Shown here: piece by piece, positions 1 to 64,000 of the stretch | Layout of the letters: every line of letters begins with the position of its first letter | Numbering within the stretch: the stretch's first letter is position 1 | Origin: Blastococcus sp. DSM 46786 | GTDB lineage: Bacteria; Actinomycetota; Actinomycetes; Mycobacteriales; Geodermatophilaceae | Length of the DNA stretch: 64,000 nt | Reading direction: 5' to 3' | NCBI RefSeq assembly: GCF_900109665.1 | Contig: NZ_FOAO01000013.1 | Location: 62,001-126,000 of the forward strand | Position numbers and translations under genes: made by a program | Notes under the pieces: model-generated | Databases searched by the model: none | Told to the model about the DNA's origin: nothing | What the model saw: only the letters and a program-made list of their open reading frames with translations

Positions 1-567
1 CCACAGCAGGTCCACGTAGCGGCTGGAGGTGGCGAGCTCGTCCTCGAGGAGGACCCCGGCGAGGAAGGGGCGGAGGAAGCGCTCCAGCGCCGCTTCACCC
101 ACGCCCGCGGCGCGCAGCGCCCCCTCCGCCGTCGTCTCGGGAGCGCGGAGCAGCCGGCCGACGGGGGCGTAGCCGGCGCGGAGCGAGAAGGCGACCAGGG
201 CCGCCTTCTCGCGAACCGAGCCCAGCGGCGCCGCTGCGGTGCCGACGACGGCGGTCGGCTGGCGGCGGGGATCGACGACCCGGTGGGCGCGTCCCTCCAC
301 CCGGATCACCGCACCCCGTTCGAACCACCCGAGCTCCAACGCCGCGAGGTCCAGGTCGGCCGCCCGCGGGTAGCCGGTGTTGAACACCTGGAAGCCGCGG
401 TCGACGACGAAGCCGTCGATGCGCTCGGTGGCCAGCCGGCCGCCGGCGTGGTCCCCGGCCTCCAGCACGTGCACGTCGACGCCGGCCGCAGCAAGCCGGA
501 CGGCGGCGGAGAGCCCGGCCAGGCCGGCTCCGACGACGAGGACCTCGGCACGGGTCGACGTGGACAC
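1..567 (-). CDS. FAD-dependent amine-oxidase-like oxidoreductase, N-terminal part (runs off the left edge)
   Basis: Partial gene; 189 codons are visible and the 3' part lies outside the window. The protein opens with the dinucleotide-binding motif VVGAGLAGLSAA (about residues 10-21), followed by EAGDHAGGRL, the ExGxxxGGR signature of the amine oxidase/phytoene desaturase flavoprotein superfamily. These show FAD binding; the substrate cannot be read from this part. The GTG at 567 was chosen because it begins 10 residues before the Rossmann motif and has a TACCGT hexamer 6 nt upstream, the leaderless layout seen elsewhere in the window. It is divergent from the kinase at 661. Carotenoid genes lie at the far right end, but nothing here links this gene to them. 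Confidence 0.8.
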   Translation of the reverse strand, partial: MSTSTRAEVLVVGAGLAGLSAAVRLAAAGVDVHVLEAGDHAGGRLATERIDGFVVDRGFQVFNTGYPRAADLDLAALELGWFERGAVIRVEGRAHRVVDPRRQPTAVVGTAAAPLGSVREKAALVAFSLRAGYAPVGRLLRAPETTAEGALRAAGVGEAALERFLRPFLAGVLLEDELATSSRYVDLLW

Positions 568-573
568 CGCCCG

Positions 574-579
574 ACGGTA
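574..579 (-). promoter_or_regulatory. -10 element of the FAD oxidoreductase (leaderless layout)
   Basis: TACCGT on the minus strand ends 6 nt before the GTG at 567, and no Shine-Dalgarno is visible. Transcription would begin at or next to the start codon. Confidence 0.5.
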
Positions 580-646
580 ACGGGCACCGGACGCCCGCGC
601 GGCCGGTGCCTGTGGACGGCGGGAGCGCGGGGGAGCCGGGTGCGCC

Positions 647-652
647 TAGCGT
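647..652 (+). promoter_or_regulatory. -10 element of the membrane kinase (leaderless layout)
   Basis: TAGCGT ends 8 nt before the GTG at 661. No Shine-Dalgarno is present between them. Confidence 0.5.
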
Positions 653-660
653 CCTGCCTC

Positions 661-2346
661 GTGCCGACCGCCGTCCCGCCCGCCGCGCCGGAGACTCCAC
701 CGCCCCCGGCCGTGCCGGGCTACGTCCTGCAGGCCCTCCTGGGCCGCGGCGCCTCGGGGGAGGTGTGGCAGGCGGTCCCGAGGGAGGGCGGCGACCCGGT
801 GGCGGTGAAGGTGCTCGTGGCCGGGGATCCCGCACGGCAGGCGCGCGAGGCGGTCCTGCTGGGGGAGCTCGACCACCCGCACCTGGTCCGCCTGGTCGAC
901 GTCGTGCACCAGCCGCGCCGGGGTGGGGTCGCCCGGGTCGCGCTGGTGCTGGAACTGCTGCCCGGCGGCAGCCTCGCCGCGCTGCTGGCCCGCCGCGGCC
1001 GGTTGCGCCCCGGGGAGGTCGTCACGGCGATCGCGCCGGTGGCCGCGGCCCTGGCGCACGCGCACGACCACGGCGTCGTCCACGGCGACCTCGCCCCGGG
1101 CAACATCGTGTTCACCGCCGAGGGGCGTCCGGTGCTCACCGATCTGGGCGTCGCCCGGGTGCTGGGGGAGACGGCGGCGGCGGAGGTGACGCCGGCCTAC
1201 GTCGACCCGGCCGTCGCCCGGGGTGGCGCCCCCGGCCCCGCCTCGGACGTGTTCGGCGTCGCCGCCGCGGCCTTCCACGCGCTCACCGGCATCGCGCCGT
1301 GGAACGCCGCGACGCCCGCGGGCACGCTGACGGTGGCGGCGTCCGGGCAGCTGCCCGCGCTGGCGGAGCTCGCCCCCGGCGCGCCCCCGCGGCTGGTCGA
1401 GGTCATCTCCCGGGGCCTCGCGGCCGACCCGCACGCGCGCGGCACGGCGGCGGAGTTCGCGCTCGATCTGCGGCACGCCTGCCGGGCGGAGCCCGTGGTG
1501 CTGGGTGCGGCGCCGCCCGCCGGCGGCCACGGCCGCCCCGATGACCGCGCGGTGCTCACCCACGTCGTACCGGGGCGCCGGCCCCGGCCCGGGCCGGTCG
1601 CCGAGGCGCCGCCGGGGCGGCGGCGGTGGTCCGCCCGTGCGGTCAGCGGCTCGGCCCCGCCGGCCCGCGGGCTGCTCGTCACCGCCCTGGTGGTCGCGGC
1701 GCTCGCCGTCACCGCCTGGCTGGGCACCCGTTGGGGTGGCGGGACCGACGCCCCGGGCATGGCCGTCGCCGCGAGCGAGGCGGCGCACGGCAGCCCGACC
1801 CCGAGCAGCAGCCCGACTCCGAGCGTGAGCCCGGCCCCGAGCGTGAGCCCGGCCCCGAGCGTGAGCCCGGCCCCGAGCGTGAGCCCGACCCCGGCCTCAG
1901 GCCCCCCGACCCAGGTCGCGGAACCAGCAGCCGACGCGGCCGGAACGCCCACCAGCCCGGACGGATGGCGTGCGCTGGTCGCCGACCTCTACGGCCGGCG
2001 CGCCGAGGGGCTCAGCGGGTCACCGGATCGGCTGCGCACGGTGCACCTGCCCGGCAGCCCGCTCCTGGCGGCCGACGAGGCGCACGCGCGCGCCCTGGCC
2101 GAGGCCGGCGAGGTGCTGGACGGCTTCGCGCCGGTGGTGGTCGACGTCGCCGTCGTCGAGGCATCGGCCGACCGGGCCGAGCTGCTGCTCACCGACCGTT
2201 GGCCGGACTACCGCGTGGTCCCGGCCGAGGACCCGGGCGGGCCGGCGGTGCGCACGGTCCCGGGCCGGCCCGAGGCCCAGGTGCGGATGCTGCTCGTTCG
2301 CACCCCGGAGGGCTGGCGGATCGACCGCGCGGAACGGGTGGCCTGA
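661..2346 (+). CDS. Transmembrane Ser/Thr protein kinase-like protein with atypical catalytic motifs
   Basis: 561 residues. An N-terminal kinase fold carries a glycine loop GRGASGEV (about 28-35), the VAVK lysine (K50), a catalytic loop HGDLAPGN (141-148) and a DLG in place of DFG (161-163). The HRD arginine is replaced by Gly, so this is a non-RD kinase, but the ATP-binding Lys, catalytic Asp143 and Asn148 remain. A proline-rich linker leads to one membrane segment near residues 336-357, then a Ser/Pro repeat stalk (see repeat at 1810) and an extracellular domain of about 150 residues I do not recognise. It lacks PASTA repeats. The start at 661 excludes a long non-conserved upstream extension and fits the TAGCGT element. 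It may be active, or a sensor with weak activity. Confidence 0.75.
   Translation: MPTAVPPAAPETPPPPAVPGYVLQALLGRGASGEVWQAVPREGGDPVAVKVLVAGDPARQAREAVLLGELDHPHLVRLVDVVHQPRRGGVARVALVLELLPGGSLAALLARRGRLRPGEVVTAIAPVAAALAHAHDHGVVHGDLAPGNIVFTAEGRPVLTDLGVARVLGETAAAEVTPAYVDPAVARGGAPGPASDVFGVAAAAFHALTGIAPWNAATPAGTLTVAASGQLPALAELAPGAPPRLVEVISRGLAADPHARGTAAEFALDLRHACRAEPVVLGAAPPAGGHGRPDDRAVLTHVVPGRRPRPGPVAEAPPGRRRWSARAVSGSAPPARGLLVTALVVAALAVTAWLGTRWGGGTDAPGMAVAASEAAHGSPTPSSSPTPSVSPAPSVSPAPSVSPAPSVSPTPASGPPTQVAEPAADAAGTPTSPDGWRALVADLYGRRAEGLSGSPDRLRTVHLPGSPLLAADEAHARALAEAGEVLDGFAPVVVDVAVVEASADRAELLLTDRWPDYRVVPAEDPGGPAVRTVPGRPEAQVRMLLVRTPEGWRIDRAERVA
1810..1881 (+). repeat. Tandem 18-bp repeat encoding SPxPSV units
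   Basis: Four head-to-tail 18-bp units, consensus AGCCCGGCCCCGAGCGTG; three are identical and the first differs at two bases. It encodes the Ser/Pro stalk just outside the kinase membrane segment. The near identity at DNA level suggests recent slippage expansion, so copy number may vary between strains. Confidence 0.85.
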
Positions 2347-2359
2347 CCGGACGGCGGGC

Positions 2360-3265
2360 TCAGTCCCGGGCCACCGCCGCGCGCACCGCGGACTCGACGT
2401 CTCCGTGGGTGAACCGGAACCCGGCCTCCGTCAGCTTCGCCGGCACCGCCCGCTGCCCGGCCAGGACACCGACCTGGGCGAACTCACCGAGCACCACCCA
2501 CAGCGCCGGCCCGGGCACGGGCAGCCTGGTCGGCCGGTGGAGGACGCGGCCCAGCGTGGCGGTGAACTCCGCGTTGGTGACGGGCTCGGGGCCGCACAGG
2601 TTCACCGGACCGGGCACCGGGTGGGTGAGCAGGAACCGGATCGCGCCGACCTCGTCCTCCTGGCTGATCCAGGGGACGTACTGCCGGCCGGACCCCAGCC
2701 GCCCACCCAGCCCGGCGCGGACGATCGGCAGGATCCGCGCGAGCAGGCCACCGCGGCCGAGCACCAGGCCGGTGCGGAGGGTGGTCACGCGCACCCCCGC
2801 GTCGGCGGCCGGCGCGGTCGCGCCCTCCCACGCCGCGCAGACGCGGGCGAGGAAGTCGTCCCCGGCAGGCTCGGACTCGTCGACGACGCGGTCGCCGGTG
2901 TCGCCGTACCAGCCGACCGCCGACCCGTTCAGCAGCACCCGGGTCCGGTCCGGGTCGGCCGTGGCGGCCTCGGCCAGCGCCTCGCTCAGCGTCGCCGTGC
3001 TGTCCACCCGGCTGGTGAGCACCGCCTGCTTGTGCCGCTCGCTCCAGCGCCGGTCACCCACGCCGACGCCGGAGAGGTTGACGACCGCGTCGACGTCCCG
3101 GAGCAGCGCCGGGTCGATGCGCCGGTGCTGCGGGTCCCAGCGGTGCTCGTCGGCCGTCCGCGGGGTGCGGCGCACCAGTTGGAGGATCTCGTGGCCGTCG
3201 GCGCGCAGCGCGGGCAGCAGGGCGCTGCCGATCATCCCGGACGCACCGGACACGGCGACCTTCAT
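2360..3265 (-). CDS. TIGR01777-family NAD(P)-dependent epimerase-like protein (Rv2216 type)
   Basis: 301 residues, an extended short-chain dehydrogenase/epimerase fold. The N-terminal SGASGMIG motif (residues 6-13) binds NAD(P), and VNLSG near residue 70 is typical of the TIGR01777 family, whose substrate is unknown. The C-terminal part matches the family's DUF1731 region. The ATG at 3265 was chosen over one 21 nt upstream because GGGGGAG lies 5-6 nt before it and the Rossmann motif then starts at residue 4. It lies downstream of sucB on the same strand, as Rv2216 neighbours Rv2215 in M. tuberculosis, but a strong hairpin separates the two here. It converges with the kinase gene 13 nt away. 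Confidence 0.85.
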   Translation of the reverse strand: MKVAVSGASGMIGSALLPALRADGHEILQLVRRTPRTADEHRWDPQHRRIDPALLRDVDAVVNLSGVGVGDRRWSERHKQAVLTSRVDSTATLSEALAEAATADPDRTRVLLNGSAVGWYGDTGDRVVDESEPAGDDFLARVCAAWEGATAPAADAGVRVTTLRTGLVLGRGGLLARILPIVRAGLGGRLGSGRQYVPWISQEDEVGAIRFLLTHPVPGPVNLCGPEPVTNAEFTATLGRVLHRPTRLPVPGPALWVVLGEFAQVGVLAGQRAVPAKLTEAGFRFTHGDVESAVRAAVARD

Positions 3266-3306
3266 GCGGCGCTCCCCCACGGGCACGGGTGCTGACGGCA
3301 GAGAGA

Positions 3307-3340
3307 GCTCGGGGCCCCGGTGGTCACCGGGGCCCCGAGC
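3307..3340 (-). terminator. Hairpin terminator after sucB
   Basis: Perfect 16-bp inverted repeat (GCTCGGGGCCCCGGTG and its complement) with a 2-nt centre, 10 nt beyond the sucB stop. It has no T tract, as is common in actinobacterial terminators. Confidence 0.75.
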
Positions 3341-3349
3341 GCTGGTGTC

Positions 3350-5203
3350 TCAGGCGAGGCCGAGCTCGCCGTGGAACTGGCCGGCCTCCAGGCGCTCGCG
3401 CACCGTGGTGAGGAAGCGGGCGGCGTCGGCACCGTCGACGATCCGGTGGTCGTAGGTGAGCGCCAGGTAGACCATCGACCGGACCGCGATGACCTCGCCC
3501 AGCTCGGCGTCCTGCACCACGACCGGCCGCTTCACGACCGAGCCCGTGCCGAGGATGGCCACCTGCGGCTGGTTGATGATCGGGGTGTCGAACAGAGCGC
3601 CGCGGCTGCCGGTGTTGGTCAGCGTGAACGTCCCGCCGCCGAGCTCGTCCGGCGTGACCTTGTTGGTGCGGGTGCGCTCGGCCAGGTCGCTGATCTTGCG
3701 CGCGATCCCGCCGAGGCTCAGGTCACCGGCCTCGTGGATCACCGGCACGAGCAGGCCGCGTTCGGTGTCGACGGCGACGCCGAGGTTCTCGCTGTCGTGG
3801 TAGGTCACCGTGCCGGCCTCGAGGTCGATCGAGGAGTTCACCGACGGGTGCTGCTTGAGCGCCTCCACCGCCGCCTTGGCGAAGAACGGCAGGAAGGAGA
3901 GCCTGACGCCCTCGCGGGCCTCGAAGTCCTTCTTCGCCTGCTGCCGCAGCTGCGCGATGCGGGTGACGTCGGCCTCGACCACCGTGGTCAGCTGCGCGCT
4001 GACCTGCAGCGACTCGACCATGCGGCGGGCGATCACGCCGCGCAGGCGGGACAGCTTCTCGGTGCGACCGCGGACGGAGGTGTCCGGGGTCGCGGCCGGC
4101 GACGGGGTGCGTGCGGCACCCGTGCTCGCCGGAGCGGCAGCGGGCTGGGCCGGGCGCGAGGCCTGCTCGGCCGCGGCGAGCACGTCCTGCTTGCGGATCC
4201 GCCCGCCGACCCCTGTGCCGGAGACCGAGTTCAGGTCCACGCCGTGCTCGGCGGCCAGACGGCGCACCAGCGGGGTCACGTACTGCCCGCCACCGCCGTC
4301 GCCCGACGAGGACTGCGCCGGCGGGGCCTGCGGGGCCACCTGGGGCGCCGGGGCGGAGGTGGGGGAGTCCGAGGGCTGGGCCCCGCTCGCGCCGTAGTCG
4401 CCACCGGGCTGCTCGCTGGCCGCATCGGCCTGCTTGGCCTTCGGGGCCGCCTGGGGCTCGGGCTGGGCCGGTGCCTCCTGCTTCGGTGCCTCCTGCTCCG
4501 GGGCTTCCTGCTCCGGTGCTTCCTGCTGCGGGGCGGCGCCGCCACCCGCTGCGCCGGTGCCGATCACCGCGAGCTGCGCGCCGACGTCGACGGTCTCGTC
4601 CTCGTTCACCGTGATCTCCAGCAGCGTGCCGCTGACCGGCGCCGGGATCTCGGTGTCGACCTTGTCGGTGGAGACCTCGAGGAGGGGTTCGTCGGCGGTG
4701 ACCTCGTCGCCGACCGCCTTCAGCCAGCGGGTGACGGTGCCCTCGGTGACGCTCTCGCCGAGCGCCGGCATGGTGACCGGCGTGCCCTCGCCGCCGGAGC
4801 CGCCCCCGTCGCCGGAGTCCGAGGCCTGCGCCGGCTGCGGCTCCGGCTCCGCGGCGGGCTGCTCCGGCTCGCCGCCGGCGTCGTCGACCTGCTCGTCGGG
4901 GGTCTGCGGCGTGGTGTCGGTGTCCTCCGCGGAGGCCGGGGGGCTGCCGGCGCCCTCGTCGCCGTCGCCACCACCGATCACCGCGAGCTCCGCGCCGACG
5001 TCGACCGTCTCGTCCTCGGCCACGAGGATCTTGGTGAGCACACCGGCGGCCGGGGAGGGGATCTCGGTGTCGACCTTGTCGGTCGACACCTCGAGGAGGG
5101 GCTCGTCGGCCTCGACCTGGTCACCCTCCTGCTTGAGCCAGCGGGTGACCGTGCCCTCGGTGACGCTCTCGCCCAGGGCGGGCATGGTGACGGACGTCGG
5201 CAT
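3350..5203 (-). CDS. sucB: Dihydrolipoamide acyltransferase, E2 of a 2-oxo acid dehydrogenase complex (SucB/DlaT type)
   Basis: 617 residues. Two lipoyl domains (1-78 and 142-216) each carry [11 protein letters not shown], with lipoylated lysines K43 and K181. A linker contains QEAPE repeats, a peripheral-subunit-binding domain spans about 307-344 ([10 protein letters not shown]...GRIRKQDVL), and the catalytic acyltransferase domain spans about 378-617 with active-site HRIVDG (H586, D590). It transfers acyl groups from the lipoyl arm to CoA. Actinobacterial members are often named sucB, but the M. tuberculosis protein at this locus (Rv2215, DlaT) serves pyruvate dehydrogenase, so acyl specificity is open. 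The ATG at 5203 is preceded by GAAGGAG. It lies 47 nt downstream of lpdA, its E3 partner, and is likely co-transcribed with it. Confidence 0.93.
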
Positions 5204-5250
5204 CGGGGCAGTGCTCCTTCTGGCGCTGGGTGGGTGGGGGTAGAGCGGGA

Positions 5251-6630
5251 TCAGCCGTGCAGGTGCAGGGGCTTGCCGGCGAGCGCGAGGTGCGCCTCGC
5301 CGAGGGCCTCGCTCTGCGTCGGGTGCGGGTGGATGAGGCTGGCGACGTCGTCGGCCTCGGCCTCCCAGTTGTAGATCAGCTGAGCCTCGGCGATGAGCTC
5401 ACCGACGCGGCTGCCGACCATGTGGATGCCCACGACCGGCCCGTCGGGCGCCTGCACCAGCTTCACCGCGCCCGTCGTCTTCAGGATCTGGCTGCGGCCG
5501 TTGCCCGCCAGGTCGTAGGTGAGGGTCTTCACCTCGCCGTAGCGCTCCTTGGCCTGCTCCTCGGTGAGCCCGACCGACGCGACCTCGGGGTCGGAGTAGG
5601 TGATGCGGGGAACGCCGGCGTAGTCGATCGGCGCGGGCTCGAGGCCGGCGACGCGCTCCGCGACGAGGATGCCCTCGCCGAAACCGACGTGGGCCAGCTG
5701 CAGGGTGGGCACCAGGTCCCCCACGGCGGAGATCGTGGGGATGTTGGTCCGCATGTACTCGTCGACGAGGACGTAGCCGCGCTCCATGGCGACCCCCACC
5801 TCCTCGTAGCCGAGCCCGGAGCTGACCGGCCCGCGGCCGACGGCGACGAGGAGCAGCTCGGCCTCGATCTCCTTGCCGTTCTCCAGGGAGACCTTGACGC
5901 CGTTCTCGGTGCTCTGCACGCCGGAGAAGCGGCTGCCCAGCTCGAAGCCGATCTTGCGGCGGCGGAAGGCGCGCTCCAGCAGCTTCGAAGCGGCCTCGTC
6001 CTCCAGCGGCACCAGGTGCGGCAGCGCCTCGACGATCGTGACGTCGACGCCGAAGGACTTCCACGCGCTGGCGAACTCGCAGCCGATGACGCCGCCGCCC
6101 AGGATGATCGCGGAGCTGGGTACCCGGTCGAGGTCGAGCGCGTGGTCGCTGGTGATGACCTTCGTGCCGTCGATCTCCAGGCCCGGCAGCGACCGGGGGT
6201 AGGAGCCGGTGGCGAGCAGCACGTGCTTGCCCTCGTAGGTCTGGCCGTCGACCTCGACGGTGGTCGGCGACGTGAGCCGGCCCTCGCCCTCCACATAGGT
6301 GATCTTGCGGGCCTTCACCAGGCCCTGCAGGCCCTTGTAGAGCTTGGAGATGACGCCGTTCTTGTAGTTGTTGACGCCGTCCATGTCGATGCCGGCCAGC
6401 GACGTCTTGACGCCGAACTGCTCGCCCTCGCGGGCCAGGTCGGCGACCTCGCCGGCGTGCAGCAGCGCCTTGGTCGGGATGCAGCCGCGGTGCAGGCAGG
6501 TGCCGCCGACCTTGTCCTTCTCGATCAGGACCACGTTCAAGCCGAGCTCGGAGGCGCGGAACGCCGCGGCATATCCGCCCGAGCCACCGCCGAGGATGAC
6601 CAGGTCGGCGGGGGAGGTGGGTGCGCTCAC
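5251..6630 (-). CDS. lpdA: Dihydrolipoamide dehydrogenase (E3)
   Basis: 459 residues. It reoxidises dihydrolipoamide on E2 with FAD and passes electrons to NAD+. Visible signatures are the FAD-binding GGGSGG (14-19), the redox-active disulfide [13 protein letters not shown] (C45, C50), a second dinucleotide fold GGGVIGCEF near residue 170, and the C-terminal dimer-interface HPHPTQSE (H434, H436, E441) that completes the active site. The GTG at 6630 is preceded by GAGGAG at a 5-nt spacing; longer upstream ORF sequence is not family-like. It is the first gene of the lpdA-sucB pair, divergent from the small gene at 6782. Confidence 0.95.
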
Positions 6631-6781
6631 GGGTGCTCCTCGAATGCGACGGGCGGCGTCCCCGCTCGAGCGGGCGGGGGCTGCTGCCCATCCTGCCACT
6701 CCGGGAACGACCTGGCCCGGACCACCGTTGCTCTCGCGAGCGTCGTGGTGATCACGCGCCCCGGCAGGACGGAGAAGGTGG

Positions 6782-7126
6782 ATGGGGTTGTTCGGACGGT
6801 GGCGCGCCCGCCGCGGGGCTCCGGGGCGCGTCGGCCGGCCCACCCTCGACCGCGCGTCGCAGCGCGGGGACCTGAAGCACCTGGAGGAGTTCGTGGCCGG
6901 CCGCCGGGGCGTCGAGGGCTTCGTGGAGCCGCGTACGGCGGTCACCGAGGCGACCATCGTGCTGGTGGCGGCCGACGGCGAGTGGACCCGCCGGCGCATC
7001 GACGGCCCCGACGTGGCCCGCCGGCTGTCGAAGGAGCTGGCGATCCCGGTGTACGACGCCCAGGTGACCGGCTACCCCCAGCGGATGCGCGACTGGAGCG
7101 CCCGCCAGAAGCAGAACCGGCTCTGA
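6782..7126 (+). CDS. Conserved small actinobacterial protein of unknown function
   Basis: 114 residues, basic at the N-terminus (MGLFGRWRARRG), then a compact region with TIVLVAADGEWTRRRI and a C-terminal GYPQRMRDW. There are no membrane segments, signal peptide or catalytic motif I recognise. GGAGAAGG sits just before the ATG. It is divergent from lpdA (151 nt between starts), and the stop is followed directly by dispersed repeat copy A. I believe similar short proteins occur beside lpdA/pepA in other actinobacteria, but the function is unknown. Confidence 0.65.
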   Translation: MGLFGRWRARRGAPGRVGRPTLDRASQRGDLKHLEEFVAGRRGVEGFVEPRTAVTEATIVLVAADGEWTRRRIDGPDVARRLSKELAIPVYDAQVTGYPQRMRDWSARQKQNRL

Positions 7127-7232
7127 CACGGCGATCCTCCGGATCGCACCGCGGCCAGGTGCCGTCCCCCGGCCGCGGTGGAGCCGCTTCGTCGTCCCTG
7201 CGCGGACCCCTCCGGGGCCCACTCGGGACGAC
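7124..7232 (+). repeat. Dispersed structured repeat, family 1, copy A
   Basis: The element begins at a TGA stop codon. Then comes a 7-bp hairpin GCGATCC-TCC-GGATCGC, a conserved core ACCGCGGCCAGGTGCCGT, GAGCCGCTTCGTCGTC, and an end near CACTCGGGACGAC. It matches copies B, C and D at 15.98-16.18 and 40.60-40.71 kb. It fills the convergent gap between the small gene at 6782 and pepA. Confidence 0.8.
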
Positions 7233-7244
7233 AACTGCATCGGT

Positions 7245-8759
7245 TCAGGCTTCGGCGATGAGGGCCTCGATGGTCGCCAGCAGGGTGCGCACGGGGACGC
7301 CGGTGCCGCCCTTGGGCGTGTAGCCCCACGGCGCCGAGGTGTTGTAGCTCGGCCCGGCGATGTCGATGTGCGCCCACGGCAGCCCGGCCGGCACGAACTC
7401 GGCGAGGAAGTGGCCGCCGACGAGCATTCCGCCCATCCGGTCGGTGTTGGCGTTCACGAAGTCCGCGACCGTCGAGTCGATCCCCTTGCGCAGCTCGGGG
7501 GGCAGCGGCATCGGCCACATGAGCTCGCCGCTGCGCCCGGCGGCGGCGATCACGGCGTCGCGCAGGTCGTCGCTGCCCATCACACCCGCGGTGCGAGCGC
7601 CGAGCGCGACCATCTGGGCGCCGGTGAGCGTGGAGGTCTCCAGCAGCACGTCGGGGGAGTCCTCGGCCGCGCGGGCGATGGCGTCGGCGAGCACGACGCG
7701 CCCCTCGGCGTCGGTGTTGGTGATCTCCGCCTTCTTGCCGTTGCGGAAGGTGACCACGTCGGCCGGCCGGTAGGCGGTCCCGCTGGGCAGGTTCTCGGCC
7801 ATCGGCACGGTCGCGACGACCTCGACCGGCAGCCCGAGCTGGGCCACGAGGCACACGGTGGCGATCACGGCCGCGGCGCCGGCCATGTCGCTCTTCATGT
7901 CCTCCATCTTCGCGGCGGGCTTGATCGAGATGCCGCCGCTGTCGAAGGTGATGCCCTTGCCGACCAGCGCGACCTTCTTGCGCGCGCCCGTGCCGGCGTA
8001 GCTGAGGCGCAGCAGCCGCGGCTTGCGGGTGGAGCCGCCGCCGACCGCGAGGATGCCGCCGTAGCCACCGGCCGCGAGCGCGTCCTCGTCGAGGATCTCC
8101 GCGGTCAGGCCGAGCTTCTCGCCGGCGGCCGCACCGCGGGCGGCGAACTCGGCGGGGTGGAGGTCGTTCGGCGGGGTGTTGACGAGGTCGCGCACCAGGG
8201 CGACGGCGTCGGCGACCGCCCGCACCCGGCGCAGCGCCGTCTCGGCCGCACCCGCGCCGGGCACGACGATCGTGAACTCGCTCGGCGGGGCCGGGCGGTC
8301 GGCGGGCAGGTGGGACTTGTAGGCGGTGAACTCGTAGGCGCCCAGGAGCGACCCCTCGCCGACGGCGTGCAGCCGTTCGGCGTCGGGCGTGCCGCCCACG
8401 GCGGCGAGCAGGCTGACCACGGAGCGGCGGCCGCGGAGCGCGCGGCTGGCGGCCCCCGCGGCGCGCCGCAGGCTCTCGGGGCGGTAGCCGCCGGACGGCT
8501 CCGGGGCGCCCAGCCCCACGACGGCGACGACCGGGAAGGGGCCCTGGCCGAAGGACGGCAGGCGGGTCACCTCGTCCTCGGCACCGCGGGCGCCGAGGTC
8601 GGTCAGCGCGGGGAGGAGCCGGCCGCCGAGGAGGCGGTCGAGGGCCTCCGCGCCGGGGGTGGGGAGAGGGCCGTCGGGCCCCTTGCCGACGGCGACGACG
8701 ACGGCGTCGCCGGTCAGCTTCTCGAGCGGGTGGTCGGTGGCGGAGATCGTCGGCGGCAC
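7245..8759 (-). CDS. pepA: Leucyl aminopeptidase (M17 family)
   Basis: 504 residues, the usual length. The protein hydrolyses N-terminal amino acids from peptides in the cytoplasm using two metal ions. The C-terminal catalytic half carries VGKGITFDSGGISIKP and the diagnostic NTDAEGRVVLADA, which provide the metal ligands and catalytic residues; the N-terminal third is the variable M17 domain. The start is a GTG at 8759 with TAGGAT ending 6 nt before it, so the message is probably leaderless. It corresponds to pepB (Rv2213) of M. tuberculosis by position. The gap to divergent gcvT is filled with repeats. Confidence 0.95.
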   Translation of the reverse strand: MPPTISATDHPLEKLTGDAVVVAVGKGPDGPLPTPGAEALDRLLGGRLLPALTDLGARGAEDEVTRLPSFGQGPFPVVAVVGLGAPEPSGGYRPESLRRAAGAASRALRGRRSVVSLLAAVGGTPDAERLHAVGEGSLLGAYEFTAYKSHLPADRPAPPSEFTIVVPGAGAAETALRRVRAVADAVALVRDLVNTPPNDLHPAEFAARGAAAGEKLGLTAEILDEDALAAGGYGGILAVGGGSTRKPRLLRLSYAGTGARKKVALVGKGITFDSGGISIKPAAKMEDMKSDMAGAAAVIATVCLVAQLGLPVEVVATVPMAENLPSGTAYRPADVVTFRNGKKAEITNTDAEGRVVLADAIARAAEDSPDVLLETSTLTGAQMVALGARTAGVMGSDDLRDAVIAAAGRSGELMWPMPLPPELRKGIDSTVADFVNANTDRMGGMLVGGHFLAEFVPAGLPWAHIDIAGPSYNTSAPWGYTPKGGTGVPVRTLLATIEALIAEA

Positions 8760-8765
8760 CGGACG

Positions 8766-8771
8766 ATCCTA
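8766..8771 (-). promoter_or_regulatory. -10 element of pepA (leaderless layout)
   Basis: TAGGAT on the minus strand ends 6 nt before the GTG at 8759. The structured repeat at 8775 abuts it on the upstream side. Confidence 0.5.
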
Positions 8772-8774
8772 GAA

Positions 8775-8830
8775 GGACCCCGTTGCCCCCCACCGCTCGC
8801 AGGCTCCCGGCGGGCCCCTGCAACGGGGCC
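8775..8830 (+). repeat. Dispersed structured repeat, family 2, copy 1
   Basis: 56 bp starting GGACCCCGTTGCCCCCC, with outer stem CCCCGTTGC (8778-8786) pairing with GCAACGGGG (8820-8828) and an inner CGCAGGCTC segment. It is closely similar to the element at 50428-50483, where the stem reads CCCCGCTGC/GCAGCGGGG. The two stems differ by a compensatory base pair. Confidence 0.75.
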
Positions 8831-8986
8831 GTTCCAGGATCTCACCGTGCTCGGGACGAGCCTCCGGATGGGGCCGTTGCAGCACGTCACCGGGCTCGCG
8901 GCGGGTCCCTGCGACGGGGCCGTTCCAGCACTTCGCCGGGCTCCTGCAGCGGGGCCGTTCCAGGACGTCGCCACGCCGGGGCAGGC
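8825..8986 (+). repeat. Tandem array with a GGGGCCGTTSCAGS core, four units
   Basis: The 14-nt core starts at 8825, 8870, 8916 and 8951, each followed by a related NNNTCRCC stretch, so units are 35-46 bp. The first core overlaps the end of family 2 copy 1. The array lies wholly in the 288-bp gap between divergent pepA and gcvT. The minus-strand reading frame through it encodes repeated WNGP peptides but has no independent coding support. Confidence 0.7.
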
Positions 8987-9035
8987 GTCCGGGCGGGTCG
9001 GTCCAGCAGGTTCTTCCACCTGGTGCGGGACCCGT

Positions 9036-9041
9036 TAGCGT
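9036..9041 (+). promoter_or_regulatory. -10 element of gcvT (leaderless layout)
   Basis: TAGCGT ends 6 nt before the GTG at 9048. No Shine-Dalgarno is present. Confidence 0.55.
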
Positions 9042-9047
9042 GGCCGC

Positions 9048-10166
9048 GTGACCTCGCGCACCTCGCCCCTCCACGACCGGCACCTCGGGGCCGGGGCCAA
9101 GCTCGCCGACTTCAGCGGCTGGTCCATGCCGATCGAGTACGCCGGTGGTGGCGTGCTGGCCGAGCACGCCGCGGTGCGCGACGGGGTGGGCCTGTTCGAC
9201 GTCTCCCACCTGGGCACCGGGACGGTCCGGGGCGCCGGGGCGGCCGCCTTCGTCGACTCCTGCCTCACCAACGACCTCTCCCGCATCGGGCCGGGGCAGG
9301 CGCAGTACACGATGTGCTGCCTGCCCGACGGCGAGGCCGGTGCCGGAGGTGTGGTCGACGACCTGATCGTCTACCTGCACGGGCCCGACGACGTCCTGCT
9401 GGTGCCCAACGCCGCGAACGCCGCCGAGGTGCTGGCGCGGCTGGCCGACGCGGCCCCGCCCGGCATCGAGGTGGCCGACCGGCACACCGAGGTCGCCGTC
9501 CTCGCCGTGCAGGGGCCGCGGTCGCTGCAGGTCCTGGAGCTGCTGGGGGTGCCCGGCGAGATCGGCTACATGTCGTTCGTGACGGGGACCGGGGGAGCCG
9601 GCGCCGAGGTGACGCTGTGCCGCACCGGCTACACCGGCGAGCACGGCTACGAGCTGCTGGTGGGCGCCGACCGGGCCGGCGAGATGTGGGACGCCGTCCT
9701 GGAGGCCGGGCAGGACCTGGGCATCCGGCCGTGCGGACTGGGCGCCCGCGACACGCTGCGCACCGAGATGGGCTACCCGCTGCACGGGCACGAGCTCTCC
9801 CGGGAGATCAGCCCCGTCCAGGCCCGGGCGGGCTGGGCCGTCGGCTGGCGCAAGCCGGCGTTCTGGGGGCGCGAGGCGCTCCTGGCGGAGAAGGAGGCCG
9901 GGCCGGTGCGCCTGCTGTGGGGGCTGCGGGCGTCCGGCCGCGGCATCCCCCGGCCGGGCATGGCCGTCCTGGACGGCGACGGTGCACAGGTGGGCGAGGT
10001 GACCAGCGGGACCTTCTCGCCCACGCTGCGGACCGGCATCGGCCTGGCGCTGCTCGACGTCGCCGCCGGCGTGGAGGAGGGTGCTCCGCTGACGCTCGAC
10101 GTCCGGGGCCGCCGCGAGCCCGTCGAGGTCGTGCGGCCGCCCTTCGTCCCCTCGCACGTGCGCTGA
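9048..10166 (+). CDS. gcvT: Aminomethyltransferase, glycine cleavage T protein
   Basis: 372 residues, the normal GcvT length. The protein transfers the methylene group of the aminomethyl-lipoyl H protein to tetrahydrofolate, releasing ammonia. Family features include [38 protein letters not shown] at the N-terminus, [15 protein letters not shown] in the middle and [19 protein letters not shown], then the C-terminal barrel. The other glycine cleavage genes (gcvP, gcvH) are not in the window. The position after pepA matches gcvT (Rv2211c) beside pepB in mycobacteria. It converges with the YihY gene, leaving 21 nt with no clear terminator. Confidence 0.95.
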
Positions 10167-10187
10167 GACAGCGCGGCGGGGAGCCGG

Positions 10188-11330
10188 TCAGGGCGCGTTC
10201 TTCCGGGTCGGGTCGCTGTCGCCCTTCTCGGGCTCGGCCTTGGCCGGGAGCGTGTCCGCCTTCACGGCGTCGCGCTCGCCCATCGGCAGGGGATCGCCGG
10301 CGGTGGTGTCGTGGCCGGTCTGGTGCTCGGCCTCGGAGTTGATCTCCGCCCCGAGGAGGACCAGGTAGCAGGTGAGGTACAGCCACAGCATCAGCACGAT
10401 GACACCGGCGATCGCGCCGTAGGTCTTGTCGTAGCTGCCGAAGTTGTTCACGTAGACGGTGAACCCGAGGCTGACCAGCGCCCAGACGACGGTGACGACG
10501 ATCGAGCCGAGGCTGACCCAGCGGATCCTCGGCGCATCCCGGTCGGGGGCCACGCGGTAGAGCACCGCCAGCGAGCCCGCGACGACGGCGAGCAGCGCCA
10601 CCCAGCGGCCGATCTCGGCGAGCACGGTGCCGACCGAGCCCAGCGGCAGCAGGTCGATGACGATCGGCAGCACGGCGACCAGGCCGATGGTCAGGACGAT
10701 GAACACGATGGCGCCGAGCGTCAGGGCCAGGGAGAGCGCCCGGAGCTTGACGAAGTTGCGCGTCTCGACCTCGTCGTAGGCGATGTTCACCGCCTTGACC
10801 AGGTTGTTCACCCCGCCCGAGGCGCTCCACAGCGCCGCGAGGATCGAGAGCACCAGGCTGAGGGTGAGGGCCCCTCCGGCGTTCTCGGTGACGGCGGTGA
10901 CCTGGTCGCGGATCAGCGCCTGCGCGGTCTCGGGCAGGCCGGTGGTGAACTCCTCGACCTGGGCGGCGGCCTCGTCGGGGGAGGCGATGAGGCCGTAGAT
11001 GGAGATCAGCGCCAGCAGCGCCGGGAAGATCGCCAGGAAGCCGAAGAACGCGACCCCGCCGGCGATGATCGGCATGTTGTCGGCGTTGTTCTCCGCCCAC
11101 GCGCGCTTGAGCACCTGCTTCCAGCCGCGCGCCGGGATCTGCGTGGGGGAGCCGGCGTCGATCCCCGGCAGCTGCTCCGGGGCGGGAGCGTCCGGGGGGA
11201 GCCGGTGGGGGTCGCGCGCCGGCCCGCCCTCGGCCGCCGCCCGGGCCGCTGCCGCTCGGCGCGCAGCCTTCTCCTCGACGCGCTGCCGGATGCGGTCGGC
11301 GGCGCTCTCGCGGGGGCGGGTGCCGGTCAC
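10188..11330 (-). CDS. YihY/BrkB-family inner membrane protein
   Basis: 380 residues. A cytoplasmic N-terminal region rich in Arg/Glu is followed by about six hydrophobic segments with the family pattern AENNADNMPIIAGGVAFFGFLAIFPALLALISIYGL and LWSASGGVNNLVKAVNIAY. These proteins were once called ribonuclease BN, but the family is membrane-embedded and its role is unsettled. AGGGAG precedes the GTG at 11330. It is the last gene of a minus-strand run with three small envelope proteins (DUF1469, DUF3618, DUF4235), pointing to an envelope or stress role. Confidence 0.88.
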   Translation of the reverse strand: MTGTRPRESAADRIRQRVEEKAARRAAAARAAAEGGPARDPHRLPPDAPAPEQLPGIDAGSPTQIPARGWKQVLKRAWAENNADNMPIIAGGVAFFGFLAIFPALLALISIYGLIASPDEAAAQVEEFTTGLPETAQALIRDQVTAVTENAGGALTLSLVLSILAALWSASGGVNNLVKAVNIAYDEVETRNFVKLRALSLALTLGAIVFIVLTIGLVAVLPIVIDLLPLGSVGTVLAEIGRWVALLAVVAGSLAVLYRVAPDRDAPRIRWVSLGSIVVTVVWALVSLGFTVYVNNFGSYDKTYGAIAGVIVLMLWLYLTCYLVLLGAEINSEAEHQTGHDTTAGDPLPMGERDAVKADTLPAKAEPEKGDSDPTRKNAP

Positions 11331-11411
11331 GGGGTCTCCCTGGTGCTGGGCCGTCGTCTGAGGAAGGGGGTACCGGTGGCCGGGACCGGCGTCCCGGCCA
11401 CCGGACGGGCG

Positions 11412-11684
11412 TCAGTCGCCCGGCCAGGCCCCGGTGAGCTTGGTGAAGCCCTGCGCGCCCAGGCGGTCGATGGCCGCCTTCGTGGCCGCGAAGATGGCGC
11501 CCTGGAGCGCGGCGGAGACCATGATCTCCCACATCGGGTACTCGGTCTGGAGCGCGTCAGGTGCGTCGTCCTCGCCGCTGATGCGCTTCCACACCTGCTT
11601 GAAGACCGCCCCCGACACGGCACCGGCCAGGATGCCCGCCGTCAGGCCGATCGGCCGGTAGGCGAGCTTGGCTCCCTTGCTCAA
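11412..11684 (-). CDS. DUF4235 small membrane protein
   Basis: 90 residues with two hydrophobic segments (LTAGILAGAVSGAVFKQVW and IMVSAALQGAIFAATKAAI), typical of DUF4235. The start is a TTG at 11684, chosen because AGGAGGAGG lies 5 nt upstream and because it overlaps the stop of the DUF3618 gene (TTGA), which implies translational coupling. The function is unknown; in many actinobacteria DUF4235 follows a DUF3618 and a holin-like gene, as here. Confidence 0.75.
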   Translation of the reverse strand: MSKGAKLAYRPIGLTAGILAGAVSGAVFKQVWKRISGEDDAPDALQTEYPMWEIMVSAALQGAIFAATKAAIDRLGAQGFTKLTGAWPGD

Positions 11685-12139
11685 CGCTTCCTCCTCCTGC
11701 TGCGCCGGGCCTTCTTCTCGGCCCGCTCGGTGGACTTCCGCACGTCCTTGACGGCCTTCTGGGTGGCCTTCCGCCGGGCGGCCAGCTCCTTGCGTGCCCG
11801 CTTCGCCTCGCGCTTGCGACCGACCCGCGCCCCGACGATGAGCTCCTCGGTGCTGGCCCGCCGCCGCGCGCGGCGGCGCCGCCACAGGACCAGGCCGACG
11901 AGGCCGGCCAGCGCCGCGCCGGCACCGGCGAACGCCGGGGGGCTCTCGCGGTAGGTCTCCACGGCGGTGTCCTTGGCGCGGGCGGCGCTCTCCTTCGCCC
12001 GGGCGGGGACGTCGAGCCGCTGGCTCAGCTCGTCGACGGTGCGCCCGAGCTGGTCGCGGGTCTCCTCGATCTCGGCGCGGATGGCGTCGGGGTCGGTCGG
12101 ACCGCTCGAGGCCTGGCCGTCGTCCTGGGGCGTGGTCAC
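11681..12139 (-). CDS. DUF3618 protein with one membrane segment and a very basic tail
   Basis: 152 residues. The N-terminal DPDAIRAEIEETRDQLGRTVDELSQRLD is the DUF3618 signature, predicted helical. One membrane segment (about 70-87) is followed by an Arg/Lys-rich tail that probably stays in the cytoplasm and may contact nucleic acid or phospholipid heads. The GTG at 12139 overlaps the stop of the upstream gene (GTGA). The function is unknown. Confidence 0.78.
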   Translation of the reverse strand: MTTPQDDGQASSGPTDPDAIRAEIEETRDQLGRTVDELSQRLDVPARAKESAARAKDTAVETYRESPPAFAGAGAALAGLVGLVLWRRRRARRRASTEELIVGARVGRKREAKRARKELAARRKATQKAVKDVRKSTERAEKKARRSRRRKR

Positions 12140-12582
12140 CGGCGCGCACTCTCCTTCACGGTGGCGATGTCGGTCTTGACACCGGCCATGGCCTCGGTCG
12201 GCACCGGCGGTGCCCCCTGCTGGACGTCCTTCTTCCCGACGAGGGCGAGGACGCCCGCGATGGCGAAGAGGACCACGGTGACGATCAGCGCGGAGAGCCA
12301 GGCGGGCATCACCAGCGCCAGGGCCAGGATGACCGTGGTGATCAGGGTGGCGAGCCCGAAGAAGGCGACCAGGCCCGCGGCCCCGAAGAGGCCGGCGCCG
12401 AGGCCGAGCTTCTTGGCCTTCTGGGTCATCTCGGCCTGGGCGAGCCGGGCCTCGTCGCGGACAAGGGTGCTCAGCTGCTCGGTGAGCCGGCTGATCAGCT
12501 CGCCGGTGGATGCGTTCTCGGGCTCGGCGCCCACGGCTGCGCGGGTCGCGCCCGCCGTGGTGTCGGGACGGGGTGTGCTCAT
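12136..12582 (-). CDS. DUF1469 / phage-holin-superfamily-III-like membrane protein
   Basis: 148 residues. An amphipathic N-terminal half (STGELISRLTEQLSTLVRDEARLAQAEM) precedes two strong membrane segments (LGAGLFGAAGLVAFFGLATLITTVILALALVM and ALIVTVVLFAIAGVLALVG). The family is called holin-like, but this chromosomal copy sits in a housekeeping envelope cluster with no phage genes near. GGAGG precedes the ATG at 12582. It is the first gene of the run ending with YihY. Confidence 0.8.
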   Translation of the reverse strand: MSTPRPDTTAGATRAAVGAEPENASTGELISRLTEQLSTLVRDEARLAQAEMTQKAKKLGLGAGLFGAAGLVAFFGLATLITTVILALALVMPAWLSALIVTVVLFAIAGVLALVGKKDVQQGAPPVPTEAMAGVKTDIATVKESARR

Positions 12583-12693
12583 CGGTCCTCCGGGTGGACG
12601 GCGTCGATGGAGGTCCATGCCCCCCGCGGCCGGGCCGTAACCGGCGCCGTGATCACAGCCGGGGAACGGTGCGCCCGCTGTGCACCCCGCCAC

Positions 12694-12699
12694 TAACCT
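12694..12699 (+). promoter_or_regulatory. -10 element of the 70-residue gene (leaderless layout)
   Basis: TAACCT ends 6 nt before the ATG at 12706. No Shine-Dalgarno is visible. Confidence 0.5.
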
Positions 12700-12705
12700 G
12701 CCTGC

Positions 12706-12918
12706 ATGAGCTGGCACTGGCGTCTCGAGGACCCGTCCGGATCCACCCTCGACCCCGCGGCGGTGGGGGTGGAGGTGCCGGCGCACGACAACCAGGGCGA
12801 CGCGGAGTCGTGGCTGGGCGAGAACTGGCGGGAGCTGCTCGACCGTGGCGTCGCCACGGTGACCCTGTTCGACGGCGACCAGAAGGCCTACGGGCCCATG
12901 GGGCTCGCCGCCACCTGA
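12706..12918 (+). CDS. Conserved small acidic actinobacterial protein
   Basis: 70 residues: MSWHWRLED at the start, NQGDAESWLGENWRELLDRGV in the middle, and VTLFDGDQKAYGPMGL at the end. It is soluble and acidic, with no signal peptide or metal site. I recognise it as a short family widespread in actinobacteria, without known function. It is supported by the leaderless promoter upstream and by a hairpin terminator that begins inside its last codons. Confidence 0.75.
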   Translation: MSWHWRLEDPSGSTLDPAAVGVEVPAHDNQGDAESWLGENWRELLDRGVATVTLFDGDQKAYGPMGLAAT

Positions 12919-12950
12919 CCCTCTACTCGAGGTCGAGGGTCAGGTGGCGG
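12908..12950. terminator. Bidirectional hairpin terminator
   Basis: Perfect 16-bp inverted repeat CCGCCACCTGACCCTC with an 11-nt loop. The stop codon of the upstream gene lies inside the left arm. It serves the small plus-strand gene and probably also the convergent aldo/keto reductase, whose stop at 12956 is 6 nt away. Confidence 0.8.
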
Positions 12951-12955
12951 GACGC

Positions 12956-13939
12956 TCACCCGCGGGCGGTCTTCGAGGGATCGCGCTCGACGACGTCCCC
13001 GAGGATCGCGTCGATCCGTGTGAGCACGTCGTCGTCCAGGCGGACGCCGGCGGCGGCGACGTCGTCGTGCACCTGCTCGGGGCGGGTCGCACCGATGATC
13101 GCCGCGGCGACGTTGCCGTTCTGCAGCACCCAGGCCACGGCGAGCTGCGCCATCGAGAGGCCGAGGTCACCGGCGATCGGCCGCAGTTGCTGCACCCGGG
13201 CGAGGATGTCGTCGGTCATGAAGCCCTGCATCGACCGGCCGGCCTCGGGGTGGCCGGCCCGGCTGTCGGCCGGCGGCTGCTCGCCCGGCCGGTACTTGCC
13301 GGTCAGGATGCCCTGGGCCAGCGGCGACCAGACGATCTGGGACAGCCCTTCCTGCTCCGACGTGGGCACGACCTCGGCCTCGATGACCCGCCACAGCATC
13401 GAGTACTGCGGCTGGTTGCTGATCAGCTGGATGCCGAGCTCGCGGGCCAGCGCAGCGCCGGACGCGATCTGCTCGGCGTTCCACTCCGAGACGCCGATGT
13501 AGAGGGCCTTGCCCGCCCGGACGAGGTCCGCGAAGGCGGTCATCGTCTCCTCGAGCGGCACCGTGGGGTCGTAGCGGTGGGCCTGGTACAGGTCGACGTA
13601 GTCGGTCTGCAGCCGGCGCAACGAGGCGTGGCAGCTCTCGATGACGTGCTTGCGGCCCAGTCCGCGGTCGTTCCGGCCCGGTCCGGTGGGCCAGTAGACC
13701 TTCGTGAACAGCTCGATCGACTCGCGGCGGTGACCCGCGAGCGCGGCGCCGAGCACGGTCTCGGCGCGGGTGCCGGCGTAGACGTCGGCGGTGTCGAACG
13801 TGGTGATGCCGGCGTCGAGGGCGGCGCGGACGCAGGCGTGCGCGGCATCCTCCTCCACCTGGCCGCCGTGGGTCAGCCAGTTGCCGTACGCGATCTCGGA
13901 GATGGTCAGGCCGGAGCGGCCGAGGCGTCTGAATTCCAC
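12956..13939 (-). CDS. Aldo/keto reductase (potassium channel beta subunit-like branch)
   Basis: 327 residues, an NADPH-dependent TIM-barrel oxidoreductase of unknown substrate. The catalytic tetrad is visible: FDTADVY (D49, Y54), the lysine of LFTKVYW (K80) and the histidine of YQAHRYD. The C-terminal cofactor-binding part includes ATRPEQV. The GTG at 13939 is preceded by TAACGT at 8 nt and excludes sequence that belongs to the neighbouring gene. The start region overlaps nothing, but its -10 lies within the 3' end of the metallo-hydrolase gene. Confidence 0.9.
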   Translation of the reverse strand: MEFRRLGRSGLTISEIAYGNWLTHGGQVEEDAAHACVRAALDAGITTFDTADVYAGTRAETVLGAALAGHRRESIELFTKVYWPTGPGRNDRGLGRKHVIESCHASLRRLQTDYVDLYQAHRYDPTVPLEETMTAFADLVRAGKALYIGVSEWNAEQIASGAALARELGIQLISNQPQYSMLWRVIEAEVVPTSEQEGLSQIVWSPLAQGILTGKYRPGEQPPADSRAGHPEAGRSMQGFMTDDILARVQQLRPIAGDLGLSMAQLAVAWVLQNGNVAAAIIGATRPEQVHDDVAAAGVRLDDDVLTRIDAILGDVVERDPSKTARG

Positions 13940-13947
13940 GGAGCGCG

Positions 13948-13953
13948 ACGTTA
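13948..13953 (-). promoter_or_regulatory. -10 element of the aldo/keto reductase (leaderless layout)
   Basis: TAACGT on the minus strand ends 8 nt before the GTG at 13939. It overlaps the stop codon of the upstream gene (13951-13953). Confidence 0.45.
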
Positions 13954-14760
13954 GGCGCCCGTGCGGAGCGCCGCCCGCCCGGCCCGGGCCTCCACGGTGG
14001 CGCCGTCGGCGACCAGCCGCGCACCGAGCCCGGCCAGGCGCTCGGCCAGCACCGCGGCCGGCGGGTTGTGGTGCCCCAGGTGGACGGCGACGACGTCGGT
14101 GTCGCCGGTGACCGCCCCGGCGGCGCGCAGCCGCGCCAGCTGGTCGGGGAAGGTGCGCAGGTCCAGGTGGCCGGTGCCGTGGTCCAGGACGTCGCCGAAC
14201 GTCTCCTCCAACAGCACGACGTCGTACGCGGCGCCGCGGGTCGCCGCGACGGTGCCGGCGGGCAGCGGCCCGGTGTCGGTGGCGTAGAGGAGCCGGGCGC
14301 CGTCGGGCCCGGTGACGTCGTAGAGCACCGTCGGCACCTCGTGCTCGGCGGCCAGCGCCTGGATCCGGTAGCCCGCGCGGTGCAGCGTCCTGCCGGGTTC
14401 CACCGCGACCAGCTCGACCGGGTCGTCCGGGCCGAGCCAGGGGCGCAGCGTCGTCAGGACGGGAGAGGGGCCGATGACCGTGAGCGGCTCGGCGCGGCGC
14501 ACCCACTGCCGGGCGAGCAGCGTGAGCGGTGCGCAGTGGTCGGCGTGGTCGTGGGTGACCAGGACGGTGCGCACGCCGGCGAGGGAGATGCCGTCCGGGG
14601 GCGGGGCCGGGGCGAGGTCGAGCAGCAGCGTGCCGTCGACGAGTGCCGACGTCGGCCGGCGGAGCTCACCCCGGCTGCGTGACTCGGTGCAGGAGCCGCA
14701 GGTGCACCAGGGGTTCGGCCAGCCGTCGGCGGCGCCGGTGCCGAGCAGGGTGACGCGCAC
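13951..14760 (-). CDS. Metallo-beta-lactamase-fold hydrolase (PhnP-like)
   Basis: 269 residues. MRVTLLGTGAADGWPNPWCTCGSC at the N-terminus and THDHADH near residue 69 are the metal-binding pattern of PhnP-type phosphodiesterases; LYATDTG and LEETFGD supply further ligands, and VHLGHHN is the last. The CxCxxC near residue 19 resembles the structural zinc site of PhnP. The substrate is unknown; related actinobacterial proteins are sometimes associated with cobinamide genes, but none is here. The start is a GTG at 14760 with GGGAG upstream. Confidence 0.85.
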   Translation of the reverse strand: MRVTLLGTGAADGWPNPWCTCGSCTESRSRGELRRPTSALVDGTLLLDLAPAPPPDGISLAGVRTVLVTHDHADHCAPLTLLARQWVRRAEPLTVIGPSPVLTTLRPWLGPDDPVELVAVEPGRTLHRAGYRIQALAAEHEVPTVLYDVTGPDGARLLYATDTGPLPAGTVAATRGAAYDVVLLEETFGDVLDHGTGHLDLRTFPDQLARLRAAGAVTGDTDVVAVHLGHHNPPAAVLAERLAGLGARLVADGATVEARAGRAALRTGA

Positions 14761-14793
14761 GTGCCGCTCCCGCGATCGCTGCCGGCGCCCCGG

Positions 14794-15408
14794 TCAGACG
14801 TCGGCGCCCAGCGGGACCTCCGGCTTCGGGAACCGCCACCGGCGGATCATGGTCGAGCGGCTGATGCCGTACCAGACCAGGCCCTTCATCTTGTGCTTCC
14901 CGTCGGGGAACCGCGCGCGGACGGTGCTCTTGATCTTCCGCCCCAGCAGTACCGAATCCATGATCAGCAGCAGGAAGAAGCCGAGGAGCAGGAAGCTCGT
15001 GTAGCTCTTCACCGCCATGCTGGGCACGAACGTGCCGATCAGGGCCAGGGCGGCGATGGCGAGGAAGAAGCTGCCGACGTTGCGGCGGCTGTCGACGAGG
15101 TCGCGCACGAGCTTGCGCTCCGGCCCGCGGTCGCGGGCGGGAAGGTAGTCGGCATCACCGCGCGAGATGCCCTGACGCGCATCCGCGCGGCGCAGCGCCT
15201 GCTGCTCGCGCATGCGCTTGTAGGCCTCCTTGCGCGTGGTCGGCGGCGGCGGGGGAGGGCCCTGACGCCGGCCCTGCGCCTCGTTCCGCCGCGGCGTCGG
15301 CCGGCCCTTGCCGCCGGACTTGACCAGCTGCGCGGTCAGCTCGCCGTCCTCGCTGGAGGCGGTGGTCGTCTCGGCGGGGTCACGGCGGCCGGGCAGGCGG
15401 AGCTTCAC
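14794..15408 (-). CDS. DUF3043 membrane protein (Rv2203 type)
   Basis: 204 residues. A long polar N-terminal part (PTPRRNEAQGRRQGPPPPP, then KEAYKRMREQQALRRADARQGISRGDADYLPARDRGPERKLVRDLVDSRRN) precedes two membrane segments (SFFLAIAALALIGTFV and YTSFLLLGFFLLLIMDSVLLG) and a basic C-terminus. This is the DUF3043 layout; the function is unknown. The GTG at 15408 was preferred to an ATG 36 nt upstream because TAGACT ends 8 nt before it. It is divergent from the A-type Fe-S carrier, as Rv2203 and Rv2204c are neighbours. Confidence 0.85.
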   Translation of the reverse strand: MKLRLPGRRDPAETTTASSEDGELTAQLVKSGGKGRPTPRRNEAQGRRQGPPPPPPTTRKEAYKRMREQQALRRADARQGISRGDADYLPARDRGPERKLVRDLVDSRRNVGSFFLAIAALALIGTFVPSMAVKSYTSFLLLGFFLLLIMDSVLLGRKIKSTVRARFPDGKHKMKGLVWYGISRSTMIRRWRFPKPEVPLGADV

Positions 15409-15416
15409 GGCCAGGA

Positions 15417-15422
15417 AGTCTA
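15417..15422 (-). promoter_or_regulatory. -10 element of the DUF3043 gene (leaderless layout)
   Basis: TAGACT on the minus strand ends 8 nt before the GTG at 15408. Confidence 0.45.
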
Positions 15423-15464
15423 CGTGTGTGAGCAACGAGGCCACGGACCTCGCGCGGGGAGCCG

Positions 15465-15470
15465 TACAGT
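15465..15470 (+). promoter_or_regulatory. Possible -10 element for the erpA-like gene
   Basis: TACAGT, about 88 nt upstream of the ATG at 15559. No convincing -35 is seen; the call rests on the hexamer and position only. Confidence 0.25.
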
Positions 15471-15558
15471 GGACGCACGGGAAGAGGAGCCGTTCCGGCG
15501 GCGTTGGTCCGTCACGGAACGCGTGCGCGCGGACACCTCGGAGGGAGAGGACAGGAAT

Positions 15559-15906
15559 ATGACGGTGCAGGACACCGCGGCCACCGGCGTCGTGCTCAGC
15601 GACCCCGCGGCCGCCAAGGTCAAGGCTCTGCTGGACCAGGAGGGTCGGGACGACCTGCGGCTGCGCATCGCCGTCCAGCCCGGTGGTTGCTCCGGCCTGC
15701 GGTACCAGCTCTTCTTCGACGAGCGGTTCCTCGACGGTGACCAGACCTACGACTTCGGTGGCGTCGAGGTCATCGTGGACCGGATGAGCGGCCCGTACCT
15801 CGGTGGCGCAGTCATCGACTTCGTCGACAGCATCGAGAAGCAGGGCTTCACGATCGACAACCCCAACGCGCAGGGTTCCTGCGCGTGTGGTGACTCCTTC
15901 AACTGA
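15559..15906 (+). CDS. erpA: A-type iron-sulfur carrier (HesB/IscA/ErpA family)
   Basis: 115 residues. The three conserved cysteines are present: C44 in PGGCSGLRY and C108/C110 in GSCACG near the C-terminus. These ligate the [Fe-S] cluster that is delivered to apo-enzymes. The gene stands alone rather than in a suf or isc operon, and corresponds by position to Rv2204c. The nearby aa3/bcc respiratory genes include a Rieske protein that needs a cluster, but a direct link is inference. AGGA and GAGAGG lie upstream of the ATG at 15559; the longer upstream frame is non-homologous. Confidence 0.92.
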   Translation: MTVQDTAATGVVLSDPAAAKVKALLDQEGRDDLRLRIAVQPGGCSGLRYQLFFDERFLDGDQTYDFGGVEVIVDRMSGPYLGGAVIDFVDSIEKQGFTIDNPNAQGSCACGDSFN

Positions 15907-15915
15907 GTCCCAGCC

Positions 15916-15954
15916 GACGAGGCCCGGTTCCCCGTGGGGGAACCGGGCCTCGTC
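15916..15954 (+). terminator. Rho-independent-type terminator after erpA
   Basis: Perfect 18-bp stem (GACGAGGCCCGGTTCCCC) with a 3-nt loop, followed by GTCTTT. It starts 10 nt after the stop codon. Confidence 0.88.
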
Positions 15955-15976
15955 GTCTTTGCATCGTCTGCTGCCC

Positions 15977-16083
15977 GGTCGCGCCGAGTGGGCCCGGAGG
16001 GTCCGCGTAGGCGTGACGAAACGGCTCCGCGGACCAGGGGAACGGCACCTGGCCGCGGTGCGATCCGGAGGATCGCGGTGTCA
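15977..16083 (-). repeat. Dispersed structured repeat, family 1, copy B
   Basis: Read on the minus strand it begins TGACACC and the hairpin GCGATCC-TCC-GGATCGC (16060-16076), then ACCGCGGCCAGGTGCCGT, GAGCCGTTTCGTCAC and a 3' end near CACTCGGCGCGACC. It is in tandem with copy C, between erpA and asnB. Confidence 0.8.
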
Positions 16084-16177
16084 TGGCCCGGAGGGTCTCC
16101 GTGAGGAGTGACGAAACGGCTCCGCGGCCCTGGGGGACGGCACCTGGCCGCGGTGCGATCCGGGGGATCGCGAGTCA
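16084..16177 (-). repeat. Dispersed structured repeat, family 1, copy C (3' end shortened)
   Basis: Read on the minus strand it begins at the asnB stop codon (TGACTC), then the hairpin GCGATCC-CCC-GGATCGC (16155-16171), the core ACCGCGGCCAGGTGCCGT and GAGCCGTTTCGTCAC. It ends at the junction with copy B, without the CACTCG end. Confidence 0.8.
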
Positions 16178-18106
16178 GAGCCGTACGGGGTAGACCGTCT
16201 CCGGGACGTCGGGGGTGATCCGCTGCTCCACGAAGATCCCGTGCCAGACCATGAAGACCAGCAGCGTCCACAACTTGCGGGAGTGGTCGACGGGTGAGCC
16301 GGCCCGCTGGTTCTGCCGGTGCGCGGTGAGCATGGCGAGGACCTGCTGCTTGTCCAGCCACTCCTCGGTCCCGCTGTCCTCGATGATCTGCCGGGCCCAG
16401 TCGTGGAGGTCCTCGGCCAGCCAGTGGCGCGTGGGGACCGGGAAGCCGAGCTTGCGGCGGTTCAGCACGTGCGGCGGCACGACCCGCTCGAGAGCGCGCC
16501 GCAGGGCGTGCTTCGTCGTCTCCTTGGTGACCCGCTGGCCGACCGGGATGGTCGAGGCCACCCGGAAGACCTCCGGGTCGAGGAACGGGACGCGCAGCTC
16601 CAGCGAGTTGGCCATCGTCATCTTGTCGGCCTTGACGAGGATGTCGCCGCGGAGCCAGGTGAAAAGGTCCACGTATTGCATCGCCGTCACGTCGTCGTAG
16701 CCGGCCGCGCGGGTGCGCTCGTACAGCTCGCGGGTGACGGCGACGTGCGACAGGTCCGGGTCGCGCTTCTCGAGGAAGGTCAGCTCCTCGTCCCGGAAGA
16801 TGCGCGCGTTGCCGTAGTAGCGCTGCTCCAGCGGGATCGAGCCGCGCCGCAGCAGGTCCTTGCCGCGCATTCCGTCGGGCAGCTTGGTGGACAGCGTGCC
16901 GAGAGCGCGCCGGATGCCTCCGGGCAGCTTGTCGAAGGCGGCGAGGGACAGCGGCTCCCGGTAGATGTTGTAGCCGCCGAACAGCTCGTCGGCGCCCTCG
17001 CCGGAGAGCACCACCTTGACGTGCTTGCGCGCCTCGCGGGCCACGAAGTACAGCGGCACGAGCGCCGGGTCGGCGACCGGGTCGTCGAGGTACCAGACGA
17101 CCAGCGGGATCGACTCCGCGAACTCCTCGGGCGTGACGACCTTGGTGATGTGCTCGACCCCGATCGCGGCCGCGGACTCGGCGGCGACGTCGATCTCGGA
17201 GAAGCCGTGCCGCTCGAAGCCGACGGTGAAGGTCCGGAGGTCGGGGTTGTAGCGCTTGGCGAGCGCCGCGATGGCCGTGGAATCGATGCCACCGGAGAGG
17301 AAGGAGCCGACGGTGACGTCGGCCCGCATGTGCACCCGCACGGAGTCGTCCAGCACCTCGGCGATCCGGTCGTAGAGCGCCTGCTGCTCGTCCTTCGCCA
17401 CCGGCCGGATCGGGAAGGAGGGGTGGAAGTAGCGCTCGGTGGACAGCTCGCCGTCGACGACGCGGAAGCGGGTGCCGCTCTCGATGCGCCGGATGCCCCG
17501 GTGCAGCGTCGCCGGCTCCGGCACGTACTGCAGGGTCAGGTAGTGCTGCAGCGAGGCCGGGTCGACGCCGCCGGCCGCCGTGCTGCCGCCCAGCATCTCC
17601 AGCAGCGCCTTCTTCTCGGAGGAGAAGGCGATCGCGCCGTCGGCCAGGCGGGTGGTGAACAGCGGCTTGATCCCGAAGGGGTCCCGGGCGCCGAACACGG
17701 TGCGGGTCTCGCTGTCCCAGATGACGAAGGCGAACATGCCCCGCAGCCGGTCGACGATCTCCTCGCCCCACAGGTGGTAGCCGGCGACGATCGCCTCGGT
17801 GTCGCCCTCGGTGGCGAAGGTCGCACCGGCCGCCGCGAGCTCCTGGCGCAGCTCGACGTAGTTGTAGATCTCACCGTTGAAGACGATCCGGTAGCGGCCG
17901 TCGGCGTAGGGCATCGGCTGGTGGCTGTGCTCGATGTCGATGAAGGCCAGCCGGTTGAAGCCGTAGACGACGCGGTCGTCGTGCCAGACCTCGTTCTCGT
18001 CCGGGCCGCGGTGCCGCAGGCAGTGCAGCGCGTCGCGGACGTCGGACACGACGCCGTCGGTCACGCGTGGGGCGTCGGTCGAGAAGTAGGCGAGCAGGCC
18101 ACACAT
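16175..18106 (-). CDS. asnB: Asparagine synthetase, glutamine-hydrolysing
   Basis: 643 residues. The protein has an N-terminal class II glutamine amidotransferase domain with the nucleophile C2 exposed after Met removal (MCGLLAYF) and RHRGPDENE, and a C-terminal ATP-pyrophosphatase synthetase domain with SFLSGGIDST (P-loop-like) and LSGEGADELFGGY. It converts aspartate, glutamine and ATP to asparagine. It corresponds to asnB (Rv2201). It follows two small membrane protein genes on the same strand (42 nt gap), and its stop is part of repeat copy C. Confidence 0.94.
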   Translation of the reverse strand: MCGLLAYFSTDAPRVTDGVVSDVRDALHCLRHRGPDENEVWHDDRVVYGFNRLAFIDIEHSHQPMPYADGRYRIVFNGEIYNYVELRQELAAAGATFATEGDTEAIVAGYHLWGEEIVDRLRGMFAFVIWDSETRTVFGARDPFGIKPLFTTRLADGAIAFSSEKKALLEMLGGSTAAGGVDPASLQHYLTLQYVPEPATLHRGIRRIESGTRFRVVDGELSTERYFHPSFPIRPVAKDEQQALYDRIAEVLDDSVRVHMRADVTVGSFLSGGIDSTAIAALAKRYNPDLRTFTVGFERHGFSEIDVAAESAAAIGVEHITKVVTPEEFAESIPLVVWYLDDPVADPALVPLYFVAREARKHVKVVLSGEGADELFGGYNIYREPLSLAAFDKLPGGIRRALGTLSTKLPDGMRGKDLLRRGSIPLEQRYYGNARIFRDEELTFLEKRDPDLSHVAVTRELYERTRAAGYDDVTAMQYVDLFTWLRGDILVKADKMTMANSLELRVPFLDPEVFRVASTIPVGQRVTKETTKHALRRALERVVPPHVLNRRKLGFPVPTRHWLAEDLHDWARQIIEDSGTEEWLDKQQVLAMLTAHRQNQRAGSPVDHSRKLWTLLVFMVWHGIFVEQRITPDVPETVYPVRL

Positions 18107-18148
18107 GGGGCGGGGGACTCCGGGGGTCGGGGGGTGGGGCCAGGGAGG

Positions 18149-18505
18149 TCAGACGCGCTCGCCGGCGCGGGTCTTCGCGGTCGCCTTCCGCTCGGCGTAG
18201 AAGGAGAGCACCGGGACGGTGCCGGCGACCAGCGTCAGGACGGTGCCCTGGAGCGTCCACCGGGCGCGCAGCGCGAGGTCGACCGTCGCCAGCAGGAACA
18301 GGCCGTACAGGAAGCCGTGCGCGGTGCCGAGCACGGTGGCCGGCTCCGGGACGTGCCAGATGTACTCGAGCGGGACGGCGACGAAGAACAGCGCGACGAG
18401 CAGCACACCGACGACCAGTGCCATGGCCCGGTACCGCTGCAGGGCGGCGCCCACGCTGCGGTCGTCGCCCCGGCCGGTGGGGGTCGCGGTCCGTTCAGCG
18501 GCCAT
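18149..18505 (-). CDS. DUF3817 integral membrane protein
   Basis: 118 residues with three hydrophobic segments (MALVVGVLLVALFFVAVPLEYIW, TAHGFLYGLFLLATVDLAL, TLQGTVLTLVAGTVPVLSFYAE), matching DUF3817; HGFLYG and SFYAER are typical. The function is unknown. The ATG at 18505 lies 11 nt inside the end of the preceding gene, so translation is probably coupled. Confidence 0.82.
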   Translation of the reverse strand: MAAERTATPTGRGDDRSVGAALQRYRAMALVVGVLLVALFFVAVPLEYIWHVPEPATVLGTAHGFLYGLFLLATVDLALRARWTLQGTVLTLVAGTVPVLSFYAERKATAKTRAGERV

Positions 18506-18860
18506 CAGTGCTCCGTTGTCCCAGGGCCCGCTCGTTGAGCTCGGCGAGGTAGGCGTTGTAGGCGGCGAGCTCCGGGTCGCCGCTGGCGTCGATCCGCGGC
18601 CGCTGGTACAGCACCACCGCGTTGCCCGGCTGGTCGTCGTCGGGGGAGCGGTGCAGCTCGACGCGCACCATCCGGACGTAGAACCACAGGCCCATGAAGC
18701 CGTAGAGCGGCCACTGCAGGGCGTAGCTCCAGTTCACCGCGCCGCCGCCGGCCTCGGCCTTCGACAGCTGCCAGTGGCCGAGGAAGAACGTGGCGACGAA
18801 CAAGGCCGCCACGAGCAGGTGCAGGAGCACCCACTTCGGGGTCAGCAGCCGGGAGAACAC
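18495..18860 (-). CDS. Two-segment membrane protein of unknown function
   Basis: 121 residues: VFSRLLTPKWVLLHLLVAALFVATFFLGHWQLSKA gives a first membrane segment, WSYALQWPLYGFMGLWFYVRMV a second, followed by a soluble C-terminus ending ELAAYNAYLAELNERA. The GHWQL after the first segment resembles the first helix of SURF1-like oxidase assembly factors, but the rest of that family is absent. The GTG at 18860 fits TAGAGT 7 nt upstream. It starts a run with the DUF3817 gene and asnB, divergent from ctaC (291 nt between starts). A role in oxidase assembly is a guess from context. Confidence 0.7.
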   Translation of the reverse strand: MFSRLLTPKWVLLHLLVAALFVATFFLGHWQLSKAEAGGGAVNWSYALQWPLYGFMGLWFYVRMVRVELHRSPDDDQPGNAVVLYQRPRIDASGDPELAAYNAYLAELNERALGQRSTDGR

Positions 18861-18867
18861 GGCACCG

Positions 18868-18873
18868 ACTCTA
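18868..18873 (-). promoter_or_regulatory. -10 element of the small membrane protein-asnB run (leaderless layout)
   Basis: TAGAGT on the minus strand ends 7 nt before the GTG at 18860. Confidence 0.5.
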
Positions 18874-19041
18874 ACCGTCCCGTCCGCGCCGGCGGCCGGG
18901 ACGGCGGGCGTGCCGCGGCGGGTGGGCGCCGGCGCCCGCGGCGGGGGTCGGCGCAGGCCGCCCCAACATCCCGGCACCGTGGGCCCTCCCGCTGCGACCC
19001 GCCCGGACGTCTCCGGTGGTCAGCCCCTGAGGCGGGTCGGC

Positions 19042-19047
19042 TAGTCT
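19042..19047 (+). promoter_or_regulatory. Candidate -10 element for ctaC
   Basis: TAGTCT lies about 105 nt before the ctaC start. If used, it gives a roughly 98-nt leader ending in GAGGAGG. No -35 match is obvious. Confidence 0.35.
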
Positions 19048-19151
19048 CGGCCCACACTGAGTTCGGCGTGGTTCCAGTCTGCCGAGAACCGGTGGAGATC
19101 CGTTGCAATGACCGCCCGGGAGCCGGGCGGAGGACGAGGAGGCAGCGAGCA

Positions 19152-20051
19152 GTGGCTCGAGGCAGCAGGCTCGCGCGGCTGGCCGCGCTCGGTCTCCTGG
19201 GGGCGCTGACCCTCACCGGATGCGAGCTCGGCGAGGCCGAATGGTGGGAGCGCAACTTCGTCCGGTGGGGATGGCCCGAGGGCATCACCGACGAGGCCGA
19301 GGCGATGCAGAGCCTGTGGATCGGCTCCACCTACGCGGCGCTGATCATCGGCGCGGCGGTCTGGGCGCTCATCGCCTGGACGGTGATCCGGCACCGCAAG
19401 AAGGGTGACGAGCTGCCGCGGCAGACGGCGTACAACCTGCCGCTGGAGATCGTCTACACGATCCTGCCGTTCATCATCATCGCCGGCCTCTTCTTCTTCA
19501 CGATCAACACGCAGAACCAGGTGCGGCAGATCAGCGAGGACCCCGACGAGGTCATCGCCGTCAACGCCTTCAAGTGGAACTGGCAGTTCGTGTACCCCGA
19601 GACCGCGGGCCCCGACGGCGAGCCGGTCGACACCGTGGGCACGAGCACCGAGATCCCCATCCTCGTCGTGCCGACCGACCGCACCCTCCGGTTCGAGCTG
19701 GCCTCCGCCGACGTCATCCACTCCTTCTGGGTGCCGGAGTTCCTCTTCAAGCTCGATGTGATCCCGGGCAACGAGAACGGCCGCGACAACGTCTTCGAGG
19801 TGACCGTCCGCGAGGAGGGCGCCTACGTCGGCCGCTGCGCCGAGCTGTGCGGCACGTACCACGCCTACATGAACTTCGAGGTCCGTGCGGTCACCGGCGA
19901 GGAGTACGACGACTACCTGGCCGCCCGGGAGTCCGGGCTGGGCACGTACGAGGCGCTCGAGGAGATCGGGCAGCCGGGCGAGGCCAGCACCACGACCCCG
20001 CTGGACCTGGTCCTGGACAAGGTCGAGGACCTTCAGCAGACCGGTGACTGA
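19152..20051 (+). CDS. ctaC: Cytochrome c oxidase (aa3) subunit II
   Basis: 299 residues. The N-terminal basic stretch, hydrophobic core and lipobox LTGC (C24) mark a lipoprotein signal. Two membrane helices follow (about 55-80 and 100-122), then the cupredoxin domain. The binuclear CuA site is intact: C229, C233, H237 and M240 in CAELCGTYHAYM, and HSFWVPEF carries the other His. It accepts electrons from the bcc complex cytochrome c domains. GAGGAGG lies upstream of the GTG at 19152. ctaF follows 51 nt later; ctaD, which lies between them in some actinobacteria, is absent here as in M. tuberculosis. Confidence 0.95.
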   Translation: MARGSRLARLAALGLLGALTLTGCELGEAEWWERNFVRWGWPEGITDEAEAMQSLWIGSTYAALIIGAAVWALIAWTVIRHRKKGDELPRQTAYNLPLEIVYTILPFIIIAGLFFFTINTQNQVRQISEDPDEVIAVNAFKWNWQFVYPETAGPDGEPVDTVGTSTEIPILVVPTDRTLRFELASADVIHSFWVPEFLFKLDVIPGNENGRDNVFEVTVREEGAYVGRCAELCGTYHAYMNFEVRAVTGEEYDDYLAARESGLGTYEALEEIGQPGEASTTTPLDLVLDKVEDLQQTGD

Positions 20052-20102
20052 GGTCTCCGCTCCCGGTAACCGGATCCCCCACATGCTCGAGGAGGCGCGG
20101 CC

Positions 20103-20507
20103 GTGAAGGTCGAGGCACTGATCTTCAATCTCATCGCGGTGTTCTGCTTCGTCTGCGCGATCGTCTACGGCTTCTGGGCCCGGGAGCCCATCGGCACCAC
20201 GGCGCTGGCTCTCTCGGGTGGGCTCACCATCCTCATCGGTGGGTTCTTCTGGTTCGTCTCCCGCCGGATCGACCCCCGCCCCGAGGACCGCAAGGACGCC
20301 GAGATCGCCGACGGGGCCGGCGAGCTGGGCTTCTTCAGCCCGGCGAGCTACTGGCCGTTCACCCTCGCGCTGACCGCCGCCCTCATGGGGCTGGGCATCG
20401 CGTTCTGGTACCTCTGGCTGATCGCCATCGCCACGGTCGCGATCCTGATCGCCGTCGGCGGGCTGCTGTTCGAGTACTACGTGGGGCAGAACGCCCAGCA
20501 GAGCTGA
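20103..20507 (+). CDS. ctaF: Cytochrome c oxidase subunit IV (actinobacterial CtaF)
   Basis: 134 residues with four hydrophobic segments: LIFNLIAVFCFVCAIVYGFW, ALALSGGLTILIGGFFWFV, YWPFTLALTAALMGLGIAFW and LWLIAIATVAILIAVGGLLFEYYVG. The loop RRIDPRPEDRKDAEIADGAGELGFFSPASYWPF is characteristic. It is a small structural subunit of the aa3 oxidase in the bcc-aa3 supercomplex. The GTG at 20103 is preceded by GAGGAGG. A strong hairpin follows the stop. Confidence 0.92.
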   Translation: MKVEALIFNLIAVFCFVCAIVYGFWAREPIGTTALALSGGLTILIGGFFWFVSRRIDPRPEDRKDAEIADGAGELGFFSPASYWPFTLALTAALMGLGIAFWYLWLIAIATVAILIAVGGLLFEYYVGQNAQQS

Positions 20508-20532
20508 GCCCCGGCACCACGCTCCGGATCCA

Positions 20533-20572
20533 CGGAAGGCCCCCTCCGCCGCCAGGCGGAGGGGGCCTTCCG
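20533..20572 (+). terminator. Hairpin terminator after ctaCF
   Basis: Perfect 18-bp stem CGGAAGGCCCCCTCCGCC with a GCCA loop, 25 nt after the ctaF stop. Confidence 0.85.
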
Positions 20573-21185
20573 TCGTCCCGGGGACCTGCCCGGGCTCCGG
20601 GTGCGGACGGGCCGCAGCCCGCGGATGAACACGGGCGGCCTCGCGGGGATCATGGACGGCGGCCCGATCCACCCAGGCGCCACGGTCCCCACGTCCTGTC
20701 CGGCGCGATGCGGGCCCGGGGACCGGAAGACGGGCTCGCGGGCATCGACGCAGCCCGTGGCACCGTGTCACGGCGGGCGCATGCGCTCCGTGGCCGAGGC
20801 GGCACCAGCCGGGCAGGCCGCGCCGGCCGGGCCGCGGCGGGGGTGGCGGCGAGGAGCGCGAGGTGCAGGAGCGGCCTCAGCAGGTCGCCGACGAGCCCGG
20901 TGGACCGGGGGAGGGCTCGTCAGCGCCGCCGTGCCGGCTCGACGTCGTCGCGGCGCAGTGGCTGCCCGGAGGTGAGGGCTTCGGACGGGCTCCGGGGAGC
21001 GGGCTCCACCACGGGGGAGCGGGGCGGCTCGGTGCTGCACCACCGATGAGGGCCCCGGGCGGCCCCGCAGCCGTTCGGGCCGGCGACCGGACCGGCCAGG
21101 TGCCAGGGTCCCCGCGCCGCCCGCGGGAGCGCCGCAGGCCCCGCGGTCTCGCCGACGAGCCGGTGCGGTGGAACGGTCGGAGATG
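20573..21185. other. 613-bp gap with no supported gene
   Basis: The gap lies between the ctaF and qcrB terminators. Several open frames of 100-150 codons cross it on both strands, but they are Arg/Pro/Gly-rich shadows without family signatures, start-site support or consistent third-position GC preference. GACCGGCCAGGTGCC near 21087-21101 resembles the family 1 repeat core without its hairpin. Otherwise I see nothing. Confidence 0.6.
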
Positions 21186-21224
21186 CAGAGGGGCCCCGGT
21201 GGATGTTCCACCGGGGCCCCTCTG
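21186..21224 (-). terminator. Hairpin terminator after qcrB
   Basis: Perfect 18-bp stem CAGAGGGGCCCCGGTGGA with a 3-nt loop, 11 nt beyond the qcrB stop. Confidence 0.85.
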
Positions 21225-21235
21225 TCAGGCGTCGA

Positions 21236-22921
21236 TCAGTCGCGCGGGTCCTGCGGGCGACCACCGTCGGACGGACGGCCACCCTCGGAGGGACGACCGG
21301 AGGTCGTCAGCTCCCGGTCCGACTCGCCGGCGGAGAGCCCGCGGCCTTCCGCGCGCTGGTCGATCTCGACCGCGGTCGGCTCCTCCACGGGGGAGAAGAA
21401 GCCGCGGATCGCGCGTCGTGCAGCACCGACCTGGTTCATCTTCTTGGGCACCGGAGCACCGCCGTAGGCGAGCTGGCCGTGACCGTGCTCGTCCACCGGG
21501 CCGATCGGCTGGTGGACCTCGATGAACTCGCCGTGCGGCAGGCGCCGGATCACACCGGTCTCGATGCCGTGCTCGAGCACCTCCCGGTCGTGCTGCTGGA
21601 GACCCAGGCAGATCCGGTAGGTGATCACGTAGGCGATCGGCGGGAGCAAGACCAGCCCGATACGTCCGGCCCACGTCATCGCGTTGAGGCTGATGTCGAA
21701 CTTGTCCGCGACGACGTCGTTGCCACCGGAGATCAGCAGCACCAGGTAGAAGGCGATCGCCATCATGCCGAGCGACGTCCGCACCGGGACGTCCCGCGGC
21801 CGCTGGAGCAGGTGGTGCGACACCGTGTCGCCGGTCAGCTTGCGCTCGATCACCGGATACAGCAGCAGCAGGGTGAACAGGATCCCCGGCAGGACGAGAG
21901 TCGGCCAGAACAGTGCCGGAATCGTGTAATCACCGGGGAGGTTGATGTCCCACGCGGGGAAGAGCCGCGTCGACCCGTCGAGGAACATCACGTACCAGTC
22001 GGGCTGGGACGCGGCCGAGACCATCGCCGGGTTGTACGGGCCCCACAGCCACACCGGGTTGATCTGCACGAGACCACCCAGGGCGGCGCACACACCGAAG
22101 ACCACGAACAGCAGGCCGGTGGCCTTCCCCGCGAAGGTCGGGAAGAGCCGGTTGCCGACCACGTTGTGCTCGGTGCGACCCGGGCCGGGGAACTGCGTGT
22201 GCTTCTGCTTCACCAGGATGAGCAGGTGCGCCGCGATCAGCGCCAGCAGGATCGCCGGGATGAGCAGCACGTGGACGATGTAGAAGCGGCCGATGATCTC
22301 CGTGCCCACGAAGTCGCCGTTGAACACCGCCCAGTGCGCCCACGTCCCGATGACCGGGATAGCCAGGATGATGGCGCTGATGATGCGCAGCCCGGTTCCC
22401 GACAGCAGGTCGTCGGGGAGCGTGTACCCGGTCGCACCCTCGAGGAGCGCCAGGATCAGCAGGACGACGCCGATGATCCAGTTCGTCTCTCGGGGGCGCC
22501 GGAACGCGCCGGTGAAGAAGATGCGCAGCAGGTGCACGACGATCGAGGCCACGAACAGCAGTGCGGCCCAGTGGTGCAGCTGGCGCATGAAGAGCCCGCC
22601 GCGGACGTCGAAGGAGATGTCCAGCGTCGAGGCGTAGGCGATCGACATCTCCTGGCCGCGGAGCGGGTCGTAGGACCCGTCGTAGATGATCTCGGTCATC
22701 GACGCCTGGAAGAAGAACGTGAGGTAGGTGCCCGACAGCAGCAGGATGATGAAGCAGTAGAGGGCGATCTCCCCGAGCAGGAACGACCAGTGGTCGGGGA
22801 AGACCTTGTTGAGCGTGCGGCGGACGGGCCCGGCGACGATCAGACGGTCGTCGATCTCGTACCCGGCCTTGCCGAGCTTCGTGGTCGGGGCGCCCGGCGC
22901 CGTGGCGGTGCGAGCTGCCAT
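21236..22921 (-). CDS. qcrB: Cytochrome bc1 (bcc) complex cytochrome b subunit
   Basis: 561 residues, the usual actinobacterial length with a C-terminal soluble extension. Heme-ligating histidines lie in [21 protein letters not shown] and in [38 protein letters not shown] is the actinobacterial form of the PEWY motif at the quinol oxidation site. It oxidises menaquinol and moves electrons to the Rieske protein and QcrC. The ATG overlaps the qcrA stop by one base (TGATG), so it is the last gene of ctaE-qcrC-qcrA-qcrB. Confidence 0.96.
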
Positions 22922-24033
22922 CAGATGCGCTCCCGGTTCCAGTAGGTCGGGCCGACAGCCTCAATGTAGTCACTGCGGGCGACGAAGAAGCCTTCGTCGT
23001 CGACCGTGATGGGGAGCTGCGGCAGCGAGCGGGTGGCGGGGCCGAAGATCGGCTTGGCGCCCTGTGTGACGTCGAACTGCGACTGGTGGCAGGGGCAGAG
23101 CAGCCGGCTGGTCTCCTGCTCGTAGAGCGACACCGGGCAGCCGGCGTGGGTGCAGATCTTCGAGTAGGCGACGTAGTCGCCGTAGGAGAAGTCCGCCTGG
23201 CCCTCGCGGGGCTCGTCCTGCAGCACCTGCTCGGGCCGGAGCCGGATGAGCATGGTGGCGGCGTCGGACTCGAAGTTGCCACCGGGGACGGCCGGGAAGA
23301 CCGTCTCCAGCGAGCCGGGCTCCTGGTCGCCAGGGCGGACGGGGCTGCCGTCGATGCGCACGAGGCGGACGCCTTCGGCCCACGACGTGCGACCCAGCGG
23401 GTTGCCCGTGTTCGGGTTCTTGATCAGGCCGCCGAGCGGAGCGAGCAGCATGACGCCGACGCCGACGCCCATGAAGCCCAGCGATCGGGTGATCAGCTTG
23501 CGCCGGGGGAGACCACTGTTGTGGTAGCCACCGACCAGCGTGGCGCCGGTGGTGACGCGGTCGAAGTGCGAGCCGTCGTGCTTGTCCTGCACCGCGGTCT
23601 CGTGGGGGAGGAGCTTCTTCGTGTAGAGCACCAAGCCCGCGCCGACCAGGGCGAGGGAGAGCCCCATGAACAGGCCGAGGAGCGGGGTGAAGAGCGCGCT
23701 CCAGGCCGTGCCCTCCTCGGCCCAGGACCACTCGGGCAGGAACCAGCCCGAGCCGACGTAGACGACGAGGAACAGGAAGGCGAAGACGCCGGCGAGGGCG
23801 AAGGTCCAGCCGACCTGGCGCACCGCCCGCTTCTCCGTGGCCGAGCCCGGCTCCGGGCCCGGGTCGACGTGGAGGATCTCCACGCCGTCGTACCGGGCCC
23901 CGAGGAGGTCGAGCTCCTCGCGGCGCATGGCCGCGAGCTGTTCGGGGGTGTAGTCCTCGTCCGGGCCGCCGTGCAGCGGGCCGGGGGTGGCCTCGCCGCC
24001 GGTGGAGCCTGGGCGGGTCTCGCGGGTGCTCAC
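22921..24033 (-). CDS. qcrA: Rieske iron-sulfur subunit of the bcc complex
   Basis: 370 residues. The actinobacterial form has three N-terminal membrane helices (from about residue 65) instead of one, and a C-terminal Rieske domain. The [2Fe-2S] ligands are in CTHAGC (C294, H296) and CPCH (C313, H316), with C299 and C315 placed for the stabilising disulfide. GAGGAGGAA precedes the GTG at 24033. It sits between qcrC and qcrB, matching the quinol-oxidase operon of mycobacteria. The A-type Fe-S carrier at 15559 could supply its cluster, but that is inference. Confidence 0.96.
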
Positions 24034-24106
24034 GCTTCCTCCTCGCCGGCGGTCGTGATCCGTGACCGCGCAGCTGCCGTGTCCTTCGATGAAGCCGCGA
24101 GCGTGC

Positions 24107-24949
24107 TCACGCCTTGCTCCCCATCCAGAAGATGCCGAACATCATGGCGCTGATGCCGACGACCCAGATGACCAGGCCTTCGGCGACCGGGCCCATGCGG
24201 CCGATGCCGGCGCCGCCCGGGTCGGCCATGTCGTCGATCGTCTGGACGTAGAGGATGATCGAGCGCTTCTCCTCCGGGGTGAGCTGGTTGTCGCCGAAGA
24301 CGGGCATGTTCTCCGGGCCGGACAGCATCGCGGTGTAGATCTCGAGGTCGCTGGAGCTCTCCAGGCTCGGCGCCGCCTTGCCGGAGGAGAGCGCGCCACC
24401 CTGCCCGACGAAGTTGTGGCAGGACGCGCAGTTCAGCCGGAAGAGCTCGCCGCCCTCGGCCAGGTCACCCTCGCGCAGGTCGCCCGACGGGAGGGTCGGC
24501 CCGCCGCCGTTGGCCTGCACGTAGGCCATGAGCTGGTCGATCTCCTCGTCGGAGAAGACGGCCGGCTTGTCGGGGGCGTCGGCCTCCTGGCGGACCAGCG
24601 GCATGCGACCGGTGTGCACCTGGAAGTAGACCGAGGCCTCCCCGACACCGATCAGCGACGGGCCGCGGTTGGGCACGCCCTCGAGGTTCTCGCCGTGGCA
24701 GGAGATGCAGCTGCGCTCGTAGAGCTCGCGCCCGGCCGCCTCGGCCGCCGACTCGCTCGTACCCTCGTCGGCCGCCTGCGCGGGGGCGATCACCGAGTAC
24801 AGGGAGCCGGTGAGGACGAGCGAGGCCATGAGGCCCGCGACGTTGGCGAGCCGCCGGCGGTGCTTGGATCGGCGGCGTGCGCGCGCCCGGTCGACCGGCG
24901 TGCCGGCGTCGGCGAGCGGTGCGTCGGACTGCGGGTTCGTGGTGGACAC
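24107..24949 (-). CDS. qcrC: Diheme cytochrome c subunit of the bcc complex
   Basis: 280 residues. A basic N-terminus and one hydrophobic segment (38-55) act as signal or anchor, followed by two cytochrome c domains with heme sites CISCH (81-85) and CASCH (174-178), and a C-terminal membrane helix (about 252-276). The tethered hemes replace soluble cytochrome c and hand electrons directly to CuA of CtaC. The GTG at 24949 is 7 nt beyond the ctaE stop, with AGGGAAC before it. Confidence 0.95.
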   Translation of the reverse strand: MSTTNPQSDAPLADAGTPVDRARARRRSKHRRRLANVAGLMASLVLTGSLYSVIAPAQAADEGTSESAAEAAGRELYERSCISCHGENLEGVPNRGPSLIGVGEASVYFQVHTGRMPLVRQEADAPDKPAVFSDEEIDQLMAYVQANGGGPTLPSGDLREGDLAEGGELFRLNCASCHNFVGQGGALSSGKAAPSLESSSDLEIYTAMLSGPENMPVFGDNQLTPEEKRSIILYVQTIDDMADPGGAGIGRMGPVAEGLVIWVVGISAMMFGIFWMGSKA

Positions 24950-24956
24950 CGGTTCC

Positions 24957-25583
24957 CTAGCGGATCAGGTAGATCGTGGCGAAGAGCCCGACCCACACGA
25001 CGTCGACGAAGTGCCAGTAGTAGGAGACCACGATGGCCGAGGTCGCCTGCGCCGGCGTGAAGCGGCCCATGGTGGACCGGATGAGCACGTAGATGAAGGC
25101 GATGAGGCCACCGATGACGTGCAGGGCGTGGAAGCCCGTCGTGAGGTAGAAGACGGAACCGTACGTCGACGAGGCGATCGTCGTCCCGTGGTCGACGACC
25201 AGCACGCGGTACTCGTTCGCCTGGGCCAGCACGAAGACCAGGCCCATTACGAAGGTGATCGTGAACCAGCGGCGGAGGCCGTAGACGTTGCCGTTCTCCG
25301 CCGCGAAGACGCCGAACTGGCAGGTGACCGACGAGAGCACCAGGACCACGGTGAAGAACGTGGCGTAGGGCAGGTTCAGCTCGGTCGGCTCCGGCGGCCA
25401 CCCCTCGGTGGCCCGGGCTCGCGCGGTGAAGTACATGGCGAACAGCCCGGCGAAGAACATCAGCTCGCTGGCGAGCCAGATGATCGTGCCGACGCTGACC
25501 ATGTTCGGTCGGGTCAGGGAGTGCACCCGCGAGGTGTCGAAGGTGCTGCTCGCGACGGGGGCCGTTGTCACGGGGGTCATCAT
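24957..25583 (-). CDS. ctaE: Cytochrome c oxidase subunit III
   Basis: 208 residues, with five membrane helices as usual for actinobacterial CtaE. Family motifs are [37 protein letters not shown] and [21 protein letters not shown]. Tandem ATG codons at 25583 and 25580 leave the exact start open by one residue; no strong Shine-Dalgarno is seen. It is the first gene of ctaE-qcrCAB, divergent from the receiver-like gene at 25704. A 9-bp inverted repeat lies 14 nt upstream of the start. Confidence 0.95.
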
Positions 25584-25596
25584 GGCATCGGCAGGG

Positions 25597-25625
25597 CGCC
25601 GTCACGACTGCGGGTGGTGACGGCG
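25597..25625. promoter_or_regulatory. Inverted repeat before ctaE, possible operator or leader hairpin
   Basis: CGCCGTCAC (25597-25605) and GTGACGGCG (25617-25625) form a perfect 9-bp inverted repeat with an 11-bp centre, 14 bp before the ctaE start. The centre-to-centre half-site spacing is 20 bp, about two helical turns. It could be a repressor site or a 5' hairpin that hides the start region. Confidence 0.4.
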
Positions 25626-25690
25626 TGGCGTCGTCGTGATCAGGTCGATACCGACGCACCGGCCCGGCCTGCACGGATGCATCCGGGCAC

Positions 25691-25696
25691 TAGGCT
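25691..25696 (+). promoter_or_regulatory. -10 element of the receiver-like gene (leaderless layout)
   Basis: TAGGCT ends 7 nt before the GTG at 25704. Confidence 0.5.
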
Positions 25697-25703
25697 CGGC
25701 GGC

Positions 25704-26132
25704 GTGAGTGCTGCCGAGAAGCCCGCCGCGCCGGCCACCGTGCTGCTCTACAGCCACCGCCCCGAGGTCCGCGATGCGGTGCGCGCGGCGGTCGGGCGGC
25801 AGCCGGCTCCCGACGTGGGCCCGCTGAGCTGGCTGGAGTGCTCGACGGGCGACGAGGTGGTGGCCGCGGTCGACGCCGGCGGGATCGACCTGTGCGTCCT
25901 CGACGGCGAGGCGCAGCCCACCGGTGGGATGGCGCTCGCCCGGCAGTTGGAGGTGGAGGTCTCCGACCGGCCGGTGGTGTGCCTGCTCGTCGCCCGGCAG
26001 TCCGACCGCTGGCTGGCGCACTGGTCCCGCGCGGAGGCGACGCTGGCCCTGCCGGTCGACCCGCTGGTCGCCCCCGGGGTGGTAGCCGAGCTGCTCCGCG
26101 CCCGCGCGGGCCGGCCCGCGGCGCGCCGGTGA
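25704..26132 (+). CDS. Receiver-domain-like protein lacking phosphorylation residues
   Basis: 142 residues. The pattern of a hydrophobic strand ([16 protein letters not shown]), a central [21 protein letters not shown] and a later strand ([15 protein letters not shown]) resembles a response-regulator receiver fold. D67 lies where the phospho-acceptor is expected, but the acidic pair after the first strand is replaced (SHRPE) and the conserved lysine near the C-terminus is missing, so phosphorylation is doubtful. There is no output domain. The trpD GTG overlaps its stop (GTGA), so the two are co-translated. It starts divergently from the respiratory operon. Confidence 0.6.
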
Positions 26133-27190
26133 CGGCCCTGGGAACGCCGACGGCCGCGCCCACCTGGCCCGGGTTGCTCAACCGCCTGCTGGCCGGCCAG
26201 GACCTCACCGCCGAGGACACCCGCTGGGCGATGCGCGAGGTGATGACCGGCGAGGCGACCCCGGCCCAGGTGGCCGGCTTCACCGTGGCGCTGCGGGCCA
26301 AGGGGGAGGCCGCGCAGGAGGTGGCCGGGCTGGCCGCCGAGATGCTCGCCCGGGCCACGCCGGTCCGGCTGCCGATGGACTGCGTCGACATCGTCGGTAC
26401 CGGCGGGGACGGCGCCCACACCGTCAACATCTCCACGATGGCCGCCGTGGTGACCGCCGCTGCGGGCGCCCCCGTGGCCAAGCACGGCAACCGGGCGGCG
26501 TCGTCGTCGTCGGGCGCCGCCGACGTCCTCGAGGCGCTCGGCGTGGTCATCGACCTGCCGGCCGACGCCGTGGCCACGTGCGTCCGCGAGGCCGGCATCG
26601 GGTTCTTCTTCGCGCCGGTGTTCCACCCCGGCATGCGGCACGCGGCCGCCCCGCGCCGGGAGATGGGCATCGGCACGGTGTTCAACTTCCTCGGCCCGCT
26701 GACCAACCCGGCGCGCCCGGTGGCGGCGGCGATCGGTTGCGCCAACGCGCGCATGGCCCCGGTGCTCGCCGAGGTGCTCGCCGCCCGGGGGACGCGGGCG
26801 CTGGTGTTCCGCGGCGACGACGGGCTCGACGAGCTGACGACCGCCACCACGTCGTCGGTCTGGGTGGTCCGCGACGGCGAGGTGACGCCCGACCGCGTCG
26901 ACCCCGGCGCGCTCGGCATCGAGGCGCCCGCGCCGGACGCCCTGCGCGGCGGCGACGCCCGGGTCAACGCCGAGGTGTTCCGGCGATTCGTGGACGGCGA
27001 GCGCGGGCCGGTGCGCGACGCCGTGCTGCTCAACTCGGCCGCTGCGCTGGCCACGTTCGACGAGCGGCCCGCGCGGCTGCACGACGGCCTCGCCGCCGGG
27101 CTGGAGCGGGCGGCCGCGGCGGTCGACGACGGGCGCGCGGCGGCGCTGCTCGACCGGTGGATCGGTGTGAGCCGCGCCGCCCGCGGTTAG
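26129..27190 (+). CDS. trpD: Anthranilate phosphoribosyltransferase
   Basis: 353 residues. The protein joins anthranilate to phosphoribosyl pyrophosphate, the second committed step to tryptophan. It carries the PRPP-binding [17 protein letters not shown] (about 89-105) and the anthranilate-site [12 protein letters not shown] (about 119-130), with [11 protein letters not shown] further on. Other trp genes are not adjacent, as with Rv2192c beside ctaE. The GTG at 26129 overlaps the upstream stop. Confidence 0.95.
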
Positions 27191-27247
27191 GCCTCGTCCC
27201 GAGGCTGCCCCGAGTTCGCGAGGGGCGGGCGAGGACGGGGTGCTTCG

Positions 27248-27535
27248 TCAGGCGTCGGTGTCGAACCCGATGGAGAAGGCCGCCTCGAGGTCGTGCCGCG
27301 AGTACGCGCGGAAGGCGATGTGGGTGTCGGTGTCGACGACCCCCGGGACCTTGTTGATCCGGCCGGCGATCACCTCGGCGACCTGCTCGAACTCGCGGAC
27401 GCGGACGATGGCGATCAGATCGGCCTCGCCGGCGACGGAGTAGACCTCGCTGACCCCGTCGAGCTCGGCGACGGCCTGCGCGACCTCGGCGATCGAGTCG
27501 GTGGCGGCGTCGATCATCACGATGGCGGTGATCAC
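27248..27535 (-). CDS. Stand-alone Lrp/AsnC ligand-binding (RAM) domain protein
   Basis: 95 residues covering only the C-terminal RAM domain of Lrp/AsnC regulators (VITAIVMIDAATDSIAEVAQAVAELDGVSEVYSVAGEADLIAIVRV...); the DNA-binding helix-turn-helix is absent. Such proteins can bind amino acids and may modulate full-length Lrp proteins. The gene lies next to trpD, convergent with it. The GTG at 27535 overlaps the stop of the nuclease gene (GTGA) and also has TAGCAT 7 nt upstream, so it may be made both from the operon and from its own leaderless message. Confidence 0.88.
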   Translation of the reverse strand: MITAIVMIDAATDSIAEVAQAVAELDGVSEVYSVAGEADLIAIVRVREFEQVAEVIAGRINKVPGVVDTDTHIAFRAYSRHDLEAAFSIGFDTDA

Positions 27536-29313
27536 GCCGGGGATGCTATCCGCTCGGGACGGGCGCGGGTGCCCAGCGACCGTCCGTCGGCGAAGGGATC
27601 GCTCGCGTCGCGCCCGGCCTCCACGCGCGCCAGGAAACCGCTGTAGGCCCCCGTGCCGGGCGCCGCGCAGGCCAGGGTGCCGGTGAGCTGCACCAGCCGG
27701 GTGCCGGGCTTCTCCAGCCAGCGCAGGACGAGTTCGGTCTCGTCGACCGTCGTGGGGTGCTCGGCGTCGGTGCCGGGCACGGTCTCCGCGGTCGCCAGCA
27801 GACCGGACAGCACGCTGCGGACGGTGCTGTCGCGCGGCGCGTTCCCGGCGGCGGCGAGGCGCCCGTACCGGACGACGGAGAGCTCCCAGCCGCCCTCGCC
27901 GTCGGGCCGGGCGAGCACGAGCTCGGGGACGGCGGCCAGCGACGCCAGCCGTTGCCGCCGCCGGACGGCCCGCACGAGCACGGCCACCCGGTCGCGCAGC
28001 ACGGCGGCGTCCTCGTAGCGCTCCTCGCCCGCCAGCCGGTCGACCCGCTCGAGCAGCGGCCCGAGCAGGGGGCGGGGGTCGTGGCCGACCGCCGCGGCGA
28101 AGACCGCCGCCACCCCGGCGTACTCGGGAACCGACTGGGCGCCGGTGCAGGGGGCGCCGCACCGCCCCATGTCGGCCAGCGCGCAGGCGTTGACCGGCGT
28201 GCGGGGCGACAACCGGGCGGTGCACTGCCGCAGCGGCAGCACCTCGTGGACGGCGGCCACGGCGGCGTCGGCGGCGCGGCGGTCGGGGAACGGCCCGAGG
28301 AACACCCCGGCGTCGGGACGGACCCGGCGCACCACCGACAGCCGGGGGAAGGGCTCCTCGGTGAGCCGGACCCACAGCGCCCGCTCGGGGAAGCGGGACC
28401 GGCGGTTGTACCGCGGCTTGTGTCGGGCGATCAGGCGCAGCTCGCGGACCGCCGCCTCCAGCGCGTGCGCGCAGGGGATGGCCTCCACGCGTTGCGCGAG
28501 CCCCACCATCTCGGTGATCCGGCTGCGCTGCTCGCCCGACGTGAAGTAGCTGCGGACCCGGCTGCGCAGGTCGCCGGAGGTGCCGACGTAGAGCGGTTCG
28601 TCCTTCGGGCCGCGGAAGAGGTAGACGCCGGGCCCGTGCGGCACGGCGTCGGCCAGGTGCCGCTTCCGCCGGCGCTCGGGATCGACCTGCCGGGTCAGCC
28701 CGGTCAGCTCCTCCAGGGTGGTGACGCCGAGCGGCCCGAGCCGCTCGAAGAGCCCGTGGAGCACGTCGACGGTGGCCCGAGCGTCGTCCAGGGCCCGGTG
28801 CGTGGGTGAGGTGGTGGCTGAGAAGTACGGGGCCAGGGTGGCCAGCTTGCAGTTGGGCACCTCGTCGCGGCTGAGCAGCCGACGGGCGAGGACGGCGGTG
28901 TCGACGGAGGCCGCCGCGGGCCACGCCATCCCGTTCTCGGCGCACGCCGCCCTGAGGAACCCGAGGTCGAACGGGGCGTTGTGCGCGACGAGGACCGCAC
29001 CGCGGGCGAACTCGAGGAAGGCCGGGAGCACGGCGCCGATCCGCGGGGCCGTGGCGACCATCGTCGAGGTGATGCCGGTGAGCACGCTGATGTAGGGCGG
29101 GATCTCGTGCCCTGGGTCCACGAGCGTCTGGAACTCGCCGAGCACCTGGCCGCCGCGGACCCGGACGGCGCCGATCTCGGTGATCGCGCTGTCCTTCGGC
29201 GAGCCGCCGGTGGTCTCCAGGTCGACGACGACGAACGTCACCTGCGCCAGCGGCGTCCCGACGTCGGCGATGGAGACCTGCTCGTAGCGTGGCGGTGCTG
29301 GGGGAGGTGGCAC
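27532..29313 (-). CDS. DEDDh 3'-5' exonuclease fused to a UvrC-like GIY-YIG nuclease (Rv2191 type)
   Basis: 593 residues. An N-terminal DnaQ-type exonuclease (about 25-185) shows FVVVDLETTGG (D31, E33), HNAPFDLGFL and HRALDDARAT. A GIY-YIG domain (about 222-300: GPGVYLFRGPKDEPLYVGTSGDLRSRV) and UvrC-like sequence follow, including a CALADMGRCGAPC stretch. This is the architecture of Rv2191-like proteins, thought to act in DNA repair; the exact reaction is not settled. The GTG at 29313 is preceded by TAGCGT at 7 nt and excludes about 50 residues of non-conserved upstream frame. Confidence 0.88.
   Translation of the reverse strand: MPPPPAPPRYEQVSIADVGTPLAQVTFVVVDLETTGGSPKDSAITEIGAVRVRGGQVLGEFQTLVDPGHEIPPYISVLTGITSTMVATAPRIGAVLPAFLEFARGAVLVAHNAPFDLGFLRAACAENGMAWPAAASVDTAVLARRLLSRDEVPNCKLATLAPYFSATTSPTHRALDDARATVDVLHGLFERLGPLGVTTLEELTGLTRQVDPERRRKRHLADAVPHGPGVYLFRGPKDEPLYVGTSGDLRSRVRSYFTSGEQRSRITEMVGLAQRVEAIPCAHALEAAVRELRLIARHKPRYNRRSRFPERALWVRLTEEPFPRLSVVRRVRPDAGVFLGPFPDRRAADAAVAAVHEVLPLRQCTARLSPRTPVNACALADMGRCGAPCTGAQSVPEYAGVAAVFAAAVGHDPRPLLGPLLERVDRLAGEERYEDAAVLRDRVAVLVRAVRRRQRLASLAAVPELVLARPDGEGGWELSVVRYGRLAAAGNAPRDSTVRSVLSGLLATAETVPGTDAEHPTTVDETELVLRWLEKPGTRLVQLTGTLACAAPGTGAYSGFLARVEAGRDASDPFADGRSLGTRARPERIASPA
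27543..27548 (-). promoter_or_regulatory. Internal -10 element for the RAM-domain gene
   Basis: TAGCAT on the minus strand ends 7 nt before the GTG at 27535, inside the last codons of the nuclease gene. Confidence 0.4.
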
Positions 29314-29320
29314 GGGGCGG

Positions 29321-29326
29321 ACGCTA
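29321..29326 (-). promoter_or_regulatory. -10 element of the DEDDh/GIY-YIG nuclease (leaderless layout)
   Basis: TAGCGT on the minus strand ends 7 nt before the GTG at 29313. Confidence 0.5.
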
Positions 29327-29522
29327 GGTCGGGGTGCTGACACTCCGGGGGACGCGCGCCGGGCCGGCCACCACCCGGGCGGGGGGCCGTGGGCCGCCCG
29401 ACCAGGGGGAGCGGGGGCGCCGGGTCCGCGGACCACCTGGCTTTCCGCCCCCGCACGGGTCACCATGCACGAGCGCCCGTCGCCGCCCGCGCGACCGGCC
29501 CGTTGCCTGGAGGTGGTCGGCG

Positions 29523-31268
29523 ATGCCCGCGCGCTCCTGGGCGCACCCGTCCGGCCGGTTCCGGCGGCGGGTGGCGGTCGCGGCCCTCGCGGCGTGCGTG
29601 CTGGTGCTGCTGCCGGGCGGACCGGCCGCCGCCGCGCCCAGCGACCAGCCGGGCGGCACCTCCGGCGTGCTGGAGAGCCCCGACCTGGACCGGCTGCAGC
29701 GGCGCGCCGCGGAGGTCCAGGACCAGCTGCGGGCCCGCCAGGCCGAGGTCGTCGCCGCCCGCGAGGCGCTCGCCGGGGCCCAGCGGGCCGTCGACGAGGC
29801 GCAGGCGGTCCTCGACGCGGCGCAGGGCGTGCTGGCCGGGCACCAGCGGGAGGTGGCCGACTACGCCGCGGCCGTCTACCGGGACGGTGGCGCCCTCACC
29901 CCGCTGACCCTGCTGCTCAGCGGCGGCGACCCGGGGGAGGTGCTCGCCGGCCTGGGGTTCCTCGACGTGGTCGACGCGCACGCGGCCCGGGTGATCGGCG
30001 TCGCGGAGGGCCACCGGCGCGCCGCGCTGGACGAGCAGGCGCGCGCCCAGGCCGCGCTGGACCAGGCCCGGACGCGGGCGGACGAGGTGGGCGCCCGGGT
30101 GGCCGAGCTCGAGGCGGCGGCCGAGGCGGTCACCGCCGAGCTCGGCGACGCGCTCGCCGTCGTCGACGGTCAGCTCGCCCAGCTCCAGCGGGAGCAGCTC
30201 GCCGTCAACGAGCAGACGGCGGCGAGCTGGCGGGCCTACGTCGACCAGCTCCGCGCCGCAGGGCTGGCGGAGGTGCCGGCGTCCGCGCTGCGCGACCCCG
30301 GGCAGGCCCTGCCCGACCGCCTGGTGCCGGTGGGCGCGGGCGGGGGTGGTGCCCAGCGCGGGGTGGCCCAGCTGCCCGGTCGCCCCACCTCGCTGCTCGT
30401 GCTGCCCGTGGAGTCGCTCGCCGCGGTCGGCGGCGCGATGGAGGCCCTGGGGCAGCCCTACGCCCCCGGGACGGCGGGGCCGGACTCGTGGGACTGCGGC
30501 TCCCTGGTGCAGGCGGTCTACGGCCGGACCGGGGTCTCCCTGCCGGCGTCGCAGGGCGAGCTGTTCGCGCGGACCGCGCCGGTGGCCCCCGCCGACGTGC
30601 TCCCCGGTGACCTCGTCTTCCTCGGCTCCCCGGAGTCCGGCCTGGGGCACGTGGGCATCGCGCTGGACCCGAGGACCATGCTCACCGCCGACGCCCGGGC
30701 CGGTGCCGTGGTGGTGCGGACGCTCCCGGGTGACCAGGTGCTGGGCATCGGCCGCCCGGTCCTGGGCCAGCGGTCCCCGGTAGCCGTCCCGGAGCCGACC
30801 GCGGGGGCGCTGCGGACCGAGTGCGGCAACACCGTCTACCCGCCCAGCTACGACGGCGGCCGCGCCTGGGGCGGCTACCCGAACGGTCTGATCCCGCCCA
30901 GTGCGATGTGCCCCCTGGGCGTCGGCGGGCACTCCCTGCGGTGCGACGCGGCCGCGGCCTACCGGGCCATGGCGGCGGCCTACGCGGCGGACTTCGGGCG
31001 CCCGCTGTGCATCACCGACTCCTACCGGACCTACGCCGGCCAGGTGAAGCTGTACGGGGAGAAGCCGGCGCTCGCGGCGGTCCCGGGCACGAGCAACCAC
31101 GGCTGGGGGCTCGCGGTGGACCTGTGCGGCGGCGTCCAGTCCTTCGGCACGCCGCAGTACGCCTGGATGGTGGCCAACGCCGGCCGCTTCGGCTTCCTGC
31201 ACCCGACCTGGGCCGATCCGGGCAACGGGCGCGAGGAGCCGTGGCACTGGGAGTACGCCGGCAGCTGA
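29523..31268 (+). CDS. Secreted NlpC/P60 peptidase fused to a VanY-type carboxypeptidase
   Basis: 581 residues. A signal peptide (RFRRRVAVAALAACVLVLLPGGPAAAA), a long coiled-coil region (about 45-250, rich in Ala/Glu/Arg heptads), an NlpC/P60 domain (about 295-420; Cys C325 in WDCGSL, His H376 in GHVGIAL) and a C-terminal M15/VanY-like domain (about 430-581). The last has SYRTYAGQ, the zinc motif SNHGWGLAVD (H526, D533) and WHWEY (H575). It could cut both the stem peptide and the terminal D-Ala. GGAGGTGG precedes the ATG at 29523. The upstream 200 nt show no riboswitch I recognise. Pairing two hydrolase types in one chain is uncommon. Confidence 0.85.
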   Translation: MPARSWAHPSGRFRRRVAVAALAACVLVLLPGGPAAAAPSDQPGGTSGVLESPDLDRLQRRAAEVQDQLRARQAEVVAAREALAGAQRAVDEAQAVLDAAQGVLAGHQREVADYAAAVYRDGGALTPLTLLLSGGDPGEVLAGLGFLDVVDAHAARVIGVAEGHRRAALDEQARAQAALDQARTRADEVGARVAELEAAAEAVTAELGDALAVVDGQLAQLQREQLAVNEQTAASWRAYVDQLRAAGLAEVPASALRDPGQALPDRLVPVGAGGGGAQRGVAQLPGRPTSLLVLPVESLAAVGGAMEALGQPYAPGTAGPDSWDCGSLVQAVYGRTGVSLPASQGELFARTAPVAPADVLPGDLVFLGSPESGLGHVGIALDPRTMLTADARAGAVVVRTLPGDQVLGIGRPVLGQRSPVAVPEPTAGALRTECGNTVYPPSYDGGRAWGGYPNGLIPPSAMCPLGVGGHSLRCDAAAAYRAMAAAYAADFGRPLCITDSYRTYAGQVKLYGEKPALAAVPGTSNHGWGLAVDLCGGVQSFGTPQYAWMVANAGRFGFLHPTWADPGNGREEPWHWEYAGS

Positions 31269-31319
31269 CGACGCCGGACCGGCGCCGGTGGCGCGGCCGG
31301 AAATGTCGGTGACCGCTCC

Positions 31320-31325
31320 TACCGT
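31320..31325 (+). promoter_or_regulatory. Possible -10 for the cysteine-motif protein
   Basis: TACCGT about 32 nt before the ATG at 31357. No matching -35 is seen. Confidence 0.25.
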
Positions 31326-31356
31326 GCGCAGCGACTCACGGAGGAGAGAAGAAGCC

Positions 31357-31677
31357 ATGCTCATCGACTGCGACACCTGCACCGCCCGCGGGACCGGCTG
31401 CACCGACTGCGTCGTGACCGTGCTGCTCGGGGCCCCGCCGGGATGGCAGGGGGTCGACCCGGTGGTCGTGCCCATGACCGGCCGCCCCCGCGGCGGTCCG
31501 TCACCTGCCGCCGAGGACGTCGTCGTCCCGCCGCCCGGGGTGGTGGTGGAGTTCGACGAGGTGGAACGCCGGGCCGTGCGGGCGCTCGCCGAGGGCGGGC
31601 TGGTGCCCCCGCTGCGCCACCCGGACGGGGCCGGGGGGCACGACGGTGACCGCTCCCGGGGCCGGCGCACGGGGTGA
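31357..31677 (+). CDS. Small protein with a four-cysteine N-terminal motif
   Basis: 106 residues. MLIDCDTCTARGTGCTDC places four cysteines in CxxC...CxxC form, a likely zinc knuckle as in DnaJ-type fingers. The rest is Pro/Gly/Arg-rich apart from VVVEFDEVERRAVRALAEGGLVPPLR. I know similar short proteins between NlpC/P60 genes in actinobacteria but no function for them. GGAGGAGAG lies upstream of the ATG. Confidence 0.7.
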   Translation: MLIDCDTCTARGTGCTDCVVTVLLGAPPGWQGVDPVVVPMTGRPRGGPSPAAEDVVVPPPGVVVEFDEVERRAVRALAEGGLVPPLRHPDGAGGHDGDRSRGRRTG

Positions 31678-31784
31678 GCCCGGGCCCGTGTGGACCGGTA
31701 CCCCTACCCCGGGTCAGGAGGTCGGGCGGGGAGGCGCGCCCGTGAGCTGGGAATCCTCGTCACACGGGTTTCTCCAGCGATCAT

Positions 31785-31814
31785 TTGTCACGGGGGTATC
31801 ACGATCGTTAGGGT
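31785..31814 (+). promoter_or_regulatory. Vegetative-type promoter driving the c-di-AMP riboswitch transcript
   Basis: TTGTCA (31785-31790) and TAGGGT (31809-31814) are separated by 18 nt, a good fit to the main sigma factor consensus. Transcription from about 31821 would give a leader of roughly 235 nt that holds the riboswitch. Confidence 0.6.
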
Positions 31815-31861
31815 TCACGCCGTCCGGCCGGGTGGTCGTCATCCGTCGATGGATGGCCTCG

Positions 31862-32027
31862 ACCGGACACCGCCTAATCACCGCCGGACGCGCACCACTG
31901 GCGCCCGGGGTGTACCGGGGACCCACCGCAGTTCTGGGGTGAGTTCTCCCGCAGCCGGCCCGCCGGTGCGCGGGGGATAGGGCCAGTCTTCCCAGCCCGA
32001 ACCCGTCAGCTAACTCGGTCGGCGGTT
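31862..32027 (+). promoter_or_regulatory. ydaO/yuaA-type c-di-AMP riboswitch
   Basis: The sequence matches the actinobacterial ydaO class from memory: CACCGCCTAATC near the 5' end, GGGGACCCACCGCAG (31917-31931), TGGGGTGAG, and the conserved 3' segment CCCGAACCCGTCAGCTAAC (31996-32014). In actinobacteria this RNA controls cell-wall hydrolase genes such as rpf and NlpC/P60 genes, and c-di-AMP binding turns expression off. Here it lies directly before an NlpC/P60 gene, 30 nt from the start. The boundaries are approximate. Confidence 0.88.
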
Positions 32028-32056
32028 GCAGAGGAAGAAACGGAGAGCCGCCGCTC

Positions 32057-33130
32057 GTGGCGACCCCTCACGCACTCCTGACGCACGCCCCCGAACAGCT
32101 CCACGCCGCCGACCGGCGCAGCTCGCGCGCCCGTCGCCTCGGTCCGCTCCGTTCGGGTTTCCTGGTCACCGCCGTCACGGCCGTGACCGTCACGATCCTC
32201 CCGGGGACGGCGTCGGCCGTCCCGGGCACGGCCGACGAGGTCGCCGCCCAGGTGGCCGAGGCGAGCCACGAGCTCGAGGTGGTCTCCGAGCAGCTCAACG
32301 AGGCGCGCGTCGTCCTCGCCCGCCACCAGGACGAGGCGCGGGCCGCCGGCGAGGCCACGGCCGAGGCGGAGGCCCGGATCGGCTCCCTCGACGGGCACAT
32401 CCGCCGGCTGGCCCGCAGCGCCTACACCGGCAGCGGCATGTCGCAGCTCCACGCCCTGCTGACCAGCGACTCGGCGGACCACCTCCTCGACCAGCTGGGC
32501 ACCCTCGACGCCATCGCCGGGCACACGAACGCGGTGATCACCGAGGTGTCGCAGGCGGCCGAGGACGCGGAGCGGTCCCGCGACGCCGCTGAGGAGGCCG
32601 CCGCCGACGCGGAGCGGACGGTGGAGCAGATCGCCGCCCAGCAGGAGGAGCTCGAGGCGAAGATCGCCGACTACCAGCGCCGCTACGAGGCGCTCACCGC
32701 GCCGCAGCAGGAGCAGGTGGCGCAGGCGCACGGGGGCGCCGCCCTGCCCGCGCCGAGCGCGGTCACCGCGCCGAGCTCGGCCGCCCAGGTCGCGGTCAAC
32801 ACTGCGCTCGCCCAGATCGGCGACCCGTACGTCTGGGGCGCCGGCGGGCCGAACGCCTTCGACTGCTCGGGGCTGACCTCGTACGCCTACGCCGCGGCGG
32901 GCGTGACGCTCCCGCACTCCAGCCGGTCGCAGAGCCAGATGGGCACCCCCGTCTCGCGCAGCGAGCTGCAGCCCGGCGACCTGGTGTTCTTCTACAGCCC
33001 GGTCAGCCACGTCGGCATGTACATCGGCAACGGCCAGATGGTGCACGCCTCCACCTCCGGCCAGCCGGTGAAGGTGGGAAGCCTGGACTCGATGCCCAGC
33101 TACAACGGCGCCCGCCGCATCGCGGGCTGA
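32057..33130 (+). CDS. Secreted NlpC/P60 peptidoglycan endopeptidase (Rv2190c type)
   Basis: 357 residues. A signal peptide (about 30-54, LVTAVTAVTVTILPGTASA), a long coiled coil (about 58-225) and a C-terminal NlpC/P60 domain (about 245-357). The catalytic triad residues are C270 in FDCSGLTSYAY, H318 in SHVGMYIG and H330 in MVHAS. It is expected to cleave the D-Glu to mDAP bond during growth and division, with the coiled coil regulating access. The GTG at 32057 follows the riboswitch leader, with GGAGAG upstream. A 20-bp terminator follows. Confidence 0.93.
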   Translation: MATPHALLTHAPEQLHAADRRSSRARRLGPLRSGFLVTAVTAVTVTILPGTASAVPGTADEVAAQVAEASHELEVVSEQLNEARVVLARHQDEARAAGEATAEAEARIGSLDGHIRRLARSAYTGSGMSQLHALLTSDSADHLLDQLGTLDAIAGHTNAVITEVSQAAEDAERSRDAAEEAAADAERTVEQIAAQQEELEAKIADYQRRYEALTAPQQEQVAQAHGGAALPAPSAVTAPSSAAQVAVNTALAQIGDPYVWGAGGPNAFDCSGLTSYAYAAAGVTLPHSSRSQSQMGTPVSRSELQPGDLVFFYSPVSHVGMYIGNGQMVHASTSGQPVKVGSLDSMPSYNGARRIAG

Positions 33131-33144
33131 CAGCTGCAGGTGCT

Positions 33145-33188
33145 CGACGAGGGCCGGTGATCCCACCCGGGATCACCGGCCCTCGTCG
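33145..33188 (+). terminator. Hairpin terminator after the NlpC/P60 gene
   Basis: Perfect 20-bp stem (CGACGAGGGCCGGTGATCCC) with an ACCC loop, 15 nt after the stop; GTC follows, with no T run. Confidence 0.88.
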
Positions 33189-33265
33189 TCCGGCTGGCGC
33201 GCCGGACCCCGTCCGGGGATCGACGCCGATCCCGCGGGCGGCGAGGGGGACGGCGACCGGCTCAT

Positions 33266-33271
33266 TAGGAT
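33266..33271 (+). promoter_or_regulatory. -10 element of the M48-pimB operon (leaderless layout)
   Basis: TAGGAT ends 7 nt before the GTG at 33279. Confidence 0.55.
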
Positions 33272-33278
33272 CGGCCGG

Positions 33279-34544
33279 GTGAGCGCTCGCCGGGTCGCCA
33301 TGGTGGCCGCGGCCCTGCTCGGGATCGCCGTCGTCGTCGTCATCGCCGTCCGCACCCCGTGGACCGTGCTGCCGGAACCGCCCGGGGGGTACACCGAGCC
33401 GGATCCGACCGCCGGGCTGGACCCCGACCGGATCGAACGCGCCGAGGCCTTCGCGGACGCGCTGCGGCCGGCCTCGCTGCTCTCCCTCGTGCTCGGCCTG
33501 GGGGTGTCGGCGGTGCTCGGGCTGACCCCGCTGGGGGCCCGCCTGATGAGCGCCGTGGGAGCGCGGGTGGGCGGCCGGTGGCCCCTCCAGGTGCTGGTGG
33601 GGGTGCCGGTCCTGCTGCTGCTGGGGCGCCTGGCCACCCTCCCGATCTCGGCCTACGCGGAGTCGGTGCGCAGCAGCTACGGGCTCTCGACGCGGAGCTG
33701 GTGGCTCTGGCTGCGCGACGTCGCGGTCTCCCTGGCGATCAGCGCGGCGCTGACCGTGCTCGTGCTGCTGGTCTTCCTCTGGCTCGCCCGCCGCGCCCCG
33801 CGCACCTGGTGGGCCTGGGCCGGCGCGGCCGCGTCCGGCCTGGTGGTCGTCGGGTCGTTCCTCTACCCGGTGGTCATCGAGCCGGCGTTCAACTCCTTCG
33901 AACCGTTGCCGGCGGGGGAGCTCCGCAGCGACCTGCTCGCCCTCGCCGAGGAGAGCGGCACACCGGTGCAGGACGTGCTGGTCTCCGACGCCTCCCGGCG
34001 GACGACGGCGCTGAACGCCTACGTCTCCGGGTTCGGGTCCACCCGGCGGATCGTCGTCTACGACACCCTGCTCGGCGAGCTGCCCGACGCCGAGATCGAG
34101 TCCATCGTGGCGCACGAGCTGGGGCACGTCGCCGCCGATGACGTCCTGACCGGCACGCTCATGGGCGCACTGGGTGCGGGCGCGGCCACCGCGCTGCTCG
34201 GCTGGCTGCTGAGCTGGACGCCGCTGCTCCGCCGGGCCGGCGCCGGACGACCCGGTGACCCGCGGGTGGTGCCGCTGCTGCTGTTCCTCGTGTCCGCCGG
34301 CGGGCTGCTCGCCACGCCCGTGCAGAACCTGGTGTCCCGGCAGATCGAGGAGCGCGCGGACCTGCACGCCCTCGAGCTCACCCGCGACCCGGAGGCGTTC
34401 GTCGACATGCAGCAGCGGCTGGCCGGCACCAACCTCGGCGACCCGGACCCGCCTGCGGCCTGGCACTGGTTCTTCGGCAGCCACCCCACGACCGCGCAGC
34501 GCATCGCGATGGCTGCGGACTGGGCACGGCTGGAGGGGCCGTGA
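33279..34544 (+). CDS. M48-family membrane zinc metalloprotease (Ste24/CAAX protease 1-like)
   Basis: 421 residues with about six hydrophobic segments; the N-terminal one may be a signal anchor. The zinc site HELGH is at 279-283 (IVAHELGHVAADD), and ERADLHALEL near residue 366 provides the third ligand. YGLSTRSWWLW, NAYVSGFGSTRRIVVYDTLL and the C-terminal HPTTAQRIA are shared with Ste24-type proteases. Substrates in bacteria are unknown. The GTG start is leaderless, and the stop overlaps the pimB GTG (GTGA), so the two are co-translated. Confidence 0.92.
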   Translation: MSARRVAMVAAALLGIAVVVVIAVRTPWTVLPEPPGGYTEPDPTAGLDPDRIERAEAFADALRPASLLSLVLGLGVSAVLGLTPLGARLMSAVGARVGGRWPLQVLVGVPVLLLLGRLATLPISAYAESVRSSYGLSTRSWWLWLRDVAVSLAISAALTVLVLLVFLWLARRAPRTWWAWAGAAASGLVVVGSFLYPVVIEPAFNSFEPLPAGELRSDLLALAEESGTPVQDVLVSDASRRTTALNAYVSGFGSTRRIVVYDTLLGELPDAEIESIVAHELGHVAADDVLTGTLMGALGAGAATALLGWLLSWTPLLRRAGAGRPGDPRVVPLLLFLVSAGGLLATPVQNLVSRQIEERADLHALELTRDPEAFVDMQQRLAGTNLGDPDPPAAWHWFFGSHPTTAQRIAMAADWARLEGP

Positions 34545-35677
34545 CGCGCACCCTCGTCGTCACCAACGACTTCCCGCCCCGGCAGGGCGGCATCCAGACG
34601 TTCGTCGCCGCGCTGCTGGACCGGCGGCCACCGGACTCCCTGGTCGTGCTCGCCTCGGACGCCCCGGGTTCGGCCGAGCACGACGCGGCGCTGCCGTACC
34701 CGGTGGTGCGCCGGCCGACCGGCATGCTGCTCCCGACGCGGGCGACGGCACGCGCGGCCGTGGACCTTGTCCGGCGGTACGGCTGCGACACCGCGTTCTT
34801 CGGCGCGGCCGCACCGCTGGGGCTGCTCGCGCCCGCGTTGCGGGCCGCCGGGGTGCGGCACCTGGTCGGCGCCACGCACGGCCACGAGACCGGCTGGGTG
34901 GCCCTCCCGGGGAGCCGGCAGGTGATGCAGCGGATCGCCTCCGGGCTGGACATCCTCACCTACATCAGCGAGTACACGCGGGACCGGCTCGCGCCACCGC
35001 TCGGGGGGCGCACCCGGCTGGCCCAGCTCTCGCCGGGGGTCGACGTCGACCGCTTCGCCCCGGAGGTCGACGGGGCGGCGGTGCGCGCGCGCCACGGCCT
35101 GGGCGACGCACCGGTCGTGGTCTGCGTCTCGCGGCTGGTCGCCCGCAAGGGCCAGGACGTCCTCGTCGTCGGGTGGCCGCGGGTGCTCGCCCGCCACCCG
35201 GCGGCGCGGCTGCTGCTGGTCGGCGGTGGGCCGGACGAGGGGGAGCTCCGCCGCGCGGTCGCGGCCCGCGGGCTGCAGGACTCCGTCGTCCTCACCGGTC
35301 CGGTCGACCACGACGAGCTGCCCGCGCACTATGCGGCCGGCGACGTCTTCGCCATGCCCTGCCGCACCCGGCGCCGTGGGCTGGACGTCGAGGGGCTCGG
35401 CATGGTGTTCCTCGAGGCGGCCGCCTGCGCCCGCCCGGTGGTGGCCGGCACCTCCGGCGGGGCCCCGGAAGCGGTGCAGGACGGCGTCACCGGGCACGTG
35501 GTGGACCCGCGGTCACCCGGGGCGGTGGCGACGGCGCTGGCCGGGCTGCTCGACGACCCCGTGCGCGCCCGGGCGATGGGGGCGGCCGGGCGCGCCTGGG
35601 TGGAGCGGCGGTGGTCCTGGACCACCATCGCGGCCGACTTCGCGCAGCTGCTCGAACCCGGCTGCGACCAGGCATAG
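34541..35677 (+). CDS. pimB: GDP-mannose-dependent phosphatidylinositol mannosyltransferase (PimB' type, GT4)
   Basis: 378 residues, a GT-B fold. VTNDFPPRQGGIQTFV at the N-terminus is the PimB'-type acceptor loop; VSRLVARKGQDVL starts the nucleotide-sugar half, and the EX7E pair is E284/E292 in EGLGMVFLE. PimB' adds the second mannose to phosphatidylinositol mannoside in the inner leaflet. The position matches Rv2188c, next to fadD15. Other GT4 mannosyltransferases look alike, so the acceptor is inferred from synteny. Confidence 0.85.
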   Translation: MTRTLVVTNDFPPRQGGIQTFVAALLDRRPPDSLVVLASDAPGSAEHDAALPYPVVRRPTGMLLPTRATARAAVDLVRRYGCDTAFFGAAAPLGLLAPALRAAGVRHLVGATHGHETGWVALPGSRQVMQRIASGLDILTYISEYTRDRLAPPLGGRTRLAQLSPGVDVDRFAPEVDGAAVRARHGLGDAPVVVCVSRLVARKGQDVLVVGWPRVLARHPAARLLLVGGGPDEGELRRAVAARGLQDSVVLTGPVDHDELPAHYAAGDVFAMPCRTRRRGLDVEGLGMVFLEAAACARPVVAGTSGGAPEAVQDGVTGHVVDPRSPGAVATALAGLLDDPVRARAMGAAGRAWVERRWSWTTIAADFAQLLEPGCDQA

Positions 35678-35730
35678 GAACCATCACCCACGTCGTGGGG
35701 CCTGCGGACGTAGGTAGTGGTTCCTATGCC
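35671..35730. terminator. Bidirectional terminator between pimB and fadD15
   Basis: Outer 13-bp perfect arms GGCATAGGAACCA and TGGTTCCTATGCC (35671-35683, 35718-35730), with an inner CCCACG/CGTGGG-type palindrome. The pimB stop codon TAG lies inside the left arm. It is AT-richer than the surroundings. Confidence 0.7.
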
Positions 35731-35749
35731 CCCTGGTAGGGGTCGGTGC

Positions 35750-37543
35750 TCAGCGGGAGTAGAGCGACTCGACGTCGGAGCCGAACTCCTTGAGCACGAC
35801 GTTCCGCTTGAGCTTGAGGCTCGGCGTCAGCATCCCGTTGTCCTCGGTGAAGTCGGTGGCCAGCACCGTGAACTTCTTGATCGCTTCGGCCTGGGACACC
35901 GCCTTGTTGGCGTCCTCGACCGCGGCGCCGATCGCGGCGAGCACGTCGGGGTCCTCGCGCAGCTGGGCGGCCGTCAGCCCGGTGTCCTTGCCCTTGGACT
36001 CCAGCCACTGCGGCAGGGCCTCCTCGTCGAGGGTCACCAGCGCGGCGATGTAGGGCCGCTGGTCGCCCACGACGATGCACTGGCTCACCAGGCGGTGGGC
36101 CCGCAGCCGGTCCTCGAGCACGGCAGGGGCGACGTTCTTGCCGCCCGCGGTCACCAGGATCTCCTTCTTGCGGCCGGTGATCCGGACGAAGCCCTGGTCG
36201 TCGATCTCGCCGAGGTCGCCGGTGTGGAACCACCCTTCCGCGTCGATCGCCTCGCGGGTGGCGTCCTCGTTCTTCCAGTAGCCGCGCATCACGATGCCGC
36301 CGCGGATGAGCAGCTCGCCGTCCTCGGCGACCGAGAAGGCGACGCCCGGGAGCGGGCGGCCGACGGTGCCGATGCGGATCGCCTCGTCGTGGTTGACCGA
36401 GGCCGCCGCGGTGGTCTCGGTGAGGCCGTACCCCTCGAAGACGGTGACCCCGATGCCGCGGAAGAAGTGGCCGAGCCGCTCACCGAGGGGGGCGCCGCCG
36501 GAGATGGCGCCCAGGCAGCGCCCGCCGAGGGCGGCGCGCAGCTTGCCGTAGACCAGCTTGTCGAACAGCGCGTGCTGGGCGCGCAGGCCCAGCCCGGGGC
36601 CACCGGTGTCCTGGGCGCGCGACCAGTCGATCGCGACCTGGGCGGCCCGGTCGAAGATCTTGCCCTTGCCGTCGCCCTCGGCCTTCGCCTTGGCCGAGTT
36701 GAACACCTTCTCGAAGACCCGCGGGACGGCGAGCACGAACGTGGGCTTGAACTCGCCGAGGTCCTCGACGAGGTTCTTCACGTCCGCCGTGTGGCCGATG
36801 ACCGTCCGGTTCTTGATCGCGCCGACCTGCAGGACGCGGGCCAGGACGTGGGCCAGCGGGATGAACAGCAGCAGCGACCCCTGCACGTTCATGAACCGGT
36901 CGAGCAGCGTGATGCCGTTGCCGATCTCGAACAGGAAGTTGCCGTGCGTGAGCTCGCAGCCCTTGGGACGCCCGGTGGTGCCGCTGGTGTAGATCAGCGT
37001 GGCGAGGCTGTCGGCGCGCAGGGTGGCGCGGCGGGCGTCCAGCTCGCTGTCGGGCACGCCCGAACCCGTGGCGGTCAGCTGCTCGACGGCGCCGTCGTCG
37101 ATGACGACGACGGCCTTGAGGTCCGGCGCCTGGTCGCGGACCGACTCGATGGCGGCGGCGTGCTCGTCGCGCTCGACGACGGCGACCGTGGCGCCGGAGT
37201 CGGAGAGGATCCAGGCCACCTGGTCGGCGCTGGAGGTCTCGTAGATCGGCACGACGACGGCGCCGGCGGTCCAGATGGCGTAGTCGAAGACCGTCCACTC
37301 GTAGCGCGTCCTGGCCTGCAGGGCGACGCGGTCGCCGGCGGCCACGCCCGCGGCGATCAGGCCCTTGGCGACGCCGCGGACCTCCTCGCCGAACTGCCGC
37401 CAGGTCACGTCGGTCCAGCGGCCGTCCACCCGGCGCCGGAGGCCGACCTCGTCACCGTGCCCGGCGACATTGGCCGCCAGCATGTCGGTGAGCGCCTCGT
37501 CGGGGTCCACCTCGTGGGTTGCAGGAACGCTGAACTCGCGCAC
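35750..37543 (-). CDS. fadD15: Long-chain fatty acid-CoA ligase (FadD15 type)
   Basis: 597 residues, full length for this family. The protein activates fatty acids with ATP to acyl-AMP and then CoA thioester. The P-loop [11 protein letters not shown] is at 185-195; [14 protein letters not shown] and [26 protein letters not shown] are the later adenylate-forming motifs, and the C-terminal catalytic lysine lies in the SLKLKRN stretch. The GTG at 37543 has AGGA upstream. It is positioned as Rv2187 beside pimB'. Chain-length preference cannot be read. Confidence 0.92.
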   Translation of the reverse strand: [597 protein letters not shown]

Positions 37544-37687
37544 GCCCGGTCCTCTCCTCCCCGACCGCCCGCCGGGCTCCGTCGCCCGCGGCCCCGGTGC
37601 GGGAACGTCCGGGCCAATCTAGCGGCTGGTGCTACCCGGCAGTAGCGGAGTGCCGTGGTGCGCGGGGCCGGTCGGGGCCCGAGCAGC

Positions 37688-37693
37688 TAGCCT
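37688..37693 (+). promoter_or_regulatory. -10 element of the SRPBCC-ArsA-glk operon (leaderless layout)
   Basis: TAGCCT ends 7 nt before the ATG at 37701. Confidence 0.55.
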
Positions 37694-37700
37694 GCTGCCC

Positions 37701-38132
37701 ATGGCCGACCAGTCCACCCAGTCGATCGTCGTCGAGGCGCCTGCGGCCGAGGTCATGGCGGTGATCGCCGACTTCCCCTCCTACCCGCAGTGGGTCGCCG
37801 CCGCCAAGAAGGTCGAGGTGCTCGAGACGGGTGCGGACGGCCGGGCCCGCCGCGTGCACTTCGTGCTCGACGCCGGGGCGGTGAAGGACGACTACGTCCT
37901 GGAGTACACGTGGGACGACGACCGCCGCGTCTCCTGGACCCTGGTCAAGGGCCAGATGCAGAAGCGGCAGGAGGGCTCCTACACCCTCGTCGAGACCGGC
38001 GGCCGCACCGAGGTCACCTACTCGATCACCATCGACCTCTCCATCCCGATGCTCGGCATGATCAAGCGGAAGGCCGAGAAGGTCATCCTCGACACCGCGC
38101 TCAAGGAGCTCAAGAAGCGCGTCGAGGGCTGA
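37701..38132 (+). CDS. SRPBCC-family lipid-binding-fold protein (Rv2185c type)
   Basis: 143 residues with the START/SRPBCC pattern: SIVVEAPAAEVMAVIADFPSYPQWV at the N-terminus, a beta-sheet middle (VHFVLDAGAVKDDYVLEYTW) and a long C-terminal helix (IKRKAEKVILDTALKELKKRVEG). It probably binds a hydrophobic ligand in a cavity; the ligand is unknown. It is the first gene of a four-gene plus-strand operon with overlapping or closely spaced junctions, also found around Rv2185c-Rv2183c. Confidence 0.88.
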   Translation: MADQSTQSIVVEAPAAEVMAVIADFPSYPQWVAAAKKVEVLETGADGRARRVHFVLDAGAVKDDYVLEYTWDDDRRVSWTLVKGQMQKRQEGSYTLVETGGRTEVTYSITIDLSIPMLGMIKRKAEKVILDTALKELKKRVEG

Positions 38133-38138
38133 GCCGCG

Positions 38139-39287
38139 GTGCGCACCCTCCTGGTCACCGGCTCCGGCGGGGCGGGGGCGTCGACGGTGGCCGCGGCGGC
38201 CGCCGTGCGCGCCGCCCGGGAGGGCCGGAGCACGCTGCTGCTCTCCCGGCAGCCGGCACCCGTGCCCGGCCTCGACGAGGTGCCGGACCTGCACGTCCGG
38301 CGGGTGGACGGCCGCCGGGCGGTCGCGGAGCTGTGGGCCGCCCACGCCGGGGCCATGGGCGCGCTGCTCCCGCACCTGGACCTGCCGCCGGCGACCTCGG
38401 TGGTGCCGGTCCCCGGCGCGGGTGAGCTCGCGCTCCTGGCGGCGCTCGGCGCGGCGGACGCCGACCTCGTCGTGGTCGACGCCGGACCGCTGGCGGACGG
38501 GCTCCCGCTCGCCGCCCTGCCCGGCTCGCTCCGCTGGTGGCTGGACCAGGCGCTGCCGCCGACGGCGCGCGCGCTGGCCGCCGTCCGGACGGCGTCGGTG
38601 GCGGCCGGGGCGGTCCGTCGGGGCCCCCTGGACACCGTGCTCGACCTCCTGCCCGCCGTCGAGGGGCTGCTCGCCCGGGACCGGCTCGCCGACCCCACCG
38701 ACACGGCCGTCTGGCTGACCACGGCGGCGCAGCGGTCCGCGGTGCCGCCGGTGCGACGCGCGGCGACCGTCCTCGGCCTGCACGGGCTCCGGGTCGCGGC
38801 CGTCCTCGCCCGCGTGCTCCCCACGGCCGGCACAGGGGAGTGGTGGAGCGCCCGTGCCGCCGAGCAGGACGCCGCCCGGAGCGGCCTGGCGGAGGTGGCG
38901 CCGGTGCACGAGGTGCCCGAGCTGCCGGTGCCGCCGGTGGGCGTGACCGGTGCCGCCGCGCTGCTGGGCGGGCTGGAGCTCCCCGCGTCCGGTGGGCCGG
39001 TTCCGCCGGCCCCGCAGCGGGGGGAGGGCGGGTGGCGACTGGCCGTGCCGCTGCCCTTCGCCGAGCGCCCGGAGGTGGGGCTGACCCGGTGGGGCGATGA
39101 CCTCGTGGTGTCCGTGGGGCAGGATCGTCGTTCGCTGCGCCTGGACTCGCTGCTGCGCCGGTGCGAGGTGACCGGGGGACGACTGCTCGCCCCCGGTGCC
39201 GCCGCCGCGCGCCTCGAGATCAGCTTCCGCCCGGATCCGCAGCAGTGGCCGGCCGACCTCCTGGCGGCCGAGGAGAGGACCAGATGA
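38139..39287 (+). CDS. ArsA/GET3-like ATPase with degenerate P-loop (Rv2184c type)
   Basis: 382 residues. The N-terminal MRTLLVTGSGGAGASTVAAA aligns with the deviant Walker A (GKGGxGKT) of the ArsA/MinD family, but both lysines are replaced (S9 and A14), so ATP hydrolysis is doubtful. A later LVVVDAGPLADGLPL resembles the Walker B region. The C-terminal third has a small beta-rich region (RLAVPLPFAERPEVGLTRWGDDLVVSVGQDRRSLRL) like the Hsp20-like tail in actinobacterial ArsA proteins. It is probably a membrane-insertion or scaffold protein by family; no arsenic genes are near. The GTG is 6 nt after the previous stop. Confidence 0.75.
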   Translation: MRTLLVTGSGGAGASTVAAAAAVRAAREGRSTLLLSRQPAPVPGLDEVPDLHVRRVDGRRAVAELWAAHAGAMGALLPHLDLPPATSVVPVPGAGELALLAALGAADADLVVVDAGPLADGLPLAALPGSLRWWLDQALPPTARALAAVRTASVAAGAVRRGPLDTVLDLLPAVEGLLARDRLADPTDTAVWLTTAAQRSAVPPVRRAATVLGLHGLRVAAVLARVLPTAGTGEWWSARAAEQDAARSGLAEVAPVHEVPELPVPPVGVTGAAALLGGLELPASGGPVPPAPQRGEGGWRLAVPLPFAERPEVGLTRWGDDLVVSVGQDRRSLRLDSLLRRCEVTGGRLLAPGAAAARLEISFRPDPQQWPADLLAAEERTR

Positions 39288-39607
39288 CCAGCGGTGCCGA
39301 CTGGGCCGACCAGGCCCGCCGTCTCTTCGACGCCGTCCGCGCCGGAGCCGGGCAGACCCCCGCCACCGGTACCGGGGAGCACGGCGGCGACGACTGCCGC
39401 TGGTGCCCGGTCTGCCAGGTGGCGGCCGTCCTGCGCGGTGAACGCCCGGAGGTGACCGCCGCGCTGGCCGACGTCCTCACCGCCGCCGCGACCGCTCTGC
39501 GGTCGTTCGCCGAGCAGCCGGCCGACGGTGCCGGCGAGGCGGCCGGGCCGCGCCCCGAGGAGCAGGCGGCCGCGCAGCCGGCCGTCCAGCGGATCGACAT
39601 CGCGTGA
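39284..39607 (+). CDS. Small CxxC protein (Rv2183c type)
   Basis: 107 residues. A short helix (ADWADQARRLFDAVRAG), then CRWCPVCQ, which offers C-x-x-C-x-x-C for zinc or redox chemistry, then a second helix (VTAALADVLTAAATALRSFAEQP) and a polar tail. The function is unknown. The start ATGA overlaps the ArsA-like stop, and its own stop overlaps the glucokinase start, so all three are translated together. Confidence 0.78.
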   Translation: MTSGADWADQARRLFDAVRAGAGQTPATGTGEHGGDDCRWCPVCQVAAVLRGERPEVTAALADVLTAAATALRSFAEQPADGAGEAAGPRPEEQAAAQPAVQRIDIA

Positions 39608-40602
39608 CCGGGCCGGAGGTGACGGCCCTGCCGGCGCTCGGCATCGACATCGGCGGGACCAAGGTCGCCGGAGGGCTGGTGGCTCCCGACGGCGAGATGA
39701 TGGCCACCGCCCGGCGGGCGACGCCCGGGGCCTCGGTGAGCGACACCGAGGACGCCATCGCCGCCGTCGTCGCGGAACTCGCCGAGGGGCACGAGGGCGA
39801 GATCGTCGGGGTCGGCGTGGGCGCCGCCGGGTGGTTCGACCGCACCGGGGACACCGTGCTGTTCAGCCCGCACCTGGCCTGGCGCAACTCGACGCTGCGC
39901 AAGGACCTCGCCGCGCGCCTGCAGCGCCCGCTGTGGGTGGGCAACGACGCCGATGCCGCGGCCTGGGCCGAGTACCGCTACGGCGCCGCCCGCGGCGCCG
40001 ACCTGGCGCTGATGATCACCCTCGGCACCGGCATCGGCGGGGGGATCGTCCTCGACGGGCGGCTGCGGCGCGGCTCGCACGGCGTCGCGGGGGAGTGGGG
40101 GCACATGCGCGTCGTCCCCGACGGCCGGCTGTGCGCCTGCGGCAACCGGGGCTGCTGGGAGCAGTACGCCAGCGGGACGGCGCTGGGGCAGACCGCGCGC
40201 GAGGTGGCCCGCACCTCGCCGGCCGCGGCCGCCCTGCTGCTGGAGCGGGTCGACTGCGAGCCCGACCGGCTGACCGGCGAGCACGTGGCCCGCGCGGCCT
40301 ACGACGGCGACCCGCTCGCCCTGGAGCTGGTCACCGAGGTCGGCTGCTGGCTGGGCCAGGGGATCGCCGACCTGGCCGCCGTGCTCGATCCCGAGGTGGT
40401 GGTGATCGGCGGCGGCGTCAGCGTGCTCGGCGAGATGGTGCTGCGCCCGGCCCGCGAGCGGCTCGAGCGCGCCCTGCCCGGCCGCGGGTTCCGCCCCGGT
40501 CCCCGCGTCGTCGCCGCCGCGCTCGGTGCCCAGGCCGGCATCGTCGGCGCGGCCGACCTGGTGCGGAATGACATCGCCGCCCTCCGGGCGGCACCGCTTT
40601 GA
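39604..40602 (+). CDS. glk: ROK-family glucokinase
   Basis: 332 residues. The protein phosphorylates glucose with ATP or possibly polyphosphate. LGIDIGGTKVAGGLV is the phosphate loop, LGTGIGGGIVLDGRLRRGSHGVAGEWGHM carries sugar-binding residues, and CACGNRGCWEQYASG is the ROK zinc motif. There is no N-terminal DNA-binding domain, so it is an enzyme rather than a repressor. It ends a four-gene operon, as glucokinase does beside the SRPBCC/ArsA genes in streptomycetes. The stop is directly followed by repeat copy D. Confidence 0.9.
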   Translation: MTGPEVTALPALGIDIGGTKVAGGLVAPDGEMMATARRATPGASVSDTEDAIAAVVAELAEGHEGEIVGVGVGAAGWFDRTGDTVLFSPHLAWRNSTLRKDLAARLQRPLWVGNDADAAAWAEYRYGAARGADLALMITLGTGIGGGIVLDGRLRRGSHGVAGEWGHMRVVPDGRLCACGNRGCWEQYASGTALGQTAREVARTSPAAAALLLERVDCEPDRLTGEHVARAAYDGDPLALELVTEVGCWLGQGIADLAAVLDPEVVVIGGGVSVLGEMVLRPARERLERALPGRGFRPGPRVVAAALGAQAGIVGAADLVRNDIAALRAAPL

Positions 40603-40707
40603 CTCCGTCGTCCTCCGGACGACACCGCGGCCAGGTGTCGTACCCCTGGTGCGCCGAGCCGTTTCGTCGTCGCTGCGCGGAACCCTCCGGGCCCCACTCG
40701 CGACGAC
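40600..40707 (+). repeat. Dispersed structured repeat, family 1, copy D
   Basis: The element begins at the glk stop codon: TGACTCC, then the hairpin GTCGTCC-TCC-GGACGAC (40607-40623), ACCGCGGCCAGGTGTCGT, GAGCCGTTTCGTCGTC and an end at CACTCGCGACGAC. The hairpin differs from copies A-C at three base pairs, each compensated. Confidence 0.8.
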
Positions 40708-40730
40708 CATGCCGATGCCTGGGCGGCCCC

Positions 40731-40772
40731 CGTCGCTCCTCGCGGAGGCCTCCGGCCCCCACTCGTCACGAC
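40731..40772 (+). repeat. Partial family 1 repeat (3' half), copy D'
   Basis: GTCGCTCCTCGCGGAGGCCT...CCCCCACTCGTCACGAC repeats the 3' half of copy D without the hairpin and core. The stop codon of the TIGR00300 gene (40766-40768) lies inside it. Confidence 0.6.
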
Positions 40773-42007
40773 AGCTCGCGGGCCAGCTGCTCGAGGAACA
40801 GGCCGATGTCCGTGACGATGCCCATCGCCTGGGCGCTGCCCCGGTCGGCCAGCTTCGTGACCGTCGCCGGGTTGATGTCGACGCAGACCAGCGGGATCGA
40901 CGCCGGCAGGATGTTCCCGGTCGCGATCGAGTGCAGCATCGTCGCCACCATGATCGCGAAGCCGACGTCGTGCAGCTCGGCGCGCATCGCCCGCTGACCC
41001 TTGATCACGTCGGTGTGCACGTCGGGCAGCGGCCCGTCGTCGCGGACCGAGCCGACCAGCACGAACGGCTTCCCGGCCTCCACCATCGCGTGCATGACGC
41101 CGCCGGTGAGGACGCCGGAGCCGACGGCCGCCCGGATCGAGCCGGCCGCCCGGATCGTGTTGATCGCGCGGATGTGGTGCTCGTGCCCGTGCGGCACCCC
41201 CGAGCCCTTCGCCAGGTCGACGCCGAGCGAGGTGCCGAACAGCGCCGACTCGATGTCGTGGGTGGCCAGGGCGTTGCCGGCGAAGAGGACGTCGACGTAG
41301 CCGGCGCGGACCAGCCGCACCATGGCGGGGGCGGCGCCGGTGTGCACCACGGCCGGCCCGCCCACCCACAGCACCCGCTGCCCGGCGGCCTTGACCTCGC
41401 GCATCCGCTCGGCGATCTGGCGGACGAGCAACGCCTGCGGCTTCTCGCTGGAGACGGCCGAGGACATGAAGCCGAAGTCGTCCTCCTCGCCGCGCGGCGC
41501 CTGCACCGGCAGTTCCACCCGCACGCCGTGCGCGCCGCAGACGACGGCGTCACCCGCCCGCACGTCGCTCACCGGGACGGTGCGCACCGTGACCTGCCCG
41601 CCCGCCCCGCCCTCCTCGCTGGTCACCACCAGGCCGCAGTCCATCTCCGGGTTGCGCACCCGCAGCCACTCCCCGTCCAGCCGGACGAGGGTCTCCAGGT
41701 TGGTGGTCGAGTAGAAGTCGTCGGGGAAGACGCCGTCCGCGGGGGCGGGCCGGGTCGTCGCCGTGCCCGGGTCGACGGCGTTGGCGCCGTGGACCTGCAC
41801 CCGCATGAGGATCCGCTCGAGGCGCTCGGTGTCGTCGGCGCGGATCTCGATCAGCGCCGTCGACTCGTCGGCGTGCTCGCGGCCCAGGTCCAGGTCGGTG
41901 ATCCGGTAGTCCCCGCCGTACTCCAGGACGTCGTCGAGCACCCGGCCGAGGATGCCGGTGTCCATGAGGTGGCCGGTCACCGTGACGGTCGCGGTGACGG
42001 TCGCCAT
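40766..42007 (-). CDS. TIGR00300-family protein, possible ornithine cyclodeaminase-type enzyme
   Basis: 413 residues. The N-terminal region (VTGHLMDTGILGRVLDDVLEYGGDYRITDLDLGREHADESTALIEI) is the LOR/SDH-like domain, and the C-terminal half (VLWVGGPAVVHTGAAPAMVRL, THDIESALFGTSLGVDL, HGHEHHIRAINTIRAAGSI) is the TIGR00300 body. Archaeal members and the C-terminal domain of cyanobacterial AgrE-type proteins have been linked to ornithine to proline conversion. That activity is not proved for this branch. The ATG at 42007 is next to the upstream stop at 42009. Confidence 0.82.
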   Translation of the reverse strand: MATVTATVTVTGHLMDTGILGRVLDDVLEYGGDYRITDLDLGREHADESTALIEIRADDTERLERILMRVQVHGANAVDPGTATTRPAPADGVFPDDFYSTTNLETLVRLDGEWLRVRNPEMDCGLVVTSEEGGAGGQVTVRTVPVSDVRAGDAVVCGAHGVRVELPVQAPRGEEDDFGFMSSAVSSEKPQALLVRQIAERMREVKAAGQRVLWVGGPAVVHTGAAPAMVRLVRAGYVDVLFAGNALATHDIESALFGTSLGVDLAKGSGVPHGHEHHIRAINTIRAAGSIRAAVGSGVLTGGVMHAMVEAGKPFVLVGSVRDDGPLPDVHTDVIKGQRAMRAELHDVGFAIMVATMLHSIATGNILPASIPLVCVDINPATVTKLADRGSAQAMGIVTDIGLFLEQLARELS

Positions 42008-42008
42008 C

Positions 42009-42689
42009 TCAGACCACCGCCCCGTCGTCGCCGTCGTCGGAGCGGTCGCGCATGCGGGAGACCAGCAGCGCCACCCCGCCGGCCACGACCGCCACGCCCA
42101 GCACGAGACCGGCGTCCGCCGACAGGCCGATGACCGAGGGGACGCCGATGAGGAGGATGCCCGCGGCCACCAGCAGCAGGGCGTACAGCACCGCGGGCGC
42201 CGGGACCGGCAGCGGCGGCGGTGCCGGCGGCTCGTAGTGCTCCTCGGGACGGTCGAGCACCGGCACCTCGTGCGGCGTCGGCGGCGGCGGATCGGCGGGA
42301 CCCTCCTGGACCGCGGGACGACCGTGCTCGGCCTCGAACGCGGCCACGATGCGCCGCCACTCGGCGTCCTCGTCCAGGTCGCGCCCCGCGGGCCGGCGCG
42401 CGACCCGCGGCTCGACGGGGTGGTCGTCGGCGTGCTGCTCGACCAGCCCCCGCGCCTCGACCCGGCGCGCCCGGTCGACGAACAGCCGGTCCGACGGGGG
42501 GCTGGGCAGGACCACCGACCGGGTGTAGGGGCCGACGTCGGCGGCGGGCTCCAGGTAGGCGGCGATACCGGCCGCCTCGAGCACGTCGAGGAGGTGCTCG
42601 CCCACCCGCGGGTCGACGTCGCGGACCGGGCTCCACAGCGCGGCGTCCAGCCCGTTGTCGCGGCGTCCCCGGCCGCGGCGGTCGGTCAC
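42009..42689 (-). CDS. Protein of unknown function with two C-terminal membrane segments
   Basis: 226 residues. The N-terminal half is soluble (DAALWSPVRDVDPRVGEHLLDVLEAAGIAAYLEPAADVGPYTRSVVLPSPPSDRLFVDRARRVEARGLVE), resembling a small alpha/beta domain; a Pro-rich linker follows, then two segments (VLYALLLVAAGILLIGVPSVIGL and AGLVLGVAVVAGGVALLVS). I do not know a function. The GTG overlaps the stop of the hydrolase gene (GTGA), placing it in an operon with the hydrolase and the TIGR00300 gene. Confidence 0.7.
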   Translation of the reverse strand: MTDRRGRGRRDNGLDAALWSPVRDVDPRVGEHLLDVLEAAGIAAYLEPAADVGPYTRSVVLPSPPSDRLFVDRARRVEARGLVEQHADDHPVEPRVARRPAGRDLDEDAEWRRIVAAFEAEHGRPAVQEGPADPPPPTPHEVPVLDRPEEHYEPPAPPPLPVPAPAVLYALLLVAAGILLIGVPSVIGLSADAGLVLGVAVVAGGVALLVSRMRDRSDDGDDGAVV

Positions 42690-43504
42690 CGGTGCCCGCC
42701 CGACGAGGCGTCGGGTTCGCCGGCCGGCACGCGCGCGCGGATCCACTCCGCGGAGCGCCGGAAGAGCAGCGGGGCGTCGTTGTCCAGGGTGGCCACGTGG
42801 TAGCTGTCCTCCAGCAGGACCTCGGTGGTGTCCGCGCTCGCCACCCCGGCGAGCAGGATGGTGCTGTTCACCGGTTCGACGACGTGGTCCTCGGTGCTGC
42901 GGAAGACGGTGACCGGCGCCGTGACCCGGCCCAGGTCGGCGCGGGTCGCGGCCCAGAGGCCGCGCAGCTGCAGCATGGCCCGGATCGGCAGCCGGGGGTA
43001 GGCCAGCTCGGTCGTGCCGGGCTTCTTGATGTCGCTGGCGATCGGCGCCCAGCTGGACGTCACCCGGGCCAGCAGGGGCAACAGCTTCGCGTCCAGCCGC
43101 CGGGTGAGCAGGGCCGGGTTCACCAGCAGCAACCCGGCGACGTCGTCGGGGCGCACCTCGGCCAGCCGCAGGGCGAGCGTCCCGCCCATCGACAGGCCGG
43201 CGACGAAGACCCGGTCGCAGCGGGCGGCCAGCTCGTCGAAGGCCTCCTCGACCGTCGCCGTCCACTGGTCGTGGGTGCTGGCGTTGCAGTCCTGCCAGCG
43301 GGTGCCGTGGCCGGGCAGCAGGGGGCACCGGACGGCGAAGCCCTCGGCCGCGAGGTGCTCGCCCCAGGGGCGCATGCTCATCGGCGTCGAGGTGAACCCG
43401 TGGACGAGCAGCACCCCGGTGCGGCCTTCGGGCCCGTCGCCGCCGGGGAACTCGAAGGGCTCGGCGCCGGGCATCACCTCGGGGAGGGGGGTGGGTCCGG
43501 GCAC
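42686..43504 (-). CDS. Alpha/beta hydrolase (monoacylglycerol lipase/carboxylesterase type)
   Basis: 272 residues. VLLVHGFTSTPMSM holds the oxyanion region; the catalytic triad is S105 (GLSMGG), D206 (STEDHVV) and H236 (DSYHVATLD). It hydrolyses short- or medium-chain esters or monoacylglycerols by family. The GTG at 43504 was chosen because AGGAGGAG lies 5 nt upstream. It starts the three-gene operon running to 40766, divergent from an acyltransferase that could act on related lipids. Confidence 0.9.
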   Translation of the reverse strand: MPGPTPLPEVMPGAEPFEFPGGDGPEGRTGVLLVHGFTSTPMSMRPWGEHLAAEGFAVRCPLLPGHGTRWQDCNASTHDQWTATVEEAFDELAARCDRVFVAGLSMGGTLALRLAEVRPDDVAGLLLVNPALLTRRLDAKLLPLLARVTSSWAPIASDIKKPGTTELAYPRLPIRAMLQLRGLWAATRADLGRVTAPVTVFRSTEDHVVEPVNSTILLAGVASADTTEVLLEDSYHVATLDNDAPLLFRRSAEWIRARVPAGEPDASSGGHR

Positions 43505-43589
43505 GGCGCTCCTCCTGGGCAACCGGCGTCGCGCCGGTGTCGGCTGGATCACGGCGGGGCCCGGATTGTGATCCCGGCCCCAGGCTCCC

Positions 43590-43595
43590 TAGTCT
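43590..43595 (+). promoter_or_regulatory. -10 element of the acyltransferase gene
   Basis: TAGTCT ends 19 nt before the GTG at 43615, giving a short leader that holds GAGGGAGG. Confidence 0.4.
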
Positions 43596-43614
43596 GGCAG
43601 TCCCCGAGGGAGGC

Positions 43615-44376
43615 GTGTTGTTCTACTGGTTCCTCAAGTTCGTCGCGATCGGCCCGCCGGCACGGGCCGCCTTCCGCCCGAAGGTGGAAGGCATCGAGCA
43701 CGTGCCCGCGACGGGCGCCGCCATCCTCGCGAGCAACCACCTGTCCGCGGCGGACTGGATCTTCATGCCGCTGCAGCTCAAGCGGCGGGTCACCTTCCTG
43801 GCGAAGGCCGAGTACTTCACCGGCACGGGCGTGAAGGGGTTCCTCCAGCGGGCCTTCTTCCGCGGTGCCGGGCAGGTGCCGATCGACCGGTCGAGCGCCT
43901 CGGCCGCCGAGGGCGCCATCCGGACCGGCATCCGGATCCTGCGCGACGGGAAGCTGCTGGGCATCTACCCCGAGGGCACCCGCTCGCCGGACGGGCGGCT
44001 CTACCGCGGCAAGATCGGTGTCGCCCGCATGGCGCTGGAGACGGGGGCGCCCGTCGTCCCGGTGGCCATGGTCTACAGCACCCGGCGGTTGCCGTTCGGC
44101 AGGAAGCTCACCCAGGTGCGGGTCCGGATCGGGAAGCCGCTGGACTTCAGCCGCTACGAGGGGCTGGCCGGTGACCGCTTCGTCGAGCGGTCGATCACCG
44201 ACGAGATCATGTACGAGATCATGACGCTCTCGGGCCAGGAGTACGTCGACGTCTACGGCGCCACCGTGAAGAAGTCGATGGACGCCACGGGCGCCAGCGC
44301 GAACGACGTCGTCGCCACGCTCCAGCCGCCGGTCACCGAGGCCGCCGACCGCGCGCCGACGACGCTCGCCGGCTAG
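43615..44376 (+). CDS. Lysophospholipid (1-acylglycerol-3-phosphate-type) acyltransferase (Rv2182c type)
   Basis: 253 residues. The PlsC-family blocks are complete: NHLSAADW (NHxxxxD, about 41-48), RAFFRGAGQVPIDR, PEGTRSPDG and APVVPVAM. It acylates a lysophospholipid at the inner membrane. The start is GTG at 43615 or TTG at 43618; the GAGGGAGG site is close to both. The stop TAG overlaps the stop of the convergent TetR gene through a shared CTAG. Confidence 0.9.
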   Translation: MLFYWFLKFVAIGPPARAAFRPKVEGIEHVPATGAAILASNHLSAADWIFMPLQLKRRVTFLAKAEYFTGTGVKGFLQRAFFRGAGQVPIDRSSASAAEGAIRTGIRILRDGKLLGIYPEGTRSPDGRLYRGKIGVARMALETGAPVVPVAMVYSTRRLPFGRKLTQVRVRIGKPLDFSRYEGLAGDRFVERSITDEIMYEIMTLSGQEYVDVYGATVKKSMDATGASANDVVATLQPPVTEAADRAPTTLAG

Positions 44377-44969
44377 CGCGGCAGCAGCCGGTCGAGGACG
44401 TCGCGGAGCAGGGCGAGCAGCTCGGCGCGGGGCATCGTCGGCTCCAGCACCCACTGCGCGACGAGGTCCTCGGTGAAGGCGAAGAACGCCAGCACGAGCT
44501 GGCGGCGCCGGGCGTCGTCGGGGAGCCCCAGCGTGCGCAGCCCCACCTCGACGAGCCGGCCGCGGGTCTCCTCGTAGACCTCGGCCACCCACGGGTCGCC
44601 GCCCGCGGCGCCGCGCACGAACGCCAGGTGGGTCTCCCGGAAGGTCTCCACCCAGCCGACGTAGCGGTCCAGCATCCCGTCGACGGTGGCGGCGCCCGTG
44701 CCTTCGTCGGGTGCACCCGGCCGGGGCAGCAGGTGGGTCCAGAGCAGCTCCGCCGCCGCCCGGGTCACGGCGGCGTAGTAGTCGCGCTTGCTGGGGAAGT
44801 AGTGGAACAGCAGGCTGCGGCTGATGCCGGCCCGGCGGGCCACCTCGTCGATGGTCAGCTCCTGCACCGGGGTGGTGGGCAGCAGCTCGAGACCGATCTG
44901 CACGAGCTGGGCCCGCCGGTCGTCCGCCGACCGCCGGCCACGACCCGGTCCGGGCGGGGGCGGGGTCAC
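44373..44969 (-). CDS. TetR-family transcriptional regulator
   Basis: 198 residues. The N-terminal helix-turn-helix is clear: ELTIDEVARRAGISRSLLFHYFPSKRDYYAAV. The C-terminal ligand domain is variable (VEEVYEETRGRLVEVGLRTLG region). The gene is last in the FMO-hydrolase-TetR operon, so it most likely represses that operon by binding the two inverted repeats at 47509 and 47540. The GTG at 44969 follows the hydrolase stop by 16 nt. Confidence 0.88.
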   Translation of the reverse strand: MTPPPPGPGRGRRSADDRRAQLVQIGLELLPTTPVQELTIDEVARRAGISRSLLFHYFPSKRDYYAAVTRAAAELLWTHLLPRPGAPDEGTGAATVDGMLDRYVGWVETFRETHLAFVRGAAGGDPWVAEVYEETRGRLVEVGLRTLGLPDDARRRQLVLAFFAFTEDLVAQWVLEPTMPRAELLALLRDVLDRLLPR

Positions 44970-44985
44970 GGCCGGACGTCCCGGG

Positions 44986-45939
44986 TCACGCGACGTCCCG
45001 GCCGGTGGCACCAGCCACCAGGCGCAGCACACCGTCGACGACGAGCTCCGGGCGCTCCTGGGGCAGCATGTGGCCGGTGCGCTCCACCCGGTGGAGGCGG
45101 GCCGCGGGCAGCGCCTCGGCGAGGTGCGCGCTGTGCCGCTCCGGGGTGAGCTTGTCGCTGTCGCCGACGAAGATCTCGACGGGGACCCGCGTGAGCGCGT
45201 CGAGCTGCGTCCGCTTGTCGTGGTCGCCGAGGGCGGGCAGGAACTCGATGAAGGCGCGGAGGCTGGACGCGTGCATGATCCGCGCACCCTCCAGGACCAT
45301 CTCGTCGGTGGCGTCGGCGCCGTAGAGCAGGTCCCGCACCACCGTGCGGTGCCGCGGGTGGGTCGGCGGCACCAGCCCGCGCAGCCGTTCGAGCAGCCCG
45401 GCGCCGGTCAGGGCCGCGGTGAGCACCCCGGGGCGGATCCGGGCCATGCGACCGCCGGCCGAGCGCGGGTCGGAGGCCAGGTCGCCGGCCGACGTCGACA
45501 CCAGCGCGACACCGCGCACCCGGTCACCGAACAGCTCGGGCCGCGTGGCGGACAGGCACATGATCGTCATGCCGCCCATCGAGTGCCCACCGAGGACGAC
45601 GGGGCCGGTGGGCACGAGCTGGTCGAGCACGCCGGCCAGGTCGGCGCCGAGCCGGTCGATGCTGAGCCCGGACTCGGGGTGGGTGGGGGAGGACCAGGTG
45701 GAGCGGCCGTGGCCGCGCTGGTCGTAGCGCACCAGGCGCAGCGCGCCATCGGCCACCCGGTCGGCCAGCAGCCCGGCGACGTCGTCCCAGGCGGCCTGCG
45801 ACAGCGTCCACCCGTGAGCGAGGACGACGGTCACCGGCGCGTCCTCGGCGCCCTCGACGGTGGCGTGCAGCCGCGCGCCGTCGGTGGTGGGAACCGCCGC
45901 GGTGCGCTTGCGGACGGTACGGATCAGCGTGCCGGTCAC
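44986..45939 (-). CDS. Alpha/beta hydrolase in the FMO operon
   Basis: 317 residues. VVLAHGWTLSQAAWD (oxyanion), RYDQRGHGRS, GGHSMGGMT with the nucleophile Ser near residue 120, GDSDKLTPERHS for the acid and RTGHMLPQERP for the His. It is an esterase/lipase by family, and would fit hydrolysis of the ester made by a Baeyer-Villiger monooxygenase next to it. The GTG overlaps the monooxygenase stop (GTGA), so the two are co-translated. Confidence 0.88.
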   Translation of the reverse strand: MTGTLIRTVRKRTAAVPTTDGARLHATVEGAEDAPVTVVLAHGWTLSQAAWDDVAGLLADRVADGALRLVRYDQRGHGRSTWSSPTHPESGLSIDRLGADLAGVLDQLVPTGPVVLGGHSMGGMTIMCLSATRPELFGDRVRGVALVSTSAGDLASDPRSAGGRMARIRPGVLTAALTGAGLLERLRGLVPPTHPRHRTVVRDLLYGADATDEMVLEGARIMHASSLRAFIEFLPALGDHDKRTQLDALTRVPVEIFVGDSDKLTPERHSAHLAEALPAARLHRVERTGHMLPQERPELVVDGVLRLVAGATGRDVA

Positions 45940-47483
45940 GCCGCCTCCCCCTGCTCGCGGACCGGCGCCCCGGCCGGGATCCCGACGTAGTTCTCCCGGT
46001 CCAGGGCACGGGTGAGCTTCCGGAACCGGAAGGTGAAGTCCGGCCACAGCGTGGTGTTGTGGCCGTGCTCGTCGAGGTACCAGCTGGCGCAGCCGCCGCC
46101 GAGCCACACGGTGCCCTGCGACTTCCGCGCGATCAGCTCGCGGTAGGCCTCCTGGGCCCGCGGCGTGGTCTCGAGGACGGCCAGGCCCTCGGCCGCCATG
46201 GTGCGCAGCGCGTCGTCGACGTAGGCCACCTGCGACTCGATCATGTAGACCATCGACGTGTGCCCGACGCCGACGTTGGGGCCGACCAGCAGGAACAGGT
46301 TGGGGAAGCCGGCGACGGTGGTGCTCCGGTTGCTCACCATGCCGCCGGCCCACACCTCGGCCAGGGCCCGGGCGTCGCGGCCGCGGATCCGCTCGGCGAT
46401 CGGCAGGTCGGTCACGTGGAAGCCGGTGGCCAGCACCAGGGTGTCGGTGGGCCGCTCGACGCCGTCCCGGGTGACGATCGAGCGCGGCCGGATCTCGGCG
46501 ATGCCGGCGGTCACGAGCTCGGCGTTGGGGGCGGAGACGGCGGGGAACCAGTCGTTGCTGATGAGGATCCGCTTGCACCCGATGGTGTAGTCCGGTGTCA
46601 GCGCCGCGCGGAGCCTCGGGTCCCGGACCTGCCGGTGCAGGTGGGCGCGCGCCAGCCGGCCGACGGGCTTCAGGAACGCCCGCCGCTTGGCCAGGCCGAT
46701 CACGAGGAACTCGCGGGATGCGTAGAGCACGCCGCGGAGGGCGCGCTGCAGGCCGGGGACCAGGCGGTACAGCCGGCGGGCCCACGGCTTCACCGGGTGG
46801 TCGGTGCGGGGGATCACCCAGGCGGGGGTGCGCTGGTAGACCGCGATGCTCTCCACCTGCGGCTGGATGGCCGGCACGATCTGGACGGCCGAGGCGCCGG
46901 TGCCGATGACGGCGACCTTCCTCCCGCTGACGTCGTGCGAGGAGTCCCAGCGGGCCGAGTGCATGACGGTGCCCTCGAAGGTGTCCAGGCCCGGGATGTC
47001 GGGGTAGGTCGGGTCGGCGAGCGCGCCCGCGGCGGAGACGAGCACCTGGGCCCGGAACTCGCCGGCGGTGGTCCACACCTGCCAGCGGCGCGCGTCGTCG
47101 TCCCACCGGGCGGCGGTCACCTCGGCCCCGAAGACGCAGTGCGCCCGCACGCCGTACCGGTCCGCGGTGGCCTGCAGGTAGGCCTGGATCTCCGGCTGCT
47201 CGGAGTACGACCGCGGCCAGTCGGGGTTCGGCGCGAAGGAGTAGGAGTACAGGTGCGACTGCACGTCGCACGCGGCGCCCGGGTACGTGTTGTCGCGCCA
47301 GGTCCCCCCGACGTCCTCCGCCCGCTCCAGGAGGACGAAGTCGGTCTCGCCGCGCTGCCGCAGCGTGATCCCCATGGCCAGGCCGGCGAAGCCGGACCCG
47401 ATGACGGCCACCCGCACCTCGCGCGGGGCGGCTGCGCCCGCGCCGGGGGAGGGAGTGGCGTGCGTCCGCGTCGTGCTGGTCAC
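45936..47483 (-). CDS. Flavin-containing monooxygenase of the Baeyer-Villiger type
   Basis: 515 residues. FAD motif GSGFAGLAMG (about 29-38), NADPH motif GTGASAVQ and the fingerprint FEGTVMHSARWD (FxGxxxHxxxWD) between them identify a type I Baeyer-Villiger-like enzyme. DVQSHLYSYSF and the later LVLATGFHVTD agree. It would insert oxygen next to a ketone or oxidise a related substrate using NADPH and O2. The set FMO, hydrolase and SDR resembles the mymA operon of M. tuberculosis, without its fatty-acid ligases. The GTG at 47483 has GAAGGAG about 10 nt upstream. Confidence 0.9.
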   Translation of the reverse strand: MTSTTRTHATPSPGAGAAAPREVRVAVIGSGFAGLAMGITLRQRGETDFVLLERAEDVGGTWRDNTYPGAACDVQSHLYSYSFAPNPDWPRSYSEQPEIQAYLQATADRYGVRAHCVFGAEVTAARWDDDARRWQVWTTAGEFRAQVLVSAAGALADPTYPDIPGLDTFEGTVMHSARWDSSHDVSGRKVAVIGTGASAVQIVPAIQPQVESIAVYQRTPAWVIPRTDHPVKPWARRLYRLVPGLQRALRGVLYASREFLVIGLAKRRAFLKPVGRLARAHLHRQVRDPRLRAALTPDYTIGCKRILISNDWFPAVSAPNAELVTAGIAEIRPRSIVTRDGVERPTDTLVLATGFHVTDLPIAERIRGRDARALAEVWAGGMVSNRSTTVAGFPNLFLLVGPNVGVGHTSMVYMIESQVAYVDDALRTMAAEGLAVLETTPRAQEAYRELIARKSQGTVWLGGGCASWYLDEHGHNTTLWPDFTFRFRKLTRALDRENYVGIPAGAPVREQGEAA

Positions 47484-47506
47484 CTCGGTCGGCTCCTTCC
47501 CTCGGC

Positions 47507-47535
47507 TTGCTGAGCAACGGTCAACACGCTACAAC
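47507..47535 (+). promoter_or_regulatory. Candidate promoter of the SDR gene
   Basis: TTGCTG (47507-47512) and TACAAC (47530-47535) are 17 nt apart. The -35 overlaps the left operator repeat. Confidence 0.4.
47509..47525. promoter_or_regulatory. Operator repeat, left copy
   Basis: GCTGAGCAACGGTCAAC matches the right copy (47540-47556) at 13 of 17 positions and shares its half-sites TTGAGC/GCTCAA imperfectly. The centres are 31 bp apart, about three helical turns. It is a likely binding site for the TetR protein encoded at 44373. Confidence 0.65.
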
Positions 47536-47555
47536 AGTCGTTGAGCAGTGCTCAA
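47526..47555 (-). promoter_or_regulatory. Candidate promoter of the FMO-hydrolase-TetR operon
   Basis: Minus-strand TTGAGC (47555-47550) and TAGCGT (47531-47526) are 18 nt apart. The -35 lies inside the right operator copy. Confidence 0.45.
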
Positions 47556-47556
47556 C
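47540..47556. promoter_or_regulatory. Operator repeat, right copy
   Basis: GTTGAGCAGTGCTCAAC is a perfect 7-bp inverted repeat with a 3-bp centre, typical of a TetR-family operator. It covers the -35 of the minus-strand promoter and the expected start point of the plus-strand one. Confidence 0.75.
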
Positions 47557-47585
47557 ACGAGCGCGACGAGCCGAGGAGCAGCCCC

Positions 47586-48500
47586 ATGGCGTCTGGACAC
47601 CGCACGCGCACCCCCCTGGCCGGGAAGTCGGTCCTGATCACCGGCGCCGCGCGGGGCATCGGCGCCGCGCTGGCCCGCAAGGCGGCCGCACGCGGCGCAC
47701 GGGTCGCCCTCGTCGGCCTGGAGCCGGAGGAGCTGGCGCGGATCGCCGACGAGCTGGGGCCCGAGCACCTGTGGGTCGAGGCCGACGTCACCGACGCCGA
47801 CGCGCTGGCCGCGGCCGTGCGGCGGACGGTGGACACCTTCGGCGGGCTGGACGTCGTCGTCGCCAACGCCGGGATCGCGCCGCTCACCACGGTGATGACG
47901 AGCTCCGCCCACGCGCTGGCCCGCACCATCGAGGTCAACCTCATCGGGACGATGCTGACCGCGCACGCCGCCCTGCCGGAGATCGCGCAGCGGCGGGGGC
48001 ACGTGCTGCTGGTCAGCTCCGCGGCGGCGTTCACCGTCCTCCCCGGGATGAGCGCCTACTGCGCGTCGAAGGCCGGGGTCGAGCGCTTCGGCGACGCGTT
48101 GCGGCTGGAGGTCGCGCACCGCGGCGTCACCGTGGCCAGCGCCCACCCCACGTGGATCGACACCGACCTGGTGCGCGACACCGAGGCCGCGCTGCCGACC
48201 TTCGCCGCCACCCGCCGGCAGCTGCCGGGGCCGCTGGGCGCGTACACGTCGGTGGAGGCCTGCGCCGAGGCGCTGGTGGAGAACCTGGAGACCCGGCGCC
48301 GCCGGGTGTTCGTGCCGCGCTCGGTGGGCACCGTGGCCGCGCTGCGCCAGCTGGTCACCGGCGTCGTCGCCGAGAAGCTGGCGACGGTGGTCGCGGCGAA
48401 GCGGGTGCCGCAGCTGGAGCGGGACATCGCGGCGCTGGACGGCCGCGAGTTCGGCACCCACTCGCTCGGTGCGCGGCGCAGGGGCGGACCGGCCACCTGA
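47586..48500 (+). CDS. Short-chain dehydrogenase/reductase divergent from the FMO operon
   Basis: 304 residues. VLITGAARGIGAALA binds NAD(P), VVANAGIAP is the NAG motif, and SSAAAFTVLPGMSAYCASKAG holds the catalytic Ser, Tyr and Lys. It interconverts an alcohol and a ketone by family; beside a Baeyer-Villiger enzyme it could supply the ketone. GAGGAG precedes the ATG at 47586. The C-terminus is extended by about 60 residues beyond the classical 250-residue core. Confidence 0.9.
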   Translation: MASGHRTRTPLAGKSVLITGAARGIGAALARKAAARGARVALVGLEPEELARIADELGPEHLWVEADVTDADALAAAVRRTVDTFGGLDVVVANAGIAPLTTVMTSSAHALARTIEVNLIGTMLTAHAALPEIAQRRGHVLLVSSAAAFTVLPGMSAYCASKAGVERFGDALRLEVAHRGVTVASAHPTWIDTDLVRDTEAALPTFAATRRQLPGPLGAYTSVEACAEALVENLETRRRRVFVPRSVGTVAALRQLVTGVVAEKLATVVAAKRVPQLERDIAALDGREFGTHSLGARRRGGPAT

Positions 48501-48577
48501 CCGGGCCGCCGGGCCGGCGCCGCCGGGGCCGGGGAGGATGGAGCGGTGACCGCACGAGACCCCCGCCCCCCTGAGCC

Positions 48578-49864
48578 GTGCAGGTAGGGCTCCTCTACGC
48601 GGCCGCGGGCGTCGCGACCCTGCTGGCGGCGCTGCTGCCCCGGCTGCTCGACCGGGCGCCGGGGTCGATGCCGATGGTCTTCACCGGTGCCGGGATCGCG
48701 GCCTTCGCGCTGTTCGACGAGCTGCCCTCGCCGGACCCGATCCGGCACGGGACCACCGCCGTGCACCTGACCGAGCTGGTGGTCATCGTCTCGCTCATGG
48801 GCGCGGGGCTGGCGCTGGACCGGCGGATCGGGCTCCGGCGGTGGGGGTCGACCTGGCGGCTGCTCGCGGTGACGATGCCCCTCACCGTGGCGGGGGTCGC
48901 CCTCCTGGGCGGGTGGCTGCTGGGGCTGGGCGCCGCGGCGGCGGTCCTCCTGGGGGCGGCGCTGGCACCGACCGACCCGGTCCTGGCGACCGAGGTCCAG
49001 GTGGGCGAGCCCACCGACGACGACGAGAGCGAGGACGAGACCCGGTTCGCCCTCACCTCCGAGGCCGGGCTCAACGACGGCCTGGCCTTCCCGTTCACCT
49101 ACGCCGCGATCGCGATCGCGGCCGCCGGGGCCGCGCCGGCCGGCTGGCTGGGGGAGTGGGTCGCCGTCGACCTGCTGTGGCGGGTCACCGCCGGTGTCAC
49201 GGCCGGGATCGCCGTCGGCTGGCTGCTGCGCGTCCTGTTCTTCTCCCGTGTCGCGGAGCGGGTCCACCTGGCCGAGCGTGCGGAGGCCTTCGTGGCCCTC
49301 ACCGGCATCTTCCTGGCCTACGGCGTCGCCGAGCTGATCGAGGGCTACGGCTTCATCGCGGTCTTCGCGTGCGCCTGCACCGTGCGCGCGGCCGAGCGTG
49401 CGCACGGCCGCCACCGGGTGCTGCACGCGCACGTCGAGCAGCTCGAGCGGCTGCTCACCGTCGTCGTCCTGCTGCTGGTGGGCGGGGCGGTGGCCCGGGG
49501 CATCCTTGCGGAGGTCGGCTGGGAGCACGTCCTGCTCGCGGTGTTGCTCCTGCTGGTGATCCGGCCGGCCGTCGGCGCGCTGGCGCTGTGGGGCAGCCCC
49601 ACCGGACGCCGGGAGCGCTGGGTGATCGGTTTCTTCGGCGTCCGGGGGATCGGCTCCCTCTACTACATGGCCTACGGGCTCAGCGAGGCCGACGTCCCCG
49701 GCGCCGAGGAGCTCTGGGCGACGACGGTGCTCGTCGTCGTCGGCTCCGTGGTCGTCCACGGCCTCGCCGCCGGCCCCGTCATGCACTGGCTCGACTGGCG
49801 CCGGGCCGCGGTCGCGCAGAAGGAGTACGGCGACCGCGACCGGGCGCCGGCCACGCACCTCTGA
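48578..49864 (+). CDS. Na+/H+ (or K+/H+) antiporter, CPA1 family
   Basis: 428 residues with about twelve hydrophobic segments. The transport site motifs ALAPTDPVLATEVQVGEP and TSEAGLNDGLAFPFTY carry the conserved Asp residues of CPA1 antiporters. There is no C-terminal regulatory domain. The GTG at 48578 lies 77 nt after the SDR stop; no strong ribosome site is seen, so it may be transcribed with the SDR. It probably exports cations in exchange for protons. Confidence 0.88.
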   Translation: MQVGLLYAAAGVATLLAALLPRLLDRAPGSMPMVFTGAGIAAFALFDELPSPDPIRHGTTAVHLTELVVIVSLMGAGLALDRRIGLRRWGSTWRLLAVTMPLTVAGVALLGGWLLGLGAAAAVLLGAALAPTDPVLATEVQVGEPTDDDESEDETRFALTSEAGLNDGLAFPFTYAAIAIAAAGAAPAGWLGEWVAVDLLWRVTAGVTAGIAVGWLLRVLFFSRVAERVHLAERAEAFVALTGIFLAYGVAELIEGYGFIAVFACACTVRAAERAHGRHRVLHAHVEQLERLLTVVVLLLVGGAVARGILAEVGWEHVLLAVLLLLVIRPAVGALALWGSPTGRRERWVIGFFGVRGIGSLYYMAYGLSEADVPGAEELWATTVLVVVGSVVVHGLAAGPVMHWLDWRRAAVAQKEYGDRDRAPATHL

Positions 49865-49906
49865 ACGGCGGGCCGGCCGTCGACCGGTCCTCCGGGTGCC
49901 GCCGCC

Positions 49907-49912
49907 TACGGT
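49907..49912 (+). promoter_or_regulatory. -10 element of exoribonuclease AS (leaderless layout)
   Basis: TACGGT ends 7 nt before the GTG at 49920. Confidence 0.45.
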
Positions 49913-49919
49913 GGACGCC

Positions 49920-50405
49920 GTGCGGCGCTTCTTCTACGACACCGAGTTCATCGAGGACGGCACCACCATCGACCTCGTCTCCATCGGCGTCGTGGACGAG
50001 ACCGGCCGGGAGTTCTACGCGGTCAGCACGGAGTTCGACCCGGACCGGGCGATCCCGTGGGTGCGCCGGAACGTCCTCGACCAACTGCCCCCGCCGGCGG
50101 ACCGGGCCTGGCGGAGCCGGGAGCGGATCCGCGAGGACCTGCTCTCCTTCCTCACCGCGCCGGGGGAGGAGATCGAGCTGTGGGCGTGGATCGCCGCCTA
50201 CGACCACGTGGCGCTCTGCCAGCTGTGGGGCGCGATGCCGGCGCTCCCGCGCCCGATCCCGCGCTTCACCCGGGAGCTGCGCCAGCGCTGGGACGACCGC
50301 GGGCAGCCGCCGCTGCCGCCCAAGCCGCAGGGCACGCACGACGCGCTGGTCGACGCCCGCTTCAACCTGGCGCGCTGGAAGGCGATCGAGGCCGCCCGCG
50401 GCTGA
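49920..50405 (+). CDS. 3'-5' exoribonuclease AS (polyadenylate-preferring, Rv2179c type)
   Basis: 161 residues. RRFFYDTEFIEDG starts the DEDDh core (D7, E9); AYDHVAL supplies the middle Asp, and GTHDALVDARFN supplies H140 and D145. The M. tuberculosis protein at this place (Rv2179c) is known to degrade RNA 3' to 5' with preference for adenylate. The short length without extra domains matches it. The GTG at 49920 was chosen over an upstream ATG because of the TACGGT element and because the fold starts at once. Confidence 0.9.
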   Translation: MRRFFYDTEFIEDGTTIDLVSIGVVDETGREFYAVSTEFDPDRAIPWVRRNVLDQLPPPADRAWRSRERIREDLLSFLTAPGEEIELWAWIAAYDHVALCQLWGAMPALPRPIPRFTRELRQRWDDRGQPPLPPKPQGTHDALVDARFNLARWKAIEAARG

Positions 50406-50427
50406 TCCCGCGGACGGCCTCGGTCGC

Positions 50428-50483
50428 GGCCCCGCTGCAGGGCCCCGCGCTGAGCCTGCGAAGCGTGGGGGGCAGCGGGGTCC
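50428..50483 (-). repeat. Dispersed structured repeat, family 2, copy 2
   Basis: Read on the minus strand it starts GGACCCCGCTG directly after the chemoreceptor stop TGA. The stem CCCCGCTGC/GCAGCGGGG (50430-50438, 50472-50480) differs from copy 1 at 8775 by one compensated pair. It may act as a terminator between the convergent genes. Confidence 0.75.
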
Positions 50484-52634
50484 TCATACGGTGAAGGCCC
50501 CCAGCAGCCGGTTGAGCTCCTTGGACAGCCCGTCGAGCTCCTGCGCCGCCGAGCGCGCCCGCTCGACGTCCGAGGCGCTGTCGTCGGCGTCCCTGCTCAC
50601 CGAGGTGAGGGTGGTGGTGACGGCGCCGGCGCCCTCCGCGGCGGTGGCGACGCTGCGGCTGAGCTCGCGGGTGGTCGCCGTCTGCTCCTCGACGGCGCTG
50701 GCGATCGTCGTCTGGTGGTCGTTGATCGCCCGGACCACCTCGGCGATGCGCGAGATGGACCGGACCGCCTCCGTGGTCTCGGACTGGATTCCCTGGACCC
50801 GCTGGGCGATCTCCTCGCTGGCCTTCGCCGCCTCCTGGGCGAGGTCCTTGACCTCGTTGGCGACGACGGCGAAGCCCTTGCCCGCATCGCCGGCGCGGGC
50901 CGCCTCGATGGTGGCGTTGAGCGCGAGCAGGTTGGTCTGCTCGGCCACGCCGGAGATGACCTTCACGACGTCGCCGATCTCCGCAGAGCTCGCCCCGAGC
51001 GCGGCGATCGTCGTCTCGGTCGCCTCCGCGAGCGAGGCCGCCTGACGGCCGACCTCCGCCGCCTCGGCGGCGCTGCGGGCGATCTCGGTGATCGAGGCCC
51101 CCATCTCCTCGGCGCCGGCGGCGGCCGACGAGACGCTGCTGCTGATCTCCGACGCGACGCCGTGCGCCCCCTGGGCCTGGTCGCGGCTGCGGGAGGCGCG
51201 GTGCGCCAGCCCGTCGGCCACGGCCGACACCCCGGCGGCGGACGACGCGACCTCCTGGGCGCAGCGGTGGATGTCGCGCACCGTGCCGGCCACCTTGTCG
51301 ACGAACCGGTTGAACGCGCCGGAGAGCTGCCCGACCTCGTCGTCGCGGGAGTCGTCCATCCGCTGGGTCAGGTCGCCCTCCCCGTCGGCGATCTCGGCCA
51401 TGCGGTCGCGCAGGCGCGTCAGCGGCTGGGTGAGCCGGCGGCCGACCCACAGCGCGATCAGCCCGCCCACGACGGCGATCGCGAGCGCGGCGAGCACCAT
51501 CGCCCAGACCATCGACGTGCGGCCCTCGGCCAGCGCGTCCGTGGCACCGGCGAAGTCGGCGTCGCGGGTGACGGCGGTGATCACCCAGTCCCACGGCGCG
51601 TAGTAGGAGACGCGGGCCGTCGTCGGGCCCTCCGCGGGGTCGACGTAGCGCACCGTCGCCTGCTCCCCGTCCTGCAGCGGGAGGGCGGCGTCGACGATCT
51701 GCTGCACGTAGGGGGCGCCCTCGGCGTCCGTGGTGTCGATCAGCTGCTCGCCGTCCTGCGCCCCGTCCGGGCTCACCAGGACGGTGCCGGCGCGGTCGCC
51801 GGTGCCGCCGTAGACCTCGATGTGGCCGTTCTCGCCGATGGTCGTGGACTCGAGGCCCTGGCGCAGAGCGGGCAGGTTCGTCTGCTTCACGCCGACGTAG
51901 AGCACGCCGACCACGTCACCGGCGGGGCCGAGGATCGGCTCGTAGGCCGAGACCAGCCACGAGTCGACGACGAACGCGTTGCCGCGGTAGGTCTGACCGC
52001 TGCTCACCGCGGCGGCGACCGGGTTGGGCTTCCCGTCGGGGTTGACGGCCGGGATGTAGGTGCCGATGGCGCGGGAACCGGAGGCGGCCTGCACGTTCGT
52101 CGCGACGCGCAGGAAGTTGCCCTCGGGCGTCTTCTGGAAGAGCGTCACGGTGGCGCCGACCATCGACATGATGTCGTCGACGACCGGGGTCCGGACGGCC
52201 ATGTCGGTGTTCTGGCCCAGCCACTCGCCGCCGACCAGCACGCGGGGCAGGGCCACCGGGGTGACCTCGCCGTTCATCTGGTTCTTGGCGTCCCAGGTGA
52301 CCGGGTTGCGGCCGGAGCCGTCGATGGCGAAGCCCCCGGACTGCTGCAGCACGTACCGCGCCGCGTTGAGGTCGTAGTCGACCTTCATCGCCGTCGACGC
52401 GCCCTGGGTGGCGACGAGGTCGTAGGCGCCCCGGGCGGCGCGGCTGATGTTCTCCTCGACGAGGGCGTCCATGTCCCGCGCGGCGTCGTCGGCGAAGCGG
52501 CTGCTCTGCCAGGCGCTGACACCGCCCATGGCCACGCCGGTCACGGCGACACTGGCGACGGCCAGCGCCACCACCTTGGTGCGGATGCCCGTGTTCGAGG
52601 GAACCACCCAGGAGGGCAGGTTCGTCCAGCGCAT
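50484..52634 (-). CDS. Methyl-accepting chemotaxis protein with a Cache-type sensor
   Basis: 716 residues. Membrane segment 1 (about 20-42), an extracellular double-Cache-like sensor (about 45-365, with YEPILGPAGDVVGVLYVGVKQ), membrane segment 2 (about 368-392), HAMP (about 393-445) and a signalling domain whose hairpin tip is VISGVAEQTNLLALNATIEAARAG. The receptor has no C-terminal CheR-binding pentapeptide. GGAAGG precedes the ATG at 52634. No other chemotaxis gene is nearby. The ligand is unknown; Cache domains often sense small organic acids or amino acids. Confidence 0.92.
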   Translation of the reverse strand: MRWTNLPSWVVPSNTGIRTKVVALAVASVAVTGVAMGGVSAWQSSRFADDAARDMDALVEENISRAARGAYDLVATQGASTAMKVDYDLNAARYVLQQSGGFAIDGSGRNPVTWDAKNQMNGEVTPVALPRVLVGGEWLGQNTDMAVRTPVVDDIMSMVGATVTLFQKTPEGNFLRVATNVQAASGSRAIGTYIPAVNPDGKPNPVAAAVSSGQTYRGNAFVVDSWLVSAYEPILGPAGDVVGVLYVGVKQTNLPALRQGLESTTIGENGHIEVYGGTGDRAGTVLVSPDGAQDGEQLIDTTDAEGAPYVQQIVDAALPLQDGEQATVRYVDPAEGPTTARVSYYAPWDWVITAVTRDADFAGATDALAEGRTSMVWAMVLAALAIAVVGGLIALWVGRRLTQPLTRLRDRMAEIADGEGDLTQRMDDSRDDEVGQLSGAFNRFVDKVAGTVRDIHRCAQEVASSAAGVSAVADGLAHRASRSRDQAQGAHGVASEISSSVSSAAAGAEEMGASITEIARSAAEAAEVGRQAASLAEATETTIAALGASSAEIGDVVKVISGVAEQTNLLALNATIEAARAGDAGKGFAVVANEVKDLAQEAAKASEEIAQRVQGIQSETTEAVRSISRIAEVVRAINDHQTTIASAVEEQTATTRELSRSVATAAEGAGAVTTTLTSVSRDADDSASDVERARSAAQELDGLSKELNRLLGAFTV

Positions 52635-52899
52635 GTTCGGCCTTCCAGGTCGCTCGCGGCGGCAGGGAGCCGCCGTCCCCGACGCAATCGGCACTCCCGG
52701 GTCGATCCGGTACCGGAGCGGATGGTTCGTCACCTCCGCGTGCTGCGGAGGACCCCCGCTGTCATCGGCGCGACGGCCGCCGGCCCCTCCGGGGTGCCGG
52801 TGACGGCGACCGTGCGCGAAGGGCTGGACGAGGCGGTGACCTGCGGCATCATGTGCGGCACAACCCGGGTGCCGCCCGGTCGCTCCCGCGGAGGAACGC

Positions 52900-53925
52900 A
52901 TGCGCATCGGCATCCTGACCGGGGGCGGCGACTGCCCCGGCCTCAACGCGGTCATCCGCGCCGTGGTCCGCAAGGGCGTCGGGCACGACGGCGACGAGGT
53001 GGTCGGCTTCCGCGACGGCTGGCGGGGTCTCCTGGACGGCGACGCCGTACCGCTGGACCTGGCGGCGGTGCGCGGGATCCTGCCCCGCGGCGGCACCGTC
53101 CTCGGCACCTCGCGCACCAACCCCTACGCGCTGGACGACGGCCCCGAGCGGGTGCTGTCCTGCCTCGACCGGTTCGGCATCGACGCGCTGGTCCCCATCG
53201 GCGGGGAGGACACCCTCGGCGTCGCCACCCGCCTGGCCGAGCGGGGGGTGCGCGTGGTCGGGGTGCCCAAGACCATCGACAACGACCTGGACGCCACCGA
53301 TTACACGTTCGGCTTCGACACCGCGGTGGGCGTGGCGACGGAGGCGATCGACCGGTTGCACACCACCGGGGACAGCCACCACCGCACGCTGGTCGTCGAG
53401 GTCATGGGCCGCCACGCCGGGTGGATCGCGCTGCACGCGGGCATGGCCGGCGGGGCGAACGTCATCCTGATCCCCGAGCACCCGTTCGACGTCGACGCCG
53501 TCGTCGCGCACGTGCAGCACCGCTTCGACACGGGCTTCTCGCCGATCGTCGTCGTCTCCGAGGGCGCGCAGGCCGCCGACGGCGCCCTGACCGTGTCGGC
53601 CGGGCAGGCGGACGCGTTCGGGCACGTCCGCCTCGGCGGGATCGGCCCGGCGCTGGCCGCCCTGCTCGAGGAGCGGACCGGCCGGGAGTCGCGCGCGGTC
53701 GTCCTGGGGCACCTGCAGCGCGGCGGCACGCCCTCGCCCTTCGACCGCGTGCTGGCCACCCGCTTCGGGCTGGCGGCCCTCGAGGCGGTGCACGACGGGG
53801 AGGCGGGCGTCATGGTCGCGCTGCGCGGCACCGACATCGTGCGGGTCCCGCTGGCCACCGCCACCGCACGGCTGAAGCTCGTGCCGGCGGAGCGCTACGC
53901 CGAGGCCGAGGTCTTCTTCGGCTGA
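52900..53925 (+). CDS. pfkA: 6-phosphofructokinase, actinobacterial type
   Basis: 341 residues. ILTGGGDCPGLNAVIR binds the phosphoryl donor, PKTIDNDL holds the catalytic Asp, and MGRHAGWIAL and GHLQRGG bind fructose-6-phosphate. At the donor-determining positions it has D104 (GGED) and K124 (PKTIDND), the pair typical of pyrophosphate-dependent enzymes, whereas ATP-dependent ones have Gly at 104. The donor may thus be PPi, but experiments are needed because this rule has exceptions. GGAGG lies before the ATG. The 265 bp upstream show no gene. Confidence 0.92.
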   Translation: MRIGILTGGGDCPGLNAVIRAVVRKGVGHDGDEVVGFRDGWRGLLDGDAVPLDLAAVRGILPRGGTVLGTSRTNPYALDDGPERVLSCLDRFGIDALVPIGGEDTLGVATRLAERGVRVVGVPKTIDNDLDATDYTFGFDTAVGVATEAIDRLHTTGDSHHRTLVVEVMGRHAGWIALHAGMAGGANVILIPEHPFDVDAVVAHVQHRFDTGFSPIVVVSEGAQAADGALTVSAGQADAFGHVRLGGIGPALAALLEERTGRESRAVVLGHLQRGGTPSPFDRVLATRFGLAALEAVHDGEAGVMVALRGTDIVRVPLATATARLKLVPAERYAEAEVFFG

Positions 53926-54026
53926 CGCACCGGCGTCCCCGGCCCGCTCCCGGGTCCGGCGGCGGGCGTGCGGGTCGTGGGGAGGAGCGCCGGGTGCTCC
54001 CACCGATCGGGGACCGACCGCGGTAG

Positions 54027-56409
<2,383 letters not shown>

Positions 56410-56464
56410 CGTCGTGCGCCGGGGCGCGCCGGCATTCCGCACCGCGCCGTGGCGTGCCGAGCGG

Positions 56465-56513
56465 TGTCCCGCAGACGGACATCCCGGCCGGGCGAACGTC
56501 CGCTGCAGGGACA
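56465..56513. terminator. Imperfect hairpin between convergent genes
   Basis: TGTCCCGCAGACGGAC (56465-56480) and GTCCGCTGCAGGGACA (56498-56513) pair with two small bulges. It lies in the 177-nt gap between the threonine aldolase and nfo genes and may stop both. Confidence 0.5.
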
Positions 56514-56586
56514 TCGCCCGGGGCTGCGCCGGCTCACAACCCGTGGGTGGTCACCTCACGCCCCGGGCGTCGCGGCGGTGGAGCGG

Positions 56587-57483
56587 TCAGTCGCCGATCA
56601 ACGCGTTCAGCAGCTTGATGTCGCGGGCGTGGCCACCGCACGGGTCGCCGTCCCGCACGCTCGGCGTCTCCACGACCATGGGCACCCCCGCGGTCGTGCG
56701 GTGCCGCACCAGCTCGGCGAACGGGCCGGTGCCGTACGCGCCGGAGCCGATCAGCCCCTCCCCGATGGTCGTGTGCCGGTCGCGCCGGGACCCGCAGGTG
56801 TCGAGCGAGTCGTTCACGTGCACCAGGCCCAGCCGGCCGGGGCCGACGGTCGCCTCGAGCGCATCGAGGGTCGCCGACATCCCGCCGGGTGCGGCGAGGT
56901 CGTGCCCGGCGGCCCAGGCGTGGCAGGTGTCGAAGCAGACGCCGAGCAGCGGGTGGTGCTCCAGCGCCGCGAAGTACGGGCCCAGGTCCTCGACCGTGGC
57001 GGCCAGCGCCTTGCCGCCACCGGCCGTGGGCTCGACGAGCAGCCGCGGCCCGTCCGGGTCGGCGGCCTCCAGCACCGGCAGCAGCTGCTCGTGCAGCTGG
57101 CGCAGCGCCGGCTCGTAGCGGTCCTCGCCCACCGCGGAGCCGGCGTGCACGACCACCCCCTGGCACCCCAGCTGCGCCCCGCGCCGCAGGTTGTGCGCGA
57201 TCGAGGCGATCGACTGCGCCACGGTCGCCTCGGTGGGGGAGCCGACGTTGACCAGGAACGGGGTGTGGATGAACGACGGGACCCCGCGCTCGGCGCACCC
57301 GGCGGTGAACAGGGCGTCCTGCCGCGGGTCGCCGTCGGTGAGCCGCCAGCCGCGCGGGTTGCCGACGAACACCTGCACGGCCCGGGCGCCGACGGCGTCG
57401 GTGTAGGGGAGACCGCCCTTGGCCAGGCCGCCCTTGATCTGGATGTGCGCGCCGATCGGCGGCACGGCGGAGGTGTTCGGCAC
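56587..57483 (-). CDS. nfo: Deoxyribonuclease IV (endonuclease IV, AP endonuclease family 2)
   Basis: 298 residues. IGAHIQIKGGL (first metal His region), FIHTPFLVNVGSP, VVVHAGS, LLVEPTAGGGK, CFDTCHAWAAGHD, LVHVNDS and VVETPS trace the three-zinc site of endonuclease IV. The enzyme cuts the DNA backbone 5' to abasic sites. The GTG at 57483 lies 4 nt after the kinase stop, with GGTAGG upstream, so it is co-transcribed with the PASTA kinase. Confidence 0.93.
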   Translation of the reverse strand: MPNTSAVPPIGAHIQIKGGLAKGGLPYTDAVGARAVQVFVGNPRGWRLTDGDPRQDALFTAGCAERGVPSFIHTPFLVNVGSPTEATVAQSIASIAHNLRRGAQLGCQGVVVHAGSAVGEDRYEPALRQLHEQLLPVLEAADPDGPRLLVEPTAGGGKALAATVEDLGPYFAALEHHPLLGVCFDTCHAWAAGHDLAAPGGMSATLDALEATVGPGRLGLVHVNDSLDTCGSRRDRHTTIGEGLIGSGAYGTGPFAELVRHRTTAGVPMVVETPSVRDGDPCGGHARDIKLLNALIGD

Positions 57484-57487
57484 GGAC

Positions 57488-59470
57488 CTACCCGAAGCTG
57501 AGCAGGATGGTGACGGAGGTGCCGCGCTCGACCGTCTCGCCGGCGGCGGGGCTCTGCCGCAGCACCCGGTTGCCGAAGAAGCGGGTGGCCTCCACCTCGA
57601 GACCCGCCTGCTGCAGGATCGACGCGGCCTCGTCGCCGCCCAGGCCGACGACGTCGGGGACGGTGACCAGCGGGACGCCGGCGGAGACCTGGATGCGCAC
57701 GGTGCTGCCGTAGGCGACCGGACCGGCCGCGGGGCCCGGCTCGACGGCCATGACCTCGCCCTGGTCGACCTGGTCGCTGCGCCCGTCCTCGATGCGCTCG
57801 ACGACGAAGCCCAGGGCCTCCAGGTTCGACGTCGCCTGCTCGGGGGTCTGCCCGGTCACGTCGGGGACGGCGACCGGCGCCCGGCCCTGGCTGACCACGA
57901 CGGTCACCACCTGGTCGCGCTTGAGCGCGGTGCCGGCGGCCGGGTCGAAGGCGACCACGTGGCCCGGGGGCACCTGGTCGTCGAAGGCCTCGCCGCGGGT
58001 GATCTGGATCGGCAGGTCCGCCTGCAGGCGCGCCTCCACCTCGTCGACGGGCAGGCCGACGAGCTCCGGTGGCACCGTGTAGCGCTCGGGGCCCTTCGAG
58101 ACGACGACGCGGACGTCGGTGCCCCGGATGACCTCACCCGTCGCGGGATCGGTGGAGATCACGACGCCCGCGGGCACCTCCTCGCTCCACTCCTGGACCA
58201 CCGGGTCGGGGTCGAGGCCGGCGTCCTGCAGCAGGTCGATGGCCGCGCTCTCCTGCTTGCCGGTCAGCGCGGGGACATCGGTCCAGCGGCCGGAGCCCAG
58301 CCACCAGCCGACGGCACCCACCGTCACGGCCATGAGCAGGACGACGGCGATCAGCAGCCGGGCGCGGCGCCGGCGGACGTGGTCGGGGACGCCGGGGCGC
58401 GGCCGGCCGGGAGCGGGCCGGCGGCCGTGCACGTCGGTGGTGGGCCCGGCACCCATGCCCGGCAGCGTGCTGGTGCGACCCGACCGCGCACCGCGGTCGG
58501 CGAGCACCGCGGTGCCGGGGTTGCTCGGGTGGCCGGGGCGGGGGCGGGTCGGCCGGTTGGTCGGCCGCAGCGTGCCGGGCCCGGCGCTCTGCCCGGTCGG
58601 CACGGGGACCGGCTCGATGCCGAGGTCGGTGCGGACGTCGTTCAGCTCGGCGAGGAACGCCCCGGCGTCCAGGGGCCGGCCGGCGGGGTCGCGCCGGGTG
58701 GTGCGGGCCACCAGCTCGTCGACCTGCCACGGCAGGCCGGGGACCTCGGCGGACGGCGCGGGGACGTCGTGGTGCACGTGCTGGTAGGCGACCGCCAGCG
58801 GGGTGTCGCCGCCGAAGGGCGGGTGCCCGGTGAGCATCTCGTAGAGCACGATGCCCGCGGCGTAGATGTCGCTGCGGGCATCGGCGCGACCGCGCTCGAG
58901 CTGCTCGGGGGAGAGGTAGGCGACGGTGCCGATCAGCACCCCGCCGGTCTGGCTGGTCTGCCCGGTGCCGACGACGGCGCGCGCGAGGCCGAAGTCGGCC
59001 ACCTTCACCACGCCGTCGACGCCGATCAGCACGTTCTCCGGCTTGATGTCGCGGTGCACGATCCCGGCGCGGTGCGCGGCGGTCAGCCCGGCGAGCACCG
59101 GCTCCAGGACGGCGAACGACTCGGCGACGGTGAGCCGGCCGCGGGCGCTGAGCAGGTCGCGCAGCGTGCGGCCGCGCACCAGCTCCATGACCAGGAAGAC
59201 CAGCCCCTGGTCGCTGCCCTGGTCGCTGACGCCGACGACGTTCGGGTGGCTGAGCATCGCCGCCGCGCGCGCCTCGCGGGTGAACCGGTCGACGAACGTC
59301 GGGTCGTGCGCCAGGTGCTCGGCCATCACCTTGACGGCGACGGTCTTGTGCAGCCGGAGGTCGGTGGCCGCGTAGACGGTGGACATGCCGCCCCGCGCCA
59401 CCCGCTCCTCGAGGCGGTAGCGCCCCTCGAGAACGAGGCCGACCACGGGGTCGGTCACGGCGGTGTCCAC
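57488..59470 (-). CDS. pknL: PASTA-domain Ser/Thr protein kinase at the pknL locus
   Basis: 660 residues. The kinase domain (about 18-280) is canonical: VARGGMSTVY, K47 in VAVKVM, HRDIKPEN with D141, DFG with D159 and an activation loop TSQTGGVLIGTVAYLSPEQ. A Pro/Arg linker precedes a membrane helix (about 371-391), and four PASTA repeats (from about 398 to the end) face outside, suited to bind muropeptides or lipid II. M. tuberculosis PknL at this locus lacks PASTA repeats, so this is the fuller form. Its likely substrate, the Rv2175c homologue, is encoded at 62352. The GTG at 59470 has TACACT 7 nt upstream. Confidence 0.92.
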   Translation of the reverse strand: MDTAVTDPVVGLVLEGRYRLEERVARGGMSTVYAATDLRLHKTVAVKVMAEHLAHDPTFVDRFTREARAAAMLSHPNVVGVSDQGSDQGLVFLVMELVRGRTLRDLLSARGRLTVAESFAVLEPVLAGLTAAHRAGIVHRDIKPENVLIGVDGVVKVADFGLARAVVGTGQTSQTGGVLIGTVAYLSPEQLERGRADARSDIYAAGIVLYEMLTGHPPFGGDTPLAVAYQHVHHDVPAPSAEVPGLPWQVDELVARTTRRDPAGRPLDAGAFLAELNDVRTDLGIEPVPVPTGQSAGPGTLRPTNRPTRPRPGHPSNPGTAVLADRGARSGRTSTLPGMGAGPTTDVHGRRPAPGRPRPGVPDHVRRRRARLLIAVVLLMAVTVGAVGWWLGSGRWTDVPALTGKQESAAIDLLQDAGLDPDPVVQEWSEEVPAGVVISTDPATGEVIRGTDVRVVVSKGPERYTVPPELVGLPVDEVEARLQADLPIQITRGEAFDDQVPPGHVVAFDPAAGTALKRDQVVTVVVSQGRAPVAVPDVTGQTPEQATSNLEALGFVVERIEDGRSDQVDQGEVMAVEPGPAAGPVAYGSTVRIQVSAGVPLVTVPDVVGLGGDEAASILQQAGLEVEATRFFGNRVLRQSPAAGETVERGTSVTILLSFG

Positions 59471-59477
59471 ACGGCCG

Positions 59478-59483
59478 AGTGTA
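59478..59483 (-). promoter_or_regulatory. -10 element of the PASTA kinase-nfo operon (leaderless layout)
   Basis: TACACT on the minus strand ends 7 nt before the GTG at 59470. Confidence 0.5.
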
Positions 59484-59580
59484 GGAGCGACGAGGGCGCT
59501 GGTCGCTCCACGACGCGGCGAGGGGGATCACCGGGGCGCCTGTGACGCGTGGTCGGGGTGCGGCACATCACCCCGGCCAC

Positions 59581-59619
59581 CCTCCCGTGACCCGCCGCGG
59601 ACCTGCGCGCCACGGGAGG
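59581..59619 (-). terminator. Hairpin terminator after glyA
   Basis: CCTCCCGTG (59581-59589) pairs with CACGGGAGG (59611-59619), 7 nt beyond the glyA stop. Confidence 0.6.
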
Positions 59620-59625
59620 TGCGGC

Positions 59626-61089
59626 TTAGGCGAGGTCGAGGCCCGGGTACAGGGGGTGCGCCGCCAGCAGTTCGGCGGCGGCCGCGCGGGTGCGCTCGGC
59701 GACCCCGTCGGCGACGACGTACTTCGCCCGCGACGCGCCGCCGTCGCGCGTGGCGGTCGGCGTGGTGGCGGACAGCACGTCGACGATCAGCTCCGCCGTC
59801 CGGTCGAACTCTCCCGAGCCGAAGCCGCGGCTGGTGAGCGCCGGGGTGCCCAGCCGGATGCCGGAGGTGTACCAGGCCCCGTTCGCGTCGGCCGGGACGG
59901 CGTTGCGGTTGGTGACGATGCCGGCGTCCAGCAGCGCGGACTCCGCCTGGCGGCCGGTGAGCCCGAACCCGGTGACGTCGACGAGCACCAGGTGGTTGTC
60001 GGTGCCGCCGGTGACCAGCCGGGCGCCGCGCCTGGTCAGCCCCTCGGCCAGGCCCTGCGCGTTGTCGGCCACCGCCTGCGCGTAGCCCGCGAACTCGGGA
60101 CGCCGGGCCTCGGCGAACGCCACCGCCTTGGCGGCCATGACGTGGGGGAGGGGGCCGCCGAGCACCATCGGGCACCCGCGGTCGACGGCGTCGGCGAACT
60201 CCGGCTGCGCGAGCACGAAGCCGCCGCGCGGGCCGCGCAGGGACTTGTGGCTGGTGCTGGTGACGATGTGCGCGTGCGGCACCGGGTCGAAGTCGCCGGT
60301 CAGCACCTTGCCGGCGACCAGGCCGGCGAAGTGCGCCATGTCGACGACGAGCGTGGCGCCCACCTCGTCGGCGATCTCGCGCATCGCCGCGAAGTCCACC
60401 CGCCGCGGGTAGGCCGAGTAGCCGGCCACGAGGACCAGCGGCCGGAACTCGCGCGCCCGGGCGCGGACCGCGGCGTAGTCGAGCAGCCCGGTGGCGGGGT
60501 CGGTGCCGTAGGAGGACTGCTCGAACATCTTGCCGCTGATGTTGGGCCGGAAGCCGTGGGTGAGGTGGCCGCCGGCGTCCAGCGACATGCCGAGCATCCG
60601 CTGGTCGCCCAGCGCGCGGCGCAGCGTCGCCCAGTCGGCGTCGGTGAGGTCGTTGACGTGGCGGGCGCCGGCCTGCTGCAGGGCGGGCAGCTCCACCCGC
60701 TGCGCGAGCACGGCCCAGAAGGCGACCAGGTTGGCGTCGATGCCCGAGTGCGGCTGGACGTAGGCGTAGGGCGCGCCGAACAGCTCGCGGGCGTGCTCGG
60801 CGGCGAGCGCCTCGACGGTGTCGACGTTCTGGCAGCCGGCGTAGAAGCGGTGCCCGACCGTGCCCTCGGCGTACTTGTCGCTGAACCAGTTGCCCATGGT
60901 GAGCAGCACGGCGGGGCTGGCGTAGTTCTCGCTGGCGATCAGCTTCAGCGAGCCGCGCTGGTCGGTGAGCTCCTGGCTGATCGCGTCGGCGACCCGGGGC
61001 TCGACGGCCCCGATGACCTCCAGGGCGCTGCGGTAGGCGGCCGAGGCGGCGGCGCCGTCGAAGGAGTGGGTGGTGCGGGCTGCGGTCAT
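59626..61089 (-). CDS. glyA: Serine hydroxymethyltransferase
   Basis: 487 residues, longer than the usual 420, with an insertion around [31 protein letters not shown] (about 160-200) found in some actinobacteria. PLP lysine K282 in [41 protein letters not shown] and [13 protein letters not shown] are diagnostic. It interconverts serine and glycine with tetrahydrofolate. The ATG at 61089 has AGGAG 5 nt upstream and lies at the end of a ZTP riboswitch leader. Confidence 0.95.
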
Positions 61090-61116
61090 GGGGGCTCCTG
61101 CGCAGGACGACGGTGA

Positions 61117-61195
61117 GGTGCCCAGGCGCACGGCGACGGTGGTGCGGGCCGCTCCCCGGTGGTGGTCCACCTCGACGCGCCAGTCACGGCCCTCG
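61117..61195 (-). promoter_or_regulatory. ZTP (pfl) riboswitch controlling glyA
   Basis: On the minus strand: GGGCCGTGACTGGCG, then CCACCGGGGAGCGGCCC, which re-pairs with the first segment, and after a loop GCGCCTGGGCACC, the conserved pfl 3' knot. This is the pfl motif as I know it; it binds ZTP/ZMP and switches folate and purine genes on when one-carbon units run short. Its place before glyA agrees with that role. The boundaries are approximate. Confidence 0.87.
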
Positions 61196-61198
61196 GAG

Positions 61199-61227
61199 AG
61201 GTTATCGCGCCGCCACCACGGTGTCGG
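61199..61227 (-). promoter_or_regulatory. Promoter of the ZTP riboswitch-glyA transcript
   Basis: Minus-strand CCGACA (61227-61222) and TAACCT (61204-61199) are 17 nt apart; transcription would start near 61192, the first base of the riboswitch. The -10 includes the stop codon TAA of the upstream oxidase gene. Confidence 0.5.
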
Positions 61228-62338
61228 CGGGCACCGACCGGACGTCGTCCAGCCCGCACAGCACCATCGTGTGCTCGAGCTCCTCGGTGAGCCCGGCGAG
61301 GACCCGGGTCACGCCCGCTTCGCCGCCGGTGGCGAGCCCCCACACGACCGGTCGGCCGAGGAAGACCGCCGACGCGCCGAGGGCGAGCGCGGTCAGCGCG
61401 TCCGAGCCCGACCGGATGCCGCCGTCGGCGTAGACCTCGACCTCCTCGCCCACGGCCTCGACCACCTCGGGGAGCGCCTGCGCGCTGCTGATCGCCGGGT
61501 CCACCTGCCGGCCCCCGTGCGTGGTGACCCAGACGGCGGCGGCGCCGGCCTGCACGCAGCGGATGGCGTCGTCGCCCCGGAGCACCCCCTTCACCACCAC
61601 GGGCAACCCGGACAGCTCGCCGAAGCGGGCGATCTCGTCGAAGGTCCAGGTGCCGGTGGCCAGGCCGTCCAGCGTCGGCTCCTCGCCCTCCGGCGGCCGG
61701 TTCGCCATCCGCACGCCGGCGCGGTGCACGAAGTCGTGCCGCAGGTCGCGGCGGCGGCGCCCGAGCAGCGGGACGTCGACGGTGAGGACCAGCGCCCGGT
61801 AGCCGGCGTCCCCGGCGCGGCGGGCGAGGTCGTCGGTGTGCCGCTCGGAGTGCAGCCGGTAGAGCTGGAACCACTTCGGGCTCGCGGGCGCGACGGCGGC
61901 GACCTCCTCCAGGCTGTGGTTCGCGCTGGTGGACACGGTCATCAGGGCGCCGGTGGCGGCGGCGGCCCGGGCGGTGGCGAGCTCACCGTCGGGGTGCGCC
62001 ATGGCCTGGTAGGCCCAGGGGGCGATGCCGATCGGGGTGCGCACCGGGCTGCCCAGCAGCTCGGTGCCGAGCGCGGCGGTCGTGGTGCCGCGCAGCACCC
62101 GCGGCCGCAGCCGCCACGCCCGCCAGGCGGCCGTGGCCTCGCGCATCGTCGTCTCGCTCTCGGCGCCGCCGGCGTAGTAGTCGTACACCGGTGCGGTGAG
62201 CAGCTGCCGCGAGCGGGCCTCCAGCTCCGCGAAGTCCACGAAGGGCGGTTCCGCGCGGGGCTCCTCGGCGACCTCGGCCGCCTCGTCCCGCCCGCTCGTC
62301 CCCGGTACCGGGCTGCTCGCTGGTCCGCCGCTCGCCAT
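61202..62338 (-). CDS. FMN-dependent alpha-hydroxy-acid oxidase/dehydrogenase
   Basis: 378 residues. [82 protein letters not shown] and the catalytic-His block TTHGGRQVD identify the L-lactate/glycolate oxidase family. The substrate cannot be fixed from sequence. The ATG at 62338 has TAGAGT 8 nt upstream and no Shine-Dalgarno. It lies between glyA and the Rv2175c-like gene, which breaks the order seen in mycobacteria. Confidence 0.9.
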
Positions 62339-62343
62339 AGGCT
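62338..62343 (+). promoter_or_regulatory. -10 element of the Rv2175c-like gene (leaderless, overlaps divergent start)
   Basis: TAGGCT ends 8 nt before the ATG at 62352. Its first base is the first base of the start codon of the divergent oxidase gene. Confidence 0.55.
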
Positions 62344-62346
62344 GAC

Positions 62347-62352
62347 ACTCTA
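62347..62352 (-). promoter_or_regulatory. -10 element of the hydroxy-acid oxidase (leaderless, overlaps divergent start)
   Basis: TAGAGT on the minus strand ends 8 nt before the ATG at 62338. Its first base pairs with the first base of the plus-strand start codon at 62352. Confidence 0.5.
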
Positions 62353-62675
62353 TGGACACGCTCACCCCCGCGGAGGTCGCCCAGCTGCTGGGCACCTCGC
62401 CCAACCGGGTCCGGCAGCTGCTGCGCGACCGGAAGCTGATGGCCGTCCCCGGCAGCGGGAACGGCAAGATCCCCGCCGCGTTCGTGCAGGACGGCGCGGT
62501 CCTCAAGCACCTGCCTGGGCTGCTGACCGTCCTGCGCGACGGCGGGTTCAGCGACGAGGACGCCTTCGACTGGCTCTTCCGCGAGGACGAGTCGCTGCCC
62601 GGCACCCCGGTGCAGGCGCTGCGCGACGACCGGCACACCGAGGTCACCCGCCGGGCCCAGGCGCTGGCGTTCTGA
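62352..62675 (+). CDS. Winged-helix DNA-binding protein (Rv2175c type), likely kinase substrate
   Basis: 107 residues. TPAEVAQLLGTSPNRVRQLLRDRKLMAVPGSGNGKIPAAFVQ is the HTH-17-like DNA-binding part, and VLKHLPGLLTVLRDGGFSDEDAFDWLFREDESLPGTPVQAL the C-terminal helical part. In M. tuberculosis Rv2175c is phosphorylated by PknL on an N-terminal Thr, which blocks DNA binding. Here the N-terminus is short, with T3 and T5 as candidates. The ATG is leaderless. Confidence 0.88.
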   Translation: MDTLTPAEVAQLLGTSPNRVRQLLRDRKLMAVPGSGNGKIPAAFVQDGAVLKHLPGLLTVLRDGGFSDEDAFDWLFREDESLPGTPVQALRDDRHTEVTRRAQALAF

Positions 62676-62718
62676 GCCGGGTGCATCCGGGGGCGGCGCG
62701 GGAACGGAAGGCCGACCC

Positions 62719-63066
62719 GTGGAGCAGCTGACGTACCTGGGCCTGCTGGCCGGCTGCCTGGTGGTGACCGCGCCGCTGGAGCTGGTGCTGGGCGTGCGCG
62801 TGTACGCCCGTTGGCGGCGGCTGCTGCTCGCCGTCCTGCCGGAGTTCGTCGTCTTCGTCAGCTGGGTGCTCTACGCCATCGCGCAGGGCCACTGGGACTA
62901 CTCGGCCGAGCGCACCGTCGGCGTCCGGCTGCCCGGCGGGATCCCGGTGGAGGAGATCCTGTTCTTCCTCGTCGTCCCGCTGTGCTCGGTGCTGGCGCTG
63001 GAGGCGGTGCGGAAGGTGACCGGCTGGGACGCGGGCTATCCCGCCGAGGAGGCGGAGGCGAGGTGA
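62719..63066 (+). CDS. crtYc: Lycopene cyclase domain subunit, CrtYc-like
   Basis: 115 residues with three membrane segments (LGLLAGCLVVTAPLELVLG, LLAVLPEFVVFVSWVLYAIA and GIPVEEILFFLVVPLCSVLALEAV). PVEE in the third is the conserved acidic motif of heterodimeric and fungal-type lycopene cyclases. It pairs with the next gene to form a carotenoid end-ring. The GTG at 62719 has GGAAGG upstream; the stop overlaps the next start (GTGA). Confidence 0.88.
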   Translation: MEQLTYLGLLAGCLVVTAPLELVLGVRVYARWRRLLLAVLPEFVVFVSWVLYAIAQGHWDYSAERTVGVRLPGGIPVEEILFFLVVPLCSVLALEAVRKVTGWDAGYPAEEAEAR

Positions 63067-63410
63067 GCTACAGCGCCCTGGCGGTGACCGCGGTGATCGC
63101 CGTCCTCGTGGTGGACCTGGCGGTCTACCGCACCCGGATGGTCACCCGGCCGGTGTTCTGGGTGGCCTACGCGATCATCGTGACCTTCCAGTTGCTGATG
63201 AACGGCGTCCTCACCGGGCTGGACGTGGTGACCTACGACCCGGCCACCATCTGGGGGCCGCGCATCGCCTACGCGCCGGTGGAGGACCTGCTCTTCGGCT
63301 TCGCCATGGTCACCCTCACCCTGGCCAGCTGGGCTGCGGTCAACCGGCGGGCGAACACCGCCAGGCGCCGCGGCCTGGACACCGACACCCGCCGGTCGAG
63401 CACCCGGTAG
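63063..63410 (+). CDS. crtYd: Lycopene cyclase domain subunit, CrtYd-like
   Basis: 115 residues with three membrane segments and the matching PVED motif (YAPVEDLLFGFAMVTLTLASW). It is translated together with crtYc. Its last 142 nt overlap the convergent phytoene synthase gene, including the codons of its conserved PVED end. The ring type (beta or epsilon) cannot be told. Confidence 0.87.
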   Translation: MSYSALAVTAVIAVLVVDLAVYRTRMVTRPVFWVAYAIIVTFQLLMNGVLTGLDVVTYDPATIWGPRIAYAPVEDLLFGFAMVTLTLASWAAVNRRANTARRRGLDTDTRRSSTR

Positions 63411-64000
63411 TCCGCCCGCTCGATCTCGGTGAGGATGCCGCCGTAGAGGTCGGTCGCGGCGCGCACGCAGTCGCGCGACTCCGGCGCGAGCATCGGGGTG
63501 CCGGGCGCGGCGTCGTCGTAGCGGCGGCGCACGATCGCCACCATCTCGCGCATCAGCTCGCGGAAGCCCGCGTCGAAGCGCTTGGCCGCCAGCTGCTCGC
63601 GGGTCACCCCGTGCGCGGCCATGAGGTCGGCGGGCAGGTAGACCCGGCCCCGGTCGACGTCCTCGCCGACGTCGCGCAGGAAGTTGGTCAGCTGGAACGC
63701 CTCCCCGAGGGCGATGGCGTGCGGCGCCGCCTCCTCCCGGGTCACCCCCGGAGCGGTGCCGAGCACCGGCAGCACCTGCAGCCCGATCACCGACGCCGAG
63801 CCCCACATGTAGCGGTCCAGCGCGTCGAGGTCGGCGTAACCGGTGACGTCGAGGTCGCTGGTCATGGCGGCCAGGAAGTCGACCAGGTGCTCGACGGGGA
63901 TCGCGTAGCGGCGGTAGGTGTGCACCAGGGCCAGCCGCACGGGGTCGTCCGACCAGCCCGTCCCGAGCTCGGTGAGCAGCGCCTTCGACCAGGTCATCAG
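63269..64000 (-). CDS. crtB: Phytoene synthase (runs off the right edge)
   Basis: Partial gene; 243 codons plus the stop are visible and the 5' end lies outside the window. The second aspartate-rich region AFQLTNFLRDVGEDVDRGRVYLP, YCYGSA-like YMWGSASVIG and the C-terminal YGGILTEIERADYRVLDRRVSVSRPRRLAVFARR mark a squalene/phytoene synthase; the first DxxxD lies outside. It joins two geranylgeranyl diphosphates to phytoene. Its 3' end runs 142 nt into crtYd on the other strand. Confidence 0.9.
   Translation of the reverse strand: MMTWSKALLTELGTGWSDDPVRLALVHTYRRYAIPVEHLVDFLAAMTSDLDVTGYADLDALDRYMWGSASVIGLQVLPVLGTAPGVTREEAAPHAIALGEAFQLTNFLRDVGEDVDRGRVYLPADLMAAHGVTREQLAAKRFDAGFRELMREMVAIVRRRYDDAAPGTPMLAPESRDCVRAATDLYGGILTEIERADYRVLDRRVSVSRPRRLAVFARRLTAAQLARVRVTMAKPKSRSSTGA

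Follow-up and report, generated by a model that had tools for sequence, protein, structure and literature searches.

A dispersed hairpin repeat that docks behind stop codons in genomes of Geodermatophilaceae

A repeat of about 110 nt is dispersed through the genome of Blastococcus sp. DSM 46786 and those of many of its relatives. Its copies are present in some species and absent from others at orthologous sites, often dock behind stop codons in a fixed register, carry hairpins that covary, and are in places strung into arrays. We consider it likely that the family is of the same kind as the REP, BOX and RUP repeats, dispersed and non-autonomous, with an unusual habit of docking at stop codons; so far it is known only from Geodermatophilaceae.

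Structure, copy number and range

The repeat unit reads, in order, TGACAYY, H1, ACC, core, spacer and H2. H1 is a 17-nt hairpin (7-bp stem, TCC loop), the conserved core comprises 18 nt (ACCGCGGCCAGGTGCCGT), the spacer contains GAGCCG, and H2 is a 42-nt hairpin with an outer 8-bp stem, an inner stem and a TCC loop, followed by a weak M-N-N-G-C tail. At some loci core and H2 alone are reiterated at 84-nt steps, or H1 units stand in front, giving head-to-tail arrays. The following features lie in the window, by which we mean the whole 64-kb stretch of Blastococcus sp. DSM 46786 DNA that was analysed:

7124..7232, plus strand: copy A, full length (119.4 bits), starting with the stop codon TGA (7124-7126) of gene 6782-7126
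7131..7147, plus strand: H1 of copy A, 7-bp stem and TCC loop
7148..7165, plus strand: core of copy A, ACCGCGGCCAGGTGCCGT
7191..7232, plus strand: H2 of copy A, 42 nt long with an 8-bp outer stem; pairing in the upper stem is better for the minus strand
15976..16083, minus strand: copy B, full length (111.3 bits), in tandem behind copy C; begins TGACACC inside the tandem
16084..16177, minus strand: copy C, without the end of H2 (62.5 bits over 16093-16177); starts with TGA (16177-16175), the stop codon of gene 16175-18106 (minus strand)
40569..40596, plus strand: extra H1 unit (E = 0.021), within the 3' end of gene 39604-40602
40600..40707, plus strand: copy D, full length (122.7 bits), starting with the stop codon TGA (40600-40602) of gene 39604-40602
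40607..40623, plus strand: H1 of copy D, three compensated pairs relative to copy A
40666..40707, plus strand: H2 of copy D
40731..40772, plus strand: partial copy E, H2 only (covariance-model E = 0.0021)

An earlier note, made from the letters of the window, had described copies A to D and the partial copy E, and all five hold, with B now spanning 15976-16083. Our own gene calls come from a simple script that scores codons, with the window as its training set, and may be wrong in some contexts. They bear out the note's reading that the TGA of the upstream gene opens copies A, C and D and that B begins TGACACC. The three pairs by which H1 differs between A and D are all compensated, as the note had stated. 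The extra H1 unit at 40569-40596, which that note does not mention, occupies a position where relatives retain another C-terminus. The end of partial copy E contains the stop codon of the convergent gene (TCA, 40766-40768). At the gathering score, Rfam gave no hit over the window copies of the repeat and only two riboswitches elsewhere in the window.

A covariance model (R1), built from 20 copies of the Blastococcus sp. DSM 46786 genome, returned at least 75 matches in that genome at E<=0.01 among the 150 first-pass candidates scored, while the core, allowing up to two mismatches, occurs 70 times genome-wide against 8 for the reversed pattern; the repeat is therefore no product of chance. Under stricter filters, and with at most 64 candidates scored per genome, the covariance model found the repeat in 32 of 60 genomes. 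It is present in Blastococcus sp. DSM 46786 itself, in 21 of 22 same-genus genomes (there was no match in G003) and in 10 of 13 genomes of other Geodermatophilaceae genera, and the model found no match in 24 genomes from other families of the order. Copies per genome range from 0 to about 75, with 63 in G007. A single strict pattern matched 36 stretches in named records, all from Geodermatophilaceae genera (Blastococcus 17, Geodermatophilus 11, Modestobacter 2, Klenkia 2, Trujillonella 1, Goekera 1 and an unnamed genus 2), and a strict pattern gave no match in the viral collection. These further copies, together with the differences between species described below, uphold the dispersed element that the earlier note had suspected.

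Docking at gene ends

Copies enter or directly follow the 3' ends of genes, and H1 there keeps a fixed register to the adjacent stop codon. In 106 copies the gene upstream is in sense orientation; the distance from its stop codon to H1 is exactly 4 nt in 29 of these, where 3.4 are expected, and 2-7 nt in 51, where placement anywhere in the gap would give 20.1. The H2 end, unlike H1, keeps no fixed register to stop codons. The stops lying 3-5 nt ahead of H1 in Blastococcus sp. DSM 46786 are 13 TGA and 2 TAA, compared with 310 TGA, 35 TAG and 12 TAA for all called genes, and so TGA is not over-used at repeats; TGA is followed by C in 142 of the 310. The head of the repeat is itself TGAC/TGAT-like. 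Since TGAC also directly precedes H1 in 21 of 72 copies that are not fused to a stop, TGAC as a target and TGAC as the end of the element are indistinguishable.

Counting first-of-array copies (59 in Blastococcus sp. DSM 46786, 53 in G007 and 29 in G021), 67 of 141 lie in convergent gaps, 67 in co-directional gaps and 6 in divergent gaps, with 1 undetermined. The statement in the earlier note that all copies lie between convergent genes consequently stands for the three gaps of the window and fails genome-wide, whereas the enrichment at convergent 3' ends for which it had suggested a test is real: convergent gaps are favoured (odds ratio 10.7) and divergent gaps avoided (0.07) relative to unoccupied gaps of at least 30 nt in the repeat-bearing loci of Blastococcus sp. 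DSM 46786, absolute occupancy having no meaning here because these loci were fetched for having copies. The co-directional copies of the three complete sets divide into 37 sense and 30 antisense, and hence show no clear sense preference. Sense is favoured in a further 92 copies from other genomes, which were included for their high score or exact core or came from the site searches; they comprise 44 convergent, 33 sense, 7 antisense, 4 divergent and 4 undetermined cases. We found no replication-fork bias of copy orientation among convergent copies of two complete genomes (22 of 39).

Filled and empty sites between species

Four orthologous sites were compared across 23 same-genus genomes, and empty sites exist at each of them: site A is filled in 3 genomes, D in 2, BC in 7 and F in 8. 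Presence thus differs between species at all four, with 19 changes for 20 carriers (A 3, D 2, BC-left 4, BC-right 3, F 7) on the tree. That tree, in which some nodes are weak, was drawn from about 2 kb of coding sequence flanking three of the four sites, and recombination may lie behind some of these patterns. Of two sister genomes, G014 has the repeat at both BC and F, and G015 lacks it at both.

At site A, the gap in Blastococcus sp. DSM 46786 holds little besides the repeat; many non-carrier species have unrelated palindromes there, and two have gaps of 17-19 nt. At least five non-carriers keep the stop codon at this position, and in most of the others it lies within four codons, two of the 23 genomes giving no reading. 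At site BC a GC-rich, terminator-like hairpin stands in every gap, with and without the repeat, and has a perfect stem of at least 11 bp in 21 of 23 genomes; by eye it is imperfect in G003 and G005. The repeat lies behind the left gene in Blastococcus sp. DSM 46786 (two copies), G011 (two), G014 and G018, lies behind the right gene, turned round, in G016, G007 and G002, and is absent from 16 genomes. On either gene, H1 points towards the stop every time. Site F (L012) lies inside an operon; one of its eight carriers (G010) has a remnant, and many of its non-carriers have a stop/next-start overlap in the form GTGA. Most carriers at site F share one rare H1 variant, which indicates that part of this pattern reflects an old insertion followed by loss or recombination. 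Read by eye, the BC and F junctions show no clean target duplication.

Site D has copies at the same coding position in Blastococcus sp. DSM 46786 and G019. Inspected by eye, the gene ends in a VAEGEA-like C-terminus in the other 21 genomes, and in G019 it continues into the repeat as far as an inner TGA. A short core-like stretch, possibly a remnant of the repeat, is also seen at this site in G007 and G020. The suggestion that the element brings its own stop codon, made in the earlier note, therefore applies to D, where insertion replaced the C-terminus, and fails as a general rule: the left gene at BC stops at the same codon in all 23 species, the 15 non-carriers at F all stop at the same codon, and the non-carriers at A stop there too or, for the most part, within four codons.

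Hairpin covariation

Both hairpins covary in matches outside model building. In 94 matches from G007 and G021 (set A5), which took no part in model building but were aligned to the structure of the model, 88.8% of cells are paired, changes on both sides occur at 17 of 21 pairs (295 such cells), and the covariation score is 0.331, compared with at most 0.040 for slid versions and with no shuffle out of 500 reaching it. The covariation first seen between copies A and D consequently persists in a larger alignment.

Pairs were counted over 251 distinct copies, derived from 288 model matches. Anchoring succeeded for H1 in 214 of these copies, giving 51 distinct stems, and for H2 in 213, giving 115; for the outer H2 stem, 100 of 167 copies were anchored, 99 of them distinct. 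Loop-anchored H1 gives 315 Watson-Crick, 8 G-T, 12 A-C and 22 other cells (357 cells from the 51 distinct stems), against 217 Watson-Crick cells after shuffling. Wobble pairs are thus rare and nearly symmetric, and a DNA palindrome fits H1 better than a sense-strand RNA; the outer H2 stem is likewise nearly symmetric (G-T/A-C 12/14). In the upper H2 stem (pairs 4-6), A-C, which is G-U on the bottom strand, fills 109 of 345 cells against 1 G-T. Over the nine inner H2 pairs the pairable fraction is 0.830 on the bottom and 0.707 on the top strand, and in 39 H2 of 42 nt, selected for paired outer arms and a TCC loop, the inner stem is pairable in 345 of 351 cells on the bottom and 267 of 351 on the top (alifold -28.8 and -18.5). 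Nevertheless, the number of A-C cells over the nine inner pairs (146 seen, 140 shuffled) is accounted for by column make-up, and we regard the pairing bias of H2 towards the bottom strand as suggestive. The excess in whole-element fold energy is small (40 and 41 of 60), and whole-element asymmetry was set aside as a strand signal, being mostly base composition.

Origin of the repeat and alternative explanations

A search for the Y1 (HUH) transposase domain PF01797 gave no hit in Blastococcus sp. DSM 46786 and 13 same-genus genomes, and was positive in 5 of 14 control genomes. Reverse transcriptase (RVT_1) occurs only in Blastococcus sp. DSM 46786 and G011 among 14 same-genus genomes, and is ruled out as a required partner by G007, which has its 63 copies and none of the enzyme. 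A candidate repeat-targeting IS has six left ends in the Blastococcus sp. DSM 46786 genome, two of them inside copies; as all six lie at GCTNAGC-like sites, specificity for the repeat was rejected, and the repeat is one target among others.

One alternative is that the repeat is a transcription terminator, perhaps bidirectional, which serves convergent genes and has spread through its usefulness. Its enrichment in convergent gaps would fit, as would the site A gap, where many species fill the same slot with different palindromes. Yet a T-run (at least 4 T in 8 nt) follows H2 in none of the 99 copies, out of 251, with usable 3' ends, and the repeat is therefore no classical terminator; on the opposite strand, behind H1, such a run occurs in 7 of 210. 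A terminator scan of window positions 5000-18000 also gave no hit in copies A-C, but since it misses the conserved BC hairpin too, the missing T-run is weak evidence here. Against the specialised terminator of the earlier note stand moreover the presence of the BC hairpin with and without the repeat, the location of site F within an operon, the bare sites A, D and F of some species and the same-genus genome that has no match, and we judge a terminator unlikely.

RNA-based explanations fare worse. For REPs, a position shortly downstream of a stop codon can influence translation. In the present repeat, the exact 4-nt spacing could be functional if the repeat were a 3'-UTR element that works on the ribosome during termination or shields the end of the mRNA, a reading in keeping with hairpin covariation and with the 33 sense to 7 antisense copies in co-directional gaps of the 92-copy set. 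This reading is, however, improbable given that 30 of 67 co-directional copies in the complete sets are antisense, that orthologues do without the repeat, and that sense-strand G-U is scarce (8 of 357 cells in H1, 1 of 345 in upper H2 pairs 4-6); this scarcity, with the better bottom-strand pairing of upper H2, also tells against a sense-strand RNA as the structure under selection, which the earlier note had taken to be an RNA or a cruciform. An antisense-strand RNA as the selected molecule, for example as a block to transcription entering the gene from behind, would draw on the same H2 bias, in A-C cells of pairs 4-6 as in the inner stems of the selected and wider sets. It seems highly improbable, as the inner-pair A-C count matches column make-up, neither H1 (G-T/A-C 8/12) nor outer H2 shows much asymmetry, the whole-element excess is small, and co-directional copies have no obvious antisense source.

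Returning to a non-autonomous dispersed repeat, we infer that an enzyme supplied in trans would produce the copies. It would recognise the core together with the hairpins in paired form, probably on single-stranded DNA, and join the H1 end to a (T)GAC-like target. Many surviving copies would then stand at TGA-C stops because such contexts are common and tolerant of insertion. The ...GAC end of a copy, together with ACC, could recreate a TGACACC-like docking site and so give rise to arrays, while effects on host genes (a new 3' UTR hairpin, a lost stop/start overlap, an altered C-terminus) would be by-products. A more specific version, which we offer tentatively and consider doubtful, is a stop-codon-homing mobile element in which a putative non-Y1 recombinase would act on the folded bottom strand and join the H1 end to TGA(C) in fixed register, sparing the host gene and leaving each copy able to receive the next in tandem. 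The fixed register makes the movement of such repeats open to testing, given that filled and empty sites are plentiful between related species and that no Y1 transposase was found. Annotation of these genomes calls for caution, as a copy can replace or lengthen a C-terminus and, within an operon, disrupt the overlap between a stop and the next start.

Relation to known systems

A literature search with little coverage of subscription papers found no paper describing the repeat by title or abstract. Two candidates, PMC5768760 and PMC9686282, were dismissed as descriptions of it, their accessible parts having CRISPR as their subject.

As far as the accessible text of PMC2817692 describes them, REP/BIME are non-autonomous elements with RAYT transposases, and some ISs target REPs. 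The present repeat shares with them extragenic palindromes, conserved bases 5' of a hairpin and higher-order arrays, but has two dissimilar hairpins around an 18-nt core, head-to-tail arrays and no Y1 transposase in Blastococcus sp. DSM 46786 or 13 same-genus genomes, and its head is TGAC/TGAT-like rather than the GTAG/GTGG given for REPs in that text (PMC2817692). MITEs with DDE transposases, as outlined in the available portion of PMC3049150, are likewise small, non-autonomous and dispersed. By comparison, our repeat is GC-rich rather than AT-rich, has separate hairpins at its ends, with no terminal inverted repeats seen to join them, and, by eye, shows no clear target duplication at the BC and F junctions. 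The SPRITE repeats of S. pneumoniae are also dispersed hairpins concentrated in convergent gaps, yet have a U-rich tract in the same partial account (PMC3049150), for which 0 of 99 ends of the Geodermatophilaceae repeat provide a counterpart.

The closest likeness in behaviour is to BOX and RUP of Streptococcus pneumoniae, of which RUP is 107 bp long and BOX modular, and which the available sections of PMC3049150 present as thought to be mobile and non-autonomous; there, BOX, RUP and SPRITE are interpreted as mobile repeats that are tolerated and that concentrate in convergent gaps. Like BOX and RUP, the Geodermatophilaceae repeat is short, strongly folding, dispersed and over-represented between convergent genes, and can disrupt or extend ORFs; it too has many intergenic copies with presence/absence differences at orthologous sites. 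Unlike them, as they appear in those sections, it keeps a fixed register behind stops and ranges over a bacterial family. The repeat would be a REP/BOX counterpart for an actinobacterial family, and its rule of insertion would be unusual in that one end only keeps a fixed register to stop codons.

Hairpin families at gene 3' ends

At site A, the convergent gap that holds a copy of the stop-codon-docked repeat in the window (slot at window 7127-7244; loci L160-L179 in relatives), the slot is occupied in other species by unrelated palindromes, which fall into the following types:

Type 1, relatives: GTCCTCCCTCACCG.../GATCAGGTCACCTGATC units
Type 2, relatives: GGAAAGTGCAC-type palindromes
Type 3, relatives: units containing GTTCCA

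Several hairpin families seem to replace one another at the 3' ends of genes. The window itself carries, close to a gene junction, a repeat similar to the GTTCCA units found in relatives at site A:

8802-8978: repeat with CCTGCARCGGGGCCGTTCCAG, three copies

Elsewhere, a copy of the stop-codon-docked repeat ends after its core, and from there the sequence goes on as a GTCCCTCACCG/GATCAGGTCACCTGATC-family unit (L035 3020-3150), this stretch being a mosaic in which two repeat families are joined. Both complete genomes have a repeat copy whose start lies at the stop codon of the contig's first gene (L291 2004; L339 1771), a gene that looks like dnaA.

Other elements

Two riboswitches in the window were identified with Rfam:

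31861-32040, + strand: c-di-AMP riboswitch
61113-61197, - strand: ZMP/ZTP riboswitch

Some insertions of one IS lie in repeat copies:

L025 about 3078; L155 1-330; L156 1-360; L259-L264: IS whose ends are TTGCCGTTTAACC/GGTTAAACGGCAA

The left end of this IS was found in one of the 60 genomes searched, namely the Blastococcus sp. DSM 46786 genome itself, at six places, and its insertion sites are GCTNAGC-like 7-mers. Two of these six places, both adjoining contig ends, fall within copies of the stop-codon-docked repeat, at an identical position in each. Residues 1-72 of the transposase match DDE_5 below the cut-off, and also match part of NF041680.
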